Shown piece by piece: positions 1 to 64,000 of a DNA stretch of 64,000 nt (positions are counted from its first letter, which is position 1; every line of letters begins with the position of its first letter). The notes under the pieces were generated by a model. That model did no database searches. It was not told the origin of the DNA and saw nothing but the letters and a program-made list of their open reading frames with translations. Both the position numbers and the translations under genes were made by a program. Source of the stretch: Simmondsia chinensis (lineage: Eukaryota > Streptophyta > Magnoliopsida > Caryophyllales > Simmondsiaceae); contig JAGTTD010000001.1 in NCBI GenBank assembly GCA_018398585.1, positions 19,485,750 to 19,549,749 on the forward strand. The letters are read 5' to 3'.

Positions 1-1603
1 GAACTAATGTATTGCCAGCTGCTAGTCAAAATGATCGTCCTCCAGACATCCTATAACCTCCATCCTTTGGATCATGTGAGAATGGAACAACTGGTGGAAG
101 AAGTTAGGGATTCAGACAGCCTCGAGTTGAAATAGAATCATTTGATGGAAAGTGACCTCAGTCATGGATTAGGAGGTGTGAGAGGTACTTTTGATTCCAT
201 CATATAGATGACACAGAGAAGGTGGAGTTAGCTATGGTTTATGTTCATGGAGATCCGGAAGTCTGGTACTACAGCTTGATATGCATCAATCCATCCCTAA
301 CTTGGCCTGAGTTCATGAATGAACTTGTGAGAGGTATAGAGAAGAGGATCCTGGTGAGGTGATTGATCATTTCAATAAATTGGCTCAAACTTCTTCTGTG
401 AGGGAATATATGACTCATTTTGAGAATTTGAGGGCTAGAATATTGATAGTTAACCCTGGAGCTAATGAATCTTATTACATATCCAGTTTTATAAGTGGCC
501 TTAAACCAAGAATTAAAAACTTGGTTAAGGCATTAAATTGAAGGACATTGACTCAAGCATTCTCTGAAGCAAAATTGATGGAGGCTAATATCTTGACTGG
601 TTCTGATGAACATTAGACCAAGATTCCTCACTCATCATCTATTCAGTAAACATCTCCTACTAGTGGTTCAAAGGCATTAAGTTTGGAGGAAAAGAAGAAT
701 CAAAGATTGTGTTTTAAATGTAATAAAAAGTACTTCTTTGGATGTAAGTGTAATCCTAAGCTGTTAATGATAGTCACTGAAGCAGAGGCTTGTGATGACA
801 CTAAAATTCAGGATGTTGAGGAGGTTGCTGGAGATCAGCAAGAAGAAGAGCAAGAGGACTTTGAGGATGATGAAATGGTGATATCTGCAAGAGCTCTAAC
901 TGGAAATGGTTCTCACAATATTATAAGAATCAAAGGAGAGGTTGGACACAAGCATATGTTGATCTGGATAGACAGTGGTAGTACGCAAAGTTTTTTGGAT
1001 CCAAAGATAGTGAAGCAGGTGGGGCATGAGATGATCAAGACCAGTCCTTTAGTCATGACAGTTGCTAATGGGAACTCAATGATCACATAGATGAAATGTA
1101 AAGGTTTCTATTGGAGGATGCAAGGACACCAATTGAGTATGATTTCAGAGAACTTATGTTTGGGGGGATGTGATATGGTCCTAGGGGTGGATTGGATGAA
1201 AACCATTAGCCCTTTGAACTTTAAGTTTGCTCAACTTTCTGTGTCTTTTGAAAGAGAAGGTCAGAATGTGACATTTCAAGGATTTATAGAGCGTGGACAA
1301 TTGCAAATGATGAATGGAAAGAGCCTTGAGAAGATGGTCAGGAAGGGCAAGTATCAGTGGATTGGGCATTTGTTCTCGATCACTGCTAGTACAGAGGCCA
1401 CTCAAGTGAATTTTGACCCTATTATTGGGAGATTGCTACAAGAGTATTATGATTTTCTTACTGAGCTAACCAAATTGCCACCTAAGAGAGTCTTGGATCA
1501 TGCTATTTCTCTCAAGGTTAACTCCAATCCAGTTAATCTAAGGCCCTATAAGTATCCTCACTCTCAAAAAATCAGATTGAAAGACAGGTTGAAGAGCTTA
1601 TGA
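1..1603 (+). pseudogene. Element A gag and protease remnant
   Basis: This is the gag (capsid, nucleocapsid) and aspartic protease part of element A. The capsid block reads FDGK-stop-PQSW near 140-170 and later SGLKPRIKNLVKAL around 490-537, as in F, G, J and K. A nucleocapsid zinc knuckle of the C-x2-C-x7-x-x-C type lies near 710-755, with its histidine changed to lysine (FGCKC). The protease active site is IDSGSTQSF near 968-994, the usual D-S-G of plant gypsy. Stops at about 148, 539, 614, 648 and 1088 break the frame. The 683-1603 stretch is one frame with a single TAG at 1088-1090, where related copies have CAG. No functional product is possible. Confidence 0.85.
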
Positions 1604-2313
1604 AGAAAAATTTCATTAGACACAGTCATAGCCTTTTTGCTTCTCCTGTGATCCTTGTTAAGAAGAAGGATGGATCTTCTTGAATGTGTGTGGATTACAG
1701 GCATCTCAATTCTCTCACAATTAAGGACAAGTTTCCTATTTCTGTTATTGATGATCTATTAGATGAGCTTAATAGATCCCAGTATTATTCTAAGTTGGAT
1801 CTAAGGTAGGGATATCATCAGATTCGAGTGTTAGATAAGGACATTCACAAGACTGCCTTTAGGATACATAACGGGCATTATGAATTTGTGGTTATGCCTT
1901 TTGGATTAACCAATACTCCAACTACATTCCAAGCATATTGATGAATCAAGTGTTCAAGGCTTATCTGAGGAAGTTTGTGCTGGTATTCTTCGATGACATA
2001 ATGGTTTACAGTCCTTCACTGGAATCACATGTAAAGCATCTGAAACAGGTCTTTCAGACTATGCGCAAGAATAAATTGTATGCTAAGCTTTCCAAATGCT
2101 CGCTTGCTCAGACTCATGTGGAATACTTAGGACATATAGTTTCAAGTGAAGGAGTGGCAACAGACCCAAGCAAGATACAAGAAATAAAGCAATGGCCTGT
2201 CCCTCTAACCCTTAAGCTGAGAGGATTTCTTGGATTAACTGACACTATAGGATGTTCATAGTTGGGTATGGAGTATTGGCTACACCATTAACTGATCTTT
2301 TGAAAAAGGATGT
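1590..2313 (+). pseudogene. Element A reverse transcriptase, upstream part
   Basis: This is the reverse transcriptase of element A, up to the insertion point of B. Recognisable blocks are VKKKDG near 1660, KLDLR-stop-GYHQIRV near 1795-1830, FGLTNTP near 1900 and the intact catalytic motif FFDDI near 1990-2003, followed by a LSKC thumb region and RGFLGLT near 2219-2240. Stops interrupt the frame at 1681 (TGA) and 1807 (TAG in place of the CAG of RQGYHQ), and a frameshift lies near 1937. The fold is clearly gypsy RT, but the copy is non-functional. It resumes at 7364 after element B. Confidence 0.85.
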
Positions 2314-2716
2314 TGTTATGAATGCGAGAATCCAAGGCATGTGCGGGTCAAGGTTGTGAACTGTGTTCAGTTGCTGAGCAATGCTGCTGCTGTCAGTTGC
2401 TTCCAAAAGGCTTTAGAAGTTAGTTGTTAGATATTTTTAATATGCTTTAGATATTGTTGTAAATTCGTTAGTTGTGATGTCTAGATCCAATGTATTGGCT
2501 CATATCATGTAAGTAGTATAAGTAGGAGGCTCTAGTTTTTAATTCACAACTTTGATGAATGACAAATTGATATCTTTTGATATCTCTCTACTTCTCATCC
2601 CCTTTCACTTCTTTCTCTCATCTAACTCTCTCTATTTTCTCATCTCCTTCACTTCTTCCTCATCTCATATTCTCTTTATCTTAGCTTACGTTTGTGATTC
2701 GATCACGATCGTAACA
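2314..2716 (+). repeat. Element B 5' LTR
   Basis: It starts TGTTATGAATGCGAG and ends GATCGTAACA, and has the same 403 bp length as the copy at 6956-7358. A weak TATA-like TATAAGTA lies near 2517-2524. The CT-rich tail (about 2586-2680, repeated TCTCATCTCC-like words) is shared with the LTRs of unrelated families in this window. Confidence 0.93.
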
Positions 2717-2718
2717 AT

Positions 2719-2731
2719 TGGTATCAAAGCC
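2719..2731 (+). other. Element B primer-binding site (tRNA-iMet type)
   Basis: TGGTATCAAAGCC begins two bases after the 5' LTR end. It matches the usual plant initiator tRNA-Met complement TGGTATCAGAGC with one change (G to A). Confidence 0.9.
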
Positions 2732-3729
2732 TTGATTTGGCTCCGAATCAAGCTCATATCTGAAAAAAAAAATTACAAAATCTAATTTATTGCATTGCAA
2801 TTAATCAATAAAAGCAATTGTGATACAAATTAGTTCAGATTATGTTGATCAGAATTCAGTTCTGAAGTCTGAAATCGAAAGGTGGCGGTTACTGCATTAG
2901 TGACTGCAAGTGCTTGAAAATTGCTTTCGGTGGGGATAAAATCGATTGAAATACATTGAGGAAAGGATAATTGATCAGTAGTTGTTGACTACATTCAACA
3001 TTAGAGGTGATTCATAGTGAATTCAGTAGATTCGATCAAGCAATTGCTGCTGAAGTTGAGTGCTGAGCAAAGCATTAGTTGAAGATTGAGCTTAATTATT
3101 CTTAATCAATCATTCATCTGATCGGTTGGAGAAGAAGTTAAAAGTGAGCTAATTGATCCACATTGCACTTGATCTTAATCAAAAGATCAGAAACAAGCTG
3201 CATTGAGGTTAATTCTGATTCTACAATTCATAAGTTGAGGTTGAGGTAAAGGTTTCTGAACTTCAGGTTGCAATTTGTTGAGAATTTGTGTTTGTTGTTG
3301 AATTGTGATGAAATTGTGTTGATAAGCATAGAAGTGGTGAGAATTCATCGAATTTGCGTTTGATTCTTAAGAATTATATGTTATTGTGTGGAGAATTGCT
3401 TGGGCAAAAATCTGACAGCGAAGAGCGAAATCTGACAGTGAACTTAGAAACAAAAGAGTTGGAATCCGATTTCGTTCATGAAGATTGTTTGAGTATTGTG
3501 TTGAGAACTTGATTGCAAGTTAGAGTCGAGCTTAATTCAGAAGTGTAAGTCGAATTACTCAACTAACATTGCGGTTAGGGTTTGTTCGAGTTTCCTCTGT
3601 TCAAAGTTCGTTAGTTAGGGTTTGGAATCTGCGGTGATTCTTAAATCTGATCTTGAGTTAACAATTTGTGCTGCTGTTAATTCGAAAATCATTCAGATTA
3701 ATTCACAGTGTGAAGTTTAAGAGTGAATT
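2732..3729 (+). other. Element B untranslated leader
   Basis: About 1 kb of AT-rich leader between PBS and the long ORF. No convincing coding frame is visible. It is similar along its length to the leaders of C (8897-9936) and D (28052-26977, minus strand), for example a shared stretch around 2968-3010 about 'ATTGATCAGTA...GTTGA'. A leader this long may contain packaging signals, but that is inference. Confidence 0.7.
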
Positions 3730-6681
3730 ATGGATGGTAGGGATGCAACAGATCCGGATTGGATTATGAATGCATATTGTGACAATAAGATGAAGACAAT
3801 GCTTGATCAACTCAAGCAATCTAATGCTAAATTGATACAACAAATGAACCAGCAAATCAATGTGAAGATTGATCAGCAAGCTCAACCGATTGAAGTGAAA
3901 TTTATGCAGCAACTTGAAGTGAATTTCGCTGAGATTCGAGAACAATTTAGAAGGCCAATTTCTCCTGCTGTGAATCTGCGTTGTTCATCTCATCAGTTTG
4001 ATGGTGCGGGGGTTCTTGATGTTAATGAGTTTCCGGAGCTAGTATATAGCGTTAAACAACAAAAGTTCAATGTTAAGCAAAAAGAGAAAGTGGAATCTGT
4101 TGCCGTTGGGGATGAACTCGTCCCCGAGAATGCCGAAATTGATGAAAACAAGCTAGAAGAACCTGAGTTTGAACAAGATGATCCTTATGAAGACTCGTGA
4201 CTAGAGTTGGAGTATCTTGTTGTTGCTGGGGCACAGTATGACATGCATTCGGAATGGGAATATAATTTCCATGTCATGGGAATGTTAAAGAAAGCAAGGA
4301 GTAAAGCAAAGAGAAGCCAACTCAATGACGCATTGAACGATTTTTGGAAAGCAAAGAAGATTAAAAAGAAGAAGTTGAAGCGTGAGGTGGTGTTTCAGTC
4401 TAGGAGGCTTGATGATCAACAAGAACCAACTCAAGATGATGCTCTTACTGATGATGTCTATGCTGGTATACCAGGTTCAGATATGTCTGTTGGTATACAT
4501 GGATTGGTCACAGCAGAAATTGTGGTTCCAACTGAAAAACTAGATGCCATTGCCGAGACATCACTGAAAACATCTCCAAACCTGTTAAGTATTATTCCAT
4601 TGCCAGCTTATATGCAGAATCGAAGCACTTACTTTGCTGAGCAATGTCATTCTGTTAGAAAATCAATTGTTGTTGCTATAGTGTCATCAAATACAGAGCA
4701 GGGTGTGTGTCAGTTTACTTTTGGGCATGCTCGAGTGTTAACTTGGGACCAGAACAACATCATCTGGGATGCTTTGCAAGGCCTCTTGTGTTGGGTGAAT
4801 GATTACGAATGTATAGTGGCTGAAATGCACTATCGGCATGCCGATCGGCAAGTTCGGAATGATCTATTTCTTCATTTGAGTAGAGTTGTGACTTATCCAA
4901 GTGCAAGTTCTTATGATAAGTTGCCCCCTAATCCGGTAGAAGACTCTCAAGACTATATGAAGCTAAGAGGAGTCAAATTTTTGCTGAAAAGATGCACTCG
5001 AGCTGCAAGAGTGCGCCTCAAGGTCCACAACAAACAAAGCTGGGTTCCTTTGCAAGCAATTGAGCTGAAGGTTTTGTACCAAGGTTGTAATGTGGGAAGA
5101 CAGATCTCTGATCAGATCCACATTAGTACCATAGGTGATTTAAATGATATAGTTGATGATGGCAAGTCCTTTAAACCGGTAGGGGATGAATCATAAGTGA
5201 TTGGAGAAGCTTGGCAACAGGTGCTGCTGTGTGATGATGAAAAGTTCGGTGTCAGTGCAAGCGTTAGTGAAAAAATGGTAGAGGCTGTGGGTCATGATGA
5301 GGTTAACATCAAAGCAAGCTTTGAGGGAAAGGCTTATACATGTTACAGGCTACAAAATTCAGATCTCGACATTGAAGTCTCAATTGTTCCGAAATTGGTG
5401 TGGTTTCGGTTCAAACACAAGCATCTCCTTGAAGGGATGGTAGTTGTTGTTAGTTGGTGGCTTAAGGATATGCTGGGTTGCTGGTATGGCCACACAGCTA
5501 GTGAAAAAAGCCTAGTAAAGACAAAGATGATGGCATTTGGAAATTGGAACACACATGGATTGAAACTTGCTGATCAGATTCAGAATCTGAACATATTTGT
5601 TATGATCTGCTGTGGTGGATTTGAATGGAAAAATCATATGCATAAGCTTCAATATTTCCTTAACGTTTGGATGGAAATGATCCAGGCAAGATTGAGGAAA
5701 ACTCAAGCTCAAATCAGAGTAAACATAAGCAGGGTAGTTGGAGACAGATCAGATCTAATTTTGATGCAGTTTACATCTGAGCAAGAGTTCTTTTGGTGTC
5801 TTCATTTGTTATATTTGTTATTGATGCTTGTGGTGGTTGACAAGGAAGCAAAGCTTGATCAATTGAGGCATATTTTGTGGTTGGATGAGCATGGAATCCT
5901 TTCACTACAAGCTGCTGAAAATTCTGAGGAAATTCCAATCCTTTCATTGTCAGAAGTGAAAGAGTTGTTCAGAGTGAGAGTGGTTGGTGCTATTAAGGCT
6001 TTGGGAAGATGTAGTGACTTGTTTGCATCGAGAAGCTTCCATATGGCCAGAAATCGTGCTGAAATTTGGCAGTATGTGATGCGTCGGGGTAGCACTACTG
6101 CAATGTTGAGTTCTGCAGCACATCAGGTTGAATCGAAAGGCAATCAAGAGTTTGTTGAGCTTGGTCAAAGATGGTTTAGTAAGTGGATGTTTAAGCAATA
6201 CAAATTTTGGATAAGATCCAAGATGAAGGAGTTCCAGCTGCAATTTTATGGGATTTCAACTTGTGTTGTCACTAAGGTCATGATATGGGGTTGTTTGGGC
6301 TGTAATTGGGCACTTCTTCAAGTTGATATTGATCCTTGGACTTCTTGGTTTGAGTTGGGAAGGCCTTATGAGATGTTTCAGGTCTTAATATGCAGTTTAA
6401 TGGGTTTTAAGACATTTAAATTCGGTTATGCAGCATCTGTCAAGAAGAATTACCGAGTTGTTGCTGCTCTGTAGCAATGTCAGTCCTTGAGCTGTATTAT
6501 TTGCATCTAAAAGTGTCTTAGATGGGTTGTGAATGTTTGGTTTGATCAGTGCAGACCCCCTGAAGAGGGTTATACATTCAAGCACAAACATTTTGTCCTA
6601 ACCAGGGACATACTTGTGAATCTACTGCAATTCGGAGTCAGTTCAGCATGGGTTCGTTTCAGTTACAACAGATTTCAGTAG
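3730..6681 (+). pseudogene. Unknown long retrotransposon ORF (B copy), about 980 codons with in-frame stops
   Basis: I do not recognise this protein. One frame runs from ATG 3730 to 6681, interrupted only by TGA 4198, TAA 5194, TAG 6472 and TAA 6508. The TAG 6472 stands where the C copy has CAG. Layout: residues 1-80 a Gln-rich coiled-coil-like segment with QQLEVNFAEIREQFRRP, close to the gag N-terminus of element G; about 120-160 an acidic block (NAEIDENKLEEPEFEQDD); about 190-240 a Lys-rich block (KKIKKKKLKREVVFQ); about 425-440 a basic patch (ARVRLKV); about 630-650 EWKNHMHKLQY; about 690-710 a hydrophobic run WCLHLLYLLLMLVVV that could be a short membrane helix; and two WF-x-x-x-RP-x-E motifs (6343-6372, 6538-6564). 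No catalytic motif of pol is present. Homologous blocks occur in C and D and more weakly in E, so this is a family trait, not chance. Frame and homology are seen; function is unknown. Confidence 0.8.
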
Positions 6682-6955
6682 TACCAGTTGCAGTACGAAT
6701 TGGTCCTTGATTTGCGCGGATTACATACTTGTTCTTGCTGTTGTTTGATAGTGCAGGGCAGTCAGCGCATTCAAGCTATCTTCTATTGCACAATAAGTGA
6801 TTTTCAAGTTCAGACGGGTGCTTCAGATGTCCTTCAGCTGCTGATTTCAGCAAGGAGTCCAATACTTCAGCTATCTTTTGCATAAGTTGAGTAATCTACA
6901 TTATTCCAACTCTCTTCCATTATTGAGGACAAGAATGTTTTCAAGGAGAAGGGAT
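6682..6955 (+). other. Element B 3' untranslated tract with hairpin and polypurine tract
   Basis: A short tract after the last stop of the long ORF. It ends with an imperfect inverted repeat CATTATTG / AGGA / CAAGAATG at 6918-6937 and the purine tract AAGGAGAAGGGA at 6943-6954, immediately before the 3' LTR. The coding frame may really continue closer to the purine tract; the D copy suggests this. Confidence 0.7.
6918..6937 (+). other. Pre-PPT hairpin, element B
   Basis: Arms CATTATTG and CAAGAATG around loop AGGA: eight potential pairs with one mismatch, about 20 bp upstream of the 3' LTR. Confidence 0.6.
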
Positions 6956-7358
6956 TGTTATGAATGCGAGAATCCAAGGCATGTGCGGGTGGAGGTTCTG
7001 AGCTGTGTTCAGCTGCTGAATAATGCTGCTGCTGTCAGTTGCTTCCAAAAGGCTTTAGAAGTTAGTTGTTAGATATTTTCTATATGCTTTAGATATTGTT
7101 GTAAGTTGGTTGGTTGTGATGTCTAGATCCAATGTATTGGCTCATATCATGTAAGTGGTATAAGTAGGAGGTTCTAGTTTGTAATTCACAACTTTGATTA
7201 ATGACAAATTGATATCTTTTGATATCTCTCTACTTCTCATCCCCTTTCACTTCTTTCTCTCATCTAACTCTCTCTATTTTCTCATCTCCTTCACTTCTTC
7301 CTCATCTCATATTCTCTTTATCTTAGCTTACGTTTGTGATTCGATCACAAACGTAACA
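6956..7358 (+). repeat. Element B 3' LTR
   Basis: 403 bp, starting TGTTATGAATGCGAG and ending AAACGTAACA, nearly identical to the 5' LTR by eye. It is followed by the TSD GATGC and then by the resumed RT/RNase H frame of element A. Confidence 0.93.
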
Positions 7359-7363
7359 GATGC

Positions 7364-8390
7364 ATTCCTATGGTCTGAAGCTGCTTAGGAAGCATTTGAA
7401 GGTCTCAAGCTAGCCATGTGTCCAGCACCAGTCTTAATCATGCTAGATTTTGGTGAGCCCTTTGTTTTAAAGACTGGTGCCAGCAGTATGGGAGCAGAAG
7501 CAGTTCTGTCTCAAAAAGGAAGACCAGTGGTATTTCTCTGTTAGGCCCTTAGTCCAAAGAATCAGCAGCTCTCCATTTATGAGAAGGAATACTAAGCTAT
7601 ACTTATGACAATGCAAAAGTGGGGACATTATCTTGAGGGTCATCATTTCGTCATTAGAATTGATCACCAAAGCCTCAAGTATCTTCTTGAATAGAAGATC
7701 ACCACTAGAGTGCAACAAAAAGGACTTATGAAGATGTTGTGTTTGAATTATTCAATTGAATATTGTAGTGGAAGGGAAAATTTAGTTGCTAATGCTCTTT
7801 CAAAAATATTGGAGGGCAGTGAATCTAGTTCATGTTCAGCCATCTCATGTGTTTTGCCTAATTTGATGGAAGAAGTGTACAAGTCCTATGAAGGAGATAA
7901 GTTTGCTACTAATTGTGTCATAGCCTTTAGTGTGAACAACTCCTCTATTGCAGAAGCTGAAGTCACTGTTATCCATGGAATTGTGAGGATTAAAGGAAAA
8001 GTGTATGTAGGAGCCTCTACTGACTTAAGAAGACAGATAATTTAGGCCTTCCATTCATCTGCTTGGGGTGGACAATCTAGAATAGATGGTACCTGCAAGA
8101 GGCTTAAGCAATACTTCTGATGGATTGGGGCCAAGAGGGGTGTTGAAGAATATGTGCAAGGGTGTGATGTTTACCAGAGGACCAAGTCAGATCATGTTCA
8201 ATATCTAGAGTTAGTGCAACCTTTTCCTATTCATGACAGAGCTTGGCAGGATATAAGCATGGATTTTGTGGAAGGTTTGCCTAAAGCTGATGGCAAGAAG
8301 GTGATATGGGTCATTGTGGATCAATTTACCAAATTCAACCACTTCATTGCTTTAAGTCACCCTATTTCTGTAGAAAATTGGCCAGGATTC
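7364..8390 (+). pseudogene. Element A RT end, RNase H and integrase N-terminal half
   Basis: The frame of element A resumes here after B (LLKKD before, AFLWSEAA after). RNase H is recognisable by VLKTGASSMGAEAVLSQ near 7466-7516, where TDAS of active copies is TGAS, and by DHQSLKYLLE near 7660. The integrase zinc-binding region follows (HSSAWGG near 8050, CDVYQRTK near 8164-8188, where the second Cys is Tyr). The start of the catalytic core is ISMDFVEGLPKADGKKVIWV near 8256-8316. Stops at 7388, 7543, 7593, 7692, 8044 and 8118 are largely Gln- or Trp-codon losses. The frame is broken at 8390 by element C. Confidence 0.85.
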
Positions 8391-8881
8391 TATTATGATT
8401 CTCATAATAGGGGGCATATGAAATAGAGTATAAATGTAATAAGGTGTTGAATCTAGCCGATTGAGTTATATTAACTAGTTGATATTGTAATTAGAATAAG
8501 TCTTGATGTAATTAGTAGCTTAAGCTTTGGTTAAGTCATGTAATAAGTGAAGTCTAGAGCTCACTGGTCAATGCCGGTCATTAGTGGCGGCTAGTTAGTT
8601 AGTTGTTGGTTGAGTCGGTTAGTCCATGTGTCTTGGATCATTGTATCTCTAGATACTTTAGACTTAGCCATCCTAAAGGATTAGTACTATAAATATGTAG
8701 AGCCACTCTTGAAGAGCTCATAACTTTGATGAATGAAAATTGATATCTTTGATATCTCTCTCTCTTTACTTCTCATCTCCTTTCACTTCTTATCTTATCT
8801 AAACTCTAAATTCTCTCCTTATCTCATACTCCCACTATCTCAACCTAGGTTAAGATCTAAGAGTAATCTTGAATCTTAACA
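8391..8881 (+). repeat. Element C 5' LTR
   Basis: It starts TATTATGATTCTCATAAT, so the canonical TG is mutated to TA; the 3' copy has TGTTATGATT. It ends GAATCTTAACA. The length of 491 bp equals the reconstructed 3' LTR. A TATA box TATAAATA is at 8688-8695. Confidence 0.92.
8688..8695 (+). promoter_or_regulatory. TATA box in element C 5' LTR
   Basis: TATAAATA about 195 bp before the LTR end, followed by a CT-rich stretch. This is a typical U3/R arrangement; the promoter role is inferred. Confidence 0.55.
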
Positions 8882-8883
8882 AT

Positions 8884-8896
8884 TGGTATCAGAGCC
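8884..8896 (+). other. Element C primer-binding site (tRNA-iMet type)
   Basis: TGGTATCAGAGCC two bases after the LTR, a perfect match to the plant initiator tRNA-Met complement. Confidence 0.92.
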
Positions 8897-9936
8897 TTGA
8901 TTTGGCTTCCGAATCAAGCTCTAAATCAGAAAAATCACAAAATCTGATTGATTGTGTTGCAATTAATCAACAAAAACAGTTTGATACTGATTTAGTTCAG
9001 TTTTATGTGATCAAGAATTCAATTCTGAATTTTGATCGTGAAGAGCTTTGTGTATTGCCTTACTGATCAGCAGGGCCTGGGAGTTGCTTTTGGTTGGGAT
9101 AAAATTGATTGGATTACATTCAGAAAAGTATAATTGATCAGTATTTGTTGATTACATTCAACATCAAAGCTGATTCAGATTGAGTTCAGTAGAGTTGATC
9201 AAGCATTAGCTGCTGTAGTTGAGTGGTGAAGCAAAGCATTAGTGGCTGAAGTTGAGTGCTGAAGCATGATCGAAATTGATCAAATAATCACTGGATTAGT
9301 TGGAGAAGAAGTTAAGTGAGCTATTGATCAACATTATAATTGATCATAATCAAAAGATCAGAAACAAGCTGCATTGAGGTTAATTCTGATTCTACAATTC
9401 AGTAACTGAGGTTGAGGTAACGGTTTCTGAACTTGAAGTTGCAATTCGATGAGAATTTGTGTTTGTTGCTGGTTTGTGATGACATTGTGTTGATAAGCAT
9501 AGAAGTGTTGAGAATTCATCAGAATCTGCGTTGATTCTTAAGAATTATATGTTATTAAGTTGAGATTTGCTTAGGCGAAAATCTGACATTGAACTGAGCA
9601 CAGAAAGTGTTGAAATTCGACTTCGTTCTTGAAGGTTGTGGTGAATCGTGTGTTTAAATCATCACTACAGACAGGAATTGAACCTATTTCAGATTCTTAG
9701 TCTGAATTATTCAAGAAAGCATCGCAGTTAGGGTCTGTTCGAATTCTCTATGTGCGAAATCTGCGTATTAGGGTTTGTATCAGTGGCGATTGTGGAACCT
9801 TTAGTAAGTGATTATTTTCTGCGAACGAAGGAGTATAATTTCTTTAAGCAATCATTGGTTGAAGTGATTCGAATCGAATTTTGTTCCCCTGCGAACTGAG
9901 CTGTTCCAGATCGAAGCATTGTTTTTCATTGCAAAT
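8897..9936 (+). other. Element C untranslated leader
   Basis: About 1 kb, AT-rich, with no supported gene. It is homologous to the leaders of B and D (shared words about TTGATCAGTA, GAAACAAGCTGCATTGAGG and GTGTTGATAAGCATAGAAG). It ends at ATG 9937 in the context GCAAATATGG, also seen at the gag start of K. Confidence 0.7.
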
Positions 9937-12852
9937 ATGGCTGGTATGGATGGTGATGGCTCTTGTCAATCAGTAATGAGTGATTATTGAGAGAAAATAA
10001 AGCATGAATGGAGGCAAGAACGAGAGGAGTTCTGGCAGAAAATGAAATAGGCATGGGACGAAGAGCTATAGCAAATTTTTGATCGGCAGTCTTCAACTCA
10101 TCAGTTTACAAACATCAATCGAGATGTTGCTGGTGTTCTTGATGCAAATGAGTTCCCTGAGGTAAGGGATAGCGTTATACAACAAGAGTTCAATGCTGAG
10201 CAAAATGAGAAGGTTAGAGTGGGATCGGTTACCGTTGAAGATGAAGTAGACCATGATAATGCCGAAATTGATGAACACGGGTTAGAGGAATCTGAGTTTG
10301 AGCAAGATGATCATTATGAAGACTCTTTGCTAGAGTTAGAGTATTTTGAAGATGATGAGCTACAGCATGACATGCTTCCGGAATGGGAATACGATTTTCA
10401 TGTCAAGGGAATGATAAAGAAAGCAAAGAGTAAAGTGGAGAGGAACCATCTAAATGAAGCATTGAAAGATTTTTGGGGTAAAAAGAAGATTACAAAGCCG
10501 AAATTGAAGCAGGAGGTTGTGTTTCAGCCTAGGATGCTTGATGATCAACAAGAACTAACTCAAGATGCTGATTTTACCGATGTATATGTTGGTATAGAAG
10601 GTTTAGATATATATATCTTTGATTTCAACTGAAAAACTTGATGCTACTGCTGTAATATCATTGAATACATCACCACATCTGCTAAGTATTACTCTATGGC
10701 AAGCTGATATGCAGAATCGAAGCATATTCACTACTAAACAATCTCATTTTGTTGGGAAAGTTGATGTTACTACTGTAGTAACAATGAAAGCACCACAAAA
10801 TGTGTTAAGCACTTCTCCAAGGCATCTTGATATTCGAAATCAACATTTGATTTGTGTTGGTAGTAATGTAATTGATACATTGCAAGGTTCTTGGAGTGGA
10901 GAAACGTTGTATTCAAATATACATTCTTATGACGAGTTGCCTCCTTATCCGGGAGATTATGTTCAAGCTAATAGGAAGCTTAAAAGAGCCTATTTTTTGC
11001 TGAAAAGAATTAATCAAGTTGCGAGAGTGCGTTTCAAGGTTAAACAAAGGCGAAGCCTTGTGTCTGCGCAAGTAATTGAGTTGTTGGAGGTGTATAAATG
11101 TAGTAATGTGCTGGAACAGATTTCGATTCAGACCAAAACCAGTACAATAGGTGCTTTAACTGATGTAGTTGATATTGGAAGACCCCCTGATGCCTTGAAG
11201 GAGTCTGGTTACTGCAATTGGGTTGGAATGACAATGCTGGACGGTAATGAGGCAAGTGTATTGAGTTTATTGACCTTCAAATTCAGTCTGTGCAATTATC
11301 GAGCTATGTGCAGAGAACAAGCTCCATTAGTGCAACTAAATGTGAGTCCTCTTGAAGTTATGAGGCTTGGTGGTTGGGTTGATTTTGGAATGCAAAAGCT
11401 TTTGGCCTGGAATTCAGACCTGTTGCAGTATTGGAGCATATTAAAGAATTATGGCTCATCTGTGATCTGTTGTGGGAGTTCTGTATGGAAGAATTAGAGA
11501 CACAAGCTTCAGTATTTCTTGAATGTTTGGATGAAGGAGTACAACAAGAAAACAAGATCAATTCTAGCTGAAAGTATTTTACAATTCAGCATATTCGAGC
11601 AGGACAGATCTCCTCTGGTTCTGAATTTAATCTCAGTAACTCTGAATTGTCATATGTGTCCTAATTTGATGTACATTCATAAGTTCGTTGACAAGAAAGC
11701 AAAGCTTGATCAATTGAGGCAAATTGGGTGGCTGGATGAGCTTTGGATCTAGGAAAGTCTTGAGAACAGGCTGGAAGGTGTGAGCTGCAGCATTAACAAT
11801 GTCGATTGGGATGTTTTGGGAGTCCAAGTTATGACATTGTGTTGTTGGCATTCAACAATGGGTTATGAATTCTTAGTTTTTGTGGACTATGCAAGCGTTT
11901 GGGAGGAAAAGGCTGAGGCTTTCAGATCTTACAAGGTCATAATCAAGATTCAAGGCATTGATGTATTAAAGGCTGCGAAATTCATTGGAGAATTACAATT
12001 CCTTCATTGTCAGCAGTAAATGAGTTGTTTAGATTGAGTGTGGTTGGTGGTATTAAGGCTTTGGAAAGATGTAATAACTTGTTCGCATCGAGAAGCTTCC
12101 CTATGGACAAAAATCGAGCTGAAATCTATCATTATGTGATGTACTGGTTTAGCACTATTGCAATATTGAGCTCTGCCGCATATCTTGTGGAATTGGAAAG
12201 CAATCAAGAGTTTGTTGAGCATGATCTGAGGTGGTTTAGTAAGTGGATGTGTAAGCAATACAAATTTTGGATAAGATCCAAGATGAAAGAGTTGCAGCTG
12301 CATTCTTATGGAATTTCCATGTGGTTTGTTACCAAGATCAGGATAAGGGGCTATTTTAGCTGCACTTGGGAATGTCTACAAGCAGAATTTGATATTTGGT
12401 TCACTTGGTTTGAGTTTGGAAGACCACCAGATGAGAGTTCTCCATCTGATGCAAGCTTAGATAGCAGGAATTGGGGCTGGGGTACTTTGAGACCTGCATT
12501 CTATAATGTTTTGCTGCTGCTGCTGCTGCAATATTCCAGTGAGATGGAGGCTCTCTTCAACTGCAAATTCAGCAAGGATTCTACTTGTTTTCATTGCAAT
12601 TCAGAGTTAGTGGTGTTCAATGACTTCATATGTGGTCTATGGGGTATACTGACATTCAAATTCTATTGTGCAGCATACTACAAGTAGAAATTCAGAAGTG
12701 TTGTTGCATTTTATGGTTCTCTGCAGCAAGAAAGAGTTTTGAGCTATATTAACTGCATCATGAGGTGTCGTGGATGTGTTGTTGATGTTGGGATGGTTTG
12801 GTTTGATTAGTGCAGACCTCTTGAAGAGTACAAACAAGAGTCCTACTCATAG
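9937..12852 (+). pseudogene. Unknown long retrotransposon ORF (C copy)
   Basis: This is a homologue of the B ORF, of unknown function. The start ATG 9937 (MAGMDGDGS) is chosen because the D copy begins in the same way (MAGMVDDSP). The N-terminus differs from the B copy, which is gag-like. Conserved blocks: GVLDANEFPE near 10132-10160, NAEIDEHGLEESEFEQDD near 10258-10310, LDDQQELTQDA near 10537-10570, ARVRFKV near 11020-11040, HKLQYFLNVWM near 11500-11530, LGVQVMTLCCWHS near 11816-11852 and WFEFGRPPD near 12409-12434. Stops occur at about 9988, 10051, 10072, 11495, 11750 and 12685 (TAG where D has TGG). Frameshifts lie near 10615 and 12010. It lacks the HYRHADRQV segment of B and D. No pol motif is present. 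Confidence 0.75.
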
Positions 12853-13082
12853 TTCATCACTGGTTCGTTTTAGCTGCAACAAAATTCAGCGAGCTCCAGT
12901 TGCAGTACAATCAGTTCCTGATCTGCATTATATGTGTTCATAGATGTTGCATTTTTGTAGCTGCAGCTCTACAACCAATTTGCTTCATGTTTAGCTCATG
13001 TTTCTTATTGTGGCACTTGTTCTTCAAGCTTCAACTCTTTTCTTGATTCTTAGGGACAAGAATCTTTTAAAGAAGGGAGTAA
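12853..13082 (+). other. Element C 3' untranslated tract
   Basis: The non-coding end of the internal region, with the hairpin at 13045-13064 and a purine tract AAAGAAGGGAG about 13069-13080 before the 3' LTR. Confidence 0.65.
13045..13064 (+). other. Pre-PPT hairpin, element C
   Basis: Arms GATTCTTA and CAAGAATC around GGGA. The outer pair is G-C where G and A have C-G; the loop-closing pair is lost. Confidence 0.55.
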
Positions 13083-13535
13083 TGTTATGATTCGCATAAT
13101 AGGGGGCATATGAAATAGAGTATAAATGTAATAAGGTGTTGAATCTAACCGATTGAGTTGTATCAGCTAGTTGATATTGTAATTAGAATAAGTCTTGATG
13201 TAATTAGTAGCTTAAGCTTTGGTTAAGTCATGTAATAAGTGAAGTCTAGAGCTTAGTAGTCAATGCCGGTCATTAGCGGCGGCTAGTTAGTTAGTTGTTT
13301 GTTGAGTCGGTTAGTCTATGTGTCTTGGATCATTGTATCTCTAGATACTTTCGACTTAGCCATCCAAAAGGATTAGTACTATAAGTATGTAGAGCCTCTC
13401 TTGAAAAGCTCATAACTTTGATGAATGAAAATTGATATCTTTGATATCTCTTTCTCTTTACTTCTCATCTCCTTTCACTTCTTATCTCATCTAAACTCTA
13501 AATTCTCTCCTTATCTCATACTCTCACTATCTCAA
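13083..13535 (+). repeat. Element C 3' LTR, first part (453 bp)
   Basis: It starts TGTTATGATTCGCATAAT and is collinear with 8391-8843. It is broken after CTCAA (13531-13535) by element F. That CTCAA recurs at 19317-19321 as F's TSD, and the remaining 38 bp follow at 19322-19359. Confidence 0.93.
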
Positions 13536-13959
13536 TGTTGCGAATTACTTAATTTTTACTTGTAATGCAATTTTATTTTTAGTATTACTTTTTATTAGAG
13601 TTTATATGATGTAACAACAATTAAAATTGCACTAGTAAAATCGGCTTAAGGCTTCCCACAGCTCGTTCTGCTCACGCGACAGCAGCTGGACCAAAATATG
13701 CAGAATTCAGTTACAGGTTGTTACATTTCAGATGGCTATTGCGGCTGTGCAGCTCAGCTAGGGTTTTTAGATGATTCCTTGTATAAATAGAAAGCTATTA
13801 GTGTAATTTTGATGCATCCAATTAAATGAATACCTATTCCTAAGGGAATTCTCTATTTCTCATCTCGTTTCTCTACTTTCTCATCCCTTTCCCTTCTATT
13901 CTCATCTCATACTATCTTCTACAAGGTTAGCTTATCAAATTAATTTTGGAAAGCTAACA
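13536..13959 (+). repeat. Element F 5' LTR
   Basis: 424 bp, starting TGTTGCGAATTAC and ending AAAGCTAACA, the same length as 18893-19316. A TATA box is at 13782-13789 and a CT-rich tail at about 13850-13920. Confidence 0.95.
13782..13789 (+). promoter_or_regulatory. TATA box in element F 5' LTR
   Basis: TATAAATA preceded by CCTTG. The same box recurs in the 3' LTR at 19139-19146. It is the likely core promoter for the element RNA. Confidence 0.6.
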
Positions 13960-13961
13960 AT

Positions 13962-13974
13962 TGGTATCAGAGCT
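13962..13974 (+). other. Element F primer-binding site (tRNA-iMet type)
   Basis: TGGTATCAGAGCT two bases after the 5' LTR. Confidence 0.92.
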
Positions 13975-14034
13975 GGTTTTATCAATCATCAACATTGATT
14001 GAGCTGTTAAAAAAAAAAAAAAATTCGAGCAAAA

Positions 14035-15625
14035 ATGGCGGATGGAGTTAGGACAAGATCAGGAGCTGGAGGAACAAACATAACCGAGTCCAATCTTGAT
14101 TTCGTTGCTGCTGTTACTGAGAATCCCACGGTGGGACCTCAAAATGTTACTAAGGAAGATCTTCAAGAGATGCAACAAGGGTTTAATCAAAGAATGGATC
14201 AGATTTTGGCATTATTGATGGATAAAAATGCTAAAGATGCCAAGGTGCAAGACCGATTGCAACACATTGAGGAAAAACTTGAACACTTGCAAGAACAAGT
14301 TAACAAACATGGTGAATCAAGTGTTGAGGCCATCCTCAAACCCGTAAGTTAGATTCACCAGGCAGTAGAAGTCGATCTGCAGCAGCCGGGAAGCGTTCAG
14401 CAGCAGGTTAAGCCGGACCGACCTCAAGAAGGAATGCACACCTGAGGTAAATCTCCTATGTTACAACCTGGTGTAGGACCATCAATTAACATTAGGTCAG
14501 CTGCGAATCAACCCATTTGACCTGAAATTAATATCGAAAATCATGATCGAGTATTCGGACCTGCTAACTGCCGGACCAATGCTGAAAACTCAGTACCGAA
14601 CAGCAGGCGCTATGATTCGGTTATGCACCAAAATGTATCAGACGATGTGTTCGATCACATTTATAGACCACCTGATCAACCTTATCAACATAGGACTGTG
14701 ACCAATGACAACACTACTGGGGGTAGGAGTGGTTCTTACAGGCAACCAAGGGTAGCAATCGACCCTTTTGATGGAAAGCAACCGGAATCTTGGCTTAGGA
14801 GATGTGATCGATACTTTTTGTATTATAATATACCTGAGGGGGAGAAGCTCCAGTTAGCCGTAGTCCATCTTCATGGTGATCATGAGGTTTGGTACTATAG
14901 TCTGTTGAAAAGCAAACCACATCTGTCTTGGGGCCTTTTCGTAGAAGAGATGTGTGAACGGTATGGTGAAGGAGAATCAACGGATGCTGTGGATAACATT
15001 AACAAGTTGGTCCAAACATCAAGTGTGAGAGATTACATGCTTAGATTTGAGAATGTGAGAGCAAATTTGATGTCAGTTCTGGCCATTGCTCCCGAGGATG
15101 CCGAATCATATTACGTTTCTTGCTTTGTGAGTGGCCTTAAGCCTAGGATCAAAAACATGGTGAAAGCCATTGGTCCTAAGACTTTGTCAAGAACCTATAA
15201 TAAGGCAAAATTGATTGAAGCAACTCAAGTGCCTTCATATGACAAAGGGAAGTCGCATACCAGCAGCAAACCGAGACCTGTGCAGCAGAACATGAATTTC
15301 GGCAGTAAAAACAGTGAGAGATTTTCAGCCAGACTTTGTCTTCGATGCAACCAACCGTATCAACCCGGGCATAGGTGCAAAACACAAGCACTTATGTATG
15401 AAAAAGGGAGCCGAGTACCTGCTGGAAGTGAGGTTGACAGTACCGATTCGGGTGCTGATTTAGAAGAGACCGAAAGCAATTTACAAGGCAACTCAAGTGA
15501 GGACGAGATCAAAATCTCCATGAAGGCTCTAATCGGAAGTGGGGCTCATAACACAATCAAAATCAAGAGACGGGCTGGATAACGCTCCATTATTATCCTC
15601 ATTGATAGTGGAAGCACTCAGTTTC
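14035..15625 (+). pseudogene. Element F gag and start of protease
   Basis: This is the Gag polyprotein of element F, which forms the virus-like particle. The start is ATG 14035 (MADGVRTRSGAGG), shared with K. One frame runs to 15582 with stops only at 14350 (TAG), 14443 (TGA), 14518 (TGA) and 15580 (TAA). Residues about 45-105 form a coiled coil (LQEMQQGFNQRMDQILALL). The capsid core around residues 240-390 has FDGKQPESWLRRCDRYF and SGLKPRIKNMVKAIG. A zinc knuckle CLRCNQPYQPGHRC (C-x2-C-x7-H-x-C, the usual plant chromovirus form) lies near 15336-15380. The protease motif LIDSGST begins near 15599, and a 2-bp loss near 15617 shifts the frame. All four stops can be read as single-base decay. 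Confidence 0.9.
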
Positions 15626-18600
15626 ATTGACCCGAAGTTGATTAAGAAGGTCAAACACGAAGTGACGAAAACTCATCCGTTGGCAGTCATGGTAGCTGAT
15701 GGGAACTCTTTGACAACAAAAAACAAGTGCATAGCCTTTCCTTGGTCTATGCAAGGCCATCAGTTCACCTTTGATTTCCGAGTGATTCCCTTGGGTGGTT
15801 GCGACATGGTGCTCGGAGTAGATTGGATGAGGACCTTTAACCCGGTTGTCTTTGATTTCGATAAAATGATCGTGGCACCAAGGTGTCCTTACAAGGCATA
15901 TCCGAGGAAGCTCAGCTCAAATTAATCGAGGCAAAGGATGCGCAAGATGGAATTAAAAAGAAGGCGATGCAATGGATCGGACATTTATTCATGGTGAGCT
16001 CGGTTATACAGCAACCGATTCACTCTCCTGCTGGTCAGACCTTAATTGAAGATTTCGGGGACATCTTTGAAGAGCCTAAGAGTCTTCCTACTCAAAGGAG
16101 TGTGGACCACGCCATACCTTTATGAGGGAATGCCGAACCATTCAAAATTAGGCCATATCGGTATCCCCATGGCCAAAAAGCTGAAATAGAGAGGCAAGTG
16201 GAGGAGTTACTTCGGTTGAGCTTCATTAGACCAAGCCAAAGTCCTTTTGCTTCACCCATGATCCTGGTAAAGAAGAAAGATGGGACAGCCCGTATGTGCA
16301 TCGATTACCGCCGTTTGAATACACTAATCGTGAAGGACAAATTTTCGATACCGGTCATAGATGACTTGCTTGATGAGCTTCATGGGGCATGCTTCTTTTC
16401 CAAGCTTGACTTAAGGCAAGGATATCATCAGATCCGAGTTCTCGAATCAGATATTTACAAGACCGCTTTTCAAACTCATCATGGCCATTTTGAGTTCGTT
16501 GTTATGCCTTTTGGTCCAACAAATGCTCCGGCCACTTTCCAAGCGGCTATGAATGACGTCTTCAAGCCTTATTTGAGGAAGTCGGTACTGGTATTCTTCG
16601 AGGACATACTGATCTACAGTCCCACATATGAAGCTCACCTCACACACCTTCGCCAAGTATTCATCTTGATGCGACAACACCGGTTTTTTGCAAAATTGTC
16701 CAAGTGCTTGTTTGCTCAAAAAAGGCTCGACTATCTGGGCCATATCATCTCATCAGAGGGCATAGCTACTGATCCTAACAAGATCCGAACAATGCAAGAA
16801 TGGCCAACCCCGATCACCTTGAAGCAATTGCGAGGATTCTTGGGATTGACCGGATATTATCGAAAATTCATTAAAGGTTATGGTTCCATTGCCAAAACTT
16901 TAATGGAACTCTTGAAGAAGGATGCTTTTAGGTGGAACGAGAAGTCTCAGGCCACTTTTGAAGCTCTCAAAGCTTCTATGTGTACAGCACCAGTTTTGAC
17001 AATGCCGAATTTCATCGAAGGCTTCGTTTTAGAGACCGATGCAAGTGGTATGGGTATTGGGGCTGTTCTCTCTCAAAGAGGGAGGTCCATCACGTATCTA
17101 AGTCAAGCTTTAAGCCCCAAACATCAGGCGATGTTGACTTATGAAAAGGAGTACCTCGCAATTCTCTTAGCCATGGAGAAATGGAGGCATTATTTGGAGG
17201 GTCATAAATTCATCATTCGGACGGATCACCAAAGCCTCAAATATCTCCTCGAGCAGAAGATCGTGTCAATAATTCAAAAGAAAGGCTTGATGAAAATGTT
17301 AGGCCTTGATTACGACATCGAGTATAGAAGTGGCAAAGCAAACGCAGCTGCAGATGCACCGTCAAGGGGTTTCGAGGACACTGTTTCGGGCTCGTGCTCA
17401 GCTGTTTTAGTGGTAATTCCTTCCTGGGTTGAAGAGCTACACAAGTCCTACGAGGGAGACCCATTTGCTCGAGAAAACCTCACTGCTGCAGCTCTCCAGA
17501 CAGGCGCAAAACCAGTTGCAGGTAACAGCAACTTGACAGTGAACCGGGGGCTGTTACGGGTTCAAGGCAAGTTATATGTGGGAGCTGCTACCGACTTGAG
17601 AAAACAGGTCATCCACGCCTCACACAACGCTCTTGGGGAGGTCACGAGGGTGTGGAAGGCACCTATCAACGAATTAAAGCTTATTTCACGTGGCCGAGCA
17701 TGAAAAAGGATGTAAGCGATTATGTGAAATCTTGTGATGTTTGCCAACAAACAAAATTGGGAGATCTACGATACAAAGGACTTATTCAACCTCTTCCCAT
17801 TCCGGATGGTGCTTGGGTTCACATTAGTATGGATTTCATTGAGGGGCTACCGAAATCCAAAGGCAAGGAAGTCATATGGGTCGTTGTGGATCGCTTCACC
17901 AAATATAGTCATTTTCTTGCTCTTAACCAACCTGTTACTGCGGAGAAGTTGGCTAAGCTCTTCCTTGACAACATCTACAAGCTACATGGATTGCCCCAAT
18001 CCATCGTGTCGGATCGGGACAAAATCATCACAAGCAACTTTTGGAGGGAATTGTTCAAGCTGATGGGAACCACGTTGGCTTTTAGTTCTTCCCACCATCC
18101 TCAAACGGATGGGCAAACTGAAAGAGTCAACCAATGTGTGGAGCAATATCTCTGAAGCATGGTCCTCTCGAAGCCTAAGGAGTGGAACCGTTGGCTTTCC
18201 TTAGCCGAATTTTGGTTCAACACACACTTTCACACAACCATTGGCACTACGCCCTTCCGAGCATTGTATGGATACTCTCCAACTTCTCCTATGCTGATCC
18301 AACAGCCCAAAATCACCGATTCAGCAGCCACGCAGCTTGTGCAACAGAGGAGACAGATCTTGCATTCGCTGAAGGACAATCTCCAACAAGCTCGGTCCCG
18401 TATGAAGCATTATGCCGATAAGAAGAGGGTAGACAAGAACTATGAAGTCGGGGACATGGTCTACCTCAAACTACAACCCCATAGACAATCAATCGTGGCT
18501 GTTCGACGCAACGTTAAGTTGTGTGCTCGTTACTTCGGTCCTTACAAAATTCTGGAAAAAATCGGCAATGCGGCGTACAAACTCGACTTACCCTCACATT

Positions 18601-18863
18601 CTTACATTCACCCCATGTTTCATGTGTCCCTTCTTAAAAAACAGGTTAAGAAAAATGCCGATACAAGCCAAAACCCGCCCATAGCTAAAGCAAATGGCGT
18701 TTTACTGCAGCAACCACAATCTATCAAATTTGAACGAGTGATGCAGCTGCACAAAGGGAAGATTCACCAAGTCCAAGTCACTTGGAGCAACTTAAATGAG
18801 CACTTTACAACATGGGAGGACTACAATTTCTTGACGAGTTTATTTCCGAGCTTCACTTCTTGA
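15626..18863 (+). pseudogene. Element F pol: protease, RT, RNase H, integrase, C-terminal chromodomain-like tail
   Basis: Pol of element F in linear order. Protease end: FPWSMQGHQF and GGCDMVLGVDWM near 15740-15830. [20 protein letters not shown] near 16270-16320, [11 protein letters not shown] near 16408-16440 and FFEDI near 16595-16609. The last should be F-x-D-D, so one catalytic aspartate is glutamate. RNase H: ETDASGMGIGAVLSQ near 17032-17076 and TDHQSLKYLLE near 17221-17253. Integrase: CDVCQQTK near 17734, D at ISMDFIEGLP near 17827, VSDRD near 18007 and [11 protein letters not shown] near 18104. The C-terminus VTWSNLNEHFTTWED near 18777-18822 resembles the end of a chromodomain. Frame breaks: a deletion near 15875, TGA 16123, a 1-bp loss near 17630 and TGA 18153. 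It ends at TGA 18861. Confidence 0.92.
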
Positions 18864-18873
18864 GGACAAGAAG
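18856..18873 (+). other. Pre-PPT hairpin, element F
   Basis: Arms CTTCTTG / CAAGAAG around AGGA, seven perfect pairs overlapping the pol stop codon. The purine tract GACGAAGGGA follows at about 18881-18891. Confidence 0.65.
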
Positions 18874-18892
18874 CCTTTCAAGACGAAGGGAT

Positions 18893-19316
18893 TGTTACGA
18901 ATTACTTAATTTTTACTTGTAATGCAATTTTATTTTTAGTATTACTTTTTATTAGAGTTTATATGATGTAAAAACAATTAAAATTGCACTAGTAAAATCG
19001 GCTTAAGGCTTCCCGCAGCTCGTGCTGCTCACATGACAGCAGCTGGACCAAAATATGCAGAATTCAGTTACAGGTTGTTACATTTCAGATGTTCATTGCG
19101 GCTGTGCAGCTCAGCTAGGGTTTTTAGATGATTCCTTGTATAAATAGACAGCTATTAGTGTAATTTTGATGCATCCAATTAAATGAATACCTATTCCTAA
19201 GGGAATTCTCTATTTCTCATCTCTTTTCTCTACTTTCTCATCCCTTTCCCTTCTATTCTCAACTCATACTCTCTTCTACAAGGTTAGCTTACCAAATTAA
19301 TTTTGGAAAGCTAACA
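18893..19316 (+). repeat. Element F 3' LTR
   Basis: 424 bp, starting TGTTACGAATTAC and ending GAAAGCTAACA. It is followed by TSD CTCAA and the last 38 bp of the C 3' LTR. Confidence 0.95.
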
Positions 19317-19321
19317 CTCAA

Positions 19322-19359
19322 CCTAGGTTAAGATCCAAGAGTAATCTTAAATCTTAACA
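19322..19359 (+). repeat. Element C 3' LTR, last part (38 bp)
   Basis: It continues CTCAA | CCTAGGTTAAGAT exactly as in the C 5' LTR and ends AATCTTAACA, followed by TSD GATTC. Confidence 0.92.
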
Positions 19360-20292
19360 GATTCTCCTTGACAACATCTATAAGTTGCATGGGTTACCTC
19401 AATCCATTGTTTCAGACCGGGATATGATGTTCACCGGTTAATTTTCGTAAGAATTATTCGAGTTGTTGGGCTCTACTCTCACTCTCAGTTCATCATATCA
19501 CCCTAAGTCAGATGGACAAACTGAAAGGGTGAATTAATTTGTGGAGCAGTATATGAGGAGCATGACATTCACCTATCCTAAGCACTGGTCTCGATGGTTG
19601 TCTTTGGCAAAGTTCTGGTATAATTCTCATTTTCATTCTGCCATAGGGACTACTCCCTTTAAGGCTTCATATGGGTATAATCTTCCTTCACCAATGGTGC
19701 TTCGGGGTGTATCTTCTCATGTTGCCAAGGTTAATGATCTTCTATCACAAAGGAGGTAATTAGTGAGGCAATTAAAGGACGATTTACAGTTAGCTCAGTC
19801 AAGAATGAAGTATTTTGCTGATAAGAAGCGGACTGACAAGTCCTTTGAAGTTAGAGATCTAGTGTATCTTAAGCTTCAGCCTTACCGACAGTCCTCAGTA
19901 GCTATGCGTAAGAATGTTAAGTTGAGTGCTCGTTACTTTGGTCCTTATAAGGTGTTAGAAAGTCTGGGAAGTGTGGCTTATAGGTTGGAGCTCCCTCTTG
20001 ATTCTTTTGTTCACCATGTGTTTCATTTTCTCTTTTGAAAAGCATAAGGCTGAAGGAAAAGATTGTTCAACAAAGCCTCCGGAGGCTACAAGCAATGGAA
20101 CCTTGGTGCAAGCTCCTACAATAGTGCTGGGATCTTATCTGGTGGAACAGGATGGAAATTAGTGGAAGAAGTTTTGATTCAATGGGCCAATATGGATTCA
20201 ACAGATGCAAGCTGGGAAAATTTAGAGTTCATTCGAAGCCAATTTCTTTTTTCTTCATTCTTGGGGCAAGAATGTTCTTGAGGGTAGGGTAT
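19360..20292 (+). pseudogene. Element A integrase C-terminal half and chromodomain-like tail
   Basis: The integrase core of A resumes after C (LDNIYKLHGLPQSIVSDRD near 19370-19426). The third acidic residue lies in SDGQTERVN near 19509-19535. The C-terminal domain has VYLKLQPYRQSSVAMRKNVKLSARYFG in pieces near 19861-19945, and a chromodomain-like end WANMDSTDASWENLEF near 20186-20232. Stops at about 19438, 19450, 19534, 19757 and 20037 and at least one shift break the frame. The hairpin and purine tract (GAGGGTAGGG) then lead into the 3' LTR. Confidence 0.85.
20256..20274 (+). other. Pre-PPT hairpin, element A
   Basis: CATTCTTG and CAAGAATG, eight perfect pairs, with the loop shortened to GGG. 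The stem is kept although the loop changed. Confidence 0.65.
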
Positions 20293-20643
20293 TGTCATGA
20301 CCGTGAAGGATTATCTGCATCTTTAGCTGATTTTAGTTGTGAATTTCTCATCGTTCATTCAAATGTAATTTTGGCGAGGAAGTTGGTTTGGTTAGTTAGG
20401 GCATAAGGCTTGTTTTGGTGGGAATGCTTGTTAATTCGGTTTAAGCTTGTTTTGATGCTTTGTGTTTAGCCGTCTTTAATCTTGTGTATAAATAAGCAAA
20501 TTATCTTGTATTGTTGTTTCATTGAATAGAAAATTGATCTCTTTCCCTCTCTGAACCCCAATTTATCTCTAACTCTCATCTCTTCTCATCTTAAACTCTA
20601 TTATCTCAAGTTTATAATTCAATTTTGATCTTGAATCATAACA
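20293..20643 (+). repeat. Element A 3' LTR
   Basis: 351 bp, starting TGTCATGACCGTG directly after a purine tract and ending TTGAATCATAACA. A TATA box TATAAATA is at 20487-20494 and a CT-rich tail at about 20535-20610. The 5' partner lies outside the window. The next bases, TTATG, would be the TSD. Confidence 0.88.
20487..20494 (+). promoter_or_regulatory. TATA box in element A 3' LTR
   Basis: TATAAATA within TGTGTATAAATAAGC. LTR core promoter by position. Confidence 0.5.
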
Positions 20644-20994
20644 TTATGTTGGTTGGCTAAGTCAAGTGTTAGTTGAATCAAGTCAAGATTGGCGGCTGTG
20701 CTTGCTAGTAAGTCGGTGAGCTAGTGTTTGAATGCATTGTATTTAGCTCTCAACTGCCATTAGTGAAATATAGTATAATTAGGGGGGGTCTTCCATTGTA
20801 ATGTCATAAGATGAATTATAATTGATATCTCTTTCTCTCTCAATTATAATTCTCTCAACTTCTCTTCGCTATTCTCTCTTGATCTCATCTAATTCTCTCT
20901 AATCTTCATCTATTTCACTTCTTGTCTCATCTCACACTATTTAATTCCTCTTTTATCCCTAGGTTATGATCAAGATCTATCTTGAATCATAACA
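20644..20994 (+). repeat. Fragment of an older LTR (host of element A)
   Basis: LTR-like sequence with a CT-rich tail (about 20830-20950) and an LTR-type end CTTGAATCATAACA, directly abutting the 3' LTR of A. Its beginning must lie left of the window, beyond the 5' end of A. Its end resembles the ends of the E and A LTRs. It interrupts the minus-strand Tat-like remnant that starts at 20995. Whether it is a solo LTR or belongs to a full element cannot be decided here. Confidence 0.65.
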
Positions 20995-21606
20995 CTCTAG
21001 CATGCCTTGGAGATCTCCTTCCTCAAGAAGGGCCCTCATGCATCCCCAAAAATCAAAGTCTTTAAACTCTACATCAACTTGACCAACCTCAGCTTCAGTG
21101 AAAGAGCTGTCAAGGATGGCTATTGTGTCCTTTTGTTGGGCAGACTATGGAGTGGTCCCTTTGACCTCAAGTGATCCCAGGCCATCTCATAGAATTTTGC
21201 TTCAATGTAGCTGGAGCAAGCCATGAAGGGCTTGTTATCTATCATAACAACATCATACTTGTCATGATTCCAAAAGATTAACAACTGGTGTAATGAAGAT
21301 GGAATACAATAATTGGGATGTAACCAATCTCTCTTAAGCAAAGCATTGTAGCTTGATGTAGTATCCACAACAAAAAAAAAAAAAAAATTGTTAGCTTGCT
21401 TAAGCTGCCAACAGTTAACTCAATCGGGATGACTCCTTCAGACTTAGTAGTAGCTTCGAACAAGCCAAAGATTACAACATCTAAAGTAACCAAGTCATCT
21501 CTAGGTTTACCAATGACCTCCAACATATAAGAGGGCAGGACATTGATGGTAGCTCCATTATCCCAGAAGATCCTATTCACTAGAATGCCAACAAATTTGG
21601 CCTTGA
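20995..21606 (-). pseudogene. Tat-like Ty3/gypsy gag-pol remnant H, protease region
   Basis: Minus-strand coding remnant of an older gypsy element. DNGATINVLPSYML (near 21575-21530) is a retroviral-type aspartic protease core of the (D/N)-G-A-T-x-N-V kind seen in plant Tat/Ogre polyproteins, with the usual DGG changed to DNG. After it come VIPIELTVGSLSKLT and, in another frame, ALLKRDWLHPNYCIPSSLHQ. A run of 16 A at 21372-21387 separates the two frames. Further downstream is VGQVDVEFKDFDFWG (near 21090-21040). The upstream part continues at 34873 beyond the hAT-like insertion, in register. No complete protein is possible. Confidence 0.7.
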
Positions 21607-21937
21607 TTTGGATGGCAATGGGGTGAGGCAGATACAGGGAGTGCCTCCTTCATATGCGCACCCGCCAACAAATCCATACACATACCTACCCCATTACCTG
21701 CCATGAGTATGGAATGGATATCTATACCTGCCCTATTACCTACCACGGGTATGGAATGAATACGCATACCTACCCTATTACCCTTGGGTATCCAACAGGA
21801 ATCCATTACCCGCCCCATACTGGCCCTAATTAGGGTACAAAACGATTTTCCATGCTTACCCATATTAATTATTTAATATTATTTTTAAAATTTTAATTAC
21901 ATTTTTTTTATAATGTTGATAAATAATTTAGGTAATT

Positions 21938-22286
21938 TGTTATGTTTCTTACTCGTTTTCAATGTAATAAGGTGCTTATGCTTGTATTGTTTGAATTGCG
22001 GTTTTGGTGCCAAGGTTAGTTGGCGGTAGGTCTTGTTAGTCTTCTTTGGCGGCTGGCCTGTTTTGAGTTGGCTAAGAGTTGTCTTGGTCCAATGTGTTTA
22101 GTTTCCTTTAAATAGATTGATCAAGTGTAATTTCAAGGCATTGATTGAAAATATCTATCAATCTCTTTGAGATTAACCTTCTTTCTTTCATCTAATTCTC
22201 TCTATTTTCTCATCTCCTTCACTTCTTTCTCATCCCAAACTCTTTTAATCTTAGATTACATTTGTGATTTAATCACAAATGTAACA
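21938..22286 (+). repeat. Element G 5' LTR
   Basis: 349 bp, starting TGTTATGTTTCTTACTC and ending CACAAATGTAACA. The same length as the 3' copy. CT-rich tail near 22175-22250. Confidence 0.93.
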
Positions 22287-22288
22287 AT

Positions 22289-22301
22289 TGATTTCAGAGC
22301 C
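22289..22301 (+). other. Element G primer-binding site, degraded
   Basis: TGATTTCAGAGCC, against the expected TGGTATCAGAGCC, two bases after the LTR. Confidence 0.75.
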
Positions 22302-22468
22302 TCGTTTAGCTTCTAAATCAAACGTGATTTGATATCAGATTACTCCTTGATTGCATTGCAAATTGCTTAGGAAATTCAATCTGGATTTTTGAGGATAATT
22401 GCTTGCGGTTACTTAAAATTGACAAAGAAAAGGTGTTAAAAACAATTGTACAATTGAATCATTGATCT

Positions 22469-23363
22469 ATGGACTCTTCTGAGATTGCATTGGCTGGAGG
22501 AGTTGCCACCAGATCAGCCGCAGCTAAGGCAGCTGCTAAATCCACTTATGCTGATATTGTTGGTAGCAGCGATGCAGCAGGTCAAGAATTGGTCACAAAT
22601 GCGCAACTGGACAGTTAGTTGAAGATTATTGTAGCTCAAATCAAGCAATCTAGCGTTGAATCAGTTCAGCAAATAAATCAGCGAATTGATGTGAAGCTTG
22701 ATCAACGAGCTCAGCAGGAAGAGCTTAAGATCTCTGAACAAATCGCACGACAATCACAAGAATTAGAGGAGAGGATTACCTTGAGGTTTGATTGTGAAAT
22801 GCAGCAGTTGGAAGTAAAGTTATCAGAAATTCGAGAGCAATTCAAGAGGCCAAATCCTCCTATTGTGCCGGATCCATTAATTCCTGCTAGTGTGTTACAA
22901 GCTAATCCATAAGTGAGAGCTGAAACATTAAATCGTGATGTTGAAGCAGGAGCTCTAGATCGAGCACAAGAAGCTGAGATTACTGCCAGGCAAGGTCGCA
23001 GTGAGCATGTACAATCTCAACCTTCAAACTGGAATGCAGCAACCTAGGGCCGAGCTTAAGGAATGGAGGACACTTACAGGCCTCGAGGAGTAAATATGGA
23101 TCAATTGGATAGGCCACCTAATTCGTGGCAGCAGCAATGATCAGGAAGCAATGAAGAGACATCCAATAGCAGAAATAATAACCATAGATAGCCTCGGGTG
23201 CTGATCGATGCATTTGATGGAAAATAACCTCATTCTTGGCTGAGGAGGTGTGAACGTTACTTCCACTTCTATCACATTGATGAACTAGAAAAGGTACAAA
23301 TTGCTGCTGTGTATTTGCTTGGTGATCATCAGGTGTGGTTCTATCACTTGATAAGAAGTAAAC
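22469..23363 (+). pseudogene. Element G gag, N-terminal half
   Basis: Gag of element G from ATG 22469 (MDSSEIALAGG). A long coiled-coil-like Gln/Glu-rich segment follows (about residues 50-140), ending QQLEVKLSEIREQFKRP near 22801-22851. This is almost the same as in the B ORF (QQLEVNFAEIREQFRRP). The capsid block begins FDGK-stop-PHSWLRRCERYFHFYH near 23212-23280 and continues GDHQVWFYHLIRSK up to 23362. In-frame stops lie at 22616, 22910, 23045, 23057, 23138, 23189 and 23225. It is broken by D at TSD TAAAC and continues at 30294. Confidence 0.85.
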
Positions 23364-23851
23364 TGTTAAGGTTTCGAAGATTAGGTCTTAAACCTTAACC
23401 TTAGTTGGGATAGAGAGAGTATGAGATGAGAAAGAATATAGAGTTTAGATGAGGAAGAAGGGAAAAGAGATGAGAAAATAGAGAGAGAAATCAATGAGAT
23501 CAATTCGTTCATCAAAAGTTGTGGATTACATGCTAATACCCCTTATTTATACTACTTACATGACATGAGCCTAATACATTGCATCTAGCCGATACCTGCA
23601 GCAACAACAACTAACAGCTCCTTTACAATACCTTGCAAACACTAATGCCAAGCTAATACATCATGACTTAACTACCAAACAACAAACTAACATTAGTACG
23701 CAGCATGACAGCAGCAAACCGTAGCCAACAGCAGCAACAAAACAGCAGGATAGTAGTAGCAGAACAACAGCATCAGATTTTAACCATCCTAACTAACTTT
23801 CCCGCCATTAAGCCAATTTAAATCCATGCCTCGAATTCTTGATTTATAACA
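23364..23851 (-). repeat. Element D LTR 1 (3' LTR on minus strand)
   Basis: 488 bp, on the plus strand TGTTAAGGTTTCG...GATTTATAACA. The minus-strand TATA box is at 23551-23544. The CT-rich tail appears as GA-rich sequence at about 23410-23500. Confidence 0.92.
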
Positions 23852-26800
23852 TTCCCTTCCCCTTGAAAACATTCTTGTCCTTAAGAATAGAAGAGAGTTG
23901 TCACAATGAAGAACTCTAATTGCATAGGAAAAAGTGACTGAAATGATGAATGCTAGCTGAAACTTATTACAAATGAAACGAGCCAAGGCTGCACTAACTT
24001 CTATAACGCAGCAAATCCATGAGAAAACATCTTGTTTCGACATAAAGTTGCACAATGCCCCTCAGGAGGTCTGCACTGATCAAACCAAACATCACAACAA
24101 CTCATGAAGCAGTTAACACAGCCCAAACTTCTATCTTGCTGCAGAGAATCACCCACACATCAGAACTTCTGAATTTCCACTTGTAGGATGCTGCACAACA
24201 GGTTTTGTATGTCATTAACCACACAAAAATGCATTTGAAGTCCTTTAACACCTCGGGAGGCCTTCCAAACTCAAACCAAGAGAACCAAACATTAAATTCT
24301 GCTTGTAAGCATTCCCAAATGCAGTTTGAACAGCTCCAATTCTTGATCATGGCAACCCAACACATTGTGGGTCCATAAGGATGCAGCTGTAACTCCAAAA
24401 CATCAGTGATTTCTTTGTCCTCAGCTAAAACCTTGGAGACAAAAGACTTGCAAATGTCCTCCCAATAGCATAGCTTCATGATAGAGACCCTATTAATCAA
24501 AACTCCACTCAAAAACAGAATTATATCATCCCGAACTTACCGATCGACATGCCGAAAGTGCATATTCGCTACTGGATCCTGATTCCTTGCTGAGTTAAGG
24601 TGCTCTGCCGCAAAGATGTCCAACTTATTCAGCTCACACAACCACCTACTAACCCAACTCATGACATGTTCAATAAATCCTAGATTGCTTTTCAATTGCA
24701 CCGAAGTTGCTGCAGAATCCAGAAGCTCAGCAGTACAAACCTGATGCAAATCATAATGACATATTGCAGCTCGGTGTATGTCCATATGGAAGCTACTTGA
24801 AGTGAACAAGTTATTACACCTTCTAAAAGGCATAATAGCACCAACCAAACTCCATCTGAACAACTCATTCACAACTGACAGTGAAGAATTTCCCCATGAG
24901 TGTTCTGCATCCTCCAAAACGTCCTTTAATGGAATCTTGAGAATTAACTTGTAAGATCTCAAAATTTTAGCCACTGCTTCCTAAACTCTTGCATAGAACA
25001 CACAAATTAGAAGCTCATAAACCATTGTTGAATGCCAGATGCACAATGTCATAACTTGAATACCTAAAACATGCCCATCAATTCTGTTATGGCAGCAGCT
25101 TACCAATTCCAACCTGCAAACCCGACTCCTCTGGACCCCAAGTTTATCCAGCAACCAAATATGCATCAAATATTCAAGCTTTGCTTTATTACCAACCAAT
25201 ACCAGCATAAGTAACAAATATAACAAGTGGAGACACCAATCAAGCTCTTGAACAACTGAAAACTTCCTCAAACATGGAGTTGTTCTGTCCAAAGCTACGG
25301 TGCTGATTTCCACTCTGATTTTAGCTAGAGTTTTCCTCAATCGTACGTTGATCATTTCCACCAAAGCATTAAGGACATATTGGAGCTTATGCATATGATT
25401 TTTCCATTCAAAGCCATCACAACCGATCTCCCCGAACCCAAGCAGATGCTGCACCAGATCAACACCTTCCATTTGCAGATTATGCCAGTTTTCAAATGCC
25501 ATAACCTTTATCTTTATGTGGCTTCGTGCACCTGTTGTGAGGTCATACCCGAGATGACACACCACCTCAAACCATCCATAGTTCTTCAAACCACTAACAA
25601 TGAACCGAAATGACTGCAATTCCCGGATAATGAAAACTTCAGTGTCACACGAATTATGTGGCTTGCAAAATGTATAATTCTTGCCTACATATCTAGCTTT
25701 GACGTTAACTTTGCAATGACTCACAACCTCTACCCTTTTTCCACCAATGTTTGTGCTGACATTGCATTCGTCAACAACACACAGCAGCATCGAATGCCTA
25801 GCTCCTCCAATCATATCAGTTACAGCACCAGCTGTTCTGATTTTGAGCTGCACAGAATCACGGTTCAACATACTACAGCATTTATACACATCGAACAGCT
25901 CGATTGCTTGTTTAGGCACAATGCGTCGCCGTTGTCTAACTTTGAAACGCACTCTCGCAACTTGATTAGTTCTTTTCAGCAGAAAATCAAACCTTTTCGG
26001 CTTCATATAAACTTGAAAATCTTCTCCCGGATTAGGAGGCAAGTCGTCATATGAGTGTACATGTGGATACTCCATTTCTCTACTCCAAGAACCTTGCAAT
26101 GCGTCAATTACATCACTACCAACACCAAACAATTTCTGATTTTCCCAGTGCATTTGCTGGAATCTCGAGACCCAGGGTTCCTCTGATTGTGTGATCAATT
26201 CTTTCATCTGATCAAGCGTGACATACTACTTTGGACCAACCACAGCATCATAGGACACTTCTGGTTGAACGACTGTAGCTACAATGCCTCCACCAGCTCC
26301 CAATCGAGTCTTAACTCCTTGTGTGCCATCTGCACTTGTGTACCAGCATATACCTCAGTACGGTCAGCATCTCGAGTTAGTTTTTGGTGATCATCAAGCA
26401 AGCCATGCTGAAACACAACCACACGCTTCAATTTTGGCTTGGACAACTTCTTTTTACCCAAAAAATCCTTCAATGCTTCACTTAAATGACTTCTTTTTGA
26501 TTTACCCTTTGCCTTCTTAATCATTCTTTTGACATGTGAATCATACTCCCATTCTGAATGCATGTCATTCTGTGCCCAAACATCATCGAGATACTCTAAC
26601 TCTAGCAAAGAGTCTTCACAATGATCATCGTGTTCAAACTCAGGTTCTTCTAGCTTGTGTTCATCAATTTCGGCATTGTCGTGGTCGAATTCATCTTCAA
26701 CAACAACAGATTCCACTTCCTATTTTTGCTCGACATTGAAATTTTGTTGTCGAATGCTATCCACTAACTCCAGAAACTCATTTGTATCAAGAACACCAGC

Positions 26801-26976
26801 ACAATCAGACTGATGAGTTGAACAATGCTGATTCAAATTTTGTTGACGCATTCGGTTGAATGCCAGCTCAACTTCAGCAACAACCTCTCACGTTCCTCTC
26901 TGAATATTAGCTTTATTTTCTCCAAATAATCACTCGTCACTGATTGACAAGGGCTATCATCAACCATACCAGCCAT
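23852..26976 (-). pseudogene. Unknown long retrotransposon ORF (D copy 1)
   Basis: A homologue of the B and C ORFs. The start is ATG 26976 (MAGMVDDSPCQSV), as in C. Blocks: NAEIDEHKLEEPEFE near 26660-26620, a Lys-rich segment KSKRSHLSEALKDF near 26505-26465, YDDLPPNPGEDF near 26055-26020, ARVRFKVRQRR near 25960-25925, EWKNHMHKLQYVLN near 25415-25370, WCLHLLYLLLMLVLV near 25235-25190, HFRHVDR at 24560-24540 and WFEFGRPPE near 24280-24254. From 26207 to 24102 it is one frame broken only by TAG 24981 (TGG in copy 2) and TAA 24539 (CAA in copy 2). Frameshifts lie near 26835, 26260 and 24120. After 24102 a VWFDQCRPPEGH block follows in another frame (near 24092-24055). No pol motif. Role unknown. 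Confidence 0.78.
23871..23888 (-). other. Pre-PPT hairpin, element D copy 1
   Basis: On the minus strand ATTCTTA / AGGA / CAAGAAT, with one mismatch next to the loop. The purine tract GGGGAAGGGAATG follows before the LTR. Confidence 0.6.
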
Positions 26977-28052
26977 ATTTGTAATGAACAACAAAATTCT
27001 ATCTGGACAGCTCGGCTTGTAGAAATGCAGGTTCAAAAATCGTAGAAGAATGAGACTTGTTTCGCAACTCTTCCACAACCAATTGCTTAATGAATTTCTA
27101 CTCCTTTGTTCGCACAAACAATCCCTTGTTAACGATTCCACAATCAACACTTATTATAATTCCTAACTTGCAAAGTTTGCGAACAAACCCTAACTTTGAA
27201 CAGGCTTCTGACAATGATGCTTTCTTGAATAATTCGGACTAAGAATATGAAATTGGTTCTATTTCTATCTGTAATGATGCTTTAAACACACGAAACACAA
27301 CAATCTTCAAGAACAATAGCGGAATACAACACCTCGGTGTTAGGTTTGTTGTCAGAAATTCGCCTTCGCTGTCAGATTTTTCGCCTAAGCAATTCTCGAC
27401 TCAACAACATATAATTCTCCAAAATTACCGCAGATTCTGACGAATTCTCATCTCTTATATGCTTATCAACACAATTTCATCACAATCCAACAACAAAATG
27501 CAGATTTGAATCGAATATGAACTTGTAGTTCAGAAAACAGTTACCTCCACCACAATTTCTGAATTGCAGAACCTGTAGTCACCTCAATTCAGCTTGTTCC
27601 GGATCTCTTGATGATGATCAAGTGTAATGTTGATCAATGAGCTCACCTTAACTTCTTCTCCAACCGATCACATGAACGATTGATCAAGAACAATTCAGCT
27701 CAACTTTAACAACTACAGCTTTGCTCAACACTCAATTAGCTGCTGAAGCTTGATCGATCCTACTAAATTTCAATCTGAATCAGCTTGATGTTGAATGTAC
27801 TCAACAAATACTAATCAATTGAACTTTCTTCAATGTAATTTGATCACGTAAATCCCAACCGAAAGCAACTCCCAGGCTGATGCAGAAATTGATGCAATAC
27901 GAGCCAAAACTACTTCAAAATTTTAGATTTGAATTCTGATCCGAATCTGACTTAATGCAATATCAAACCTTCTTTTGTTGATTAATTGCAACATAATTAA
28001 TCAGATTTATAATTTTTTTTGGGATATGAGCTTGATTCGCAAGCCAAATCAA
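26977..28052 (-). other. Element D untranslated leader
   Basis: About 1.1 kb between PBS and the ORF start on the minus strand, AT-rich, with no supported gene, homologous to the leaders of B and C. Confidence 0.7.
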
Positions 28053-28065
28053 GGCTCTGATACCA
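28053..28065 (-). other. Element D primer-binding site (tRNA-iMet type)
   Basis: GGCTCTGATACCA on the plus strand, i.e. TGGTATCAGAGCC on the minus strand, two bases from LTR 2. Confidence 0.92.
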
Positions 28066-28067
28066 AT

Positions 28068-28555
28068 TGTTAAGGTTTTGAAGATTAGGTCTTGAACCTT
28101 AACCTTGGTTGGGATAGAGAGAGTATGAGATGAGAAAGAATATAGAGTTTAGATGAGGAAGAAGGGAAAAGAGATTAGAAAATAGAGAGAGAAATCAATG
28201 AGATCAATTCATTCATCAAAAGTAGTGGATTACATGCTAATACCCCTTATTTATACTACTTACATGACATGAGCCTAATAAATTGCATCTAGCTGATACC
28301 TGCAGCAGCAACAACTAACTGCTCCTTTACAATACCTTGGAAACACTAATGCCAAGCTAATACATCATGACTTAACTACCAAACAACAAACTAACATTAG
28401 TACGCAGCATGACAGCAGCAAACCGTAGCCAACAGCAGCAATAGAACAGCAGGATAGCAGTAGTAGAACAGCAGCATCAGATTTTAACCATCCTAACTAA
28501 CTTTCCCACCATTAAGCCAATTTAAATCCATGCCTCGAATTGTTGGTTTATAACA
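28068..28555 (-). repeat. Element D LTR 2 (shared internal LTR)
   Basis: 488 bp. It serves as 5' LTR of the complete unit and as 3' LTR of the truncated upstream unit. On the plus strand it starts TGTTAAGGTTTTG and ends TTTATAACA. Confidence 0.92.
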
Positions 28556-30178
28556 TTCCCTTCCCCTTGAAAAAATTCTTGTCCTCAAGAATAGAACAGA
28601 GTTGTCACAATGAAGAACTCTGATTGCATAGGAAAAGGTGACTGAAATGACAAATGCTAGCTGAAACTTATTACAAATGAAACGAGCCAAGGCTGCACTA
28701 ACTTCTGTAACGCAGCAAATCCATGAAGAAAACATCTTATTTCGACATAAAGTTGCACAATGCCCCTCAGGAGGTCTGCATTGATCAAACCAAACATCAC
28801 AACACCTCATGAAGCAGTTAACACAGCCCAAACTTCTATCTTGCCGCAGAGAATCACCCATGCATCAGAACTTCTGAATTTCCACTTGTAGGATGCTGCA
28901 CAACAGGTTTTGTATGTCATTAACCACACAAAAATGCATTTGAAGTCCTTTAACACCTCGGGAGGCCTTCCAAACTCAAACCAAGAGAACAAACATTAAA
29001 TTCTGCTTGTAAGCATTCCCAAATGCAGTTTGAACAGCTCCAATTCTTGATCATGGCAACCCAACACATTGTGGGTACATAAGGATGCAGCAGTAACTCC
29101 AAAAATTCAGTGATTTCTTTGTCCTCAGCTGAAACCTTGGAGACAAACGACTTGTAAATGTCCTCCCAGTTGCACAGCTTCATGATAGAGACCTTATTAA
29201 TCAAAACTCCACTTAAAAACAGAATTATATTATCCTGAACTTGCCGATCGGCATGCCGAAAGTGCATATTAGCTACTGGATCCTGATTCCTTGTTGAGTT
29301 AAGGTGCTCTGCCGCCAAGATGTCCAACTTATTCAGCTCACACAACCACCTACTAACCCAACTCATGACATGTTCAATAAATCCTAGATTGCTTTCCAAT
29401 TGCACCGAAGTTGCTGCAGAATCCAGAAGCTCTGCAGTACAAACCTAATGCAACTCATAATGACATATTGCAGCTTGGTGTATGTCCATATGGAAGCTAC
29501 TTGAAGTGAATAAGTTATTACACCTTCTAAAAGGCATAATACCACCAACCAAACTCCATCTGAACTGCTCATTCACAACTGACAGTGAAGAATTTCCCCA
29601 AGAGTGTTCTGCATCCTCCAAAACGTCCTTTAATGGAATCTTGAGAATTAACTTGTAAGATCTCAAAATTCCAGCCACTTCTTCCCAAACTCTTGCATAG
29701 AACACACAAATTAGAAGCTCATAAACCATCATTGAATGCCAGATGCACAATGTCATAACTTGAATACCCAAAACATGCCCATCAATTCTGTTATGGCAGC
29801 AACTCACCAATTCCGACCTGCACACCCGACTCCTTTGGACCCCAAGTTTATCTAGCCACCAAATATGCATCAAATAATCAAGCTTTGCTTTATTACCAAC
29901 CAATACTAGCATAAGTAACAAATATAACAAGTGGAGACACCAATCAAGCTCTTGAACAACTGAAAACTTCCTCAAACATGGAGTTGTTCTGTCTAAAGCT
30001 ACGGTGCTGATTTCCACTCTGATTTTAGCTAGAGTTTTCCTCAATCTTACGTTGATCATTTCCACCAAAGCATTAAGGACATATTGGAGCTTATGCATAT
30101 GATTTTTCCATTCAAAGCCATCACAAGCGATCTCCCCGAACCCAAGCAGATGCTGCACCAAATCAACACCTTCCATTT
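28556..30178 (-). pseudogene. Unknown long retrotransposon ORF, truncated second copy in D
   Basis: The 3' half of the same reading frame, nearly identical to D copy 1 (30176-28807 matches 25480-24120 by eye). It begins abruptly at EGVDLVQHLLGFGE because the upstream half is deleted. It is mostly one frame, broken by TAG 29447 (CAG in copy 1) and by a 1-bp loss near 28990 relative to copy 1. It contains HFRHADRQV (29265-29240) with a perfect ATCGGCATGC-type palindrome core. Comparing the two copies shows which stops are post-insertional: copy 1 has TAG at 24981 where this copy has TGG. Confidence 0.8.
28575..28592 (-). other. Pre-PPT hairpin, element D copy 2
   Basis: ATTCTTG / AGGA / CAAGAAT on the minus strand, seven perfect pairs. 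Confidence 0.65.
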
Positions 30179-30293
30179 ACAGAACAGCGGGATAGCAGTA
30201 GCAGAACAGCAACATCGGATTTTAACCATCCTAACTAACTTTCCCGCCATTAAGCCAATTTAAATCCATGCCTCGAATTCTTGGTTTATAACA
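30179..30293 (-). repeat. Element D truncated LTR (first 115 bp of the 5'-most LTR)
   Basis: It matches the plus-strand right end of LTR 1 and LTR 2 (GGATAGCAGTAGCAGAACAG... to TTTATAACA) and is joined directly to internal sequence at 30178. The bases around the joint (CAG) are common to both partners, suggesting a microhomology deletion. Confidence 0.88.
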
Positions 30294-31425
30294 TAAACCT
30301 TCCATTTCAAGGAATGAGTTTGCAAAGGCTTTGTGTGCTCGGTATAGTGATGAGGATGGAAGTGGTATTGTGGATAAATTCAATAAAGTGAAGCAAGAGA
30401 CAACTGTGAAGGATTATAAGACCAGATTTGAGAATCTCCGGGCTAGGATTGTAACTAAAATTGAGGCCTCTAAGTCTTATTATGTATCAGCTTTTATAAG
30501 TGGTTTGAAGCCTAAGTTGAAGAACTTGGTTAAAGCCGTTGACCCTACTGATTTGTCTGTGGCCTTTGCTAAAGCCAAGCTTTATGAATCAATGGGTCTA
30601 GCAGCCAGTGATGCTTCCAAACCTCATGGGAGCAGTTTCAAATTTCAGCAAGGTTGGAGCAGAATCAGAATCAACAGAACTGATGCCAGACAACAACAGA
30701 AATTGTGTTATCGTTGTAATCAACCTTACTAATTTGTTCAAAAGTGTAATCCCAAGTTCCTCATGGCTGTTGAAGGAACTAATGCTAGTGAACTCCCTGA
30801 TGGTGAGGAAATTGCAGAGGATGGTACTGATTCAGATCAGGAAAGTGAGGGAAGCTTGGAAGATGCTGCAGTGGAGATTTCTGTTAAAGCTTTGACCGGT
30901 AGTGGAGCTTATAGCACAATCCGGATCAAAGGGAAGGCTGGTAAAAGGTCTATTATCATTCTCACTGATAGTGGGAGTACTCATAGCTTTGTTGATCCTA
31001 AAGTTGTCAAGAAAGTAGGTCATGAAGTGATAAAAACTCATCCTCTTGCTGTTACCGTGGCTGATGGGAAGTCAGTAACTACTCAAAACAAATGCCAAGG
31101 GTTCTCTTGGCTGATGCAAGACCACAAGTTCAGCTATGACTTTAGAATCCTTCCTTTAGGAGGGTGTGACATGGTGCTTGGGGTAGATTGGATGAGAACT
31201 TATAGTCCTGTGTTGTTTGATTATGCAAATCTCACTGTTTCTTTTAATGTACAAGGCTCTAAGGTCACATTGCATGGGATAACAGAACAAGCTCAATTAC
31301 AAGTAATGAAGGGAAGTAAGTTGAAGAAGGGCATTCAGAGATGTGCTTTCCAGTGGGTTGGCCAGCTATTTGCGATTTCTTCTACTGAGATGATTGGCAT
31401 TACCAAACCAGAGTGCAGACGTTGA
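30294..31425 (+). pseudogene. Element G gag C-terminal half and protease
   Basis: Gag resumes after D with CARYSDEDGSGIVDKFNKV near 30331-30390 and SGLKPKLKNLVKAVD near 30500-30545. A zinc knuckle CYRCNQPY-stop-FVQKC lies near 30707-30750 and is broken by TAA at 30730. Protease follows: LTDSGSTHSFVDPK near 30961-31000, with the D-S-G active site intact, and GGCDMVLGVDWM near 31159-31195. A frameshift near 31415 leads into pol. The acidic linker between knuckle and protease is typical for this group. Confidence 0.88.
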
Positions 31426-34240
31426 TCACAGAATTTGAAGATGTGTTCGAGGTGCCCAAGTCCTTACCTCCCAAGAGGAGTTTAGATCATGTAATTCCTC
31501 TCAAAGGGGGTGCAGAGCCGATGAAGCTTAGGCCTTACAGATGCCCACATGCTCAGAGGTCAGAGATTGAGAAGCAAGTTGATGAATTGCTTAAGACCAA
31601 CTTCATTCAGGCCAGCCATAGTCCCTTTTCCTCTCCAGTTATTCTTGTCAAGAAAAAGGATGGCACGGCTTGCATGTGTATTGATTATAGGCAACTCAAC
31701 TCTATGATTGTTAAGGACAAGTTTCCTATACCAGTTATAGATGATTTGTTAGATGAGTTGTATGGAACTCAAGTCTTTTCCAAGTTGGATCTACGGCAAG
31801 GATATCATCAAATCAGAGTGGGAGAGCACGATGTGTACAAGACTGCATTCCGGACACATCATGGACACTTTGAGTTTGTGGTCATGCCATTTGGCTTGAT
31901 AAACACCCCAGCAACATTTCAGGCTCTCATGAACGATGTCTTCAAACAATTTCTTAGGAGATTTGTGTTGGTTTTCTTTAATGACATCCTGATTTGCAGT
32001 GCATCTTTCGAGGAGCATTTGAAGCATTTGAGAGAGGTGTTTTTGGTCATGCGGGAGCATAAGTTGTATGCTAAGTTGGCCAAGTGTTCTTTTGGTCAAA
32101 CGCATTTGAAATATCTTAGTCATGTGATCTCTTGTGAAGGAGTTGCCACTGATCCCTCCAAAGTTCTAGCCATGAAAGAATGGCTTGTTTCGGTTTCCTT
32201 GAAACAATTGAGAGGTTTTTTGGGTTTAACTGGCTATTACCGCAAGTTTGTAGCCAAGTATGGAGCTTTAGCCAAGTCCCTAACTGATCTGTTGAGGAAG
32301 GACTCGTTCAGATGGTCTAAGGAAGCTCAAAAGGCCTTTGATGCCCTTAAGGCTGCAATGTGTGGAGCACCAGTATTAGCAATGCCCGATTTCTCCTCAA
32401 GCTTTGTTTTGGAGACTGATACATGTGGAAGTGGTGTTGGGGCAGTGTTATCTCAGGGAGGAAGGCCTATAGCATACCTTAGCCAAGCATTGAGAGCAAA
32501 TCACCAAGCTCTTTCCACGTAAGAGAAGTAGTATCTTGCAATCTTACTTGCGGTGGAAAAGTGGAGGCACTACTTGGATGGGCATCATTTTGTCATTAAG
32601 ACTGATCATTAGAGTCTTAAGCACTTGTTGGAGTAGAAAATTGTCACAAGGATTCAAAGGAAGGGGCTGATGAAGATGTTAGGGCTCGATTATGACATTG
32701 AGTACAAGAAAGGGAAGGAGAACTTGGCCGCAGATGCACTGTCACACAGATTTGAGGACTATGAGCAGGGTTTTCTTGGAGCCATTTCAGTGATTTCTCC
32801 TGCTTGGATGGAAAAGTTACATCAGTCCAATGAGAATGACTACTTTGCACAGGAATGCATAGCCGATGCCAGTGTGGGTAAGGCGAGCAATGTGGCTGCT
32901 GGTGTGGAAATCTCTGTGACCCGAGGCATTATCAGAATTCAGGGAAGTTGTATATTGGCACCACTTCTGCTCTCAGGCACCAAGTTATTAGTGCTGCTCA
33001 TGATTCTTCATGGGGAGGACATTCAGGGATGGAGGGAACATATAAGAGATTAAAGGTTCACTTCTGTTGGCCGGGAATGAAGAAAGAAGTGGCTAACTTT
33101 GTGCAAAGTTTTGAGGTTTTCCAACAAACCAAACTTGGTGATCATAGGTACCAGGGACTTCTCTAGCCCTTGCCTGTTCTAGAGGGTATATGGCAACACA
33201 TAAGTATGGATTTCATTGAGGGATTGCCTAAGTCAGAAGGGAAAGAAGTAATCTGGGTAGTAGTTGATAGATTCACTAAATCCGGGCATTTCATTGCTTT
33301 GGCTCGACCTGTGACTGCTGAGAAGTTAGCTCGTGTGTTTCTAGATAACATCTACAAGCTCCATGGATTGCCCCATTCCATAATTTCTGATAGGGACAAG
33401 CTCTTTACAAGTCGGTTTTGGAAGGAGTTGTTTGGTCTCTTGGGATCGACCCTGGCCCTTAGTTCATCCTACCACCCTCAAACTAACGGGCAAACTGAGA
33501 GGGTCAACCAATGCATTGAGCAATACCTTAGAAGCATAGTGTTTAGTCATCCTAAGGTGTGGGGAAGATGGCTCTCTTTGGCAGAATTTTGGTATAATAC
33601 TCATTTCCATGCTTCAATTGGCACTACACCCTTCAAGGCATTGTATGGGTATGATCCTCTAACTCCCTTGATGTTGCAAGGAGCTGGGGCAAATGTGACT
33701 GAGGTGAATGAGCTGGTACAGTAGAGGAAACATATTATGCAGTAGCTGAAGCATAATTTCAGTTAATCCCAAGCCCAAATGAAGTGGTATGCAGATCGGA
33801 GGAGAGTTGATAGCAATTTTGATGTGGGAGATATGGTATATCTAAAATTACCACCATATAGGCAATCTACAATAGCAGTGAGGAAAAATGTCAAGCTTTG
33901 TGTAAGGTTTTTTAGGCCTTACAAGGTGTTGGAGAGAATTGGCAAGGTGGCTTACAAGTTGGAGCTTCCACCAGACTCTTACATTCACCCTGTCTTTCAT
34001 GTGTCACTTCTTAAAAAGCAGGTTCAAGATGGTCACAGCTCTTCCCCAAGTCCTCTTGAGGTAGGCTCCAGTGGTTCGTTGATCTTACAGCCAGCTGCAG
34101 TACAGGAGCTGATGCAGGCAGCAGCAGGAGACCCCAAACGACAGAAAATTTGTGTTAGCTGGTGCAATTTGGATAAAACTTTTACCACTTGGGAGGAGAA
34201 GCTTTTTTTGTTGAGTCAATTTCCTTCTTTTCATTCTTGA
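31413..34240 (+). pseudogene. Element G pol: RT, RNase H, integrase, chromodomain-like tail
   Basis: RT: VKKKDGTACMCIDYRQLN near 31650-31703, [12 protein letters not shown] near 31788-31822 and catalytic motif FFNDI near 31974-31988, where the first aspartate is asparagine (a single G to A). RNase H: ETDTCGSGVGAVLSQ near 32412-32456 and TDH-stop-SLKHLLE near 32602. Integrase: the zinc-binding cysteines are lost (SFEVFQQTK near 33108-33134); the core has DFIEGLPKSEGKEVIWVVVDRFTK in pieces near 33210-33280, SDRD near 33386 and [12 protein letters not shown] near 33478. The tail VSWCNLDKTFTTWEE lies near 34153-34197. Stops at 32521, 32530, 32611, 32635, 33163, 33722, 33743 and 33764 are mainly CAG to TAG. 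A frameshift lies near 32945. Confidence 0.92.
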
Positions 34241-34251
34241 TGACAAGAATG
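34232..34251 (+). other. Pre-PPT hairpin, element G
   Basis: CATTCTTG and CAAGAATG around ATGA, eight perfect pairs, containing the pol stop. The purine tract AAGGGGAGGGG follows at 34256-34266. Confidence 0.7.
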
Positions 34252-34268
34252 TTTTAAGGGGAGGGGTA

Positions 34269-34617
34269 TATTATGTTTCTTACTCGTTTTCAATGTAATA
34301 AGGTGCTTATGCTTGTATTGTTTGAATTGCGGTTTTGGCGCCAAGGTTAGTTGGCGGTTGGTCTTGTTAGTCTTCTTTGGCGGCTGGCCTGTTTTGAGTC
34401 GGTTAAGAGTTATCTTGGTCCAATGTGCTTAGTTTCCTTTAAATAGATTAATCAAGTGTAATTTCAAGGCATTCAATGAAAATGTCAATCAATCTCTTTA
34501 AGATTAACCTTCTTTCTCTCATCTAATTCTCTCTATTTTCTCATCTCCTTCACTTCTTTCTCATCCCAAACTCTCTTAATTTTAGATTACGTTTGTTATT
34601 TAATCACAAATGTAACA
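34269..34617 (+). repeat. Element G 3' LTR
   Basis: 349 bp. It starts TATTATGTTTC (TG decayed to TA) and ends CAAATGTAACA, followed by TSD TAATT. Confidence 0.93.
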
Positions 34618-34872
34618 TAATTGAATTTAAACACATATTTTTTAATTTAGAAGTTAACTAGATACAAAACAGAGTGGGCATGGTGGGTATAAGGCGGAGC
34701 GAGGTGGGTACAACACTATACCTATACTCACCCCATATCCATGGCAAGTACGGGGCGGGTACACCTAACTCATACCCACTACCCGTCTCACTCATACCCA
34801 TATCCATCCCAAACGGGATGGATACCCGGGAAAAACGGGTTTTACTTGCCCCATTGCTATCCCCGGCCTTGA

Positions 34873-36030
34873 TGTATAGGGGCTTAATATGTTTATTAGA
34901 GGTATTAGGCCCACAAGCATCATCTTCACTATGTCAGGCGTATCATGAAGCGATTTGGATGTCGGGATATTAACTTTAAAAAATAAAGGATAGGGTTTAC
35001 CTTTGGTGGCTACGACTTTAGCCACAAGTTCCACCTGAGGATCCTTGTTTTACACTATAACATGCCCCTCGAGACCTTCTTAAGTATTAATTGCCACGAG
35101 CTCCAAAGAAACGAGCAAGGGAGTTCTAACATCAACCTTTTTAGGTAGTGTTCCGAACTGTATCTGGATCCCTTGATTTATTTCCTTTATTGGGCTGCCA
35201 TCCATGGGCACGTCCTGATCTTGCTTTTGAGGATTGCCATCGGTTAGCATATCCTGATCTAGAGGTTGGTCTTCTAGATCAACCATTAGAGTTTGAAACT
35301 TCTCCATAGGTTGGGGGAAGTTCTCGTCATGAAAGTCATTTTATATATCAGACCATGTTGGGTTAAAATGGTCTAGAGGTTCCACTACGATGATGCTGAA
35401 AGGGGAGTAGTCCTCTTCGTCATCAAATAATCTTCGAGATAGTGAATTCTTGGCAAGCTGGTCCCACTAAGATTCTTGTCCTTTTGAAGGTGAGAGACTG
35501 GTCCATCTCTCAAGCTTCTTGTGTGGTTGCCCTTTATGGGCAATAGCAACAGGCTAGGACTAAGTTTTTGGACCTTCAAGATACATAGGCTCAGTTTGCT
35601 TGCCCTTACGAACCCTGGCTTCCTCTTAAGAGAGCCTAGTTAAAAAAGTATCGAGCAGAGTCCTTCGCTGAGCTGCCTTGTTTTTCATCTGCCTCCCCTT
35701 CTGTGTTCAAGTAAGGCTAGAGGGGTTAACATCATCTTGATCAAGGTGATTCCTCCTCCAAATGTTACGTAATCGGACCCCGAAAGGTTGGCATTCTAAC
35801 TGTTGTGGTCCCTGACCAGTGTCCACATCCAGTAGGTGGTATCTCGCATTTCTCCTTGGATGCCCAATTCTCATGATGATCCGGGTCTTCAAAGTATGAC
35901 CTTGAGGAGGTCTGTTAGTGATGTCTTTGTTGAGGGAGCTCGTTTTCTTTAGATAAAGGCTCAGCTTCTTCATTTCAAACACCAACTTGTGGCGACAACC
36001 CTCACAGAGGTTATGAGTGAGGTGCAAGAG
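34873..36030 (-). pseudogene. Tat-like Ty3/gypsy remnant H, region upstream of protease
   Basis: Minus-strand coding remnant upstream of the protease at 21606-21530; the two parts join in frame when the hAT-like element is removed. Readable blocks: PQVELVAKVVATKGKPYPLFF near 35040-34985, VDLEDQPLDQDM near 35285-35245, GHPRRNARYHLLDVD near 35870-35830 and CEGCRHKLVFEMKKL near 36000-35955. The last contains a Cys-rich segment that could be a decayed zinc knuckle. This is the gag-protease linker typical of long Tat-lineage polyproteins, but the assignment rests mainly on the protease. At least eight stops or frameshifts. Confidence 0.55.
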
Positions 36031-36278
36031 TTTCCTCCGCCTTCTTCTTGGAAGCGAAGGTCTTTTGCCAATGGTTGTTGTTTGCTATATTTTGTTTCAA
36101 ATTCTGTGTGTGTGGTTTCTGTAAATGTAAAAACAAAACAAACATGCAAAAGGGACTTATTGCAACTAGGGAGTGAGCCTAATTACGAACCACATGTCCT
36201 TGACTTCAACCACTAACCGTTTTCGAAGAAAAGGTTGTGATATGTTGGCATATTTGAATTCAGTTATACCATGAGTTA
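36031..36278. other. Unassigned sequence between H and Athila-like element I
   Basis: No supported frame or repeat. It probably belongs to the 5' part of H. AGTTA at 36274-36278 is the TSD of element I. Confidence 0.4.
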
Positions 36279-37143
36279 TGATTAGTCTAATTTATCATAT
36301 AATTATTCATATCATTTAGGTTCATTTTCAAACCATTATACATCAATTTTTTATCGCTTTTGCTCTTTCTTGCTCCTATTGCTATTTCTTTGCAAAAACC
36401 TCATTTTATGCTAAATATTGCAAGGTTTTATCTTCAAAATCAACAAGTGAATGAAAGATACATAAAAAAAAAGGCAAAAATTGGGCAAAACACATCAATT
36501 TCACACGGCTAAGCAAGGAAACACGAAGTTCATGTGCAATTCATTTCAACTTGCAATTTTTGACAAAAAAAGTAGCAAATCGAGTTCAAGAACTTCATAA
36601 ACACTTCAACACATACAACTTGATGTGAAGACCGAAATTTGGGTGGTGGAAAGAAGAAAAAACTGAGCAAAAACTGCAACTTGATGCAAAAGCTGAACAT
36701 GGGCGGCAATGGGCGGCACAATGAACAAATAGGAATGAAGCTTATGTAATTTTTATATCATGTTATTCTAACCTAAAATACTATAAATAGGCACATTAGG
36801 GAAGTGTTTTATCATCAATACATTCGCAAAAACACAATACAAAGTAGAGAAAAGGAGAGAAAACCTCGAGGAAAAGAAGAAGAAAGAAGGAAGGAAAGTT
36901 TGGTTTGTAATTTTGCATTTTTTAAGTCCTTTCTAACCTTTTCTTCTTTAAGTTCATAGATTTTGTTCTAGTTTTTCTTTATATTATGTATTCCATGAAC
37001 TAATTTTGTCTTTCCAAAGCTACGATGCAGCCTAAGTTGTAATATATGCTCTTTTCTAATTCAACGTCTTCAAAGTTTGTTTATTTCGCTATTTGAGTGT
37101 TTATCATTGTTCTTCATGAGTTTTGAATGCTTGATCACCAATG
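36279..37143 (+). repeat. Element I 5' LTR, first part
   Basis: Collinear with 50819 onward (TTATCGCTTTTGCTC and similar). A TATA box TATAAATA is at 36782-36789. It is interrupted after CAATG (37139-37143) by J. Reconstructed LTR length about 1437 bp. Confidence 0.88.
36782..36789 (+). promoter_or_regulatory. TATA box in element I 5' LTR
   Basis: TATAAATA in the context AAATACTATAAATAGGC. The counterpart in the 3' LTR is at 51990-51997. Confidence 0.55.
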
Positions 37144-37547
37144 TGTTAGCTTCCAATTTGAAATTGAAAGTCTAACCTTGTAGAAGAAAGAGTTAAGATG
37201 AGAAGAGAAGTGAAAGGGGATGAGAAATAGAGAAGGAGATGAGAAAAGAGAGAGAAATTCCAAAAGGAATTCTGATTTCTATTGCTTGAATGATGAGATT
37301 ACGAGCTAGGAGCTTATTTATACAAAAATTAGAACATTGAACCTAGCCAACTAACTAAACCGACTCAAACTAGGATTTTGGTGCCAAATTCTGCACAGCC
37401 CCCAGATTTGACCAAAAGGTTGACCAACCGAACCCCTAAGGCGCTAAACCGACCCCAACTAACTTTTGAAACATTACAACTCAACAATGAAAATCAAAAT
37501 CGAAGATACAACCAGAAATTACAATTAAAATTCATCGATTCATAACA
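37144..37547 (-). repeat. Element J 3' LTR
   Basis: On the plus strand TGTTAGCTTCCAATTTG...GATTCATAACA. The minus-strand TATA box is at 37322-37315. Confidence 0.92.
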
Positions 37548-37565
37548 TTCCCTCCCTCTTGAGAA

Positions 37566-37585
37566 ACTTCTTGTCCTCAAGAAGT
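37566..37585 (-). other. Pre-PPT hairpin, element J
   Basis: ACTTCTTG / AGGA / CAAGAAGT on the minus strand, eight perfect pairs. Compared with G, both arms have changed together. Confidence 0.7.
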
Positions 37586-40500
37586 AAAATTTGGGAATTG
37601 GCTCTTCAAGAAATTACAATTTTCCCAAGTCATCAAGCTCTTGTTCAAGTTGGTCTAAGTCACCAACACCTCTTGCACCGCCCCTTTATCCTTCTGCAGT
37701 GTCTTACAACCCTTAACAGCTGCAAGTTGCAGCAACAGCAGACCATTAGACTCTGCATCAGGTGGCTTTTGAGCAACTTCAGCACCTTTCTTGACCTGCT
37801 TTTTAATTAGGGAAACATGAAACATCGGGTGAATGTATGAATGTGAAGGTAAGTCGAGCATGTATGCAACATTGCCAATTTTCTCCAAGATTTTGTATGG
37901 GGCAAAGAAACGAGCACTTAGCTTGACATTTCGCCTGACAGCCAAAGTAGACTGTCTATACAGTTGCAATTTAAGGTAGACCATGTCTCCAACTTCATAG
38001 TTTTTGTCTACCCTCTTTTTATCGGCATAAAATTTTGTTTGTGCCTGAGCTTGTTGGAGATTATCCTTAAGCACTTGCGCTATCTGCTGCCTCTGCCGAA
38101 CCAAATCAGTTGCTGCAGAATCTGATCCTCCCAGTTGATGCAGCAACATTGGTGAAGGAGGAGGATAGCCATACAAGGCTTGGAACGGTGAAGTGCCAAT
38201 TGATGTATGGAAGTGAGTGTTGAACCAAAACTCCGCCAAAGAAAGCCAATGATTCTACTCCTTGGGCCTTAAGAAAACCATACTCCGAAGGTATTGTTCT
38301 ACACATTGGTTGACTCGTTCGGTTTGGCCATCCGTTTGAGGATGATAAGAGGAACTAAGTGCCCATGTGGTACCCATCAATTTGAACAACTCCCTCCAGA
38401 ATGTGCTTGTGAAAATCTTGTCTCAATCTGACACAATGGATTGAGGCAATCCATGTAATTTGTAAATGTTGTCAAGGAAGATCCTTGCCAATTTTTCAGT
38501 GGTAACAGGTCGAGCAAGGGCAACGAAATGGCTATACTTAGTGAAACGACCCACCACTACCCATATAACCTCCTTGCCTTCAGACCTCGGCAATCCTTCA
38601 ATGAAATCCATGCTAATGTTGATCCATGCTCTATCCGGAATAGGGAGTGGTTGAAGTAGACCCCTATAGCGATGATCTCCCAACTTCGTTTGTTGACATA
38701 CTCCACAAGCCTTCACATACTCCCTCACTTCTTTTTTCATGCTTGGCCAAGTAAAGTACGCTTTAACCCTTTGATAAGTGCCTTCAACATCGGCATTGCC
38801 TCCCCAAGATGCATCATGAGAGGCTTGTATTATCTGATTCCTTAATTTAGTTGCTGAACCAATGTATAGCTTGCCACAGCTTCTGATCAGACCTCTCTGC
38901 ACAGATATATCAGCATTCGGATTGCATTATTTTGCACCATTTACAAGAGCAGTAGCAACACAATCTTGGGCAAAAGAATCACCCTCATATGTCTCTGTAA
39001 ATCTCTTCCATCCATGAAGGAACCACCACGGATAAAGCACTTCAATGCCCACTATCAGCATCTTCAAATTTTCCGGACAGAACATCAGCAGCCACATTCT
39101 CCTTGCCTCTTCTATACTTAATGTCATAATCAAGGCCAAGCATCTTCATAACGCTTTTCTTTTGAATTCTTGTCACAATCTTTTGCTCAAGGAGATGCTT
39201 GAGGCTTTGATGATCTGTTCTAATGATGAACTTGTGACCCTCCAAATAATGCCTCCGTTTTTCCACGGCTAAGAGAATTGCTAGATATTCTTTCTCATAG
39301 GTCAACATAGCTTGATGCTTAGGACTAAGAGCTTGGCTCAAATAAGCAATAGGCCTTCCATGTTGAGAAAGAACAGCCCCTATACCAGTACCACTTGCAT
39401 CGATCTCTAAAACAAAGCTCTCGGTAATTGGCATTGCCAACACTGGTGCAGCACACATAGCGGACTTAAGAGCTTCAAATGCAGCCTGAGACCTCTCATC
39501 CCATGTAAATGCATCCTTCTTCAATATTTTTGTTAAAGTTTTGGCAATAGAACCATAACCTTTAATGAATTTCCTATAATACCCTGTCAACCCCAAAAAA
39601 CCTCTCAATTGCTTCAAGGTGATCGGAATTGGCCAATTTTTGCAATGCTTGGATCTTAGTAGGATCGGTGGAAACTCCCTCTTGTGAGATAACATGACCC
39701 AAATACTCAAGCTTGGCTTGAGCAAACGAACACTTGGACAACTTTGCAAAGAACTTGTGTTGCCGCATCACTACAAAAACTTGTCTAAGGTGAGTGAGGT
39801 GAGCTTTATAAGTGGAGCTGTAAATCAGTATGTCATCGAAGAAAATGAGCACCGATCTCCTCAGAAAAGGTTTGAAAACATCATTCATGGCCGCTTGAAA
39901 AGTGGCCGGAGCATTTGTTAGGCCGAAAGGCATAACAACAAACTCGAAATACCCATGATGAGTCTGAAAAGCAGTCTTGTAGATATCCGGCTCGAGAACT
40001 CTGATTTGATGATAACCTTGCCTCAAATCAAGCTTAGAAAAGTAGCATGCTCCATGTAACTCGTCAAGCAAATCATCTATGACAGGAATGGGAAACTTAT
40101 CCTTCACTGTCAAGCATTTAACCATCGATAGTCGATGCACATTCTAGCCGAGCCATCTTTCTTCTTCACAAGGATCACAAGTGAAGAAAAAGGACTATGG
40201 CTTGGTCTAATGAAACTCATGTGAAGAAGCTCCTCAACTTGCCTCTCAATTTCTGTCTTTTGGCCATGAGCATACCGATATGGCCTGATCTTGACTGGAT
40301 CAGCATTTGCACGCAAGGGAATGGCATGGTCCACACTTCTTTGAGGAGGAAAACTCTTAGGTTGCTCAAAAATTTCCTCAAATTCTTCCACTAAGGTCTA
40401 AACTTCTGGTTGAATATCCTGCTGCAACTCTACCGCAAATACCATGAACAAATGCCCAATCCATTGTAATGCCTTCTTCTTGATCCTATCTTGCACACGT

Positions 40501-41867
40501 TTACCATCAATCAACTTGAGCTGAGCTTCCTCTGATATGCCTTGCAAGGATACTTTGGTGCCATGAACTTCAAATGCCACGGCCATTTTATCAAAATCAA
40601 ACACAACTGGGTTGAAGGTTCTCATCCAATCCACCTCGAGCACCATATCGCAAACTCCCAAGGGAAGAACTCTAAAATCAAAGGTGAATTAATGATCTTG
40701 CATAGACCATGGGAATGCTAGGCACTTGTTTTGTGTTGTTAAGAAGTTGCCATCAGCCACCATCACCGCCAAGGGGTGAGTCTTTGTCACCACATGCTTG
40801 ACCGTCTTAATCAACTTTGTGTCAACGAAACTATGTGTACTCCCACTATCAATAAGGACAATGATGGAGTGTTTTCCAGCCCTGCCTCTGATTTTGATGG
40901 TATTACGAGCTCCACTACCGGTCAAAGCCTTCATTGATATCTCCACTTCAACATCACACAATTCCTCTTGCGAAGTAAAGCCTGCACTGTCATTTTCTGC
41001 ATCAGAATGGTCACTGCTAGAATCAGCATCAGCACAGGACCCCCTTGCATACATTAGTGCTTGAGATTTGCACCTATGACTAGGCTGATATTGTTGATTA
41101 CAACGAAAGCATAACCTCAATGAACTCTTGTCAACAACTCGCTTAAAACCAAAACTGGAATTACTTCTCTGCTGAGGTCTGAATTTACTGCTTTGCTGCT
41201 TGTTTTTGACACTTGATTGAACTTGAGTAGCTTCAATCAACTTTGCCTTGTTGTACGCACTTGAAAAAGTCTTAGGACCAATGGCTTTCACCATATTCTT
41301 GATCCTTGGCTTCAATCCACTCACAAAGCATGAAACATAATAAGATTCAGCATCCTCGGGAGCTATGGACAAAACTGACAGCAAGTTAGCTCTTAAGTTC
41401 TCAAATCTGATCATATATTCTCTCATGGTTGAAGTTTGGGACAACTTGTTAAAGCTATCCACGACATCCGTTGATTCACCTTCTCCATAACGTTCACACA
41501 TTTCTTCTACAAATTGGCCCCAGGAAAGATGAGGTTTACTCTTCAATAAACTATAATACCACACATCATGATGTCCATGTAAGTGTACTGTGGCTAGTTC
41601 GAGCTTTTCCTCTTCAAGTATGTTATAATACAGAAAATACCGATCACACCTCCGTAGCCATGATTCTGGTTGCCTACCATCAAAAGGATCTATTTCCACT
41701 CTTGGCTGCCTATAATTACCACTCCTACCACCAGATGTGTTGTCATTACTCACTGATCTATGCTGGTAATGTCGATCAGGAGGTCCGTCAAGATGATTGA
41801 ACTCATCCATTTCAACTCTGCGTTGCATAACTGAATTCTGTGGCCTGACATTGAGGTCTGCATTCAA
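37586..41867 (-). pseudogene. Element J gag core, protease, RT, RNase H, integrase
   Basis: Gag core from 41867: FDGRQPESWLRRCDRYF near 41690-41640, SGLKPRIKNMVKAIG near 41325-41280 and zinc knuckle CFRCNQQYQPSHRC near 41110-41070. Protease LIDSGSTHSFVDTK near 40860-40820. RT with [15 protein letters not shown] near 40170-40125, [11 protein letters not shown] near 40028-39995 and intact FFDDILIYS near 39843-39815. RNase H LEIDASGTGIGAVLSQ near 39415-39370, where the usual Thr before the catalytic Asp is Ile. Integrase CGVCQQTK near 38705-38683, ISMDFIEGLP and VSD-stop-DK near 38425. The tail ends near 37650. Breaks: stops at 40689, 40398 and 38423, frameshifts near 40115, 39640, 39040 and 38910. 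The copy is dead, but its RT catalytic pair is intact. Confidence 0.9.
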
Positions 41868-42010
41868 AGCAGCTGGTCTGCATTGTACTCGTCCTCAAGC
41901 TCGATCCTGATTATCTACATCAATTTTAGGTTGCAAAGGTTAATTCTCAGCTGATCTGATGTGAATTGAAGGTCCTATATCAGGTTGCAATATCGGAGTC
42001 TTTCCTCGAG

Positions 42011-42478
42011 TCATGCACACTTCTTCGATTCTGTCTGCCTTGCTTGCTGTTGATCTGCTTCAACCGAATGAAAGATCTGACTCGCAGGCTTCAAGATTGC
42101 ATTAACACTTGATTCTCCTTGTTTATTAACCTGATCTTGCAATTTTACAATCTTCTCTTCAATTTGTTGCAACCAATTTTCCTTATTCGTTTCCTTTTCC
42201 ATAAACTACTGCTGCATCCTTATCAACTGATGAATGCTGTCATTCTGCTGCTGAATGTTGACATTCTACTTCTTAATCTCGCCATATTGCTGATCGAACT
42301 TAGCATTTAGCTGCTCGAACTTGTCACATAGATCCTGGTGGTGATCAATTGTTGCATCTGCACCAGGACCCGCAATCGCAGCAGCATAAGTATCCGGACC
42401 AGATGCATTTGCTCCTCCAGCTCCTGATCTGGTTCTAACACCTTCGATCATGTTTTTCTTTGCTTTTGCCAGCCTCAA
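42011..42478 (-). pseudogene. Element J gag N-terminal region
   Basis: From ATG 42478 (MRLAKAKKNMIEGVRTRSGAGGAN). GVRTRSGAGG is shared with F and K. A coiled-coil-like segment (WLQQIEEKIVKLQDQVNKQGESS, 42180-42110) follows after a TAG at 42268. 41868-42010 contains more gag linker with stops. Confidence 0.8.
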
Positions 42479-42499
42479 TCAATCAATTGATTGCTTGAA

Positions 42500-42512
42500 C
42501 CAGCTCTGATAC
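42500..42512 (-). other. Element J primer-binding site (tRNA-iMet type)
   Basis: AGCTCTGATACCA on the plus strand, TGGTATCAGAGCT on the minus strand, two bases from the 5' LTR. Confidence 0.9.
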
Positions 42513-42514
42513 CA

Positions 42515-42920
42515 ATTTTTAGCTTCCAATTCGAAATTGAAAGTTTAACCTTGTAGAAGAAAGAGTTAAGATGAGAAGAGAAGTGAAAGGGCATGAGAAA
42601 TAGAGAAGGAGATGAGAAAAGAGAGAGAAATTCCAAAAGGAATTCTGATTTCTATTGATTGAATGATGAGATTACAAGCTAGGAGCTTATTTATACAAAA
42701 ATTAGAACATTGAACCTAGCCAACTAACTCAACCGACTCAAACTAAGATTTTGGCACCAAATTCTACATAGCCGCCAGATTTGATGAAAAACTTGACCAA
42801 CCGAACCCCTAAGGCGCCAAACTGACCCCAACTAACTTTTGAAACATTACAACTCAACAATGAAAATCAAAACCGAAGATACAACCGGAAATTACAATTA
42901 AAATTCATCAATTCATAACA
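42515..42920 (-). repeat. Element J 5' LTR
   Basis: About 406 bp. On the plus strand it starts TTTTAGCTTCC, where the 3' LTR has TGTTAGCTTCC, and ends ATTCATAACA. Confidence 0.9.
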
Positions 42921-42925
42921 CAATG

Positions 42926-43497
42926 AAAACCTATAATGATTCATAATGAGACCGAGAAGATATTTATAATGAATGCTAAAGTGATGAACACAACAAATTC
43001 AGTGATTGCTATAGATAGATTAATGCGATTTGTGTGGTCTTAAGTGAAAACCTTGGATCTTCAAAACTCTTTTATTATTTAAATTCATGCAAGAGATTGA
43101 CAAGTTAATATATAAAATAGCATGCTAAATGTTTCTCGAGAGAGAATATTTAGTAAGTTAGTGTTTTTGACCATTAACACGTAATTACAACTTGAATATC
43201 GAAAATACAAAGGCGTATTGATGCAACTAGGTGAAATCGGATGCCTTGGATCTTATTAAATCATACAAATATTCTAAAATCAGCACACATTTCATAAAAT
43301 CAGTAAGCATTTTCGTTCTTTTCCATTTTGTTTTGTTTTATATAATAAACTACAAATTTCAGTCTTTCAAATAGTGCTAAAACTACAAATTTTGGTATTC
43401 ATTCAATAAACAATCATCATGGGACGATACTCGACTCATTTCTATATTACTTGATATGACTTAGTGCACTTGCTAAGCAATACACCAAGCAGCATCA
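42926..43497 (+). repeat. Element I 5' LTR, second part
   Basis: It continues from 37143 after removal of J and its TSD, collinear with the 3' LTR up to 52922, and ends CAAGCAGCATCA. Confidence 0.88.
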
Positions 43498-43504
43498 AGT
43501 TTTT

Positions 43505-43522
43505 TGGTGCCATTGTTGGGGA
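43505..43522 (+). other. Element I primer-binding site, decayed Athila/Tat type
   Basis: TGGTGCCATTGTTGGGGA, against the TGGCGCCGTTGCCGGGGA expected for Athila/Tat elements. All four differences are C to T or G to A. Confidence 0.85.
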
Positions 43523-44166
43523 TTGTTCTTATTTGAATGATATCGATACCAACTAGTTTCGGCACTAACTTGAAGTTGTTTTGTTAAAACTTGTAAATTT
43601 TGTTTAAGTTTGAAGAAAAAATTTTCTTTTTTTTTCATTTAATTTTATTTGTACAGTTCTTTTTGCTTAAAAAATTCGTATAGCACCCCCTGCCCCCAAA
43701 AATTGTGTTTTTGTTATGTTTTATTAAGTTTGTGTTATTTTTTTGTTTTTCTAGTGTTTTTTTTCCTTATTTTCATCTTTCTTTTACTTATAAGTTAACT
43801 TTGGTAAATTTTTGAAAGTTAAAATTGTTATTTTTAGGTTTTTCTAAATATTAGTGTTATATTTCTTTGGTTCTTGTTAAAATTTTGTTTTTGTTAGGTT
43901 TTTGTATTAAATTGTTGTATTTTAAGTTTTATTATTAGTTTTATCTTTCTTTTAACTTTTTTACAGTTTTAAAATTTGGTTTAGTTAAGCGTTGTATTAT
44001 ATTATAGTATTTTCGTTCTTTTACATTGTTGTTATCTTTCTTTTGACTTTTAAGTTTGTGTTTCTTACTTTGTATGCAAAATCAAAACGAAAACAAAATA
44101 ATCCCTTTGGATTCTAAAATCGAAAAAACACTTCGACAAATCAGGAAAACCAAATGAACTGAAATA
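43523..44166 (+). other. Element I T-rich untranslated leader
   Basis: A strongly T-rich 0.64 kb leader with no supported gene. Confidence 0.7.
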
Positions 44167-45600
44167 ATGGCTAATCAAAATAATGATAATGAAAGAGCTT
44201 TAAAGGATTATGCTGTCCCAACTATTGGAGGATGCACTTCTAGCATCCGACGCCCACCCATACAAGCAAACAATTTTTTAATAAAACTCGAGATAATACA
44301 AATGATTCAACAGATTTTTAAGTTTGGCGGTATACCTTGTAGGACCCGAATCTATATATCACTAACGTTTCAGAGATATGTGATACATTTAAGCACAATG
44401 GTGTCAGTGATGATGCCATACACTTCAGACTATTCCCATTCTCAGTAAGAGACAAGGCCAAGGCATGGTTAATGTCATTGCCACCTGGTAACATCACCAC
44501 ATTGGATGATTTGGCACAAAAATTTCTTGCTAAATATTTTCCATCCGCCAAATCAGCTAAAAAGAGGAATGACATTACCTCTTTTTATGCAATATGATAT
44601 GGAATCATTGTATGACGCGTGGGAACGCTATAAAGAGCTTTTAATAAGGTGCTCACACCATGGTTTACCGATTTGGATGCAAGTCCAAACATTTTACAAT
44701 GATTTGGCACCTAATACCCAAACAATGGTGGACGCGGCTGCAGGAGGTGCCCTAAATAACAAGACACCAGATGAAGCATACGCTAGAAGTAATGCCTAGC
44801 AACAACTATGTGAGAATAGGTGATCAAACAGTGCAAAGGAAACTTGCTAGTATTCATGAAGTCAATGCATTAACCACATTATCTGCTCAAATTTCAATAA
44901 TTCATAAACAGTTTGGTAACTTAGGTGTTAATGCCATACAATCTTCTATGCTAACATGCGAGTTTTGTGCACTAAATCATGCAAGCATAGAATTTCAGAC
45001 AGGGAACCCCTTTGCCACGGCCTCTTCCAATCACGATCAAGCCAATTTTGTTTCAAATTTTTAAAAATCACAACACAATCCCTATTCCAACACCTACAAT
45101 CCCGAGTGGAGAAACCACCCAAATTTTTCATGAAATAAGCAAGTGATTCAAAAATAACCCATTCATGCACAACAAGAAAAGAAAATTGATCTTGAAGATA
45201 TGTTTAGTAAGTTTGTGCAAGAAACCAAAAATTTCATGCAACAAACACAAACAAATTTTTGAAATCAAGAAGCTACTACTAGAAACCTCGAGACCAAAAT
45301 TGGACAAATTTTAAACCCACTCTTTGATAGGTCTCAAGGTTTCTTGCCTAGTAACACAGTTAATAGCCCACGACAACATGTCCAAGCAATTGAATTAAGA
45401 AGTGGGAAAACTCTAAATGAACAAACTCATGTAATCAAGACCGCACAAAATGAACAACCACTAATCGACCTGTCCACAGACACGGACTAAGAAACTAAAA
45501 ATGGGGAAGGGACAGAAATTCAAAACGAAGATGAGCCATAAAGGGCTGAACCTCAACCCTATAAACCGAAAGTCCTGTTCCCTCAACGCGCGAAAAAGAC
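44167..45600 (+). pseudogene. Element I Athila-like gag
   Basis: The gag of an Athila-lineage element, broken into frames. Blocks in order: SDICDTFKHNGVSDDAIHF near 44366-44424 (another frame than the first ATG), DKAKAWLMSLPPGNITT near 44453-44503, ESLYDAWERYKELL near 44601-44642, HHGLPIWMQVQTFYNDLAP near 44656-44712 and TMVDAAAGGALNNKTPDEAY near 44723-44782, which is a hallmark of Athila gag. QILNPLFDRSQGFLPS lies near 45309-45355. The polyprotein continues through KPKVLFPQRAKK near 45569. Frameshifts lie near 44440, 44590 and 44790, with several stops after 45062. Confidence 0.88.
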
Positions 45601-48600
45601 AAAAGCAGACGAACAATTTGCTAAATTTTTAGAATATTCAAAAAATTACATATTAATGTCTCTTTTGCTGATATGTTAGAGCAAATGCCCAAATATGCAA
45701 AATTTATGAAGAAAATCTTATCTAACAAAATGAAGTTGGGAGAATTCAAAACAGTGGCACTAACTGAAGAATGCAGTGCCATCCTCCAAAAGAAGTTACC
45801 TCCTAAGCAAAAAGATCCAGGAGGTTTCACTATACCTTGCACCATTAGCACCATTATCTTTGATAAAGTTTTATGTAATTTAGGTGCAAACATTGCTTCA
45901 ATGCTTCTCTCTTTATTTAGGAAGCTTGACTTAGGAGAAGTGAAGCCCGCTACAGCATCTCTCCAACTAGCAGACAAATCAATCAAGTATCCAAGAGGTG
46001 TGGTTGAAGACGTCTTAGTGAAGGTTGACAAATTCATCTTCCTGGCCGATTTCATATTACTTGACATGGAAGAGGATCGAGAGATACCTCTTATTCTTAG
46101 ACGACCCTTGCCATAGGAAGGACCGTGATCGATGTGTAACAAGGGAAGCTTATTTTAAGGGTGCAAGATGAACTGGTAAACTTCAACGTTTTTAATGCTA
46201 TGAAATTCCCCACTGACATGGATTCTTGTTTTGAGGTTAATATTACAGACAGTTTGGTAGCCGAGAAGTTTAGAGACACATTCCCTAAGTTACCACTTGA
46301 AGCGTGTCTAACCAAGTTAGGGACCTTAGACACTGAGCATGAATTGATAAGGGAATGTGCCCAGTACCTAGAAGATTGCGAACCTTTCGATTCACACCAT
46401 GAAGCAAGAGTGGAGGACATACAAGCGATTGAAACTCAGAAGAGAATAAGAGAAGATGAGCCTCCAAATCTCGAGCTCAAGCACTACCGTCTCATCTTAA
46501 GTATGCTGATCTTGGTAATTCTAATACTTATCATGTTATTATTAATGCTTCATTGAGTAATGTCGAAAGGGAAAGGTTGCTTACAGTTCTAAGGGAGCAC
46601 AAGTCAGTCATCGGATGGGCCCTTTCAGACATCATGGGAATCATCCCTTCTTTATGCATGCATAAGATTCTCATGGAAGATAGCTTCAAGCCTATCGTGC
46701 AACCACAACAACAATTAAACACTGCTATGAAGGAGGTGGTAAGGAAAGATGTTAAGTTATTAGATGCCGGGATCATTTATCCCATATCTAATAGTCCATG
46801 GGTAAGTCTAGTGCAAGTAGTTCCAAAGAAAGGGGGGATAACTATAGTACGAAATGAGAACAATGAGCTCATCCCTACTAGGACCGTCACAGGTTGGAGG
46901 GTATGTATAGATTATAGGAAACTTAATGATGCTACCCAAAAAGACCATTTTCTCTTACCATTCATTGTGCAAATGTTAGAAAAACTTGATGGCCATTTGT
47001 ATTACTTTTTCCTTGATGGTTATTTAGGATACAACCAAATTGCTATAGCACCGGAAGATTAGGAAAAGACACTTTTACTTGTCCATATGGTACCTTTTCC
47101 TATAAGAGAATGCCTTTTGGATTATGCAATGTTTCTGCAACATTTCAACGGTGTATGGTGGCAATCTTTCGTGACATGGTGAAAATTTTCATAGAGGTAT
47201 TTATGGATGATTATTCAATCTTTGGTGCCTCAGTTGATGATTGTCTAGCTAACCTTTCTTTGGTCTTACAAAGATGCACTGACACTAATCTTGTTTTGAA
47301 TTGGGAGAAATGTCATTTCATGGTACAGGAAGGGATTGTGTTACAGCATATGATTTCGAAAAAGGGAATCGAGGTTGATAGAGCAAAAACTGAAATGATA
47401 GAGTGATTACCGCCTCCTACTAATGTTAAAAGCATTCGAAGTTTCTTGGGTCATGTAGGCTTATATAGAAGGTTTATTGAAGACTTCTCTAAGATCACTA
47501 TGCCTCTCTACAATTTATTGATGAAGGATATCTCTTTTAACTCTGATAGTGACTATATGCATGCTTTTGAAACTTTGAAGGAAAAACTAGTATCAGCACC
47601 AATAATCATAGCGCTCGATTGGACATTGCACTTTGAAGTTATGTGTGATGCTAGTGACTATGCAGTAAGGGCCCTTCTAGGGTAAAGAAGGAACAAAAAG
47701 TTTCATGTAATTTACTATGCTAGTATTGTTTTTGCATTTCAAAAATTTCGTTCCTACTTGCTAAATTCTAAGGTAATTATTTACACTAATCATTCTGCTC
47801 CTAAATACCTCTTTGCAAAACAGGACGCAAAATCGAGACTGATAAAATGGATTTTATTACTTCAGGAATTTGATTTAGAAATCTGGGACAAAAAGGGAAG
47901 AGAGAATGTTGTGGCGCATCATTTATCAAGCCCTGAAGGAGAGGATGAAAGTCCCTCTATCAATGAAAAATTCCCAGATGGAAGTCTTATGATGGTAAGA
48001 GAAAATCCGATTTATCCTTGGTATGTTGACATTGTCAACTATTTGGTTCCACGGGAACTACCCAAGTATATGGCATATCAACAAAAGAAGAAGTTCTTCT
48101 CGGATTTAAAACACTATTTTTGAGAAAAGCCATTCTTATATAAGCATTGTGCAGACCAAATCATTAGAAGGTGTATACCTAAAGAAGAAATGGAAGACAT
48201 TCTGCATCATTGCTATTCCTTGGAAACTGGTAGTCATTATGGTGGAACAAGGACTACAGCTAAGGTTTTACAATCAGGATTTTATTGGCCTATACTTTTT
48301 AAATATGCTTTCAAATTTGTTAGTAAATGTGGTCAAGGTCAAAGAATAGGAAATATTTCCAAGAGACATGAAATGCTTCTAAACAACATTTTAGTTGTTG
48401 AATTATTTGACGTTTCGGGGATTGATTTCATGGGTCCTTTTCCTTCATCATTTTCTAACAGATTTATTTTGGTTGTTGTAGATTATGTATCAAAGTAGGT
48501 TGAAGCAGCTGCTTTTCTGACCAATAATGCAAGAGTTGTGGTCAACTTTGTAAGAAAGAACATCTTTTTCTCGATTTGAAACTCCAAGAGTAATTATAAG

Positions 48601-49281
48601 TGATGGCGGCAAACACTTTCATGACCGTCAAGCTTTATTCAGTAAGTATGGAGTCACACACCATGTGGGTACTCCACATCATCCTCAAGCGGTCACGTAG
48701 AAATTTCATATCGATAATTGAAAACTATTCTTGAAAAGACCGTTATTGCTTATAGAAAAGATTGGTGGAAAAAGTTAGATGACACACTTTGGGCATTCAA
48801 AACACCAATTGGTATGTCTCCATATCGACTGGTTTATGGCAAGGCGTGTCATTTACTAGTAGAATTAGAATATAAAGCATACTGGGCCATAAAAACCTTG
48901 AATTTCAGCTTAGAAGCTGCAGGATAGAAGAGGCTAATGCAAATAAATGAAATGGATGAATTTAAGAATGAAGCCTATGAAAATGCTCGAATTTACAAGG
49001 ATCGAACCAAAAGATGGCATGATAGGCACATCCTGAACAGGGAATTCATAGTTGGACAAAAAGATTTAATTTTTAACTCTCGATTACGACTCTTCCTAGG
49101 GAAATTGTGTTGCAGATGGTCCGGACCCTTTGTTATAACTCGTGTCTTTCCATATGACACAGTCGAGATTCAAGATGAGAAGAAGGGCACATTCAAAGTT
49201 AAGGGTCAAAGGCTGAAACCTCATATTGATGTAGAGCTCGAGCCACAGAAGTCCTCCATGCATCTCAACGAAGTTAAGTGA
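45601..49281 (+). pseudogene. Element I Athila-like pol: protease, RT, RNase H, integrase
   Basis: Protease: EECSAILQKKLPPKQKDPG near 45769-45825; the catalytic block reads CNLGANIAS near 45874-45900, where Athila has CDLGAS, so the active Asp is Asn. RT: WRVCIDYRKLNDATQKDHF near 46894-46950, MPFGLCNVSATFQRCM near 47110-47157 and intact FMDDYSIF near 47200-47223. RNase H: FEVMCDASDYAV near 47632-47667. Integrase: GSHYGGTRTTAKVLQSGFYWP near 48232-48293; the second zinc-binding Cys pair is damaged (KCGQGQRIGN). IDFMGPFP lies near 48421 and [17 protein letters not shown] near 48808-48858. It ends with HLNEVK and TGA 49279. Stops at 46115, 47060, 47404, 47683, 48121, 48496 and 48925, plus frameshifts. 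Confidence 0.9.
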
Positions 49282-49782
49282 CCCACCCAAAAAGTTGAGT
49301 TAACAACTATAACTTAAGCGCTTCTTGGGAGGTAACCCAAGTTTTCATTCCCTTCATTTCTTTTAATTTCATTTAAATTTTATTATGTGCTAATATTTTG
49401 TACATTTTGTTCAACAGATTTTTGAAACAAGCTTGGGGGTAACCTGATGACAATATTTGCCATCTAAAAGTAATCCTCAAACCTGGAAAGTATCTCTCAC
49501 CTACTACTTCATTCCTTGTATTTCTTTTAACATTGAGAACAATGTTAATTTGAAGTTTGGAGGTGGGAGAGACATTTTGTCACATTTTCTAAATTTTGAA
49601 GAAAGGTTTTCGAAAAGTTTTCCTATTCAGTCCTATTTTATCTTTTAGAGTCGGCTTTAGTGCCTCCCAGAGTTCGGAGCCTTTTTATTGGGATGTAGAT
49701 AGTGTCGGCCAACAAAAAGATTTTCTATTTTCTATAGTTAGGATCATTAGTCTTTTTAAATTTTATTTTGAACCAATTTAAA

Positions 49783-49785
<3 letters not shown>

Positions 49786-49836
<51 letters not shown>
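49786..49836. repeat. (AT)n microsatellite
   Basis: About 25 uninterrupted TA dinucleotides. Confidence 0.95.
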
Positions 49837-49838
<2 letters not shown>

Positions 49839-50190
49839 AGATCTTATCATCATGCTTTTCGAGCAATTTTTCAACTGTTTTTAGCTCGTTTGCTTTAATT
49901 GGACTTGAATAACCTGAGAATCAATTGCTTTTGTATTCTAATTGCAAAACATGATCTATTCCAAGGCACTATCTTAATGAAACTGTAGTATTTGAGTTCA
50001 CTAGTTAGCATAGTGTTTTTTACCTTTCTTCCTGATTAAAAGATGCTTAAACTTGAATAGATTACATTAAGATTATCATTTGCACAAGTCTAAAGAAAAA
50101 TATATATATATATAAAAAATATAGAGAAAATGAGGGAGGCATCGCTAGCACCGCTATCCATATAAACATTTTAAGATATGTGCTGCTCAT

Positions 50191-50470
50191 CATGACGGCG
50201 TCTCAATGGTGGCCTCTCTTATCCATGAGGTCATCAAAGAGGGGTCAGGAGTTCGATTCTTACTGAAAATATACTCATTAACTCATAATGAGGGCGTCTC
50301 AATGATAGCTTCTCTTACCCATGCGATCATCCCCTAGGGGTTAGGAGCTTGATTCTCACTAAAAATATACTCACTCGGTCATATTGAGAGCGTCTTAGTG
50401 GTGGATTCTCTTACCCATGCGGTCATCACCCAGGGGCTAGGAGTTTGATTCTCGTTGGAGATATACTCAT
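50191..50470 (+). repeat. Three tandem units of about 93 bp with tRNA-like B-box words
   Basis: Units start near 50191, 50284 and 50380. Each reads about CAT..TGA.GGCGTCTCAATGG, then CTCTTACCCATG, CGGTCATC, CAGGGG..AGGAG, then (GTT/CTT)(C/T)GATTCT and ending ATATACTCA. The GTTCGATTCT at 50251-50260 matches a pol III B box (GTTCGANTC), and GGCGTCTCAATGG could be a diverged A box. It is not a foldable tRNA as far as I can see. Confidence 0.7.
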
Positions 50471-50818
50471 GGACCAGGATCAACTGGGGCAGATCAGTCT
50501 TGGGCATACTTGAGAAGTCCTGTTGTGAATGGTATAATTTTCGTCTTCCATTCGGTTTGAATGTCTTGAGATTAGAAAGAACGAATAAAATTAACTTGCT
50601 TCGCCAACTTTTGAATTTGGTTACCTAGGTGATTAATGGGATTTTCTTTAGAAAGATCGTTTTGCCTTTAGAACCTTAAGTTTTGAGTCTCGGTCGTTCT
50701 TTTCTAATAAAAGTAGTCTTGCTTTGAATTGTGTTAAAATTCTTAAAACGCATGAGACCCTATGCCTTAATGTTTAACCTTCCTCGAGGACAAGCAAGAT
50801 TTAAGTTTGGGGGTATTT

Positions 50819-52922
50819 TGATAAGTCTAGTTTAATATATAATTATTCATATCATTTAGGTTTATTTTCTAATCATTGTACATCAAAATTTTTATCGCTT
50901 TTGCTCCTTTTCGGTCCTATTGCTATTTCATTGCAAAAACACTCATTTTATGCTAAATCTTGCTAGGTTTCATCTTCAAAAATAACAAGTGAATGCAAGA
51001 AAAGCGAGTGGAACTCACATGAGCTTGATATTAGGTTGTAATATTATAATTTGTTCTAAGATTTAAATGGGTTATGAATTTGGTTTGGATTCTATTCGAC
51101 CTGACGAATTTGGACTTGGGTTGAATTTTTATGAATTAAATGGGTTTTTTCCGGATTTAGGTTGGGTCCGGTTTTTTTGGTTGGATTTGGATGAAAGTAA
51201 ACCTTACCCAAATCCAACCCATTGCCTATTCCTAGCCGGTGCGTGGCAAGTGTAGTAAAAAGCGAGCGAAAGTCACGTGACTTAGATATTAGATTGTAGT
51301 ATTATAATTTGTTCTAAGATTTAAATGAATTATGAATTTGAGTTGGATATCCACCCGATAGATTTGGATTTAGGTTAAATTTTTATGAAATAAATAATTT
51401 TTTTTTAATTTAAATTGGGTCAGTTTTTTTGAGTTGGATTTTGGATGAAAGCAAAGTCGACCTATTACCATCCATAGTCAGTGCATGTCTCGTATAGTAA
51501 AAAAGTGAGTAGTAGCCACGTGACCTCGGTAACAGACAAACAGAAGCCTCCCCATCCGTCACGTTCCATTGCATTGCATTTCTAGAGAGAGAGAGGGAGA
51601 GAGAAGAGAGAGGAGAGAGAAAGCTTGGGAAATTGCGTAGAGTAGCAGCAGACAAACACCTATAGAGAGAGAGAGAGAGAGAGTGCTGCAGTCTCATGGG
51701 CAAAACGCATCAATTTCACACGGGTAAGCAAGGAAACTCCAAGTTAATGTACAATTCATTTCAACTTGAAATTTTCGGCAGCAAAAGTAGCAAATCAAGT
51801 TCAAGAACTTCATAGCACATATAAATTGATGTGAAGACTAATATTTGGGTGGTGGAAAGGAGGAAAAAACTAAGCAAAAACAACAACTTGATGTAGAAGC
51901 TGAATATGGGCGCCAATGGGTGGCAAGATAAACAAATAAGAATGAAGCTCATGTAATATTTTATTTCATGTAATTATAACCTCAAAAACTATAAATAGGA
52001 ATGTTAGAGAAATTTTTTACCATTAATTCATGCAGCAAAAACGCAATATAAAGTACAGAAAAAGAGAGAAAACTGTAAGGGAAAGAAGAAGAAGAAAGGA
52101 AGGAAAGTTTAGTTTGTAATTTTGCATTTTTAAGTTCTTTCTATCTTTTTCTTCTTTAAGTTCATGAATTTTGTCTTATTTTTGTTTTATATTGTGTATA
52201 CCATAAACTAATTTTGTCTTTCCAAGGCCACGATGTAGCATAAGTTTTAATGTACGCTCTTTTCTAATTCAACATATTCAAAGTTTTTTTATTTCGCGGT
52301 TTGAGTGTTTATTATTGTTCTTCTTGAGTTTTGAATGCTTGATCACCATTGAAAGCCTATAATGATTCATAATGAGTTCGAGAGGTGATTTATGATGAAT
52401 GTTAAAGTGATAAACACCACAAATTGAATGAATACTAGAGATAGATTAACGCGATTTGTGTGGTCATAAGTGAAAACCATGAATCCTCAAAACTCTTCTC
52501 TTATTTAAATTGATGCAAGAGATTGATGAGTTAATATGTAAAAGAGCATGTGAAATGCTGCTCAAGAGAGAATATTTAGTAAATTAGGGTTTTCGACCAT
52601 CAACACGTAATAACAACTTGAATATTGGGAATAGAAAGGCGTATTGATGCAACTAGGTGAAAGCGGATGCCTTGGATCTTGCTAAATCATAAAAATATTC
52701 TAAAATCAACACACCTTTCATAAAATCAGTAAAAAATTTCATTCTTTTCCATTTTGTTTCATTTTATATCAAAAACTATAAATTTCGGTCTTTAAATAGT
52801 GCAAAAACTACAAATTTTGGTACTCATTCAATAAAAAATCCTCGTGGGATGATACTCTACTCATTTCTATATTATTTGATACAACTGAGTGCACTTGCTA
52901 AGCAATACACCAAGCAGCATCA
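50819..52922 (+). repeat. Element I 3' LTR with internal insertion
   Basis: Starts TGATAAGTC, ends AGCAGCATCA; 2104 bp, or about 1.4 kb without the extra block 51001-51697, matching the reconstructed 5' LTR. Confidence 0.88.
51001..51697. other. Extra block in element I 3' LTR: two tandem units plus GA-rich, G-box-bearing segment
   Basis: Absent from the 5' LTR, where a short A-rich stretch (about 36470-36483) stands instead. Two diverged direct repeats of about 255 bp start AAAAGCGAG near 51000 and 51257 (shared GTATTATAATTTGTTCTAAGATTTAAATG-type core), with a third start near 51498. CACGTGAC occurs at about 51276 and 51518. The end is rich in GAGA runs (51584-51622, 51664-51683) and resembles a plant promoter/5'UTR. 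Origin unknown. Confidence 0.7.
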
Positions 52923-54580
52923 AGTTCTGCTTACGCTTCAAATAAGAAGACATTGTTAAATGTTCTTATGGAATTTTTATGTATTTTTATGATAAAATAT
53001 TAAAGGATTTAGATGTTACTCAAGTGGAAGTTACAATAATGGAGCAAGGTCCACATACACCTTTGCTCATACACTTAAAACTCAAGAACTGCAATGGAGA
53101 CAAACCCACGAGCTTAACAGTTTACTTACAAGCCCGAATCAATCAAGTTCTTAAGCCTGGCACCCTTGACTTATAATAACTCGAATGATTTTAGGTCTGA
53201 CAAGATTAATATGGATCAAATCATATTCAAGTCACTGAATGGGACCAACGCAATCGAAGGACAAGCCTTGGCCATCGAAGCCCTGATCAATGGCACGAAC
53301 CTAAGTTCAGCTAACTTGTCAACAAATGACAGTAGTGTTAAGACCAACGCAATCAAGGGATAAGCCGTGGCTATCAAAGCCTTAAACTAAAGCCTCTAAT
53401 CTCAACTTTTTGATTTGTGGGAATAGATTGAAATTTGAAAGTCATACCTGAAGCCCGAGAACTGTATTACTATAAAGATAGGTGCAACAAAAATCTATGT
53501 TATGGTATGCCTAGCTATGTTACGCTACTCTTAAGGAAAACGCATAAGTGTGATGTAAAACAAAACTCAAAGAAGTTATTGTAATGAGTGTATGTTTACT
53601 ACTTTGGACTGATGCAAATTCTGTTATTTATTGAAAATAAGAAATAACGGTTGCTCCTTCATTTTCCACAACTCCACCCATGTTTGGCCACTAAGTCTCT
53701 CTTGTGCGCACAAAACTTCAATGAACGTGGCCTGAGTTCAGTATTGGAGGAAATCCTTGGTGCCATGTTTGAATTCTTAGCGGCAATCCCCTCTAGAAGC
53801 CCTACATTCTCGTAGATTAAGCTTAGCACCCAAGTAACTGAAATTCCATTCCAAGTAACTGCCTTGAGCTTGGAAACCAGTCTTGCAGCCTTTTGGATAG
53901 CCCCTCGAGCTCAAGCTCACTTCACCCCTTAACCATCTCGAGCCTTGAGTGGTTGATGCCCTTAGCAAGGGTAATTACCTTCGCAGGATGTTGGGCTTGA
54001 GACACTATTATCTTAGTACTTAAAGGCTTGACATCCCTTCAGAAAGCCCTCATGTGTTGACCACGTGCCACTTTATTCAAAAAGGCATCATCCCAACCCC
54101 ATCAAAATTATGGCGTAAAAAAATGCCCCTCTTTTAGCCGTTAGTAAATTCGAATTTACAATGGGTGAAAATTTGCCTAATTTTACCCTCAACGGCTACA
54201 GAGAGCTAGAGGGAACATGGTACATCGCTTGCTTTTCCTTCCCGCGTGTCTATAACTATGATAGTTAAGGCTTAAATTTCCCACTTTCTTGCCATGTTCT
54301 CTCTTCTTTGTTGTCATTAAGGGCTTCTCCAAGTTCTTGCCTTTGTTCTTGAATCACTGAATTCTTGACTCAATCTGTTCTTCATCATTTACTTCCTTTT
54401 GATCTAACATTGGCATAAATCTCATTCGCCATTTCTGTTCCCCTTTCTTCAAGCAGACAACCCCGTTGAGCAATTGACACGCTTTCTTCAATCTAACCCT
54501 TAGATAACCTCTGATTTTCTTCAAAACCCAATCAATCTTAACACCACCAAAGAGGACCTTTAATTTTTTTTTTTCAGAGG
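52923..54580. other. Host sequence right of element I, unassigned
   Basis: 1.66 kb without a recognised gene. Two short plus-strand frames (52979-53176, 53166-53363) look peptide-like but match nothing I know. A segment of about 45 bp is duplicated with a period near 99 (53243 and 53342, GACCAACGCAATC). Near 54560 a T-run followed by CAG looks like a splice acceptor in front of the PMD frame. It may be 5' flank or 5' part of the PMD unit. Confidence 0.45.
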
Positions 54581-54956
54581 ATGACCCTTCATCGAACCTA
54601 CATTATATGCCCTGGCCAATCTTTGACCCATCCCACGACTTTCTCGGTCTTAAGGGATTGTTTCCAAATACTAACGAGTCTCCTCTTCTTCGTGCAGTCT
54701 CTTCAGCTCATTCTTGGGGAGGTAGGTGCATTTTCATGGAAGCTACACCCTTTAAAGGATGGATTTCTAACCAAGCAATACCCTGAATGGATAGATGGAC
54801 TGATGGTGACCTATGGTGAGAAATGGAAGGAACTTTGCATATACCAAGTCATTGGGCTGTCTACCATCACCCTTTTGTATGAATTCCCTAATGTAACATC
54901 ATTAACTTGCTGCGGGAATACCTATTATAACGCTATGGTCCTCCCTAAGGGCTTTT
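54581..54956 (+). pseudogene. Plant mobile domain (PMD) pseudogene, part 1
   Basis: The frame reads LHPLKDGFLTKQYPEWIDG, then GEKWKELCIYQVIGLST, and AMVLPKGFL up to the insertion of K. The W-K-x-x-x-I-Y-x-A/V-I-x-x-S-T pattern followed by a substrate-like loop and TLEPIAALTG (part 2) is the start of the plant mobile domain (aminotransferase-like PMD family, as in MAIN/MAIL1 and transposon-borne copies). Residues before W54 are in doubt; two frames compete between 54581 and 54720. No introns are provable. PMDs occur in silencing-related host proteins and in MULE and gypsy elements; which applies here is unknown. Confidence 0.65.
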
Positions 54957-55432
54957 TGTTACAAACCGAGAATTCAAGACACGAATTTTAAATGGATGAA
55001 ATAGGCGGGAAAACAATTGGCGGGAAAAGCTGTTAAAATCTGTTAAAAATGCTGCTGGGCTTCTGTTCTGCTGCGTGAGTATGCTGCTGCTGTTAGTTGC
55101 TGTATTTTTTGTGTTTTGGCGCCAAAAATACAATAATAACTCAAATAAGTGTTAGTTAATTCTAGAAGCTTCTAAGTAGATACAATGTAATAGCTTGTGG
55201 TGCTTATAAATAGATCTTTCAGCTGTAATAAGAGGCATTCAATGGAAAAATCTGAACAATATCTCATTTGAGATTTAAACTCTCATTCTCATCTCCTTTT
55301 CCCTTCTTTCTCTCATCTAACTCTAAAATTCTATCTTCTCATCTCGATTTCACATTCTTTCTCATCTCAAATTCTCAACCTATTACGCATTTTATATTAG
55401 TTTACATTCGAGGTTCGAGCCTCAGCGTAACA
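54957..55432 (+). repeat. Element K 5' LTR
   Basis: 476 bp. TATA box at 55205-55212; CT-rich tail about 55280-55375. Confidence 0.93.
55205..55212 (+). promoter_or_regulatory. TATA box in element K 5' LTR
   Basis: TATAAATA within GTGCTTATAAATAGATC; in the 3' LTR the same site reads TATAAATG. Confidence 0.55.
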
Positions 55433-55434
55433 AT

Positions 55435-55447
55435 TGGTATCAGAGCC
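55435..55447 (+). other. Element K primer-binding site (tRNA-iMet type)
   Basis: TGGTATCAGAGCC two bases after the LTR. Confidence 0.92.
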
Positions 55448-56045
55448 TTGATCCGATGGAGTGCGCAATAAAAAAAAAACTCAGAAAATTGATTTCGGTG
55501 CAGATTCAGTGAGAAAAGCAGATCAAAAAAACAACTCAGATTTTGCAGAGTTTTGATCTGGAGAGTTTAGATAAAGCAATTGACAGTGAACATTGTGATT
55601 TTGTTCATCAGAATTTTGATCAAAATGCAGTTCAGCTCAAGTAATTGAAGATCTGAAATTTGTGCTACAATTGCTTCTAATCTTCTCCCTCGGCTTCAAG
55701 AGACCTCAAGTTCAAACTCAACAGCTGGTGTTAGCATTTGAAATCTAATTCCAGATGCTGTAATGCACAATCGGCATGCCGATCGGCAAGTTTCGCATGG
55801 AGAATCTGCTGCAGGTGTTCACGTTTGCTGAAGTTAGAGCAGATATTTGTTATTAAATCAGAACAGCTATAAGACGATTCCATCAAGATCAATTCAGATC
55901 TTGATCTTGAACAATCCAGATCAGTTCAATCGTGTTGTGCAGATCTCATCCAACTGAACTTTTGATCTGAAAAATTCAGCTCAGCTCATTTTTTTCTACA
56001 GCGAAGCAATCAGTCCAGATCGAAGGGTTGTTGTTCATTGCAAAT
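55448..56045 (+). other. Element K leader, with a palindrome shared with B and D
   Basis: AT-rich leader with no gene. At 55764-55793 it carries ATGCACAATCGGCATGCC..GATCGGCAAG, which is the same string that encodes MH(Y/F)RHADRQV in the B and D ORFs. Confidence 0.7.
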
Positions 56046-57895
56046 ATGGCTGATGGTGTAAGAACCCGATCTGGAGCTGGTGGAGCAAATGCAACCAGTT
56101 CAAATTTGGATTTCATTGCTGCAGTTATGGGCCATACAACGGCTGGACCTCAAAATGCGACTAAGGAAGACCTCCACGAGCTGCAGCAAGGTTTTAATCA
56201 GAAAATGGATCAAATTTTGGCATTGTTGATGGACAAAGATGCAAAGGATGCAAAGGTGCAGGACCGATTGCAACAAATTGAAGAAAAGATTGAGCACTTG
56301 CAAGACCGAGTTGATAAACGGGGAGAAAATAATCAAGGCAAGGATCAACCTGTGTCACAAAAATTACGAGCTTTGGAAGAAAGGATTAGTGGCAATGTGC
56401 AACATCAACTTCAAGACATTGATGGCAGGATCGATGCTCATTTAAACTGACAATTGCATAATTTTGAAGAAAGGTTTAATGAGATCAACAAACAAGCAAT
56501 TGATGCACGAGTAAGTGAACAATTGGCATCGTTGCAAAACCAAGCACAAGGGATGAATGTAGGTGCAAATGGAGGAGGATTGTTGCCTTTAAGCTAGATT
56601 TTGAGACCTTCAAACATGCCTCAAACACACACTGCAGTACCGAAGCAAGCTGATGCAGACCCGAGGCAAACCTGTGCAGACCGAGCTCATATTTCAAGGA
56701 ATTTCATCAAAGTTGATGGCCTTCGTGAGCAAGCTAAAGATCCGAGGCATAGCCAAGATGTAAGTATGATTTTTGGACCAAAAGATCGCCCTCCCGATCC
56801 ACCCTATCGACCTGCAGATGCTATTGCTGTACCGAACAGGTTCAACGCTGCAGAAACAGGACACCTTGATCCATTACATAATCCATCTCGATCACGATCT
56901 GTTGATTTCATTGCCAAGCATGATGTTCGAGCTCCCAAAGTTGTCCAGCAGTATAATGTGGGACAAAATGCATCTGAATTCGCTATTAATCGAAGCAATG
57001 AAGTCTCTTATGGTAATGGACGCAATGGATTCCGACAACCTCGAGTTCAACTCGAAAATTTTGATGGGAAGCAACCTCAATCGTGGATACGAAGATGCGA
57101 GCGATATTTCCATTTCTATTCTATTTCCGATGACAAAAAGGTGGACTTGGCTGCAGTTTATCTCCAAGGAGATCACGAAGTATGGTTTTACAGTCTATTG
57201 AGGAGTAACCCCGCGCTTACTTGGGACGGGTTCGTGATCGAGTTATGTGAGCGCTACGGTGATGAAGAAGTGGGTGATGTTTTGGAAAGCTTCAACAAAT
57301 TAACTCAACTCACTACCGTGAAGGACTATATGACGAAATTCGAAAATCTTTGAGCAAGTATGATTACAATCGCACCTCGAGCGCCCGAGTCCTTTTATGT
57401 CTCGAGCTTCATCAGTGGGTTAAAATCGAAAATCAAGAACTTGGTGAAGGCCCTTGAACCTACTTCCTTGTCACAAGCCTTTGCGAAGGCAAATTGATTG
57501 AGGCTTCCGACTTAACAATTCTTGATGGGCCCAAGCATCGAGAAGAGCATTTCCAACATCATCACAAGGGGATTGAACACAGGAAATGGGATGAGCATAA
57601 AGAACCCTGAAATATTGAGAAGGTGTCCCGAAACCGCTGTTTTAGATGCCATCAACCTTATGTACCCGGTCATAGGTGCGACCCTAAGCTTCTCATGATG
57701 GCAAGAGGGGTTGAAGTTGAAGAGGAATTCGAAAGTGATGAAGATGACGCTGAAAATGAGGGGTCCGATCATGACAATGGCAGCGAGGATGAAGTGAATC
57801 CAATAGCTCAAAGAAAGGAATTACACGACCTCACTATGAAATTGTACAAGTCCAAAAAACTCCAGTTTCGGAAGGGCGATGCCTCCAACAAGTGA
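56046..57895 (+). pseudogene. Element K gag
   Basis: Gag starting at ATG 56046 (MADGVRTRSGAGGANATSS), almost as in F (MADGVRTRSGAGGTNITES). The coiled-coil segment LQQGFNQKMDQILALLMDK is at 56182-56240. The capsid block FDGKQPQSWIRRCERYFHFY lies at 57061-57120 and GDHEVWFYSLL near 57169. A zinc knuckle CFRCHQPYVPGHRC lies at 57638-57680, followed by an acidic linker (EEEFESDEDDAENE). It then stops at TGA 57893 without a protease. Stops at 56448, 56596 and 57351 and a frameshift near 57495 break it. The chain ends just where pol would start. A short remnant (LTMKLYKSKKLQF) precedes the end. This is a gag-only design, perhaps produced by internal deletion. Confidence 0.88.
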
Positions 57896-57917
57896 TTTTC
57901 AAGACTCGTTCCCTTTC

Positions 57918-57935
57918 ATTCTTGAGGACAAGAAT
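57918..57935 (+). other. Pre-PPT hairpin, element K
   Basis: ATTCTTG / AGGA / CAAGAAT, seven perfect pairs; purine tract AAGGGCAAGGGAA follows. Confidence 0.65.
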
Positions 57936-57954
57936 AATTTCAAGGGCAAGGGAA

Positions 57955-58431
57955 TGTTACAAACCGAGAATTCGAGACTCGAATTTTAAATGGATGAAAT
58001 AGGCGGGAAAATCAATTGGCAGGAAAAGCTGTTAAAATCTGTTAAAAATGCTGCTGGGCTTCTGTTCTGCTGCGTGAGTATGCTGCTGCTGTTAGTTGCT
58101 GTATTTTTTGTGTTTTGGCTCCAAAAATACAATAATAACTCAAATAAGTGTTAGTTAATTCTAGAAGCTTCTAAGTAGATACAATGTAATAGCTTGTGGT
58201 GCTTATAAATGGATCTTTCAGCTGTAACAAGAGGCATTCAATGGAAAAATCTGAACAATAACTCATTTGAGATTTAAACTCTCGTTCTCATCTCCTTTTC
58301 CCTTCTTTCTCTCATCTAACTCTAAAATTCTATCTTCTCATCTCAATTTCACATTCTTTCTCATCTCAAATTCTCAACCTATTCCGCATTTTATATTAGT
58401 TTATGTTCGAGGTTCGAGCCCGAGCGTAACA
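57955..58431 (+). repeat. Element K 3' LTR
   Basis: 477 bp, nearly identical to the 5' LTR by eye. Confidence 0.93.
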
Positions 58432-58436
58432 CTTTC

Positions 58437-59064
58437 TAGGAATCACTCTAGAGCCCATAGCAGCCCTAACGGGTCTTTTCTATGGGGGAGAAGAGTTGCC
58501 CCTCAATTCTTTTGTTTCTTCAGAAGCTGAATCTTTTGCCTACTCCTGCTCTCTCACAAACCTACCTGGAGGTTATGAGTCTTTTATTAAAACGTTCGTA
58601 TTAAAGGACCTTGACTTTGGGCAAGGTTCCAAAGAGGAGGAGGTGTGCTTCTACTTCTTTTAGTTAACTCAGTCCTTAAGTTTGTTAGGACCATGGCCAT
58701 CAACCTAGCTTTTATTAATGGCCCTCTATCCTTGGGTCCACTGTTTTTGGCCTAGGTATATGGTTACCTCAAAGAAATCATAGCCAAAAAACTATGTTAT
58801 CCACATAGGTGGTCCTTTGTGGCTAGGGCCCAAGCCTATTTCCCTGAGTTGTGCCCCCAGCGGCCCTTACTTATGCTCCCACAGGTGAGGGAGTATCTTA
58901 TTTTTTTGAGTAGTACACTTGCTGTGAGGTCTAACTGCCTTTAGGATGGTCATTTGACCAATTGCCTCGAGCGATTGATGTTCCCATGAGATAGGCGAGG
59001 GACTCAATGGACTCCCTTCAAGAGAAGGAATCTTAGTCCTCAATGGTTCATAAAACTAGACCTT
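58437..59064 (+). pseudogene. PMD pseudogene, part 2
   Basis: Continues part 1 in frame: LGITLEPIAALTGLFYGGEEL near 58437-58500, SYSCSLTNLPGGYESF-like text near 58530-58580, to a TAG at 58661. A shift then leads to GPLSLGPLFLA and VYGYLKEIIAKKLCYPHRW near 58722-58810 and FVARAQAYFPELCPQRP near 58814-58866. TLEPIAALTGL and the W-x-x-x-RAQAYFPEL segment are characteristic of plant mobile domain proteins. The frame is broken at least twice and then interrupted by E. Confidence 0.7.
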
Positions 59065-59519
59065 TGTCATGATCTGAGATTAATCTCGAATCATGAGCTA
59101 GGGATGAAGATCAAAAGAGATCTTAATCTAGGGATTAGGAGAGGTAAGATGAGAAGAGAAGTGAAAGGAGATGAGAAAATAGAGAGTTAGATGAGAAAGA
59201 GAATAATATCCAAGGATATTATATATTAGATTAAAGTTATCTATCATACAAGATAATATCACCTATTTATACTAATTGTTTACTAAATTGAATACATTGA
59301 ATCAAGACTAACTAAAACACTTAAGCTTCATAGAGGAGCCGCCAATCTCAACCTTGCCTTGACTTTAGCACCGACTTAGGACTTTCTAGACTACTACCAT
59401 AAGCTGCCTAGCTATTGAATGCTACTGATCTGCTATTAAAATGATATTGAATTTGTTATATGTTGATTGCACTTATTACTACTTACTCTAGCACTAACTA
59501 TTAAACTTAGGTCAAGGCA
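59065..59519 (-). repeat. Element E 3' LTR
   Basis: 455 bp; minus-strand TATA box at 59271-59264; preceded on its strand by the purine tract read from 59536-59521 (CTTAAGGGGGGAGTA). Confidence 0.9.
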
Positions 59520-59536
59520 ATACTCCCCCCTTAAGA

Positions 59537-59556
59537 GATTCTTGTCCTCAAGAATC
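59537..59556 (-). other. Pre-PPT hairpin, element E
   Basis: GATTCTTG / AGGA / CAAGAATC on the minus strand, eight perfect pairs; the outer pair is G-C instead of C-G, a compensatory change relative to G and A. Confidence 0.72.
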
Positions 59557-59805
59557 GTATGAGAGAGTTTAGACTTGGAAGAACCCTTTTTGTTGTAGAA
59601 GTAGGAGCAGGAGTTGAATTTGATGAACATCCCACTTCAACTTCTGAATGTTGCCTCGATGTCTGCAATTGTTGAAGAATACACTTCCAGGGGTCCAAAT
59701 GTTATAGTCCAAGTAGAATCCTGGCTATAACCTAGGTGAGATAGAGGTTAGATGAGACACTTAATGCTGCAAAAGAAGCTGAAATTCTGAAGGAGGAAGC
59801 AATTG

Positions 59806-61996
59806 TTATGCAATTACTTCTGTTGTGATGTACATCTTGAATCTTGTTATATTCATCTGAAGCACGGCGATGATGCTGTTCACTTGAATATATGTCTTGT
59901 TTCTACTCAAATGTGAGCACACGAGTGTATTGTACTCTTCTGGGGGTTTGCCCAGCTCAAACCACATCAACCAAACTCTAATACTCACTCCATAACATCT
60001 TGTGTCACAATTAATGCAACCAAACATCCACCTCACGAAGTTTTGGTGCACGTTTAGCCGTGAATTTGGCAGCTGAGACTCACAACTCATTGGAATTACA
60101 GTCTTCAATCTGATTTCCATCTATCAAATCAAGCTAATCTCACCCACCATGCTGCTGCTACGCTTACAAAACCAAGCATGGATGTTGTTCAGAATGAACC
60201 TTTCCATTGTGCTTATGTCTCTAAAGCTTCCCAAGGCCTAACTTGCAACTATAATTTTCCACTTATCTCCTGTAACGATGCTGCATTTGAGAGCAAAGAG
60301 AAAATCTATGAACCAGTTACAAAGTCTTTGAAATCTATTAGGCGTTGATACAAAATTGAACTCCTAGGGGGCCACTGCCAGAACTTGAACTCCCAGGGAA
60401 ACCCAACTGATTGGCCTCTGCTTATAGCTCAAAAATTCCAGGCTGTGCACCAAACTTTCAGCTCCTGTTGGTACCGCTCTTTGCTTCCAGTGTTCAAATG
60501 ATTTCTTGCAGCTACATTCATTCACAAGACCAGGTATTCCCTGCTTGTTAAGTCCCAAATCATGTCTCATACGAACTAAACTTGATCTCTTATAAAAGAG
60601 CTTGAGTATGCAAGTGAAGTTCATCAACCCAAGAACCCGCTGGAACTTCAGAATTACTAAGATCATCTCAAGGACTGATATGGTCTTCACTCCTCTTTGA
60701 ATTCCTTCCATGTACCCTGCTAAAAACAGGTTCTGCAGCAGTACAATTCCCCTTCTTTTGACAAAGGTCTTCTCCACCATGTTGTTTCTTCTAAACAAAA
60801 CCCTTTGGTATTTGAATTTAAATTGATCAACTAGCATTCCAACCCTCTTGTAAGCATCCAAGAGAGCTATACTTTGTCCATAAATGCCTGACTTGTATTG
60901 CAGTTTCCACTGCAGATGGGGACTAGCCGAAACAAAGCTTGCCCAAAGTCAAAAACTGGAATACAACTGCACCTTATCAACTTGAATCATACATTCCTCT
61001 AAGGAATCCTTGCTTGTCAGCTCATTAATTCCCTTAATTTCCTCTCCTGGATCAGGAGGAAGCCAATTACCATGGTTTGTACTCGAACAAGCCAAATCTT
61101 CCCTCCAAGAGGGAAGCAGATCCACATGATCCTGCAATTCATCACACTAGCAGTGCACATTGGGAGGATGAACTTCATAGATTCCTTCTCCCGGTTCAAG
61201 AGGAGGTCTCCCACTATTGTTTAAGCTTAGATAAGCCTTCATTCTACTCAAAGAACCTTGCCAGGAGTCCTGATCAAGCATATTTCCTTGCTGAATTGGT
61301 TTAACAACTTGTTCAAAAAAGGAAGATGTCTCACCGTAAGTTGTACTTGATGATTCCACAACAGCAACGTTTTGATCTTTTGCTGAAATTGCCTTATTGC
61401 AATTTGATTTCTTCTTCCTCCTTGCCTTCTTAAGCATTTTGCTAATCCAAGCACCAACCTCAAGTCTATCTAATGACAACATAACCATCTCATGCTTCAT
61501 CAATTCCTTGTTCTCGCTAACATCAAGCTTATCAAGAATCATATTATTTGATTTAAGGCATAAGAAATCTGGAGGTTTTCCTTTGTAAAACAATATTGGC
61601 TTTTCCGTTGCCCTTAAGTTTTTGCTCGAGTAACAATTTCTTGAGGTTTAAGTGGATAAACAAGCCGATCTACTCACCCTGTTGCCGCGTATACTTCACT
61701 CTCAATTGCCTTACGCTCCAAATCTCTATGCGCACATGAGGAACAACTTCATGTGATTCAACTTCTTGCACTTCAAACTTAGAGTTCTGTTAAAAAAAAT
61801 CAGCTGTGGTAGTATCCAAGACGTCCTCAATCACCGATTCATTTGGTTGATCATTCTGACATTCTTGTTCTTGCATTTCTTCTTGCTGAACTCTAGATAC
61901 ATGTTGTTCTACACACATCTCCTGAAGTAGCTGGTACATTTGTGGCATATAGTGATCGAAAATATCTTGAAATGTTGGAAATGTAACGCCATCCAT
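59806..61996 (-). pseudogene. Unknown retrotransposon ORF (E copy), diverged
   Basis: Starts at ATG 61996 (MDGVTFPTFQDIF) with an acidic Gln/Glu-rich N-terminus to about 61793. After a frameshift the rest (61593-59806) is one frame with stops at 61147, 60949, 60364, and two more near 60243 and 60121. Features shared with B/C/D: a Lys-rich block KMLKKARRKKKSN near 61443-61405, a DSWQGSL segment (compare LQGSWSG), WLPPDPGEE near 61065-61035 (compare LPPNPGED), LGVQVL near 60388 (compare LGVQVMTL) and WFELGKPPEE near 59965-59935 (compare WFEFGRPPE). The order is the same as in B/C/D. Similarity is weak outside these blocks. No pol motif. Confidence 0.65.
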
Positions 61997-62972
61997 CCTG
62001 TCCTACTTGCTTGTATACAGCAAGCAGCTAATTCGAAGAGATGGACTGCTATTTATCACAAGCACACTGAATATGTAGTAACTGCAGCACCTTCGATTCA
62101 ATATTCAACTCAATAAACTCGATATCAGCTACTGCTTGTTAAACTGCAACCTACGTACGCAACTTGTACGACACGCACTTGATTTGTGCTCAACAATCGC
62201 AACAGAGTACAAACCCTAACTGACGAACTTCGCGAATCAAGAGAACTCGAACAAAACCCTAACCGTAGTGTTTACTTGAGCAATTCAGACTATGAACTTA
62301 ACTGCAAATTTGACTTCAACACACCATGATCCTCAGAACATGTTAGATTTCTACGATTTCTGATCTTAGTTCACTATTAACTCCACTTTTGGGCAAGTAT
62401 CTACACGATTTCAGATGTTTCGTGTAGAATTGGCTAAAGTCTTGTACTCTTCTATGCTTAACAACACAATTTCCTCCAAAAATCAGCAACAATTGTTCAA
62501 TTCAACTCTTTACACGATTAGTTACTGATTTAGCTCAGTTTCTGTATAAACTGAATTAACAAATGATAATACAGCAATCTTGAAGTTGATCTTGCTCAAC
62601 TATAATCCACACTAGCATCAACTTAAGATGTTTTAATCACATACAGTTCTGGGCTTAAATGTACTCCAAGCAGGAACTGATTATGATCAATGAGCTGCAG
62701 CTAGCTCGCGGTTCTGCTCACATACACAAAAACAAAATTTGATCTCAATCAAGCTCTGAAATTCTAATGCTAAATATCAAATTCAACCTCTTTTTGTTTG
62801 TTTCTCTTTTGCTGATTAATTGCAACCAGGACCAAAGCTTGACACAATACAAATCAGTTTAGTTGAAATATATTCAACTAAATCAAATGCAAAGCATCTA
62901 AAGTCCTTACGCAGCAACAACAAATCAGTTCTGAATTTTCTGAATTAAGAGCTTGATTTGGAATCAAATCAA
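61997..62972 (-). other. Element E untranslated leader
   Basis: About 1 kb AT-rich leader, no gene; general similarity to B/C/D leaders. Confidence 0.65.
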
Positions 62973-62985
62973 GGCTCTGATACCA
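62973..62985 (-). other. Element E primer-binding site (tRNA-iMet type)
   Basis: GGCTCTGATACCA on the plus strand, two bases from the 5' LTR. Confidence 0.92.
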
Positions 62986-62987
62986 AT

Positions 62988-63444
62988 TGTCATGATCCGA
63001 GATTAATCTTGAATCATGAGCTAGGGATGAAGATCAAAAGAGATCTTGAACTAGGGATTAAAAGAGGTAAGATGAGAAGAAAAGTGAAAGGAGATGAGAA
63101 AATAAAGAGAGTTAGATGAGAGAGAGAATAATGTCCAAGGATATTGTATATTTCATCAAAGTTATCCATCATACAAGACAGTGGCACCTATTTATACTAA
63201 TTTTTTACTAAATTGGATACATTGAATCAAGACTAACTAAAACACTTAAGCTTCGTAGAAGAGCCGCCAATCTTGACCTTGCTTTGACTTTAGGACCGAC
63301 TTAGGCCCTTCTGGACTACTACCGTAAGCTGCCTAGCTGCTGGATGCTATTTATCTGCTATTAAAATGCTATTGAATCTATTGTATGTTGATTGCACTCA
63401 TTACTACTTGCTCTAGCACTAACTATTCGACTTGGGTCATGACA
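62988..63444 (-). repeat. Element E 5' LTR
   Basis: 457 bp, on the plus strand TGTCATGATCCGAG...GGGTCATGACA. Confidence 0.9.
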
Positions 63445-63692
63445 ACGTTCACAATTATGTCTCAATGGACATCAACTCCCAAATCTGGCAAGCAATCTTA
63501 TGCCCACAAGATTTGTTCTTTTACCACTGGACCCACCGTGGCGTAGAGACATATAAGCTTGGGTTGTTTTCCAGGCAATTCGGTATGGTCCAAGATGTGC
63601 CCTTTCCAAGCCTAAGGACCACGAACCTTTCGTGGGCCAAGAGGACATCCCTTCAATCTGCTAAGCTTCAGGAGCTTCATGCTCTGAACTAG
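63445..63692 (+). pseudogene. PMD pseudogene, part 3
   Basis: Resumes after E with LHNYVSMDINSQIWQAIL, then FYHWTHRGVETYKLGLFSRQFGMVQDVP near 63519-63602. The pattern G-V-E-x-Y-x-x-x-x-x-x-R-Q-F-G-x-x-Q-x-V/I-P is the C-terminal end of the plant mobile domain. The frame stops at TAG 63690. Together with parts 1 and 2 most of a PMD can be traced, in three pieces cut by K and E. Confidence 0.72.
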
Positions 63693-64000
63693 AAAAACAG
63701 ATCCCTGTATGGGTATCCTGTGGCTTGTAGGTACATCCTATGTGCACACCAATGGAGACAAGTAGTATTTTATGCCCTTGTTTGAACTTGCTGGTCCCAG
63801 CTCAGGAAGAAGCCAGCCAATCAGCATTAGGCCAACCCCACAGAAGGCACAATTAGGTAACAGTCACTTCTGAAGTATGCTTCAGTCTTATTTTAGCAGC
63901 TTGAATGAAGACAGATCTCTATTCTTTTCTTTTTGCAGTAACTGTCCAGGCAATCCCCAAGAGTGTTAGGACTAGAAGTTTTACTCAAACGCTGCCCTCT
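63693..64000. other. Sequence downstream of PMD, unassigned
   Basis: No ORF of note. TTCTTTTCTTTTTGCAG near 63921-63939 looks like an intron 3' splice site, so the PMD unit may continue beyond the window. Confidence 0.4.

Follow-up and report, generated by a model that had tools for sequence, protein, structure and literature searches.

A reading frame that may be kept open for translation in a pol-less LTR retrotransposon family of Simmondsia chinensis

What keeps a long reading frame open in LTR retrotransposons that carry no pol? The question is raised by four related copies (B, C, D and E) in one 64,000-nucleotide stretch of the Simmondsia chinensis genome, here called the window, and these four copies form our sample. 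A preliminary description had proposed that the family retained a protein while it amplified. We compared the four frames with one another, with their leaders and with neighbouring Ty3 elements, and arrived at a different, tentative answer.

Four elements with a frame unmatched by gag or pol

Element B (2313–7358, forward strand) sits inside a Ty3 host element, A, between the flanks GATG(T) and GATG(C), and its LTRs (2313–2716 and 6955–7358) are 95.5% identical. Its leader (2717–3729, forward), with the primer-binding site at 2718, precedes an ORF of about 914 codons (3730–6474, forward) with premature stops at 4198 and 5194. Element C (8393–13535, forward) has its 5′ LTR at about 8393–8881 and a 3′ LTR from about 13085, into which the Ty3 element F (13536–19316, forward; flanking repeat CTCAA) is nested, the remainder of the LTR lying at 19317–19359; the C ORF (9937–12687, forward) is broken by roughly two frameshifts, one near 10620 and one near 11990, and by some five premature stops. 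Element D (23361–28555, reverse) has LTRs at 28065–28555 (5′) and 23361–23851 (3′) and an ORF (24102–26976, reverse) running from ATG 26976 to a stop at 24104, with premature stops at 26722, 24983 and 24539 and perhaps further ones at 26835 and 26281, adjoining frameshifts near 26810 and 26225. Described at first as one element, D proved to be one and a half copies, as the 3′ part of a second internal region (28556–30183, reverse; 1.6 kb) has an LTR in common with it, together occupying 28065–30183. Element E (59064–63445, reverse) has LTRs at 62987–63445 and 59064–59520 that are 89.9% identical, and an ORF stretch of 614 codons (59806–61647, reverse) with six premature stops and a presumed terminal one.

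LTR pairs were found in all four elements, as the preliminary description had stated, except that the 3′ LTR of C is split by F rather than complete. LTR size in the family is 0.4–0.49 kb, identity within pairs is about 96% in B, C and D and 90% in E, and the 3′ LTR begins approximately 250–480 nt beyond the end of the ORF. The leader of about 1 kb, the primer-binding site and the purine-rich tract preceding the 3′ LTR are present as described; the primer-binding site starts with TTGGTATC at the LTR end, which we take to be a match to tRNA-iMet. Target-site duplications had been claimed throughout, and visual inspection showed short flanking repeats at B (GATG), at C (GATTC) and at E, the last pair differing by one mismatch. 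LTR stretches of 36–118 bp in B, C, D or E are 74–89% alike to those of F, of the Ty3 element G (37132–42920, reverse), of the gag-only Ty3 element H (54957–58434, forward; gag start ATG 56046, ORF broken) or of a host element at 21940. The LTR end of H resembles those of the orphan-ORF family, and H is a possible relative of the autonomous partner.

None of the 10 open pieces of the orphan frame reached a curated Pfam cut-off, with sub-threshold noise alone, so that the earlier observation of no protease, RT, RNase H, integrase or other known domain was borne out, and no gag match was found in any of the 10 pieces either. As a control, 8 of 10 Ty3 pieces from F, G, H and host elements passed the cut-offs for gag, protease, RT, RNase H, integrase or integrase-linked SH3, the exceptions being window positions 1091–1600 and 55971–56447 in H. 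A PDB search gave no match for D 24984–26225; its single match for B 4201–5193, at E 1.4, is a chance one. No protein relative at E ≤0.001 was detected for B 5197–6471 among 3512 candidates or for B 4201–5193 among 2067, from a database that may hold few plant proteins. A clear gag or pol match along the frame, which the preliminary description had named as evidence against its proposal, thus appeared in neither the Pfam, the PDB nor the protein-relative searches. A plasmid collection compared with B 2717–6954 gave no match, and Rfam and tRNA scans found nothing.

Openness of the frame and depletion of ATG in the leader

The single frame reported for B, 3730–6681, was confirmed, with stops at 4198, 5194, 6472, 6508 and, last, 6679; judged by the anchors that link B with C and D, its natural end is probably the stop at 6472, giving the length of about 914 codons. 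These five stops in 985 codons compare with 60.4 expected from a Markov model (minimum 39 in 1000 draws), and the two remaining sense frames contain 63 and 103. D has 3 stops in 708 codons against 41 expected and E 7 in 614 against 37, both in stretches chosen as open. That choice is one reason to ask whether the frames are open by chance, through composition, selection of open pieces or alignment, with the shared blocks being plain nucleotide homology; the C, D and E pieces were picked as ORFs, which biases them to few stops, and the blocks are indeed largely nucleotide homology. We nevertheless consider such an artefact highly improbable, since the off-frames of the same DNA are full of stops and since aligned blocks in the frame of B that were not picked as ORFs also have few (3 in B and 10 in C per 725 codons; 3 in B and 4 in D per 724 codons), and the loss of ATG from the leaders, described below, is an independent signal. 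An antisense frame was also considered as a real gene and rejected, having 35–57 stops.

Neutral drift at 0.15–0.2 substitutions per site per lineage is expected to leave 21–28 stops per 980 codons. This bears on a second alternative, in which a captured or orphan gene, whose protein once mattered, is now decaying under relaxed selection in late copies: by the time each lineage had gathered about 0.2 substitutions per site, at least 20 stops should have built up in it. Simulated decay after insertion, applied to stretches of B, D and E with C left out, predicted 4.5 stops in B (95% range 1–9; 4 seen to 6681, 2 to 6474), 2.4 in 705 codons of D (0–6; 2 seen) and 4.5 in E (1–8.5; 6 seen); the first third of D, outside the simulated stretch, has two or three more. 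Because the premature stops in the simulated stretches fit post-insertion decay alone, the source copies of B, D and E were probably open, and no stop-free intact copy was seen among the four copies in the window.

Inside the ORF, 15 of 21 non-zero length shifts from anchor to anchor are multiples of three, including 204, 180, 156, 96 and 81, whereas the figure for the leader together with the LTR end is 9 of 25 (both hand counts); the ORF tally omits shifts of zero, those crossing the ORF start and those beyond its end, and keeps two anchors that overlap the C ORF, one at its start and one at its end.

Up to the ORF start, the leaders contain few ATGs (B 4 against 28.9 expected, C 6 against 31, D 5 against 27), and the leader of E is likewise poor in ATG, although less cleanly, its ATG-poor stretch having been delimited by eye. 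For B, C and D together, none of the 51 trinucleotides compared is as depleted as ATG (15 against 86.7), with CAT at expectation, and inside the ORFs the frequency of ATG is also at expectation. In the LTRs of C, D and E, the last ATG ahead of the ATG-poor stretch lies 40–45 nt after a TATAAATA. One of the ATGs in the B leader, at 3308, opens a four-codon mini-uORF and is followed directly 3′ by a 24-base box, AAATTGTGTTGATAAGCATAGAAG (3311–3334, forward). A further point against a gene in relaxed decay is that ATG is still scarce in the B, C and D leaders and, in a less clean form, in that of E.

At the start of the frame, the C region 9905–9943 (forward), which includes ATG 9937, is identical to the gag start of H (56014–56052) at 36 of 39 bases; D matches partially (25/39), and the match is absent from B (19/39, background level) and from E. 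The orphan ORF thus appears to begin at a copy of a gag start site in C and, less clearly, in D. With the frame open and the leaders nearly free of ATG up to its start, the orphan ORF is very probably translated.

Amino-acid constraint and three short islands

The four elements had been described as sharing one internal plan. That holds for B, C and D; E is a remote version, whose ORF gives no nucleotide match to the others at 1e-20 and in whose frame only the blocks MLKKARxKxK, LPPxPGE and WxxWFELGKPPE recur. Reading by eye, we saw none of the blocks NAEIDE, EWKNHMHKLQY and WCLHLLYLLLMLV in the E frame.

Divergence between B and C is 0.332, 0.326 and 0.328 at the three codon positions, and among B, C and D it is nearly flat in sliding windows; since the positions diverge about equally, the shared blocks are mostly nucleotide homology. 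Maximum-likelihood omega for B, C and D, computed without codons containing stops, is 0.64–0.75, overlapping the off-frames (0.67–1.16), compared with 0.07–0.14 for gag, pol and integrase in the control pair F and G, F (with gag, RT, RNase H and integrase) serving as the codon-position control. Ungapped blocks shorter than 45 nt were dropped from these alignments, and stricter runs also dropped blocks below 70% identity. The third-position excess and an omega well below 1, both present in the gag/pol control, are absent from the orphan ORF. Likelihood ratios against omega = 1 were 3.2–6.3 in B, C and D, with omega slightly below 1, which leaves scope for some constraint on the protein; for C–D the replaced residues resemble each other more than they do in either off-frame, for B–C and B–D they do not. 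The claim that the family kept a protein was accordingly not upheld, its divergence being about equal at the three positions and its omega not clear of the off-frames. As to the paired observations named beforehand as contrary evidence, dN/dS near 1 and no intact copy anywhere, omega comes near the first, and the second gains no support, the stops in the simulated stretches of B, D and E being what decay after insertion predicts and their sources therefore probably open.

An omega of about 0.7 is also what a gene under relaxed selection might show, and B 3730–4560 has a strongly coding-like base composition, which leaves room for a captured host gene; as a coding test this composition is weak, however, since B stands out whereas gag/pol pieces of F and G rise barely or not at all above the null. 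Variants of wheat RLG_Sabrina_NA with orphan ORFs in place of gag-pro, reported in PMC9744471, offer a parallel. The protein-relative searches yielded no source gene, and together with the stop counts and the leaders this makes decay of a once-useful gene improbable in our judgement. Taken together, the data suggest selection on the start and the openness of the frame and barely on amino acids, perhaps with the exception of the three short islands.

These islands are the main ground for a third alternative, the chief rival, to which we give appreciable though lesser weight: a spacer protein with functional ends, in which the basic MLKKARxKxK near the N-terminus, LPPxPGE, and WxxWFEFGRPPE towards the C-terminus would bind RNA as well as the Gag of the partner or another factor, the long middle is a free linker, and stops are avoided because the C-terminal motif must be reached. 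The islands occur in the same order in B, C, D and E, persisting into remote E, and third positions vary most inside them (in the C-terminal island 0.47 against 0.18 and 0.17). Compared with E, amino-acid z scores for B, D and the C-terminal piece of C are 12.5, 11.3 and 12.7, against nucleotide z scores of 1.0, 2.8 and 1.8; in the C piece 10607–11990 the relation is reversed (1.9 for amino acids, 4.6 for nucleotides), and two N-terminal pieces give little signal (2.2 and 1.2). Simulation speaks on both sides of the islands as proof of a protein, the C-terminal island exceeding a uniform-rate neutral model (matched in a fraction of no more than 0.01 of the 150 runs made at each setting), while neutral drift at about 1 substitution per site attains similar scores over the whole ORF. 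Moreover, the islands were picked post hoc, for amino-acid identity, and B deviates in two of them (LPPNPVED, WFELGRPYE). AlphaFold2 gave no usable fold for a 414-residue piece of D (mean pLDDT 32, weak evidence from five sequences), and a profile search with alignment A1 found no relative at E ≤0.001 among 5151 candidates, possibly including few plant proteins. Two orphan proteins of wheat Sabrina_NA, on the other hand, resemble viral capsid-formation proteins according to PMC9744471.

A proposed need for translation in cis, and related systems

The family amplified without pol, hence presumably in trans, and kept a long translatable frame, as the preliminary description had it. We propose, at slightly less than even confidence for the proposal as a whole, that B, C, D and E are non-autonomous Ty3-type LTR retrotransposons in which an orphan reading frame has replaced gag-pol, that this frame is kept for its openness with most amino acids near-neutral, and that the RNA needs translation in cis, for example against nonsense-mediated decay. 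A related Ty3 element would supply the proteins that copy the element RNA and integrate it, and scanning and translation would have to cover most of that RNA if it is to remain stable and open to packaging. Were translation to end early, the resulting long 3′ UTR would make the RNA a target of nonsense-mediated decay or related quality control. The sequence statistics support a leader kept poor in upstream ATG, a frame in which stops are avoided, and large length changes that are mostly multiples of three. The protein would be largely a by-product, perhaps with three short functional islands. On the evidence of sequence, being translated seems to matter more than most of the protein made, and we suggest, more tentatively still, that translation itself is what the frame is maintained for, selection purging upstream ATGs, stops and frameshifts while nearly every amino acid is free to change, so that the 'gene' would act in cis to stabilise the genomic RNA that carries it.

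There is precedent for such an effect in Rous sarcoma virus, where premature stops in gag lower unspliced RNA in a manner dependent on Upf1 and translation (PMC2925335). An open frame is no general requirement, because the non-autonomous Angela, Surya and Sabrina_B of wheat and barley, as presented in PMC9744471 and PMC5738225, amplify well with a degenerate ORF or none. Defective interfering RNAs offer an analogy of working, not of membership, as these belong to RNA viruses: judging by the titles (van der Most 1995; White 1992), translation or coding capacity matters for helper-dependent RNA propagation or accumulation.

The closest known case is wheat RLG_Sabrina_NA (NA2–NA8; Ty3, non-autonomous), in which, according to PMC9744471, unrelated protein-coding segments likewise replace gag-pro, with no RT or integrase; four derivatives have no homology to other wheat proteins, each exists in hundreds of copies, and an autonomous partner is presumed. 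An ORF at the gag position without known homologues is a trait in common, the gag-start match being found in C and partly in D and not in B or E. The Sabrina_NA proteins differ in being short, two of them with a capsid-like predicted structure, compared with one family and a frame of about 900 codons here. Barley relatives of Sabrina are placed in the Athila clade (PMC5738225).

TR-GAG elements (PMC8704663) are also LTR elements with a single ORF, and a new insertion was detected in Arabidopsis ddm1; their ORF is gag, in contrast to the orphan ORF, and it is H that resembles them in having a gag piece, though with a broken ORF. Like Retand TRP28 (PMC11963269 and PMC7264820), the family is a plant LTR element with an extra ORF of unknown function, but Retand carries its ORFs in antisense orientation, after pol and ahead of the 3′ LTR, whereas here a sense ORF replaces gag-pol; other additional ORFs of plant LTR elements are described there as env-like and sense. 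Among the matches listed in the open-licence literature, represented mostly by titles and the first lines of abstracts, none reports an LTR element with the present combination.

The family also shares features with LARDs: more than 4 kb in length, LTRs, a primer-binding site, a purine tract and no pol. LARDs are defined as exceeding 4 kb, with large LTRs of several kb and a non-coding interior; the orphan-ORF family differs in its LTRs of 0.4–0.5 kb and in an interior with an open frame and an ATG-poor leader.

In some plant genomes, non-autonomous LTR elements account for a large part of the DNA. If it is openness and not sequence that is selected, a 'conserved ORF' in such elements does not imply a 'functional protein', genes predicted from them by annotation pipelines would be false, and the parasites of retrotransposons would be shaped in part by RNA quality control.

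Nested LTR retrotransposons in the window

By self-comparison, the 64-kb window was found to consist of nested plant-type LTR retrotransposons, including four pol-less elements, B (2313–7358, + strand), C (8393–13535 plus 19317–19359, +), D (23361–28555, −, with a partial second copy up to 30183) and E (59064–63445, −), two Ty3 elements, F (13536–19316) and G (37132–42920), and the remains of host Ty3 elements. F is nested inside the 3' LTR of C, with the repeat CTCAA, so that C is split; B and C are both nested in the Ty3 host element A. The gag-only Ty3 element H (54957–58434, +) is TR-GAG-like, with a broken gag and LTRs that are 97% identical. Of 10 pieces taken from F, G, H and the host elements, 8 gave hits above cut-off to Pfam models for gag, protease, RT, RNase H, integrase or integrase-linked SH3. 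The frames of B, C, D and E, also scanned as 10 pieces, gave no hit above cut-off to any Pfam model. Insertion ages of these four elements were dated from LTR-pair divergence (B 4.5%, C 4.2%, D 4.0%, E 10.1%).

Beside D lies an extra 1.6-kb internal piece with a shared LTR (28065–30183, −), which diverges from D by 4.0%, equal to D's own LTR pair (4.0%), as if it had arisen at insertion or through unequal exchange. The B LTR (2313–2716) shares 86% identity over its last 109 bp with that of the Ty3 host element at 21940 (21940–22294), compared with 83% over 104 bp for C and 77% over 172 bp for D (90% in a 41-bp piece); this closer match may reflect partner switching by recombination. Additionally, stretches at 50186–51455 are repeated locally, at ~79–80% identity over 190–200 bp.

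An open frame with nearly free amino acids

The long frame of B, C, D and E is real. Of the 985 codons of B (3727–6681), 5 are stops; the two remaining sense frames contain 63 and 103, and first-order Markov sequences predict 60.4 (never fewer than 39 in 1000 draws). Stops number 3 in 708 codons in the D stretch (41 expected) and 7 in 614 in the E stretch (37 expected), although these counts, like those of the C pieces, are biased because the stretches were picked as open. Tracing B's frame across aligned blocks is less biased and gives 3 stops in B and 10 in C over 725 codons, and 3 in B and 4 in D over 724; the C-D blocks hold 6 in C and 4 in D over 623. Divergence among B, C and D is about one third, and neutral drift of 0.15–0.2 per site per lineage was computed to yield 21–28 stops per 980 codons. 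A simulation of decay since insertion, in which base bias was assumed and rates were set at about half the LTR divergence, predicted 4.5 stops for B (980 codons to 6681), 2.4 for D (705 codons) and 4.5 for E (607 codons), compared with 4 premature stops observed in B (2 of them ahead of 6472, where the frame likely ends), 2 in D and 6 in E. The source copies of B, D and E were therefore probably open. The first third of D, outside the simulated stretch, has two or three further stops beside two frameshifts, and in C about five stops and two frameshifts interrupt the frame.

Most length changes in the ORF also keep the frame. Between ungapped anchors, 15 of 21 non-zero shifts inside the ORF are divisible by three (204, 180, 156, 96 and 81 among them), against only 9 of 25 in the LTR end and leader, in a tally made by hand from three mutually non-independent comparisons of B, C and D; the six non-triplet ORF shifts lie at or near the frameshifts of C and D themselves.

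The three codon positions have diverged about equally (first, second and third: B-C 0.332, 0.326, 0.328; B-D 0.334, 0.358, 0.344; C-D 0.325, 0.291, 0.319), and in 12 of 13 windows of 240 nt the third-position excess over the mean of positions 1 and 2 is at most 0.04, the last window (59 sites) reaching 0.10. In the ORF frame, maximum-likelihood dN/dS on blocks with at least 70% identity was 0.64, 0.75 and 0.68 for the three B/C/D pairs (likelihood ratios against 1 of 6.3, 3.2 and 6.0) and 0.67–1.16 in the two off-frames; between F and G it was 0.14 in gag, 0.11 in pol, and 0.07 and 0.13 in two integrase pieces. For B-C and B-D, residue replacements show no greater similarity than those of one off-frame; for C-D they are more similar than those of both. 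From these comparisons, the amino acids of the orphan ORF appear almost free, under a constraint that is far weaker than that on true gag and pol and that cannot safely be distinguished from no constraint.

Some possible signs of a protein were nevertheless seen. Base composition in B 3730–4560 is strongly position-dependent (chi-square 31 and 80, null 99th percentiles 19 and 22), the remainder of B, D, E and one C piece falling below the 99th percentile and the other C piece lying at it (35 vs 34), in a test that is weak, since three of five F/G pieces pass narrowly and two fail. Alignments scored against shuffles were stronger for amino acids than nucleotides in E-B (12.5 vs 1.0 standard deviations), E-D (11.3 vs 2.8) and E against the C-terminal C piece (12.7 vs 1.8), reversed for E against C 10607–11990 (1.9 vs 4.6), and gave little signal for two N-terminal pieces against E; whole-ORF scores comparable to those observed also arose in a simulation of drift with roughly one substitution per site. 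Three short amino-acid islands occur in the same order in all four elements, and variation within them is highest at third positions (0.47 vs 0.18/0.17; 0.40 vs 0.23/0.06; 0.29 vs 0.17/0.08), the islands having been picked for amino-acid identity. A uniform-rate neutral simulation reached the C-terminal island in 0–0.01 of 150 runs per setting, the observed identities being counted by hand. This is a hint, not proof, of a functional C-terminus. If that island is real, a spacer protein with working ends would account for the stops and the frame equally well, a rival reading that we rate somewhat below translation in cis. For a D piece of 414 residues, the AlphaFold2 prediction (mean pLDDT 32) is of little help.

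Leader and start of translation

The leaders are poor in ATG (B 4 vs 28.9 expected, C 6 vs 31.0, D 5 vs 26.5), with CAT at expectation, as is ATG within the ORFs (B: 90 vs 86). Among the 51 trinucleotides expected at least 15 times in the pooled B, C and D leaders, none is more strongly depleted than ATG (15 vs 86.7); GTC (11 vs 41.6) is scarce too, as are a few more. Because the leaders share ancestry, these are not three independent losses. E has 18 ATGs against 31.2 up to its open stretch, and 6 against 22.6 at element positions 460–1449, limits set after seeing the positions. The leader of H has 6 against 13.8, but CAT is low there as well.

Within the LTRs, ATGs occur often as far as position 247 in B, 341 in C, 305 in D and 290 in E, beyond which B, C and D have none and E two more. 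The motif TATAAATA lies at 296 (C), 262 (D) and 250 (E), was looked for and not found in B, and is joined in C by a second TATAAAT at 37. The pattern fits a transcript that would start near TATAAATA and then be scanned to the ORF. Judged from sequence, translation of the orphan ORF is under selection. The C ORF start and the gag start of H agree at 36 of 39 bases; the D start agrees with that of H at 25 of 39, and B (19/39) and E (20/39) are at the level of unrelated stretches.

B, C and D retain two upstream ATGs at matching positions, the first opening a four-codon uORF, ATG A(A/C)A TTG TGT TGA. In these elements its ATG is followed by a 24-base box, AAATTGTGTTGATAAGCATAGAAG (B 3311–3334, +; C within 9464–9505, +; D within 27495–27454, −), also present in E (within 62490–62449, −) without that ATG; C, D and E each differ from B at one base. 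The E leader is otherwise mostly diverged, with two other short matches. The uORF may have a regulatory role, and the box is a candidate packaging or regulatory element.

Possible role of the frame and known relatives

Tentatively, and with nearly even confidence, we suggest by analogy that the frame is kept open for translation in cis, the protein itself hardly mattering. The RNA would presumably be transcribed from the LTR, its leader scanned and the ORF translated, before being packaged and copied by the proteins of a Ty3 relative. In Rous sarcoma virus, unspliced RNA falls when gag contains premature stops, an effect that depends on Upf1 and on translation (PMC2925335); an early stop here would, by analogy, leave a 3' UTR of kilobases. 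The frames end ~480 (B), 395 (C), 250 (D) and 285 nt (E) from the 3' LTR, a spacing to be expected if long 3' UTRs are disfavoured. Translation is not always good for an element, since that of Arabidopsis Copia shGAG RNA can trigger silencing (PMC8892269). A general need for an open frame is disfavoured by other non-autonomous wheat and barley families, described in PMC9744471 and PMC5738225 as thriving with degenerate or absent coding sequence.

The nearest parallel is RLG_Sabrina_NA of wheat, whose variants carry, according to PMC9744471, unrelated segments encoding short proteins in place of gag-pro, four without homology and two with a capsid-like predicted structure. TR-GAG differs in carrying gag (PMC8704663), and the additional ORFs of autonomous elements are located elsewhere (PMC11963269, PMC7264820). 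From these comparisons, we place the family within a known kind of element; its evolutionary pattern, an open frame with nearly free amino acids, was not seen among the literature matches listed.
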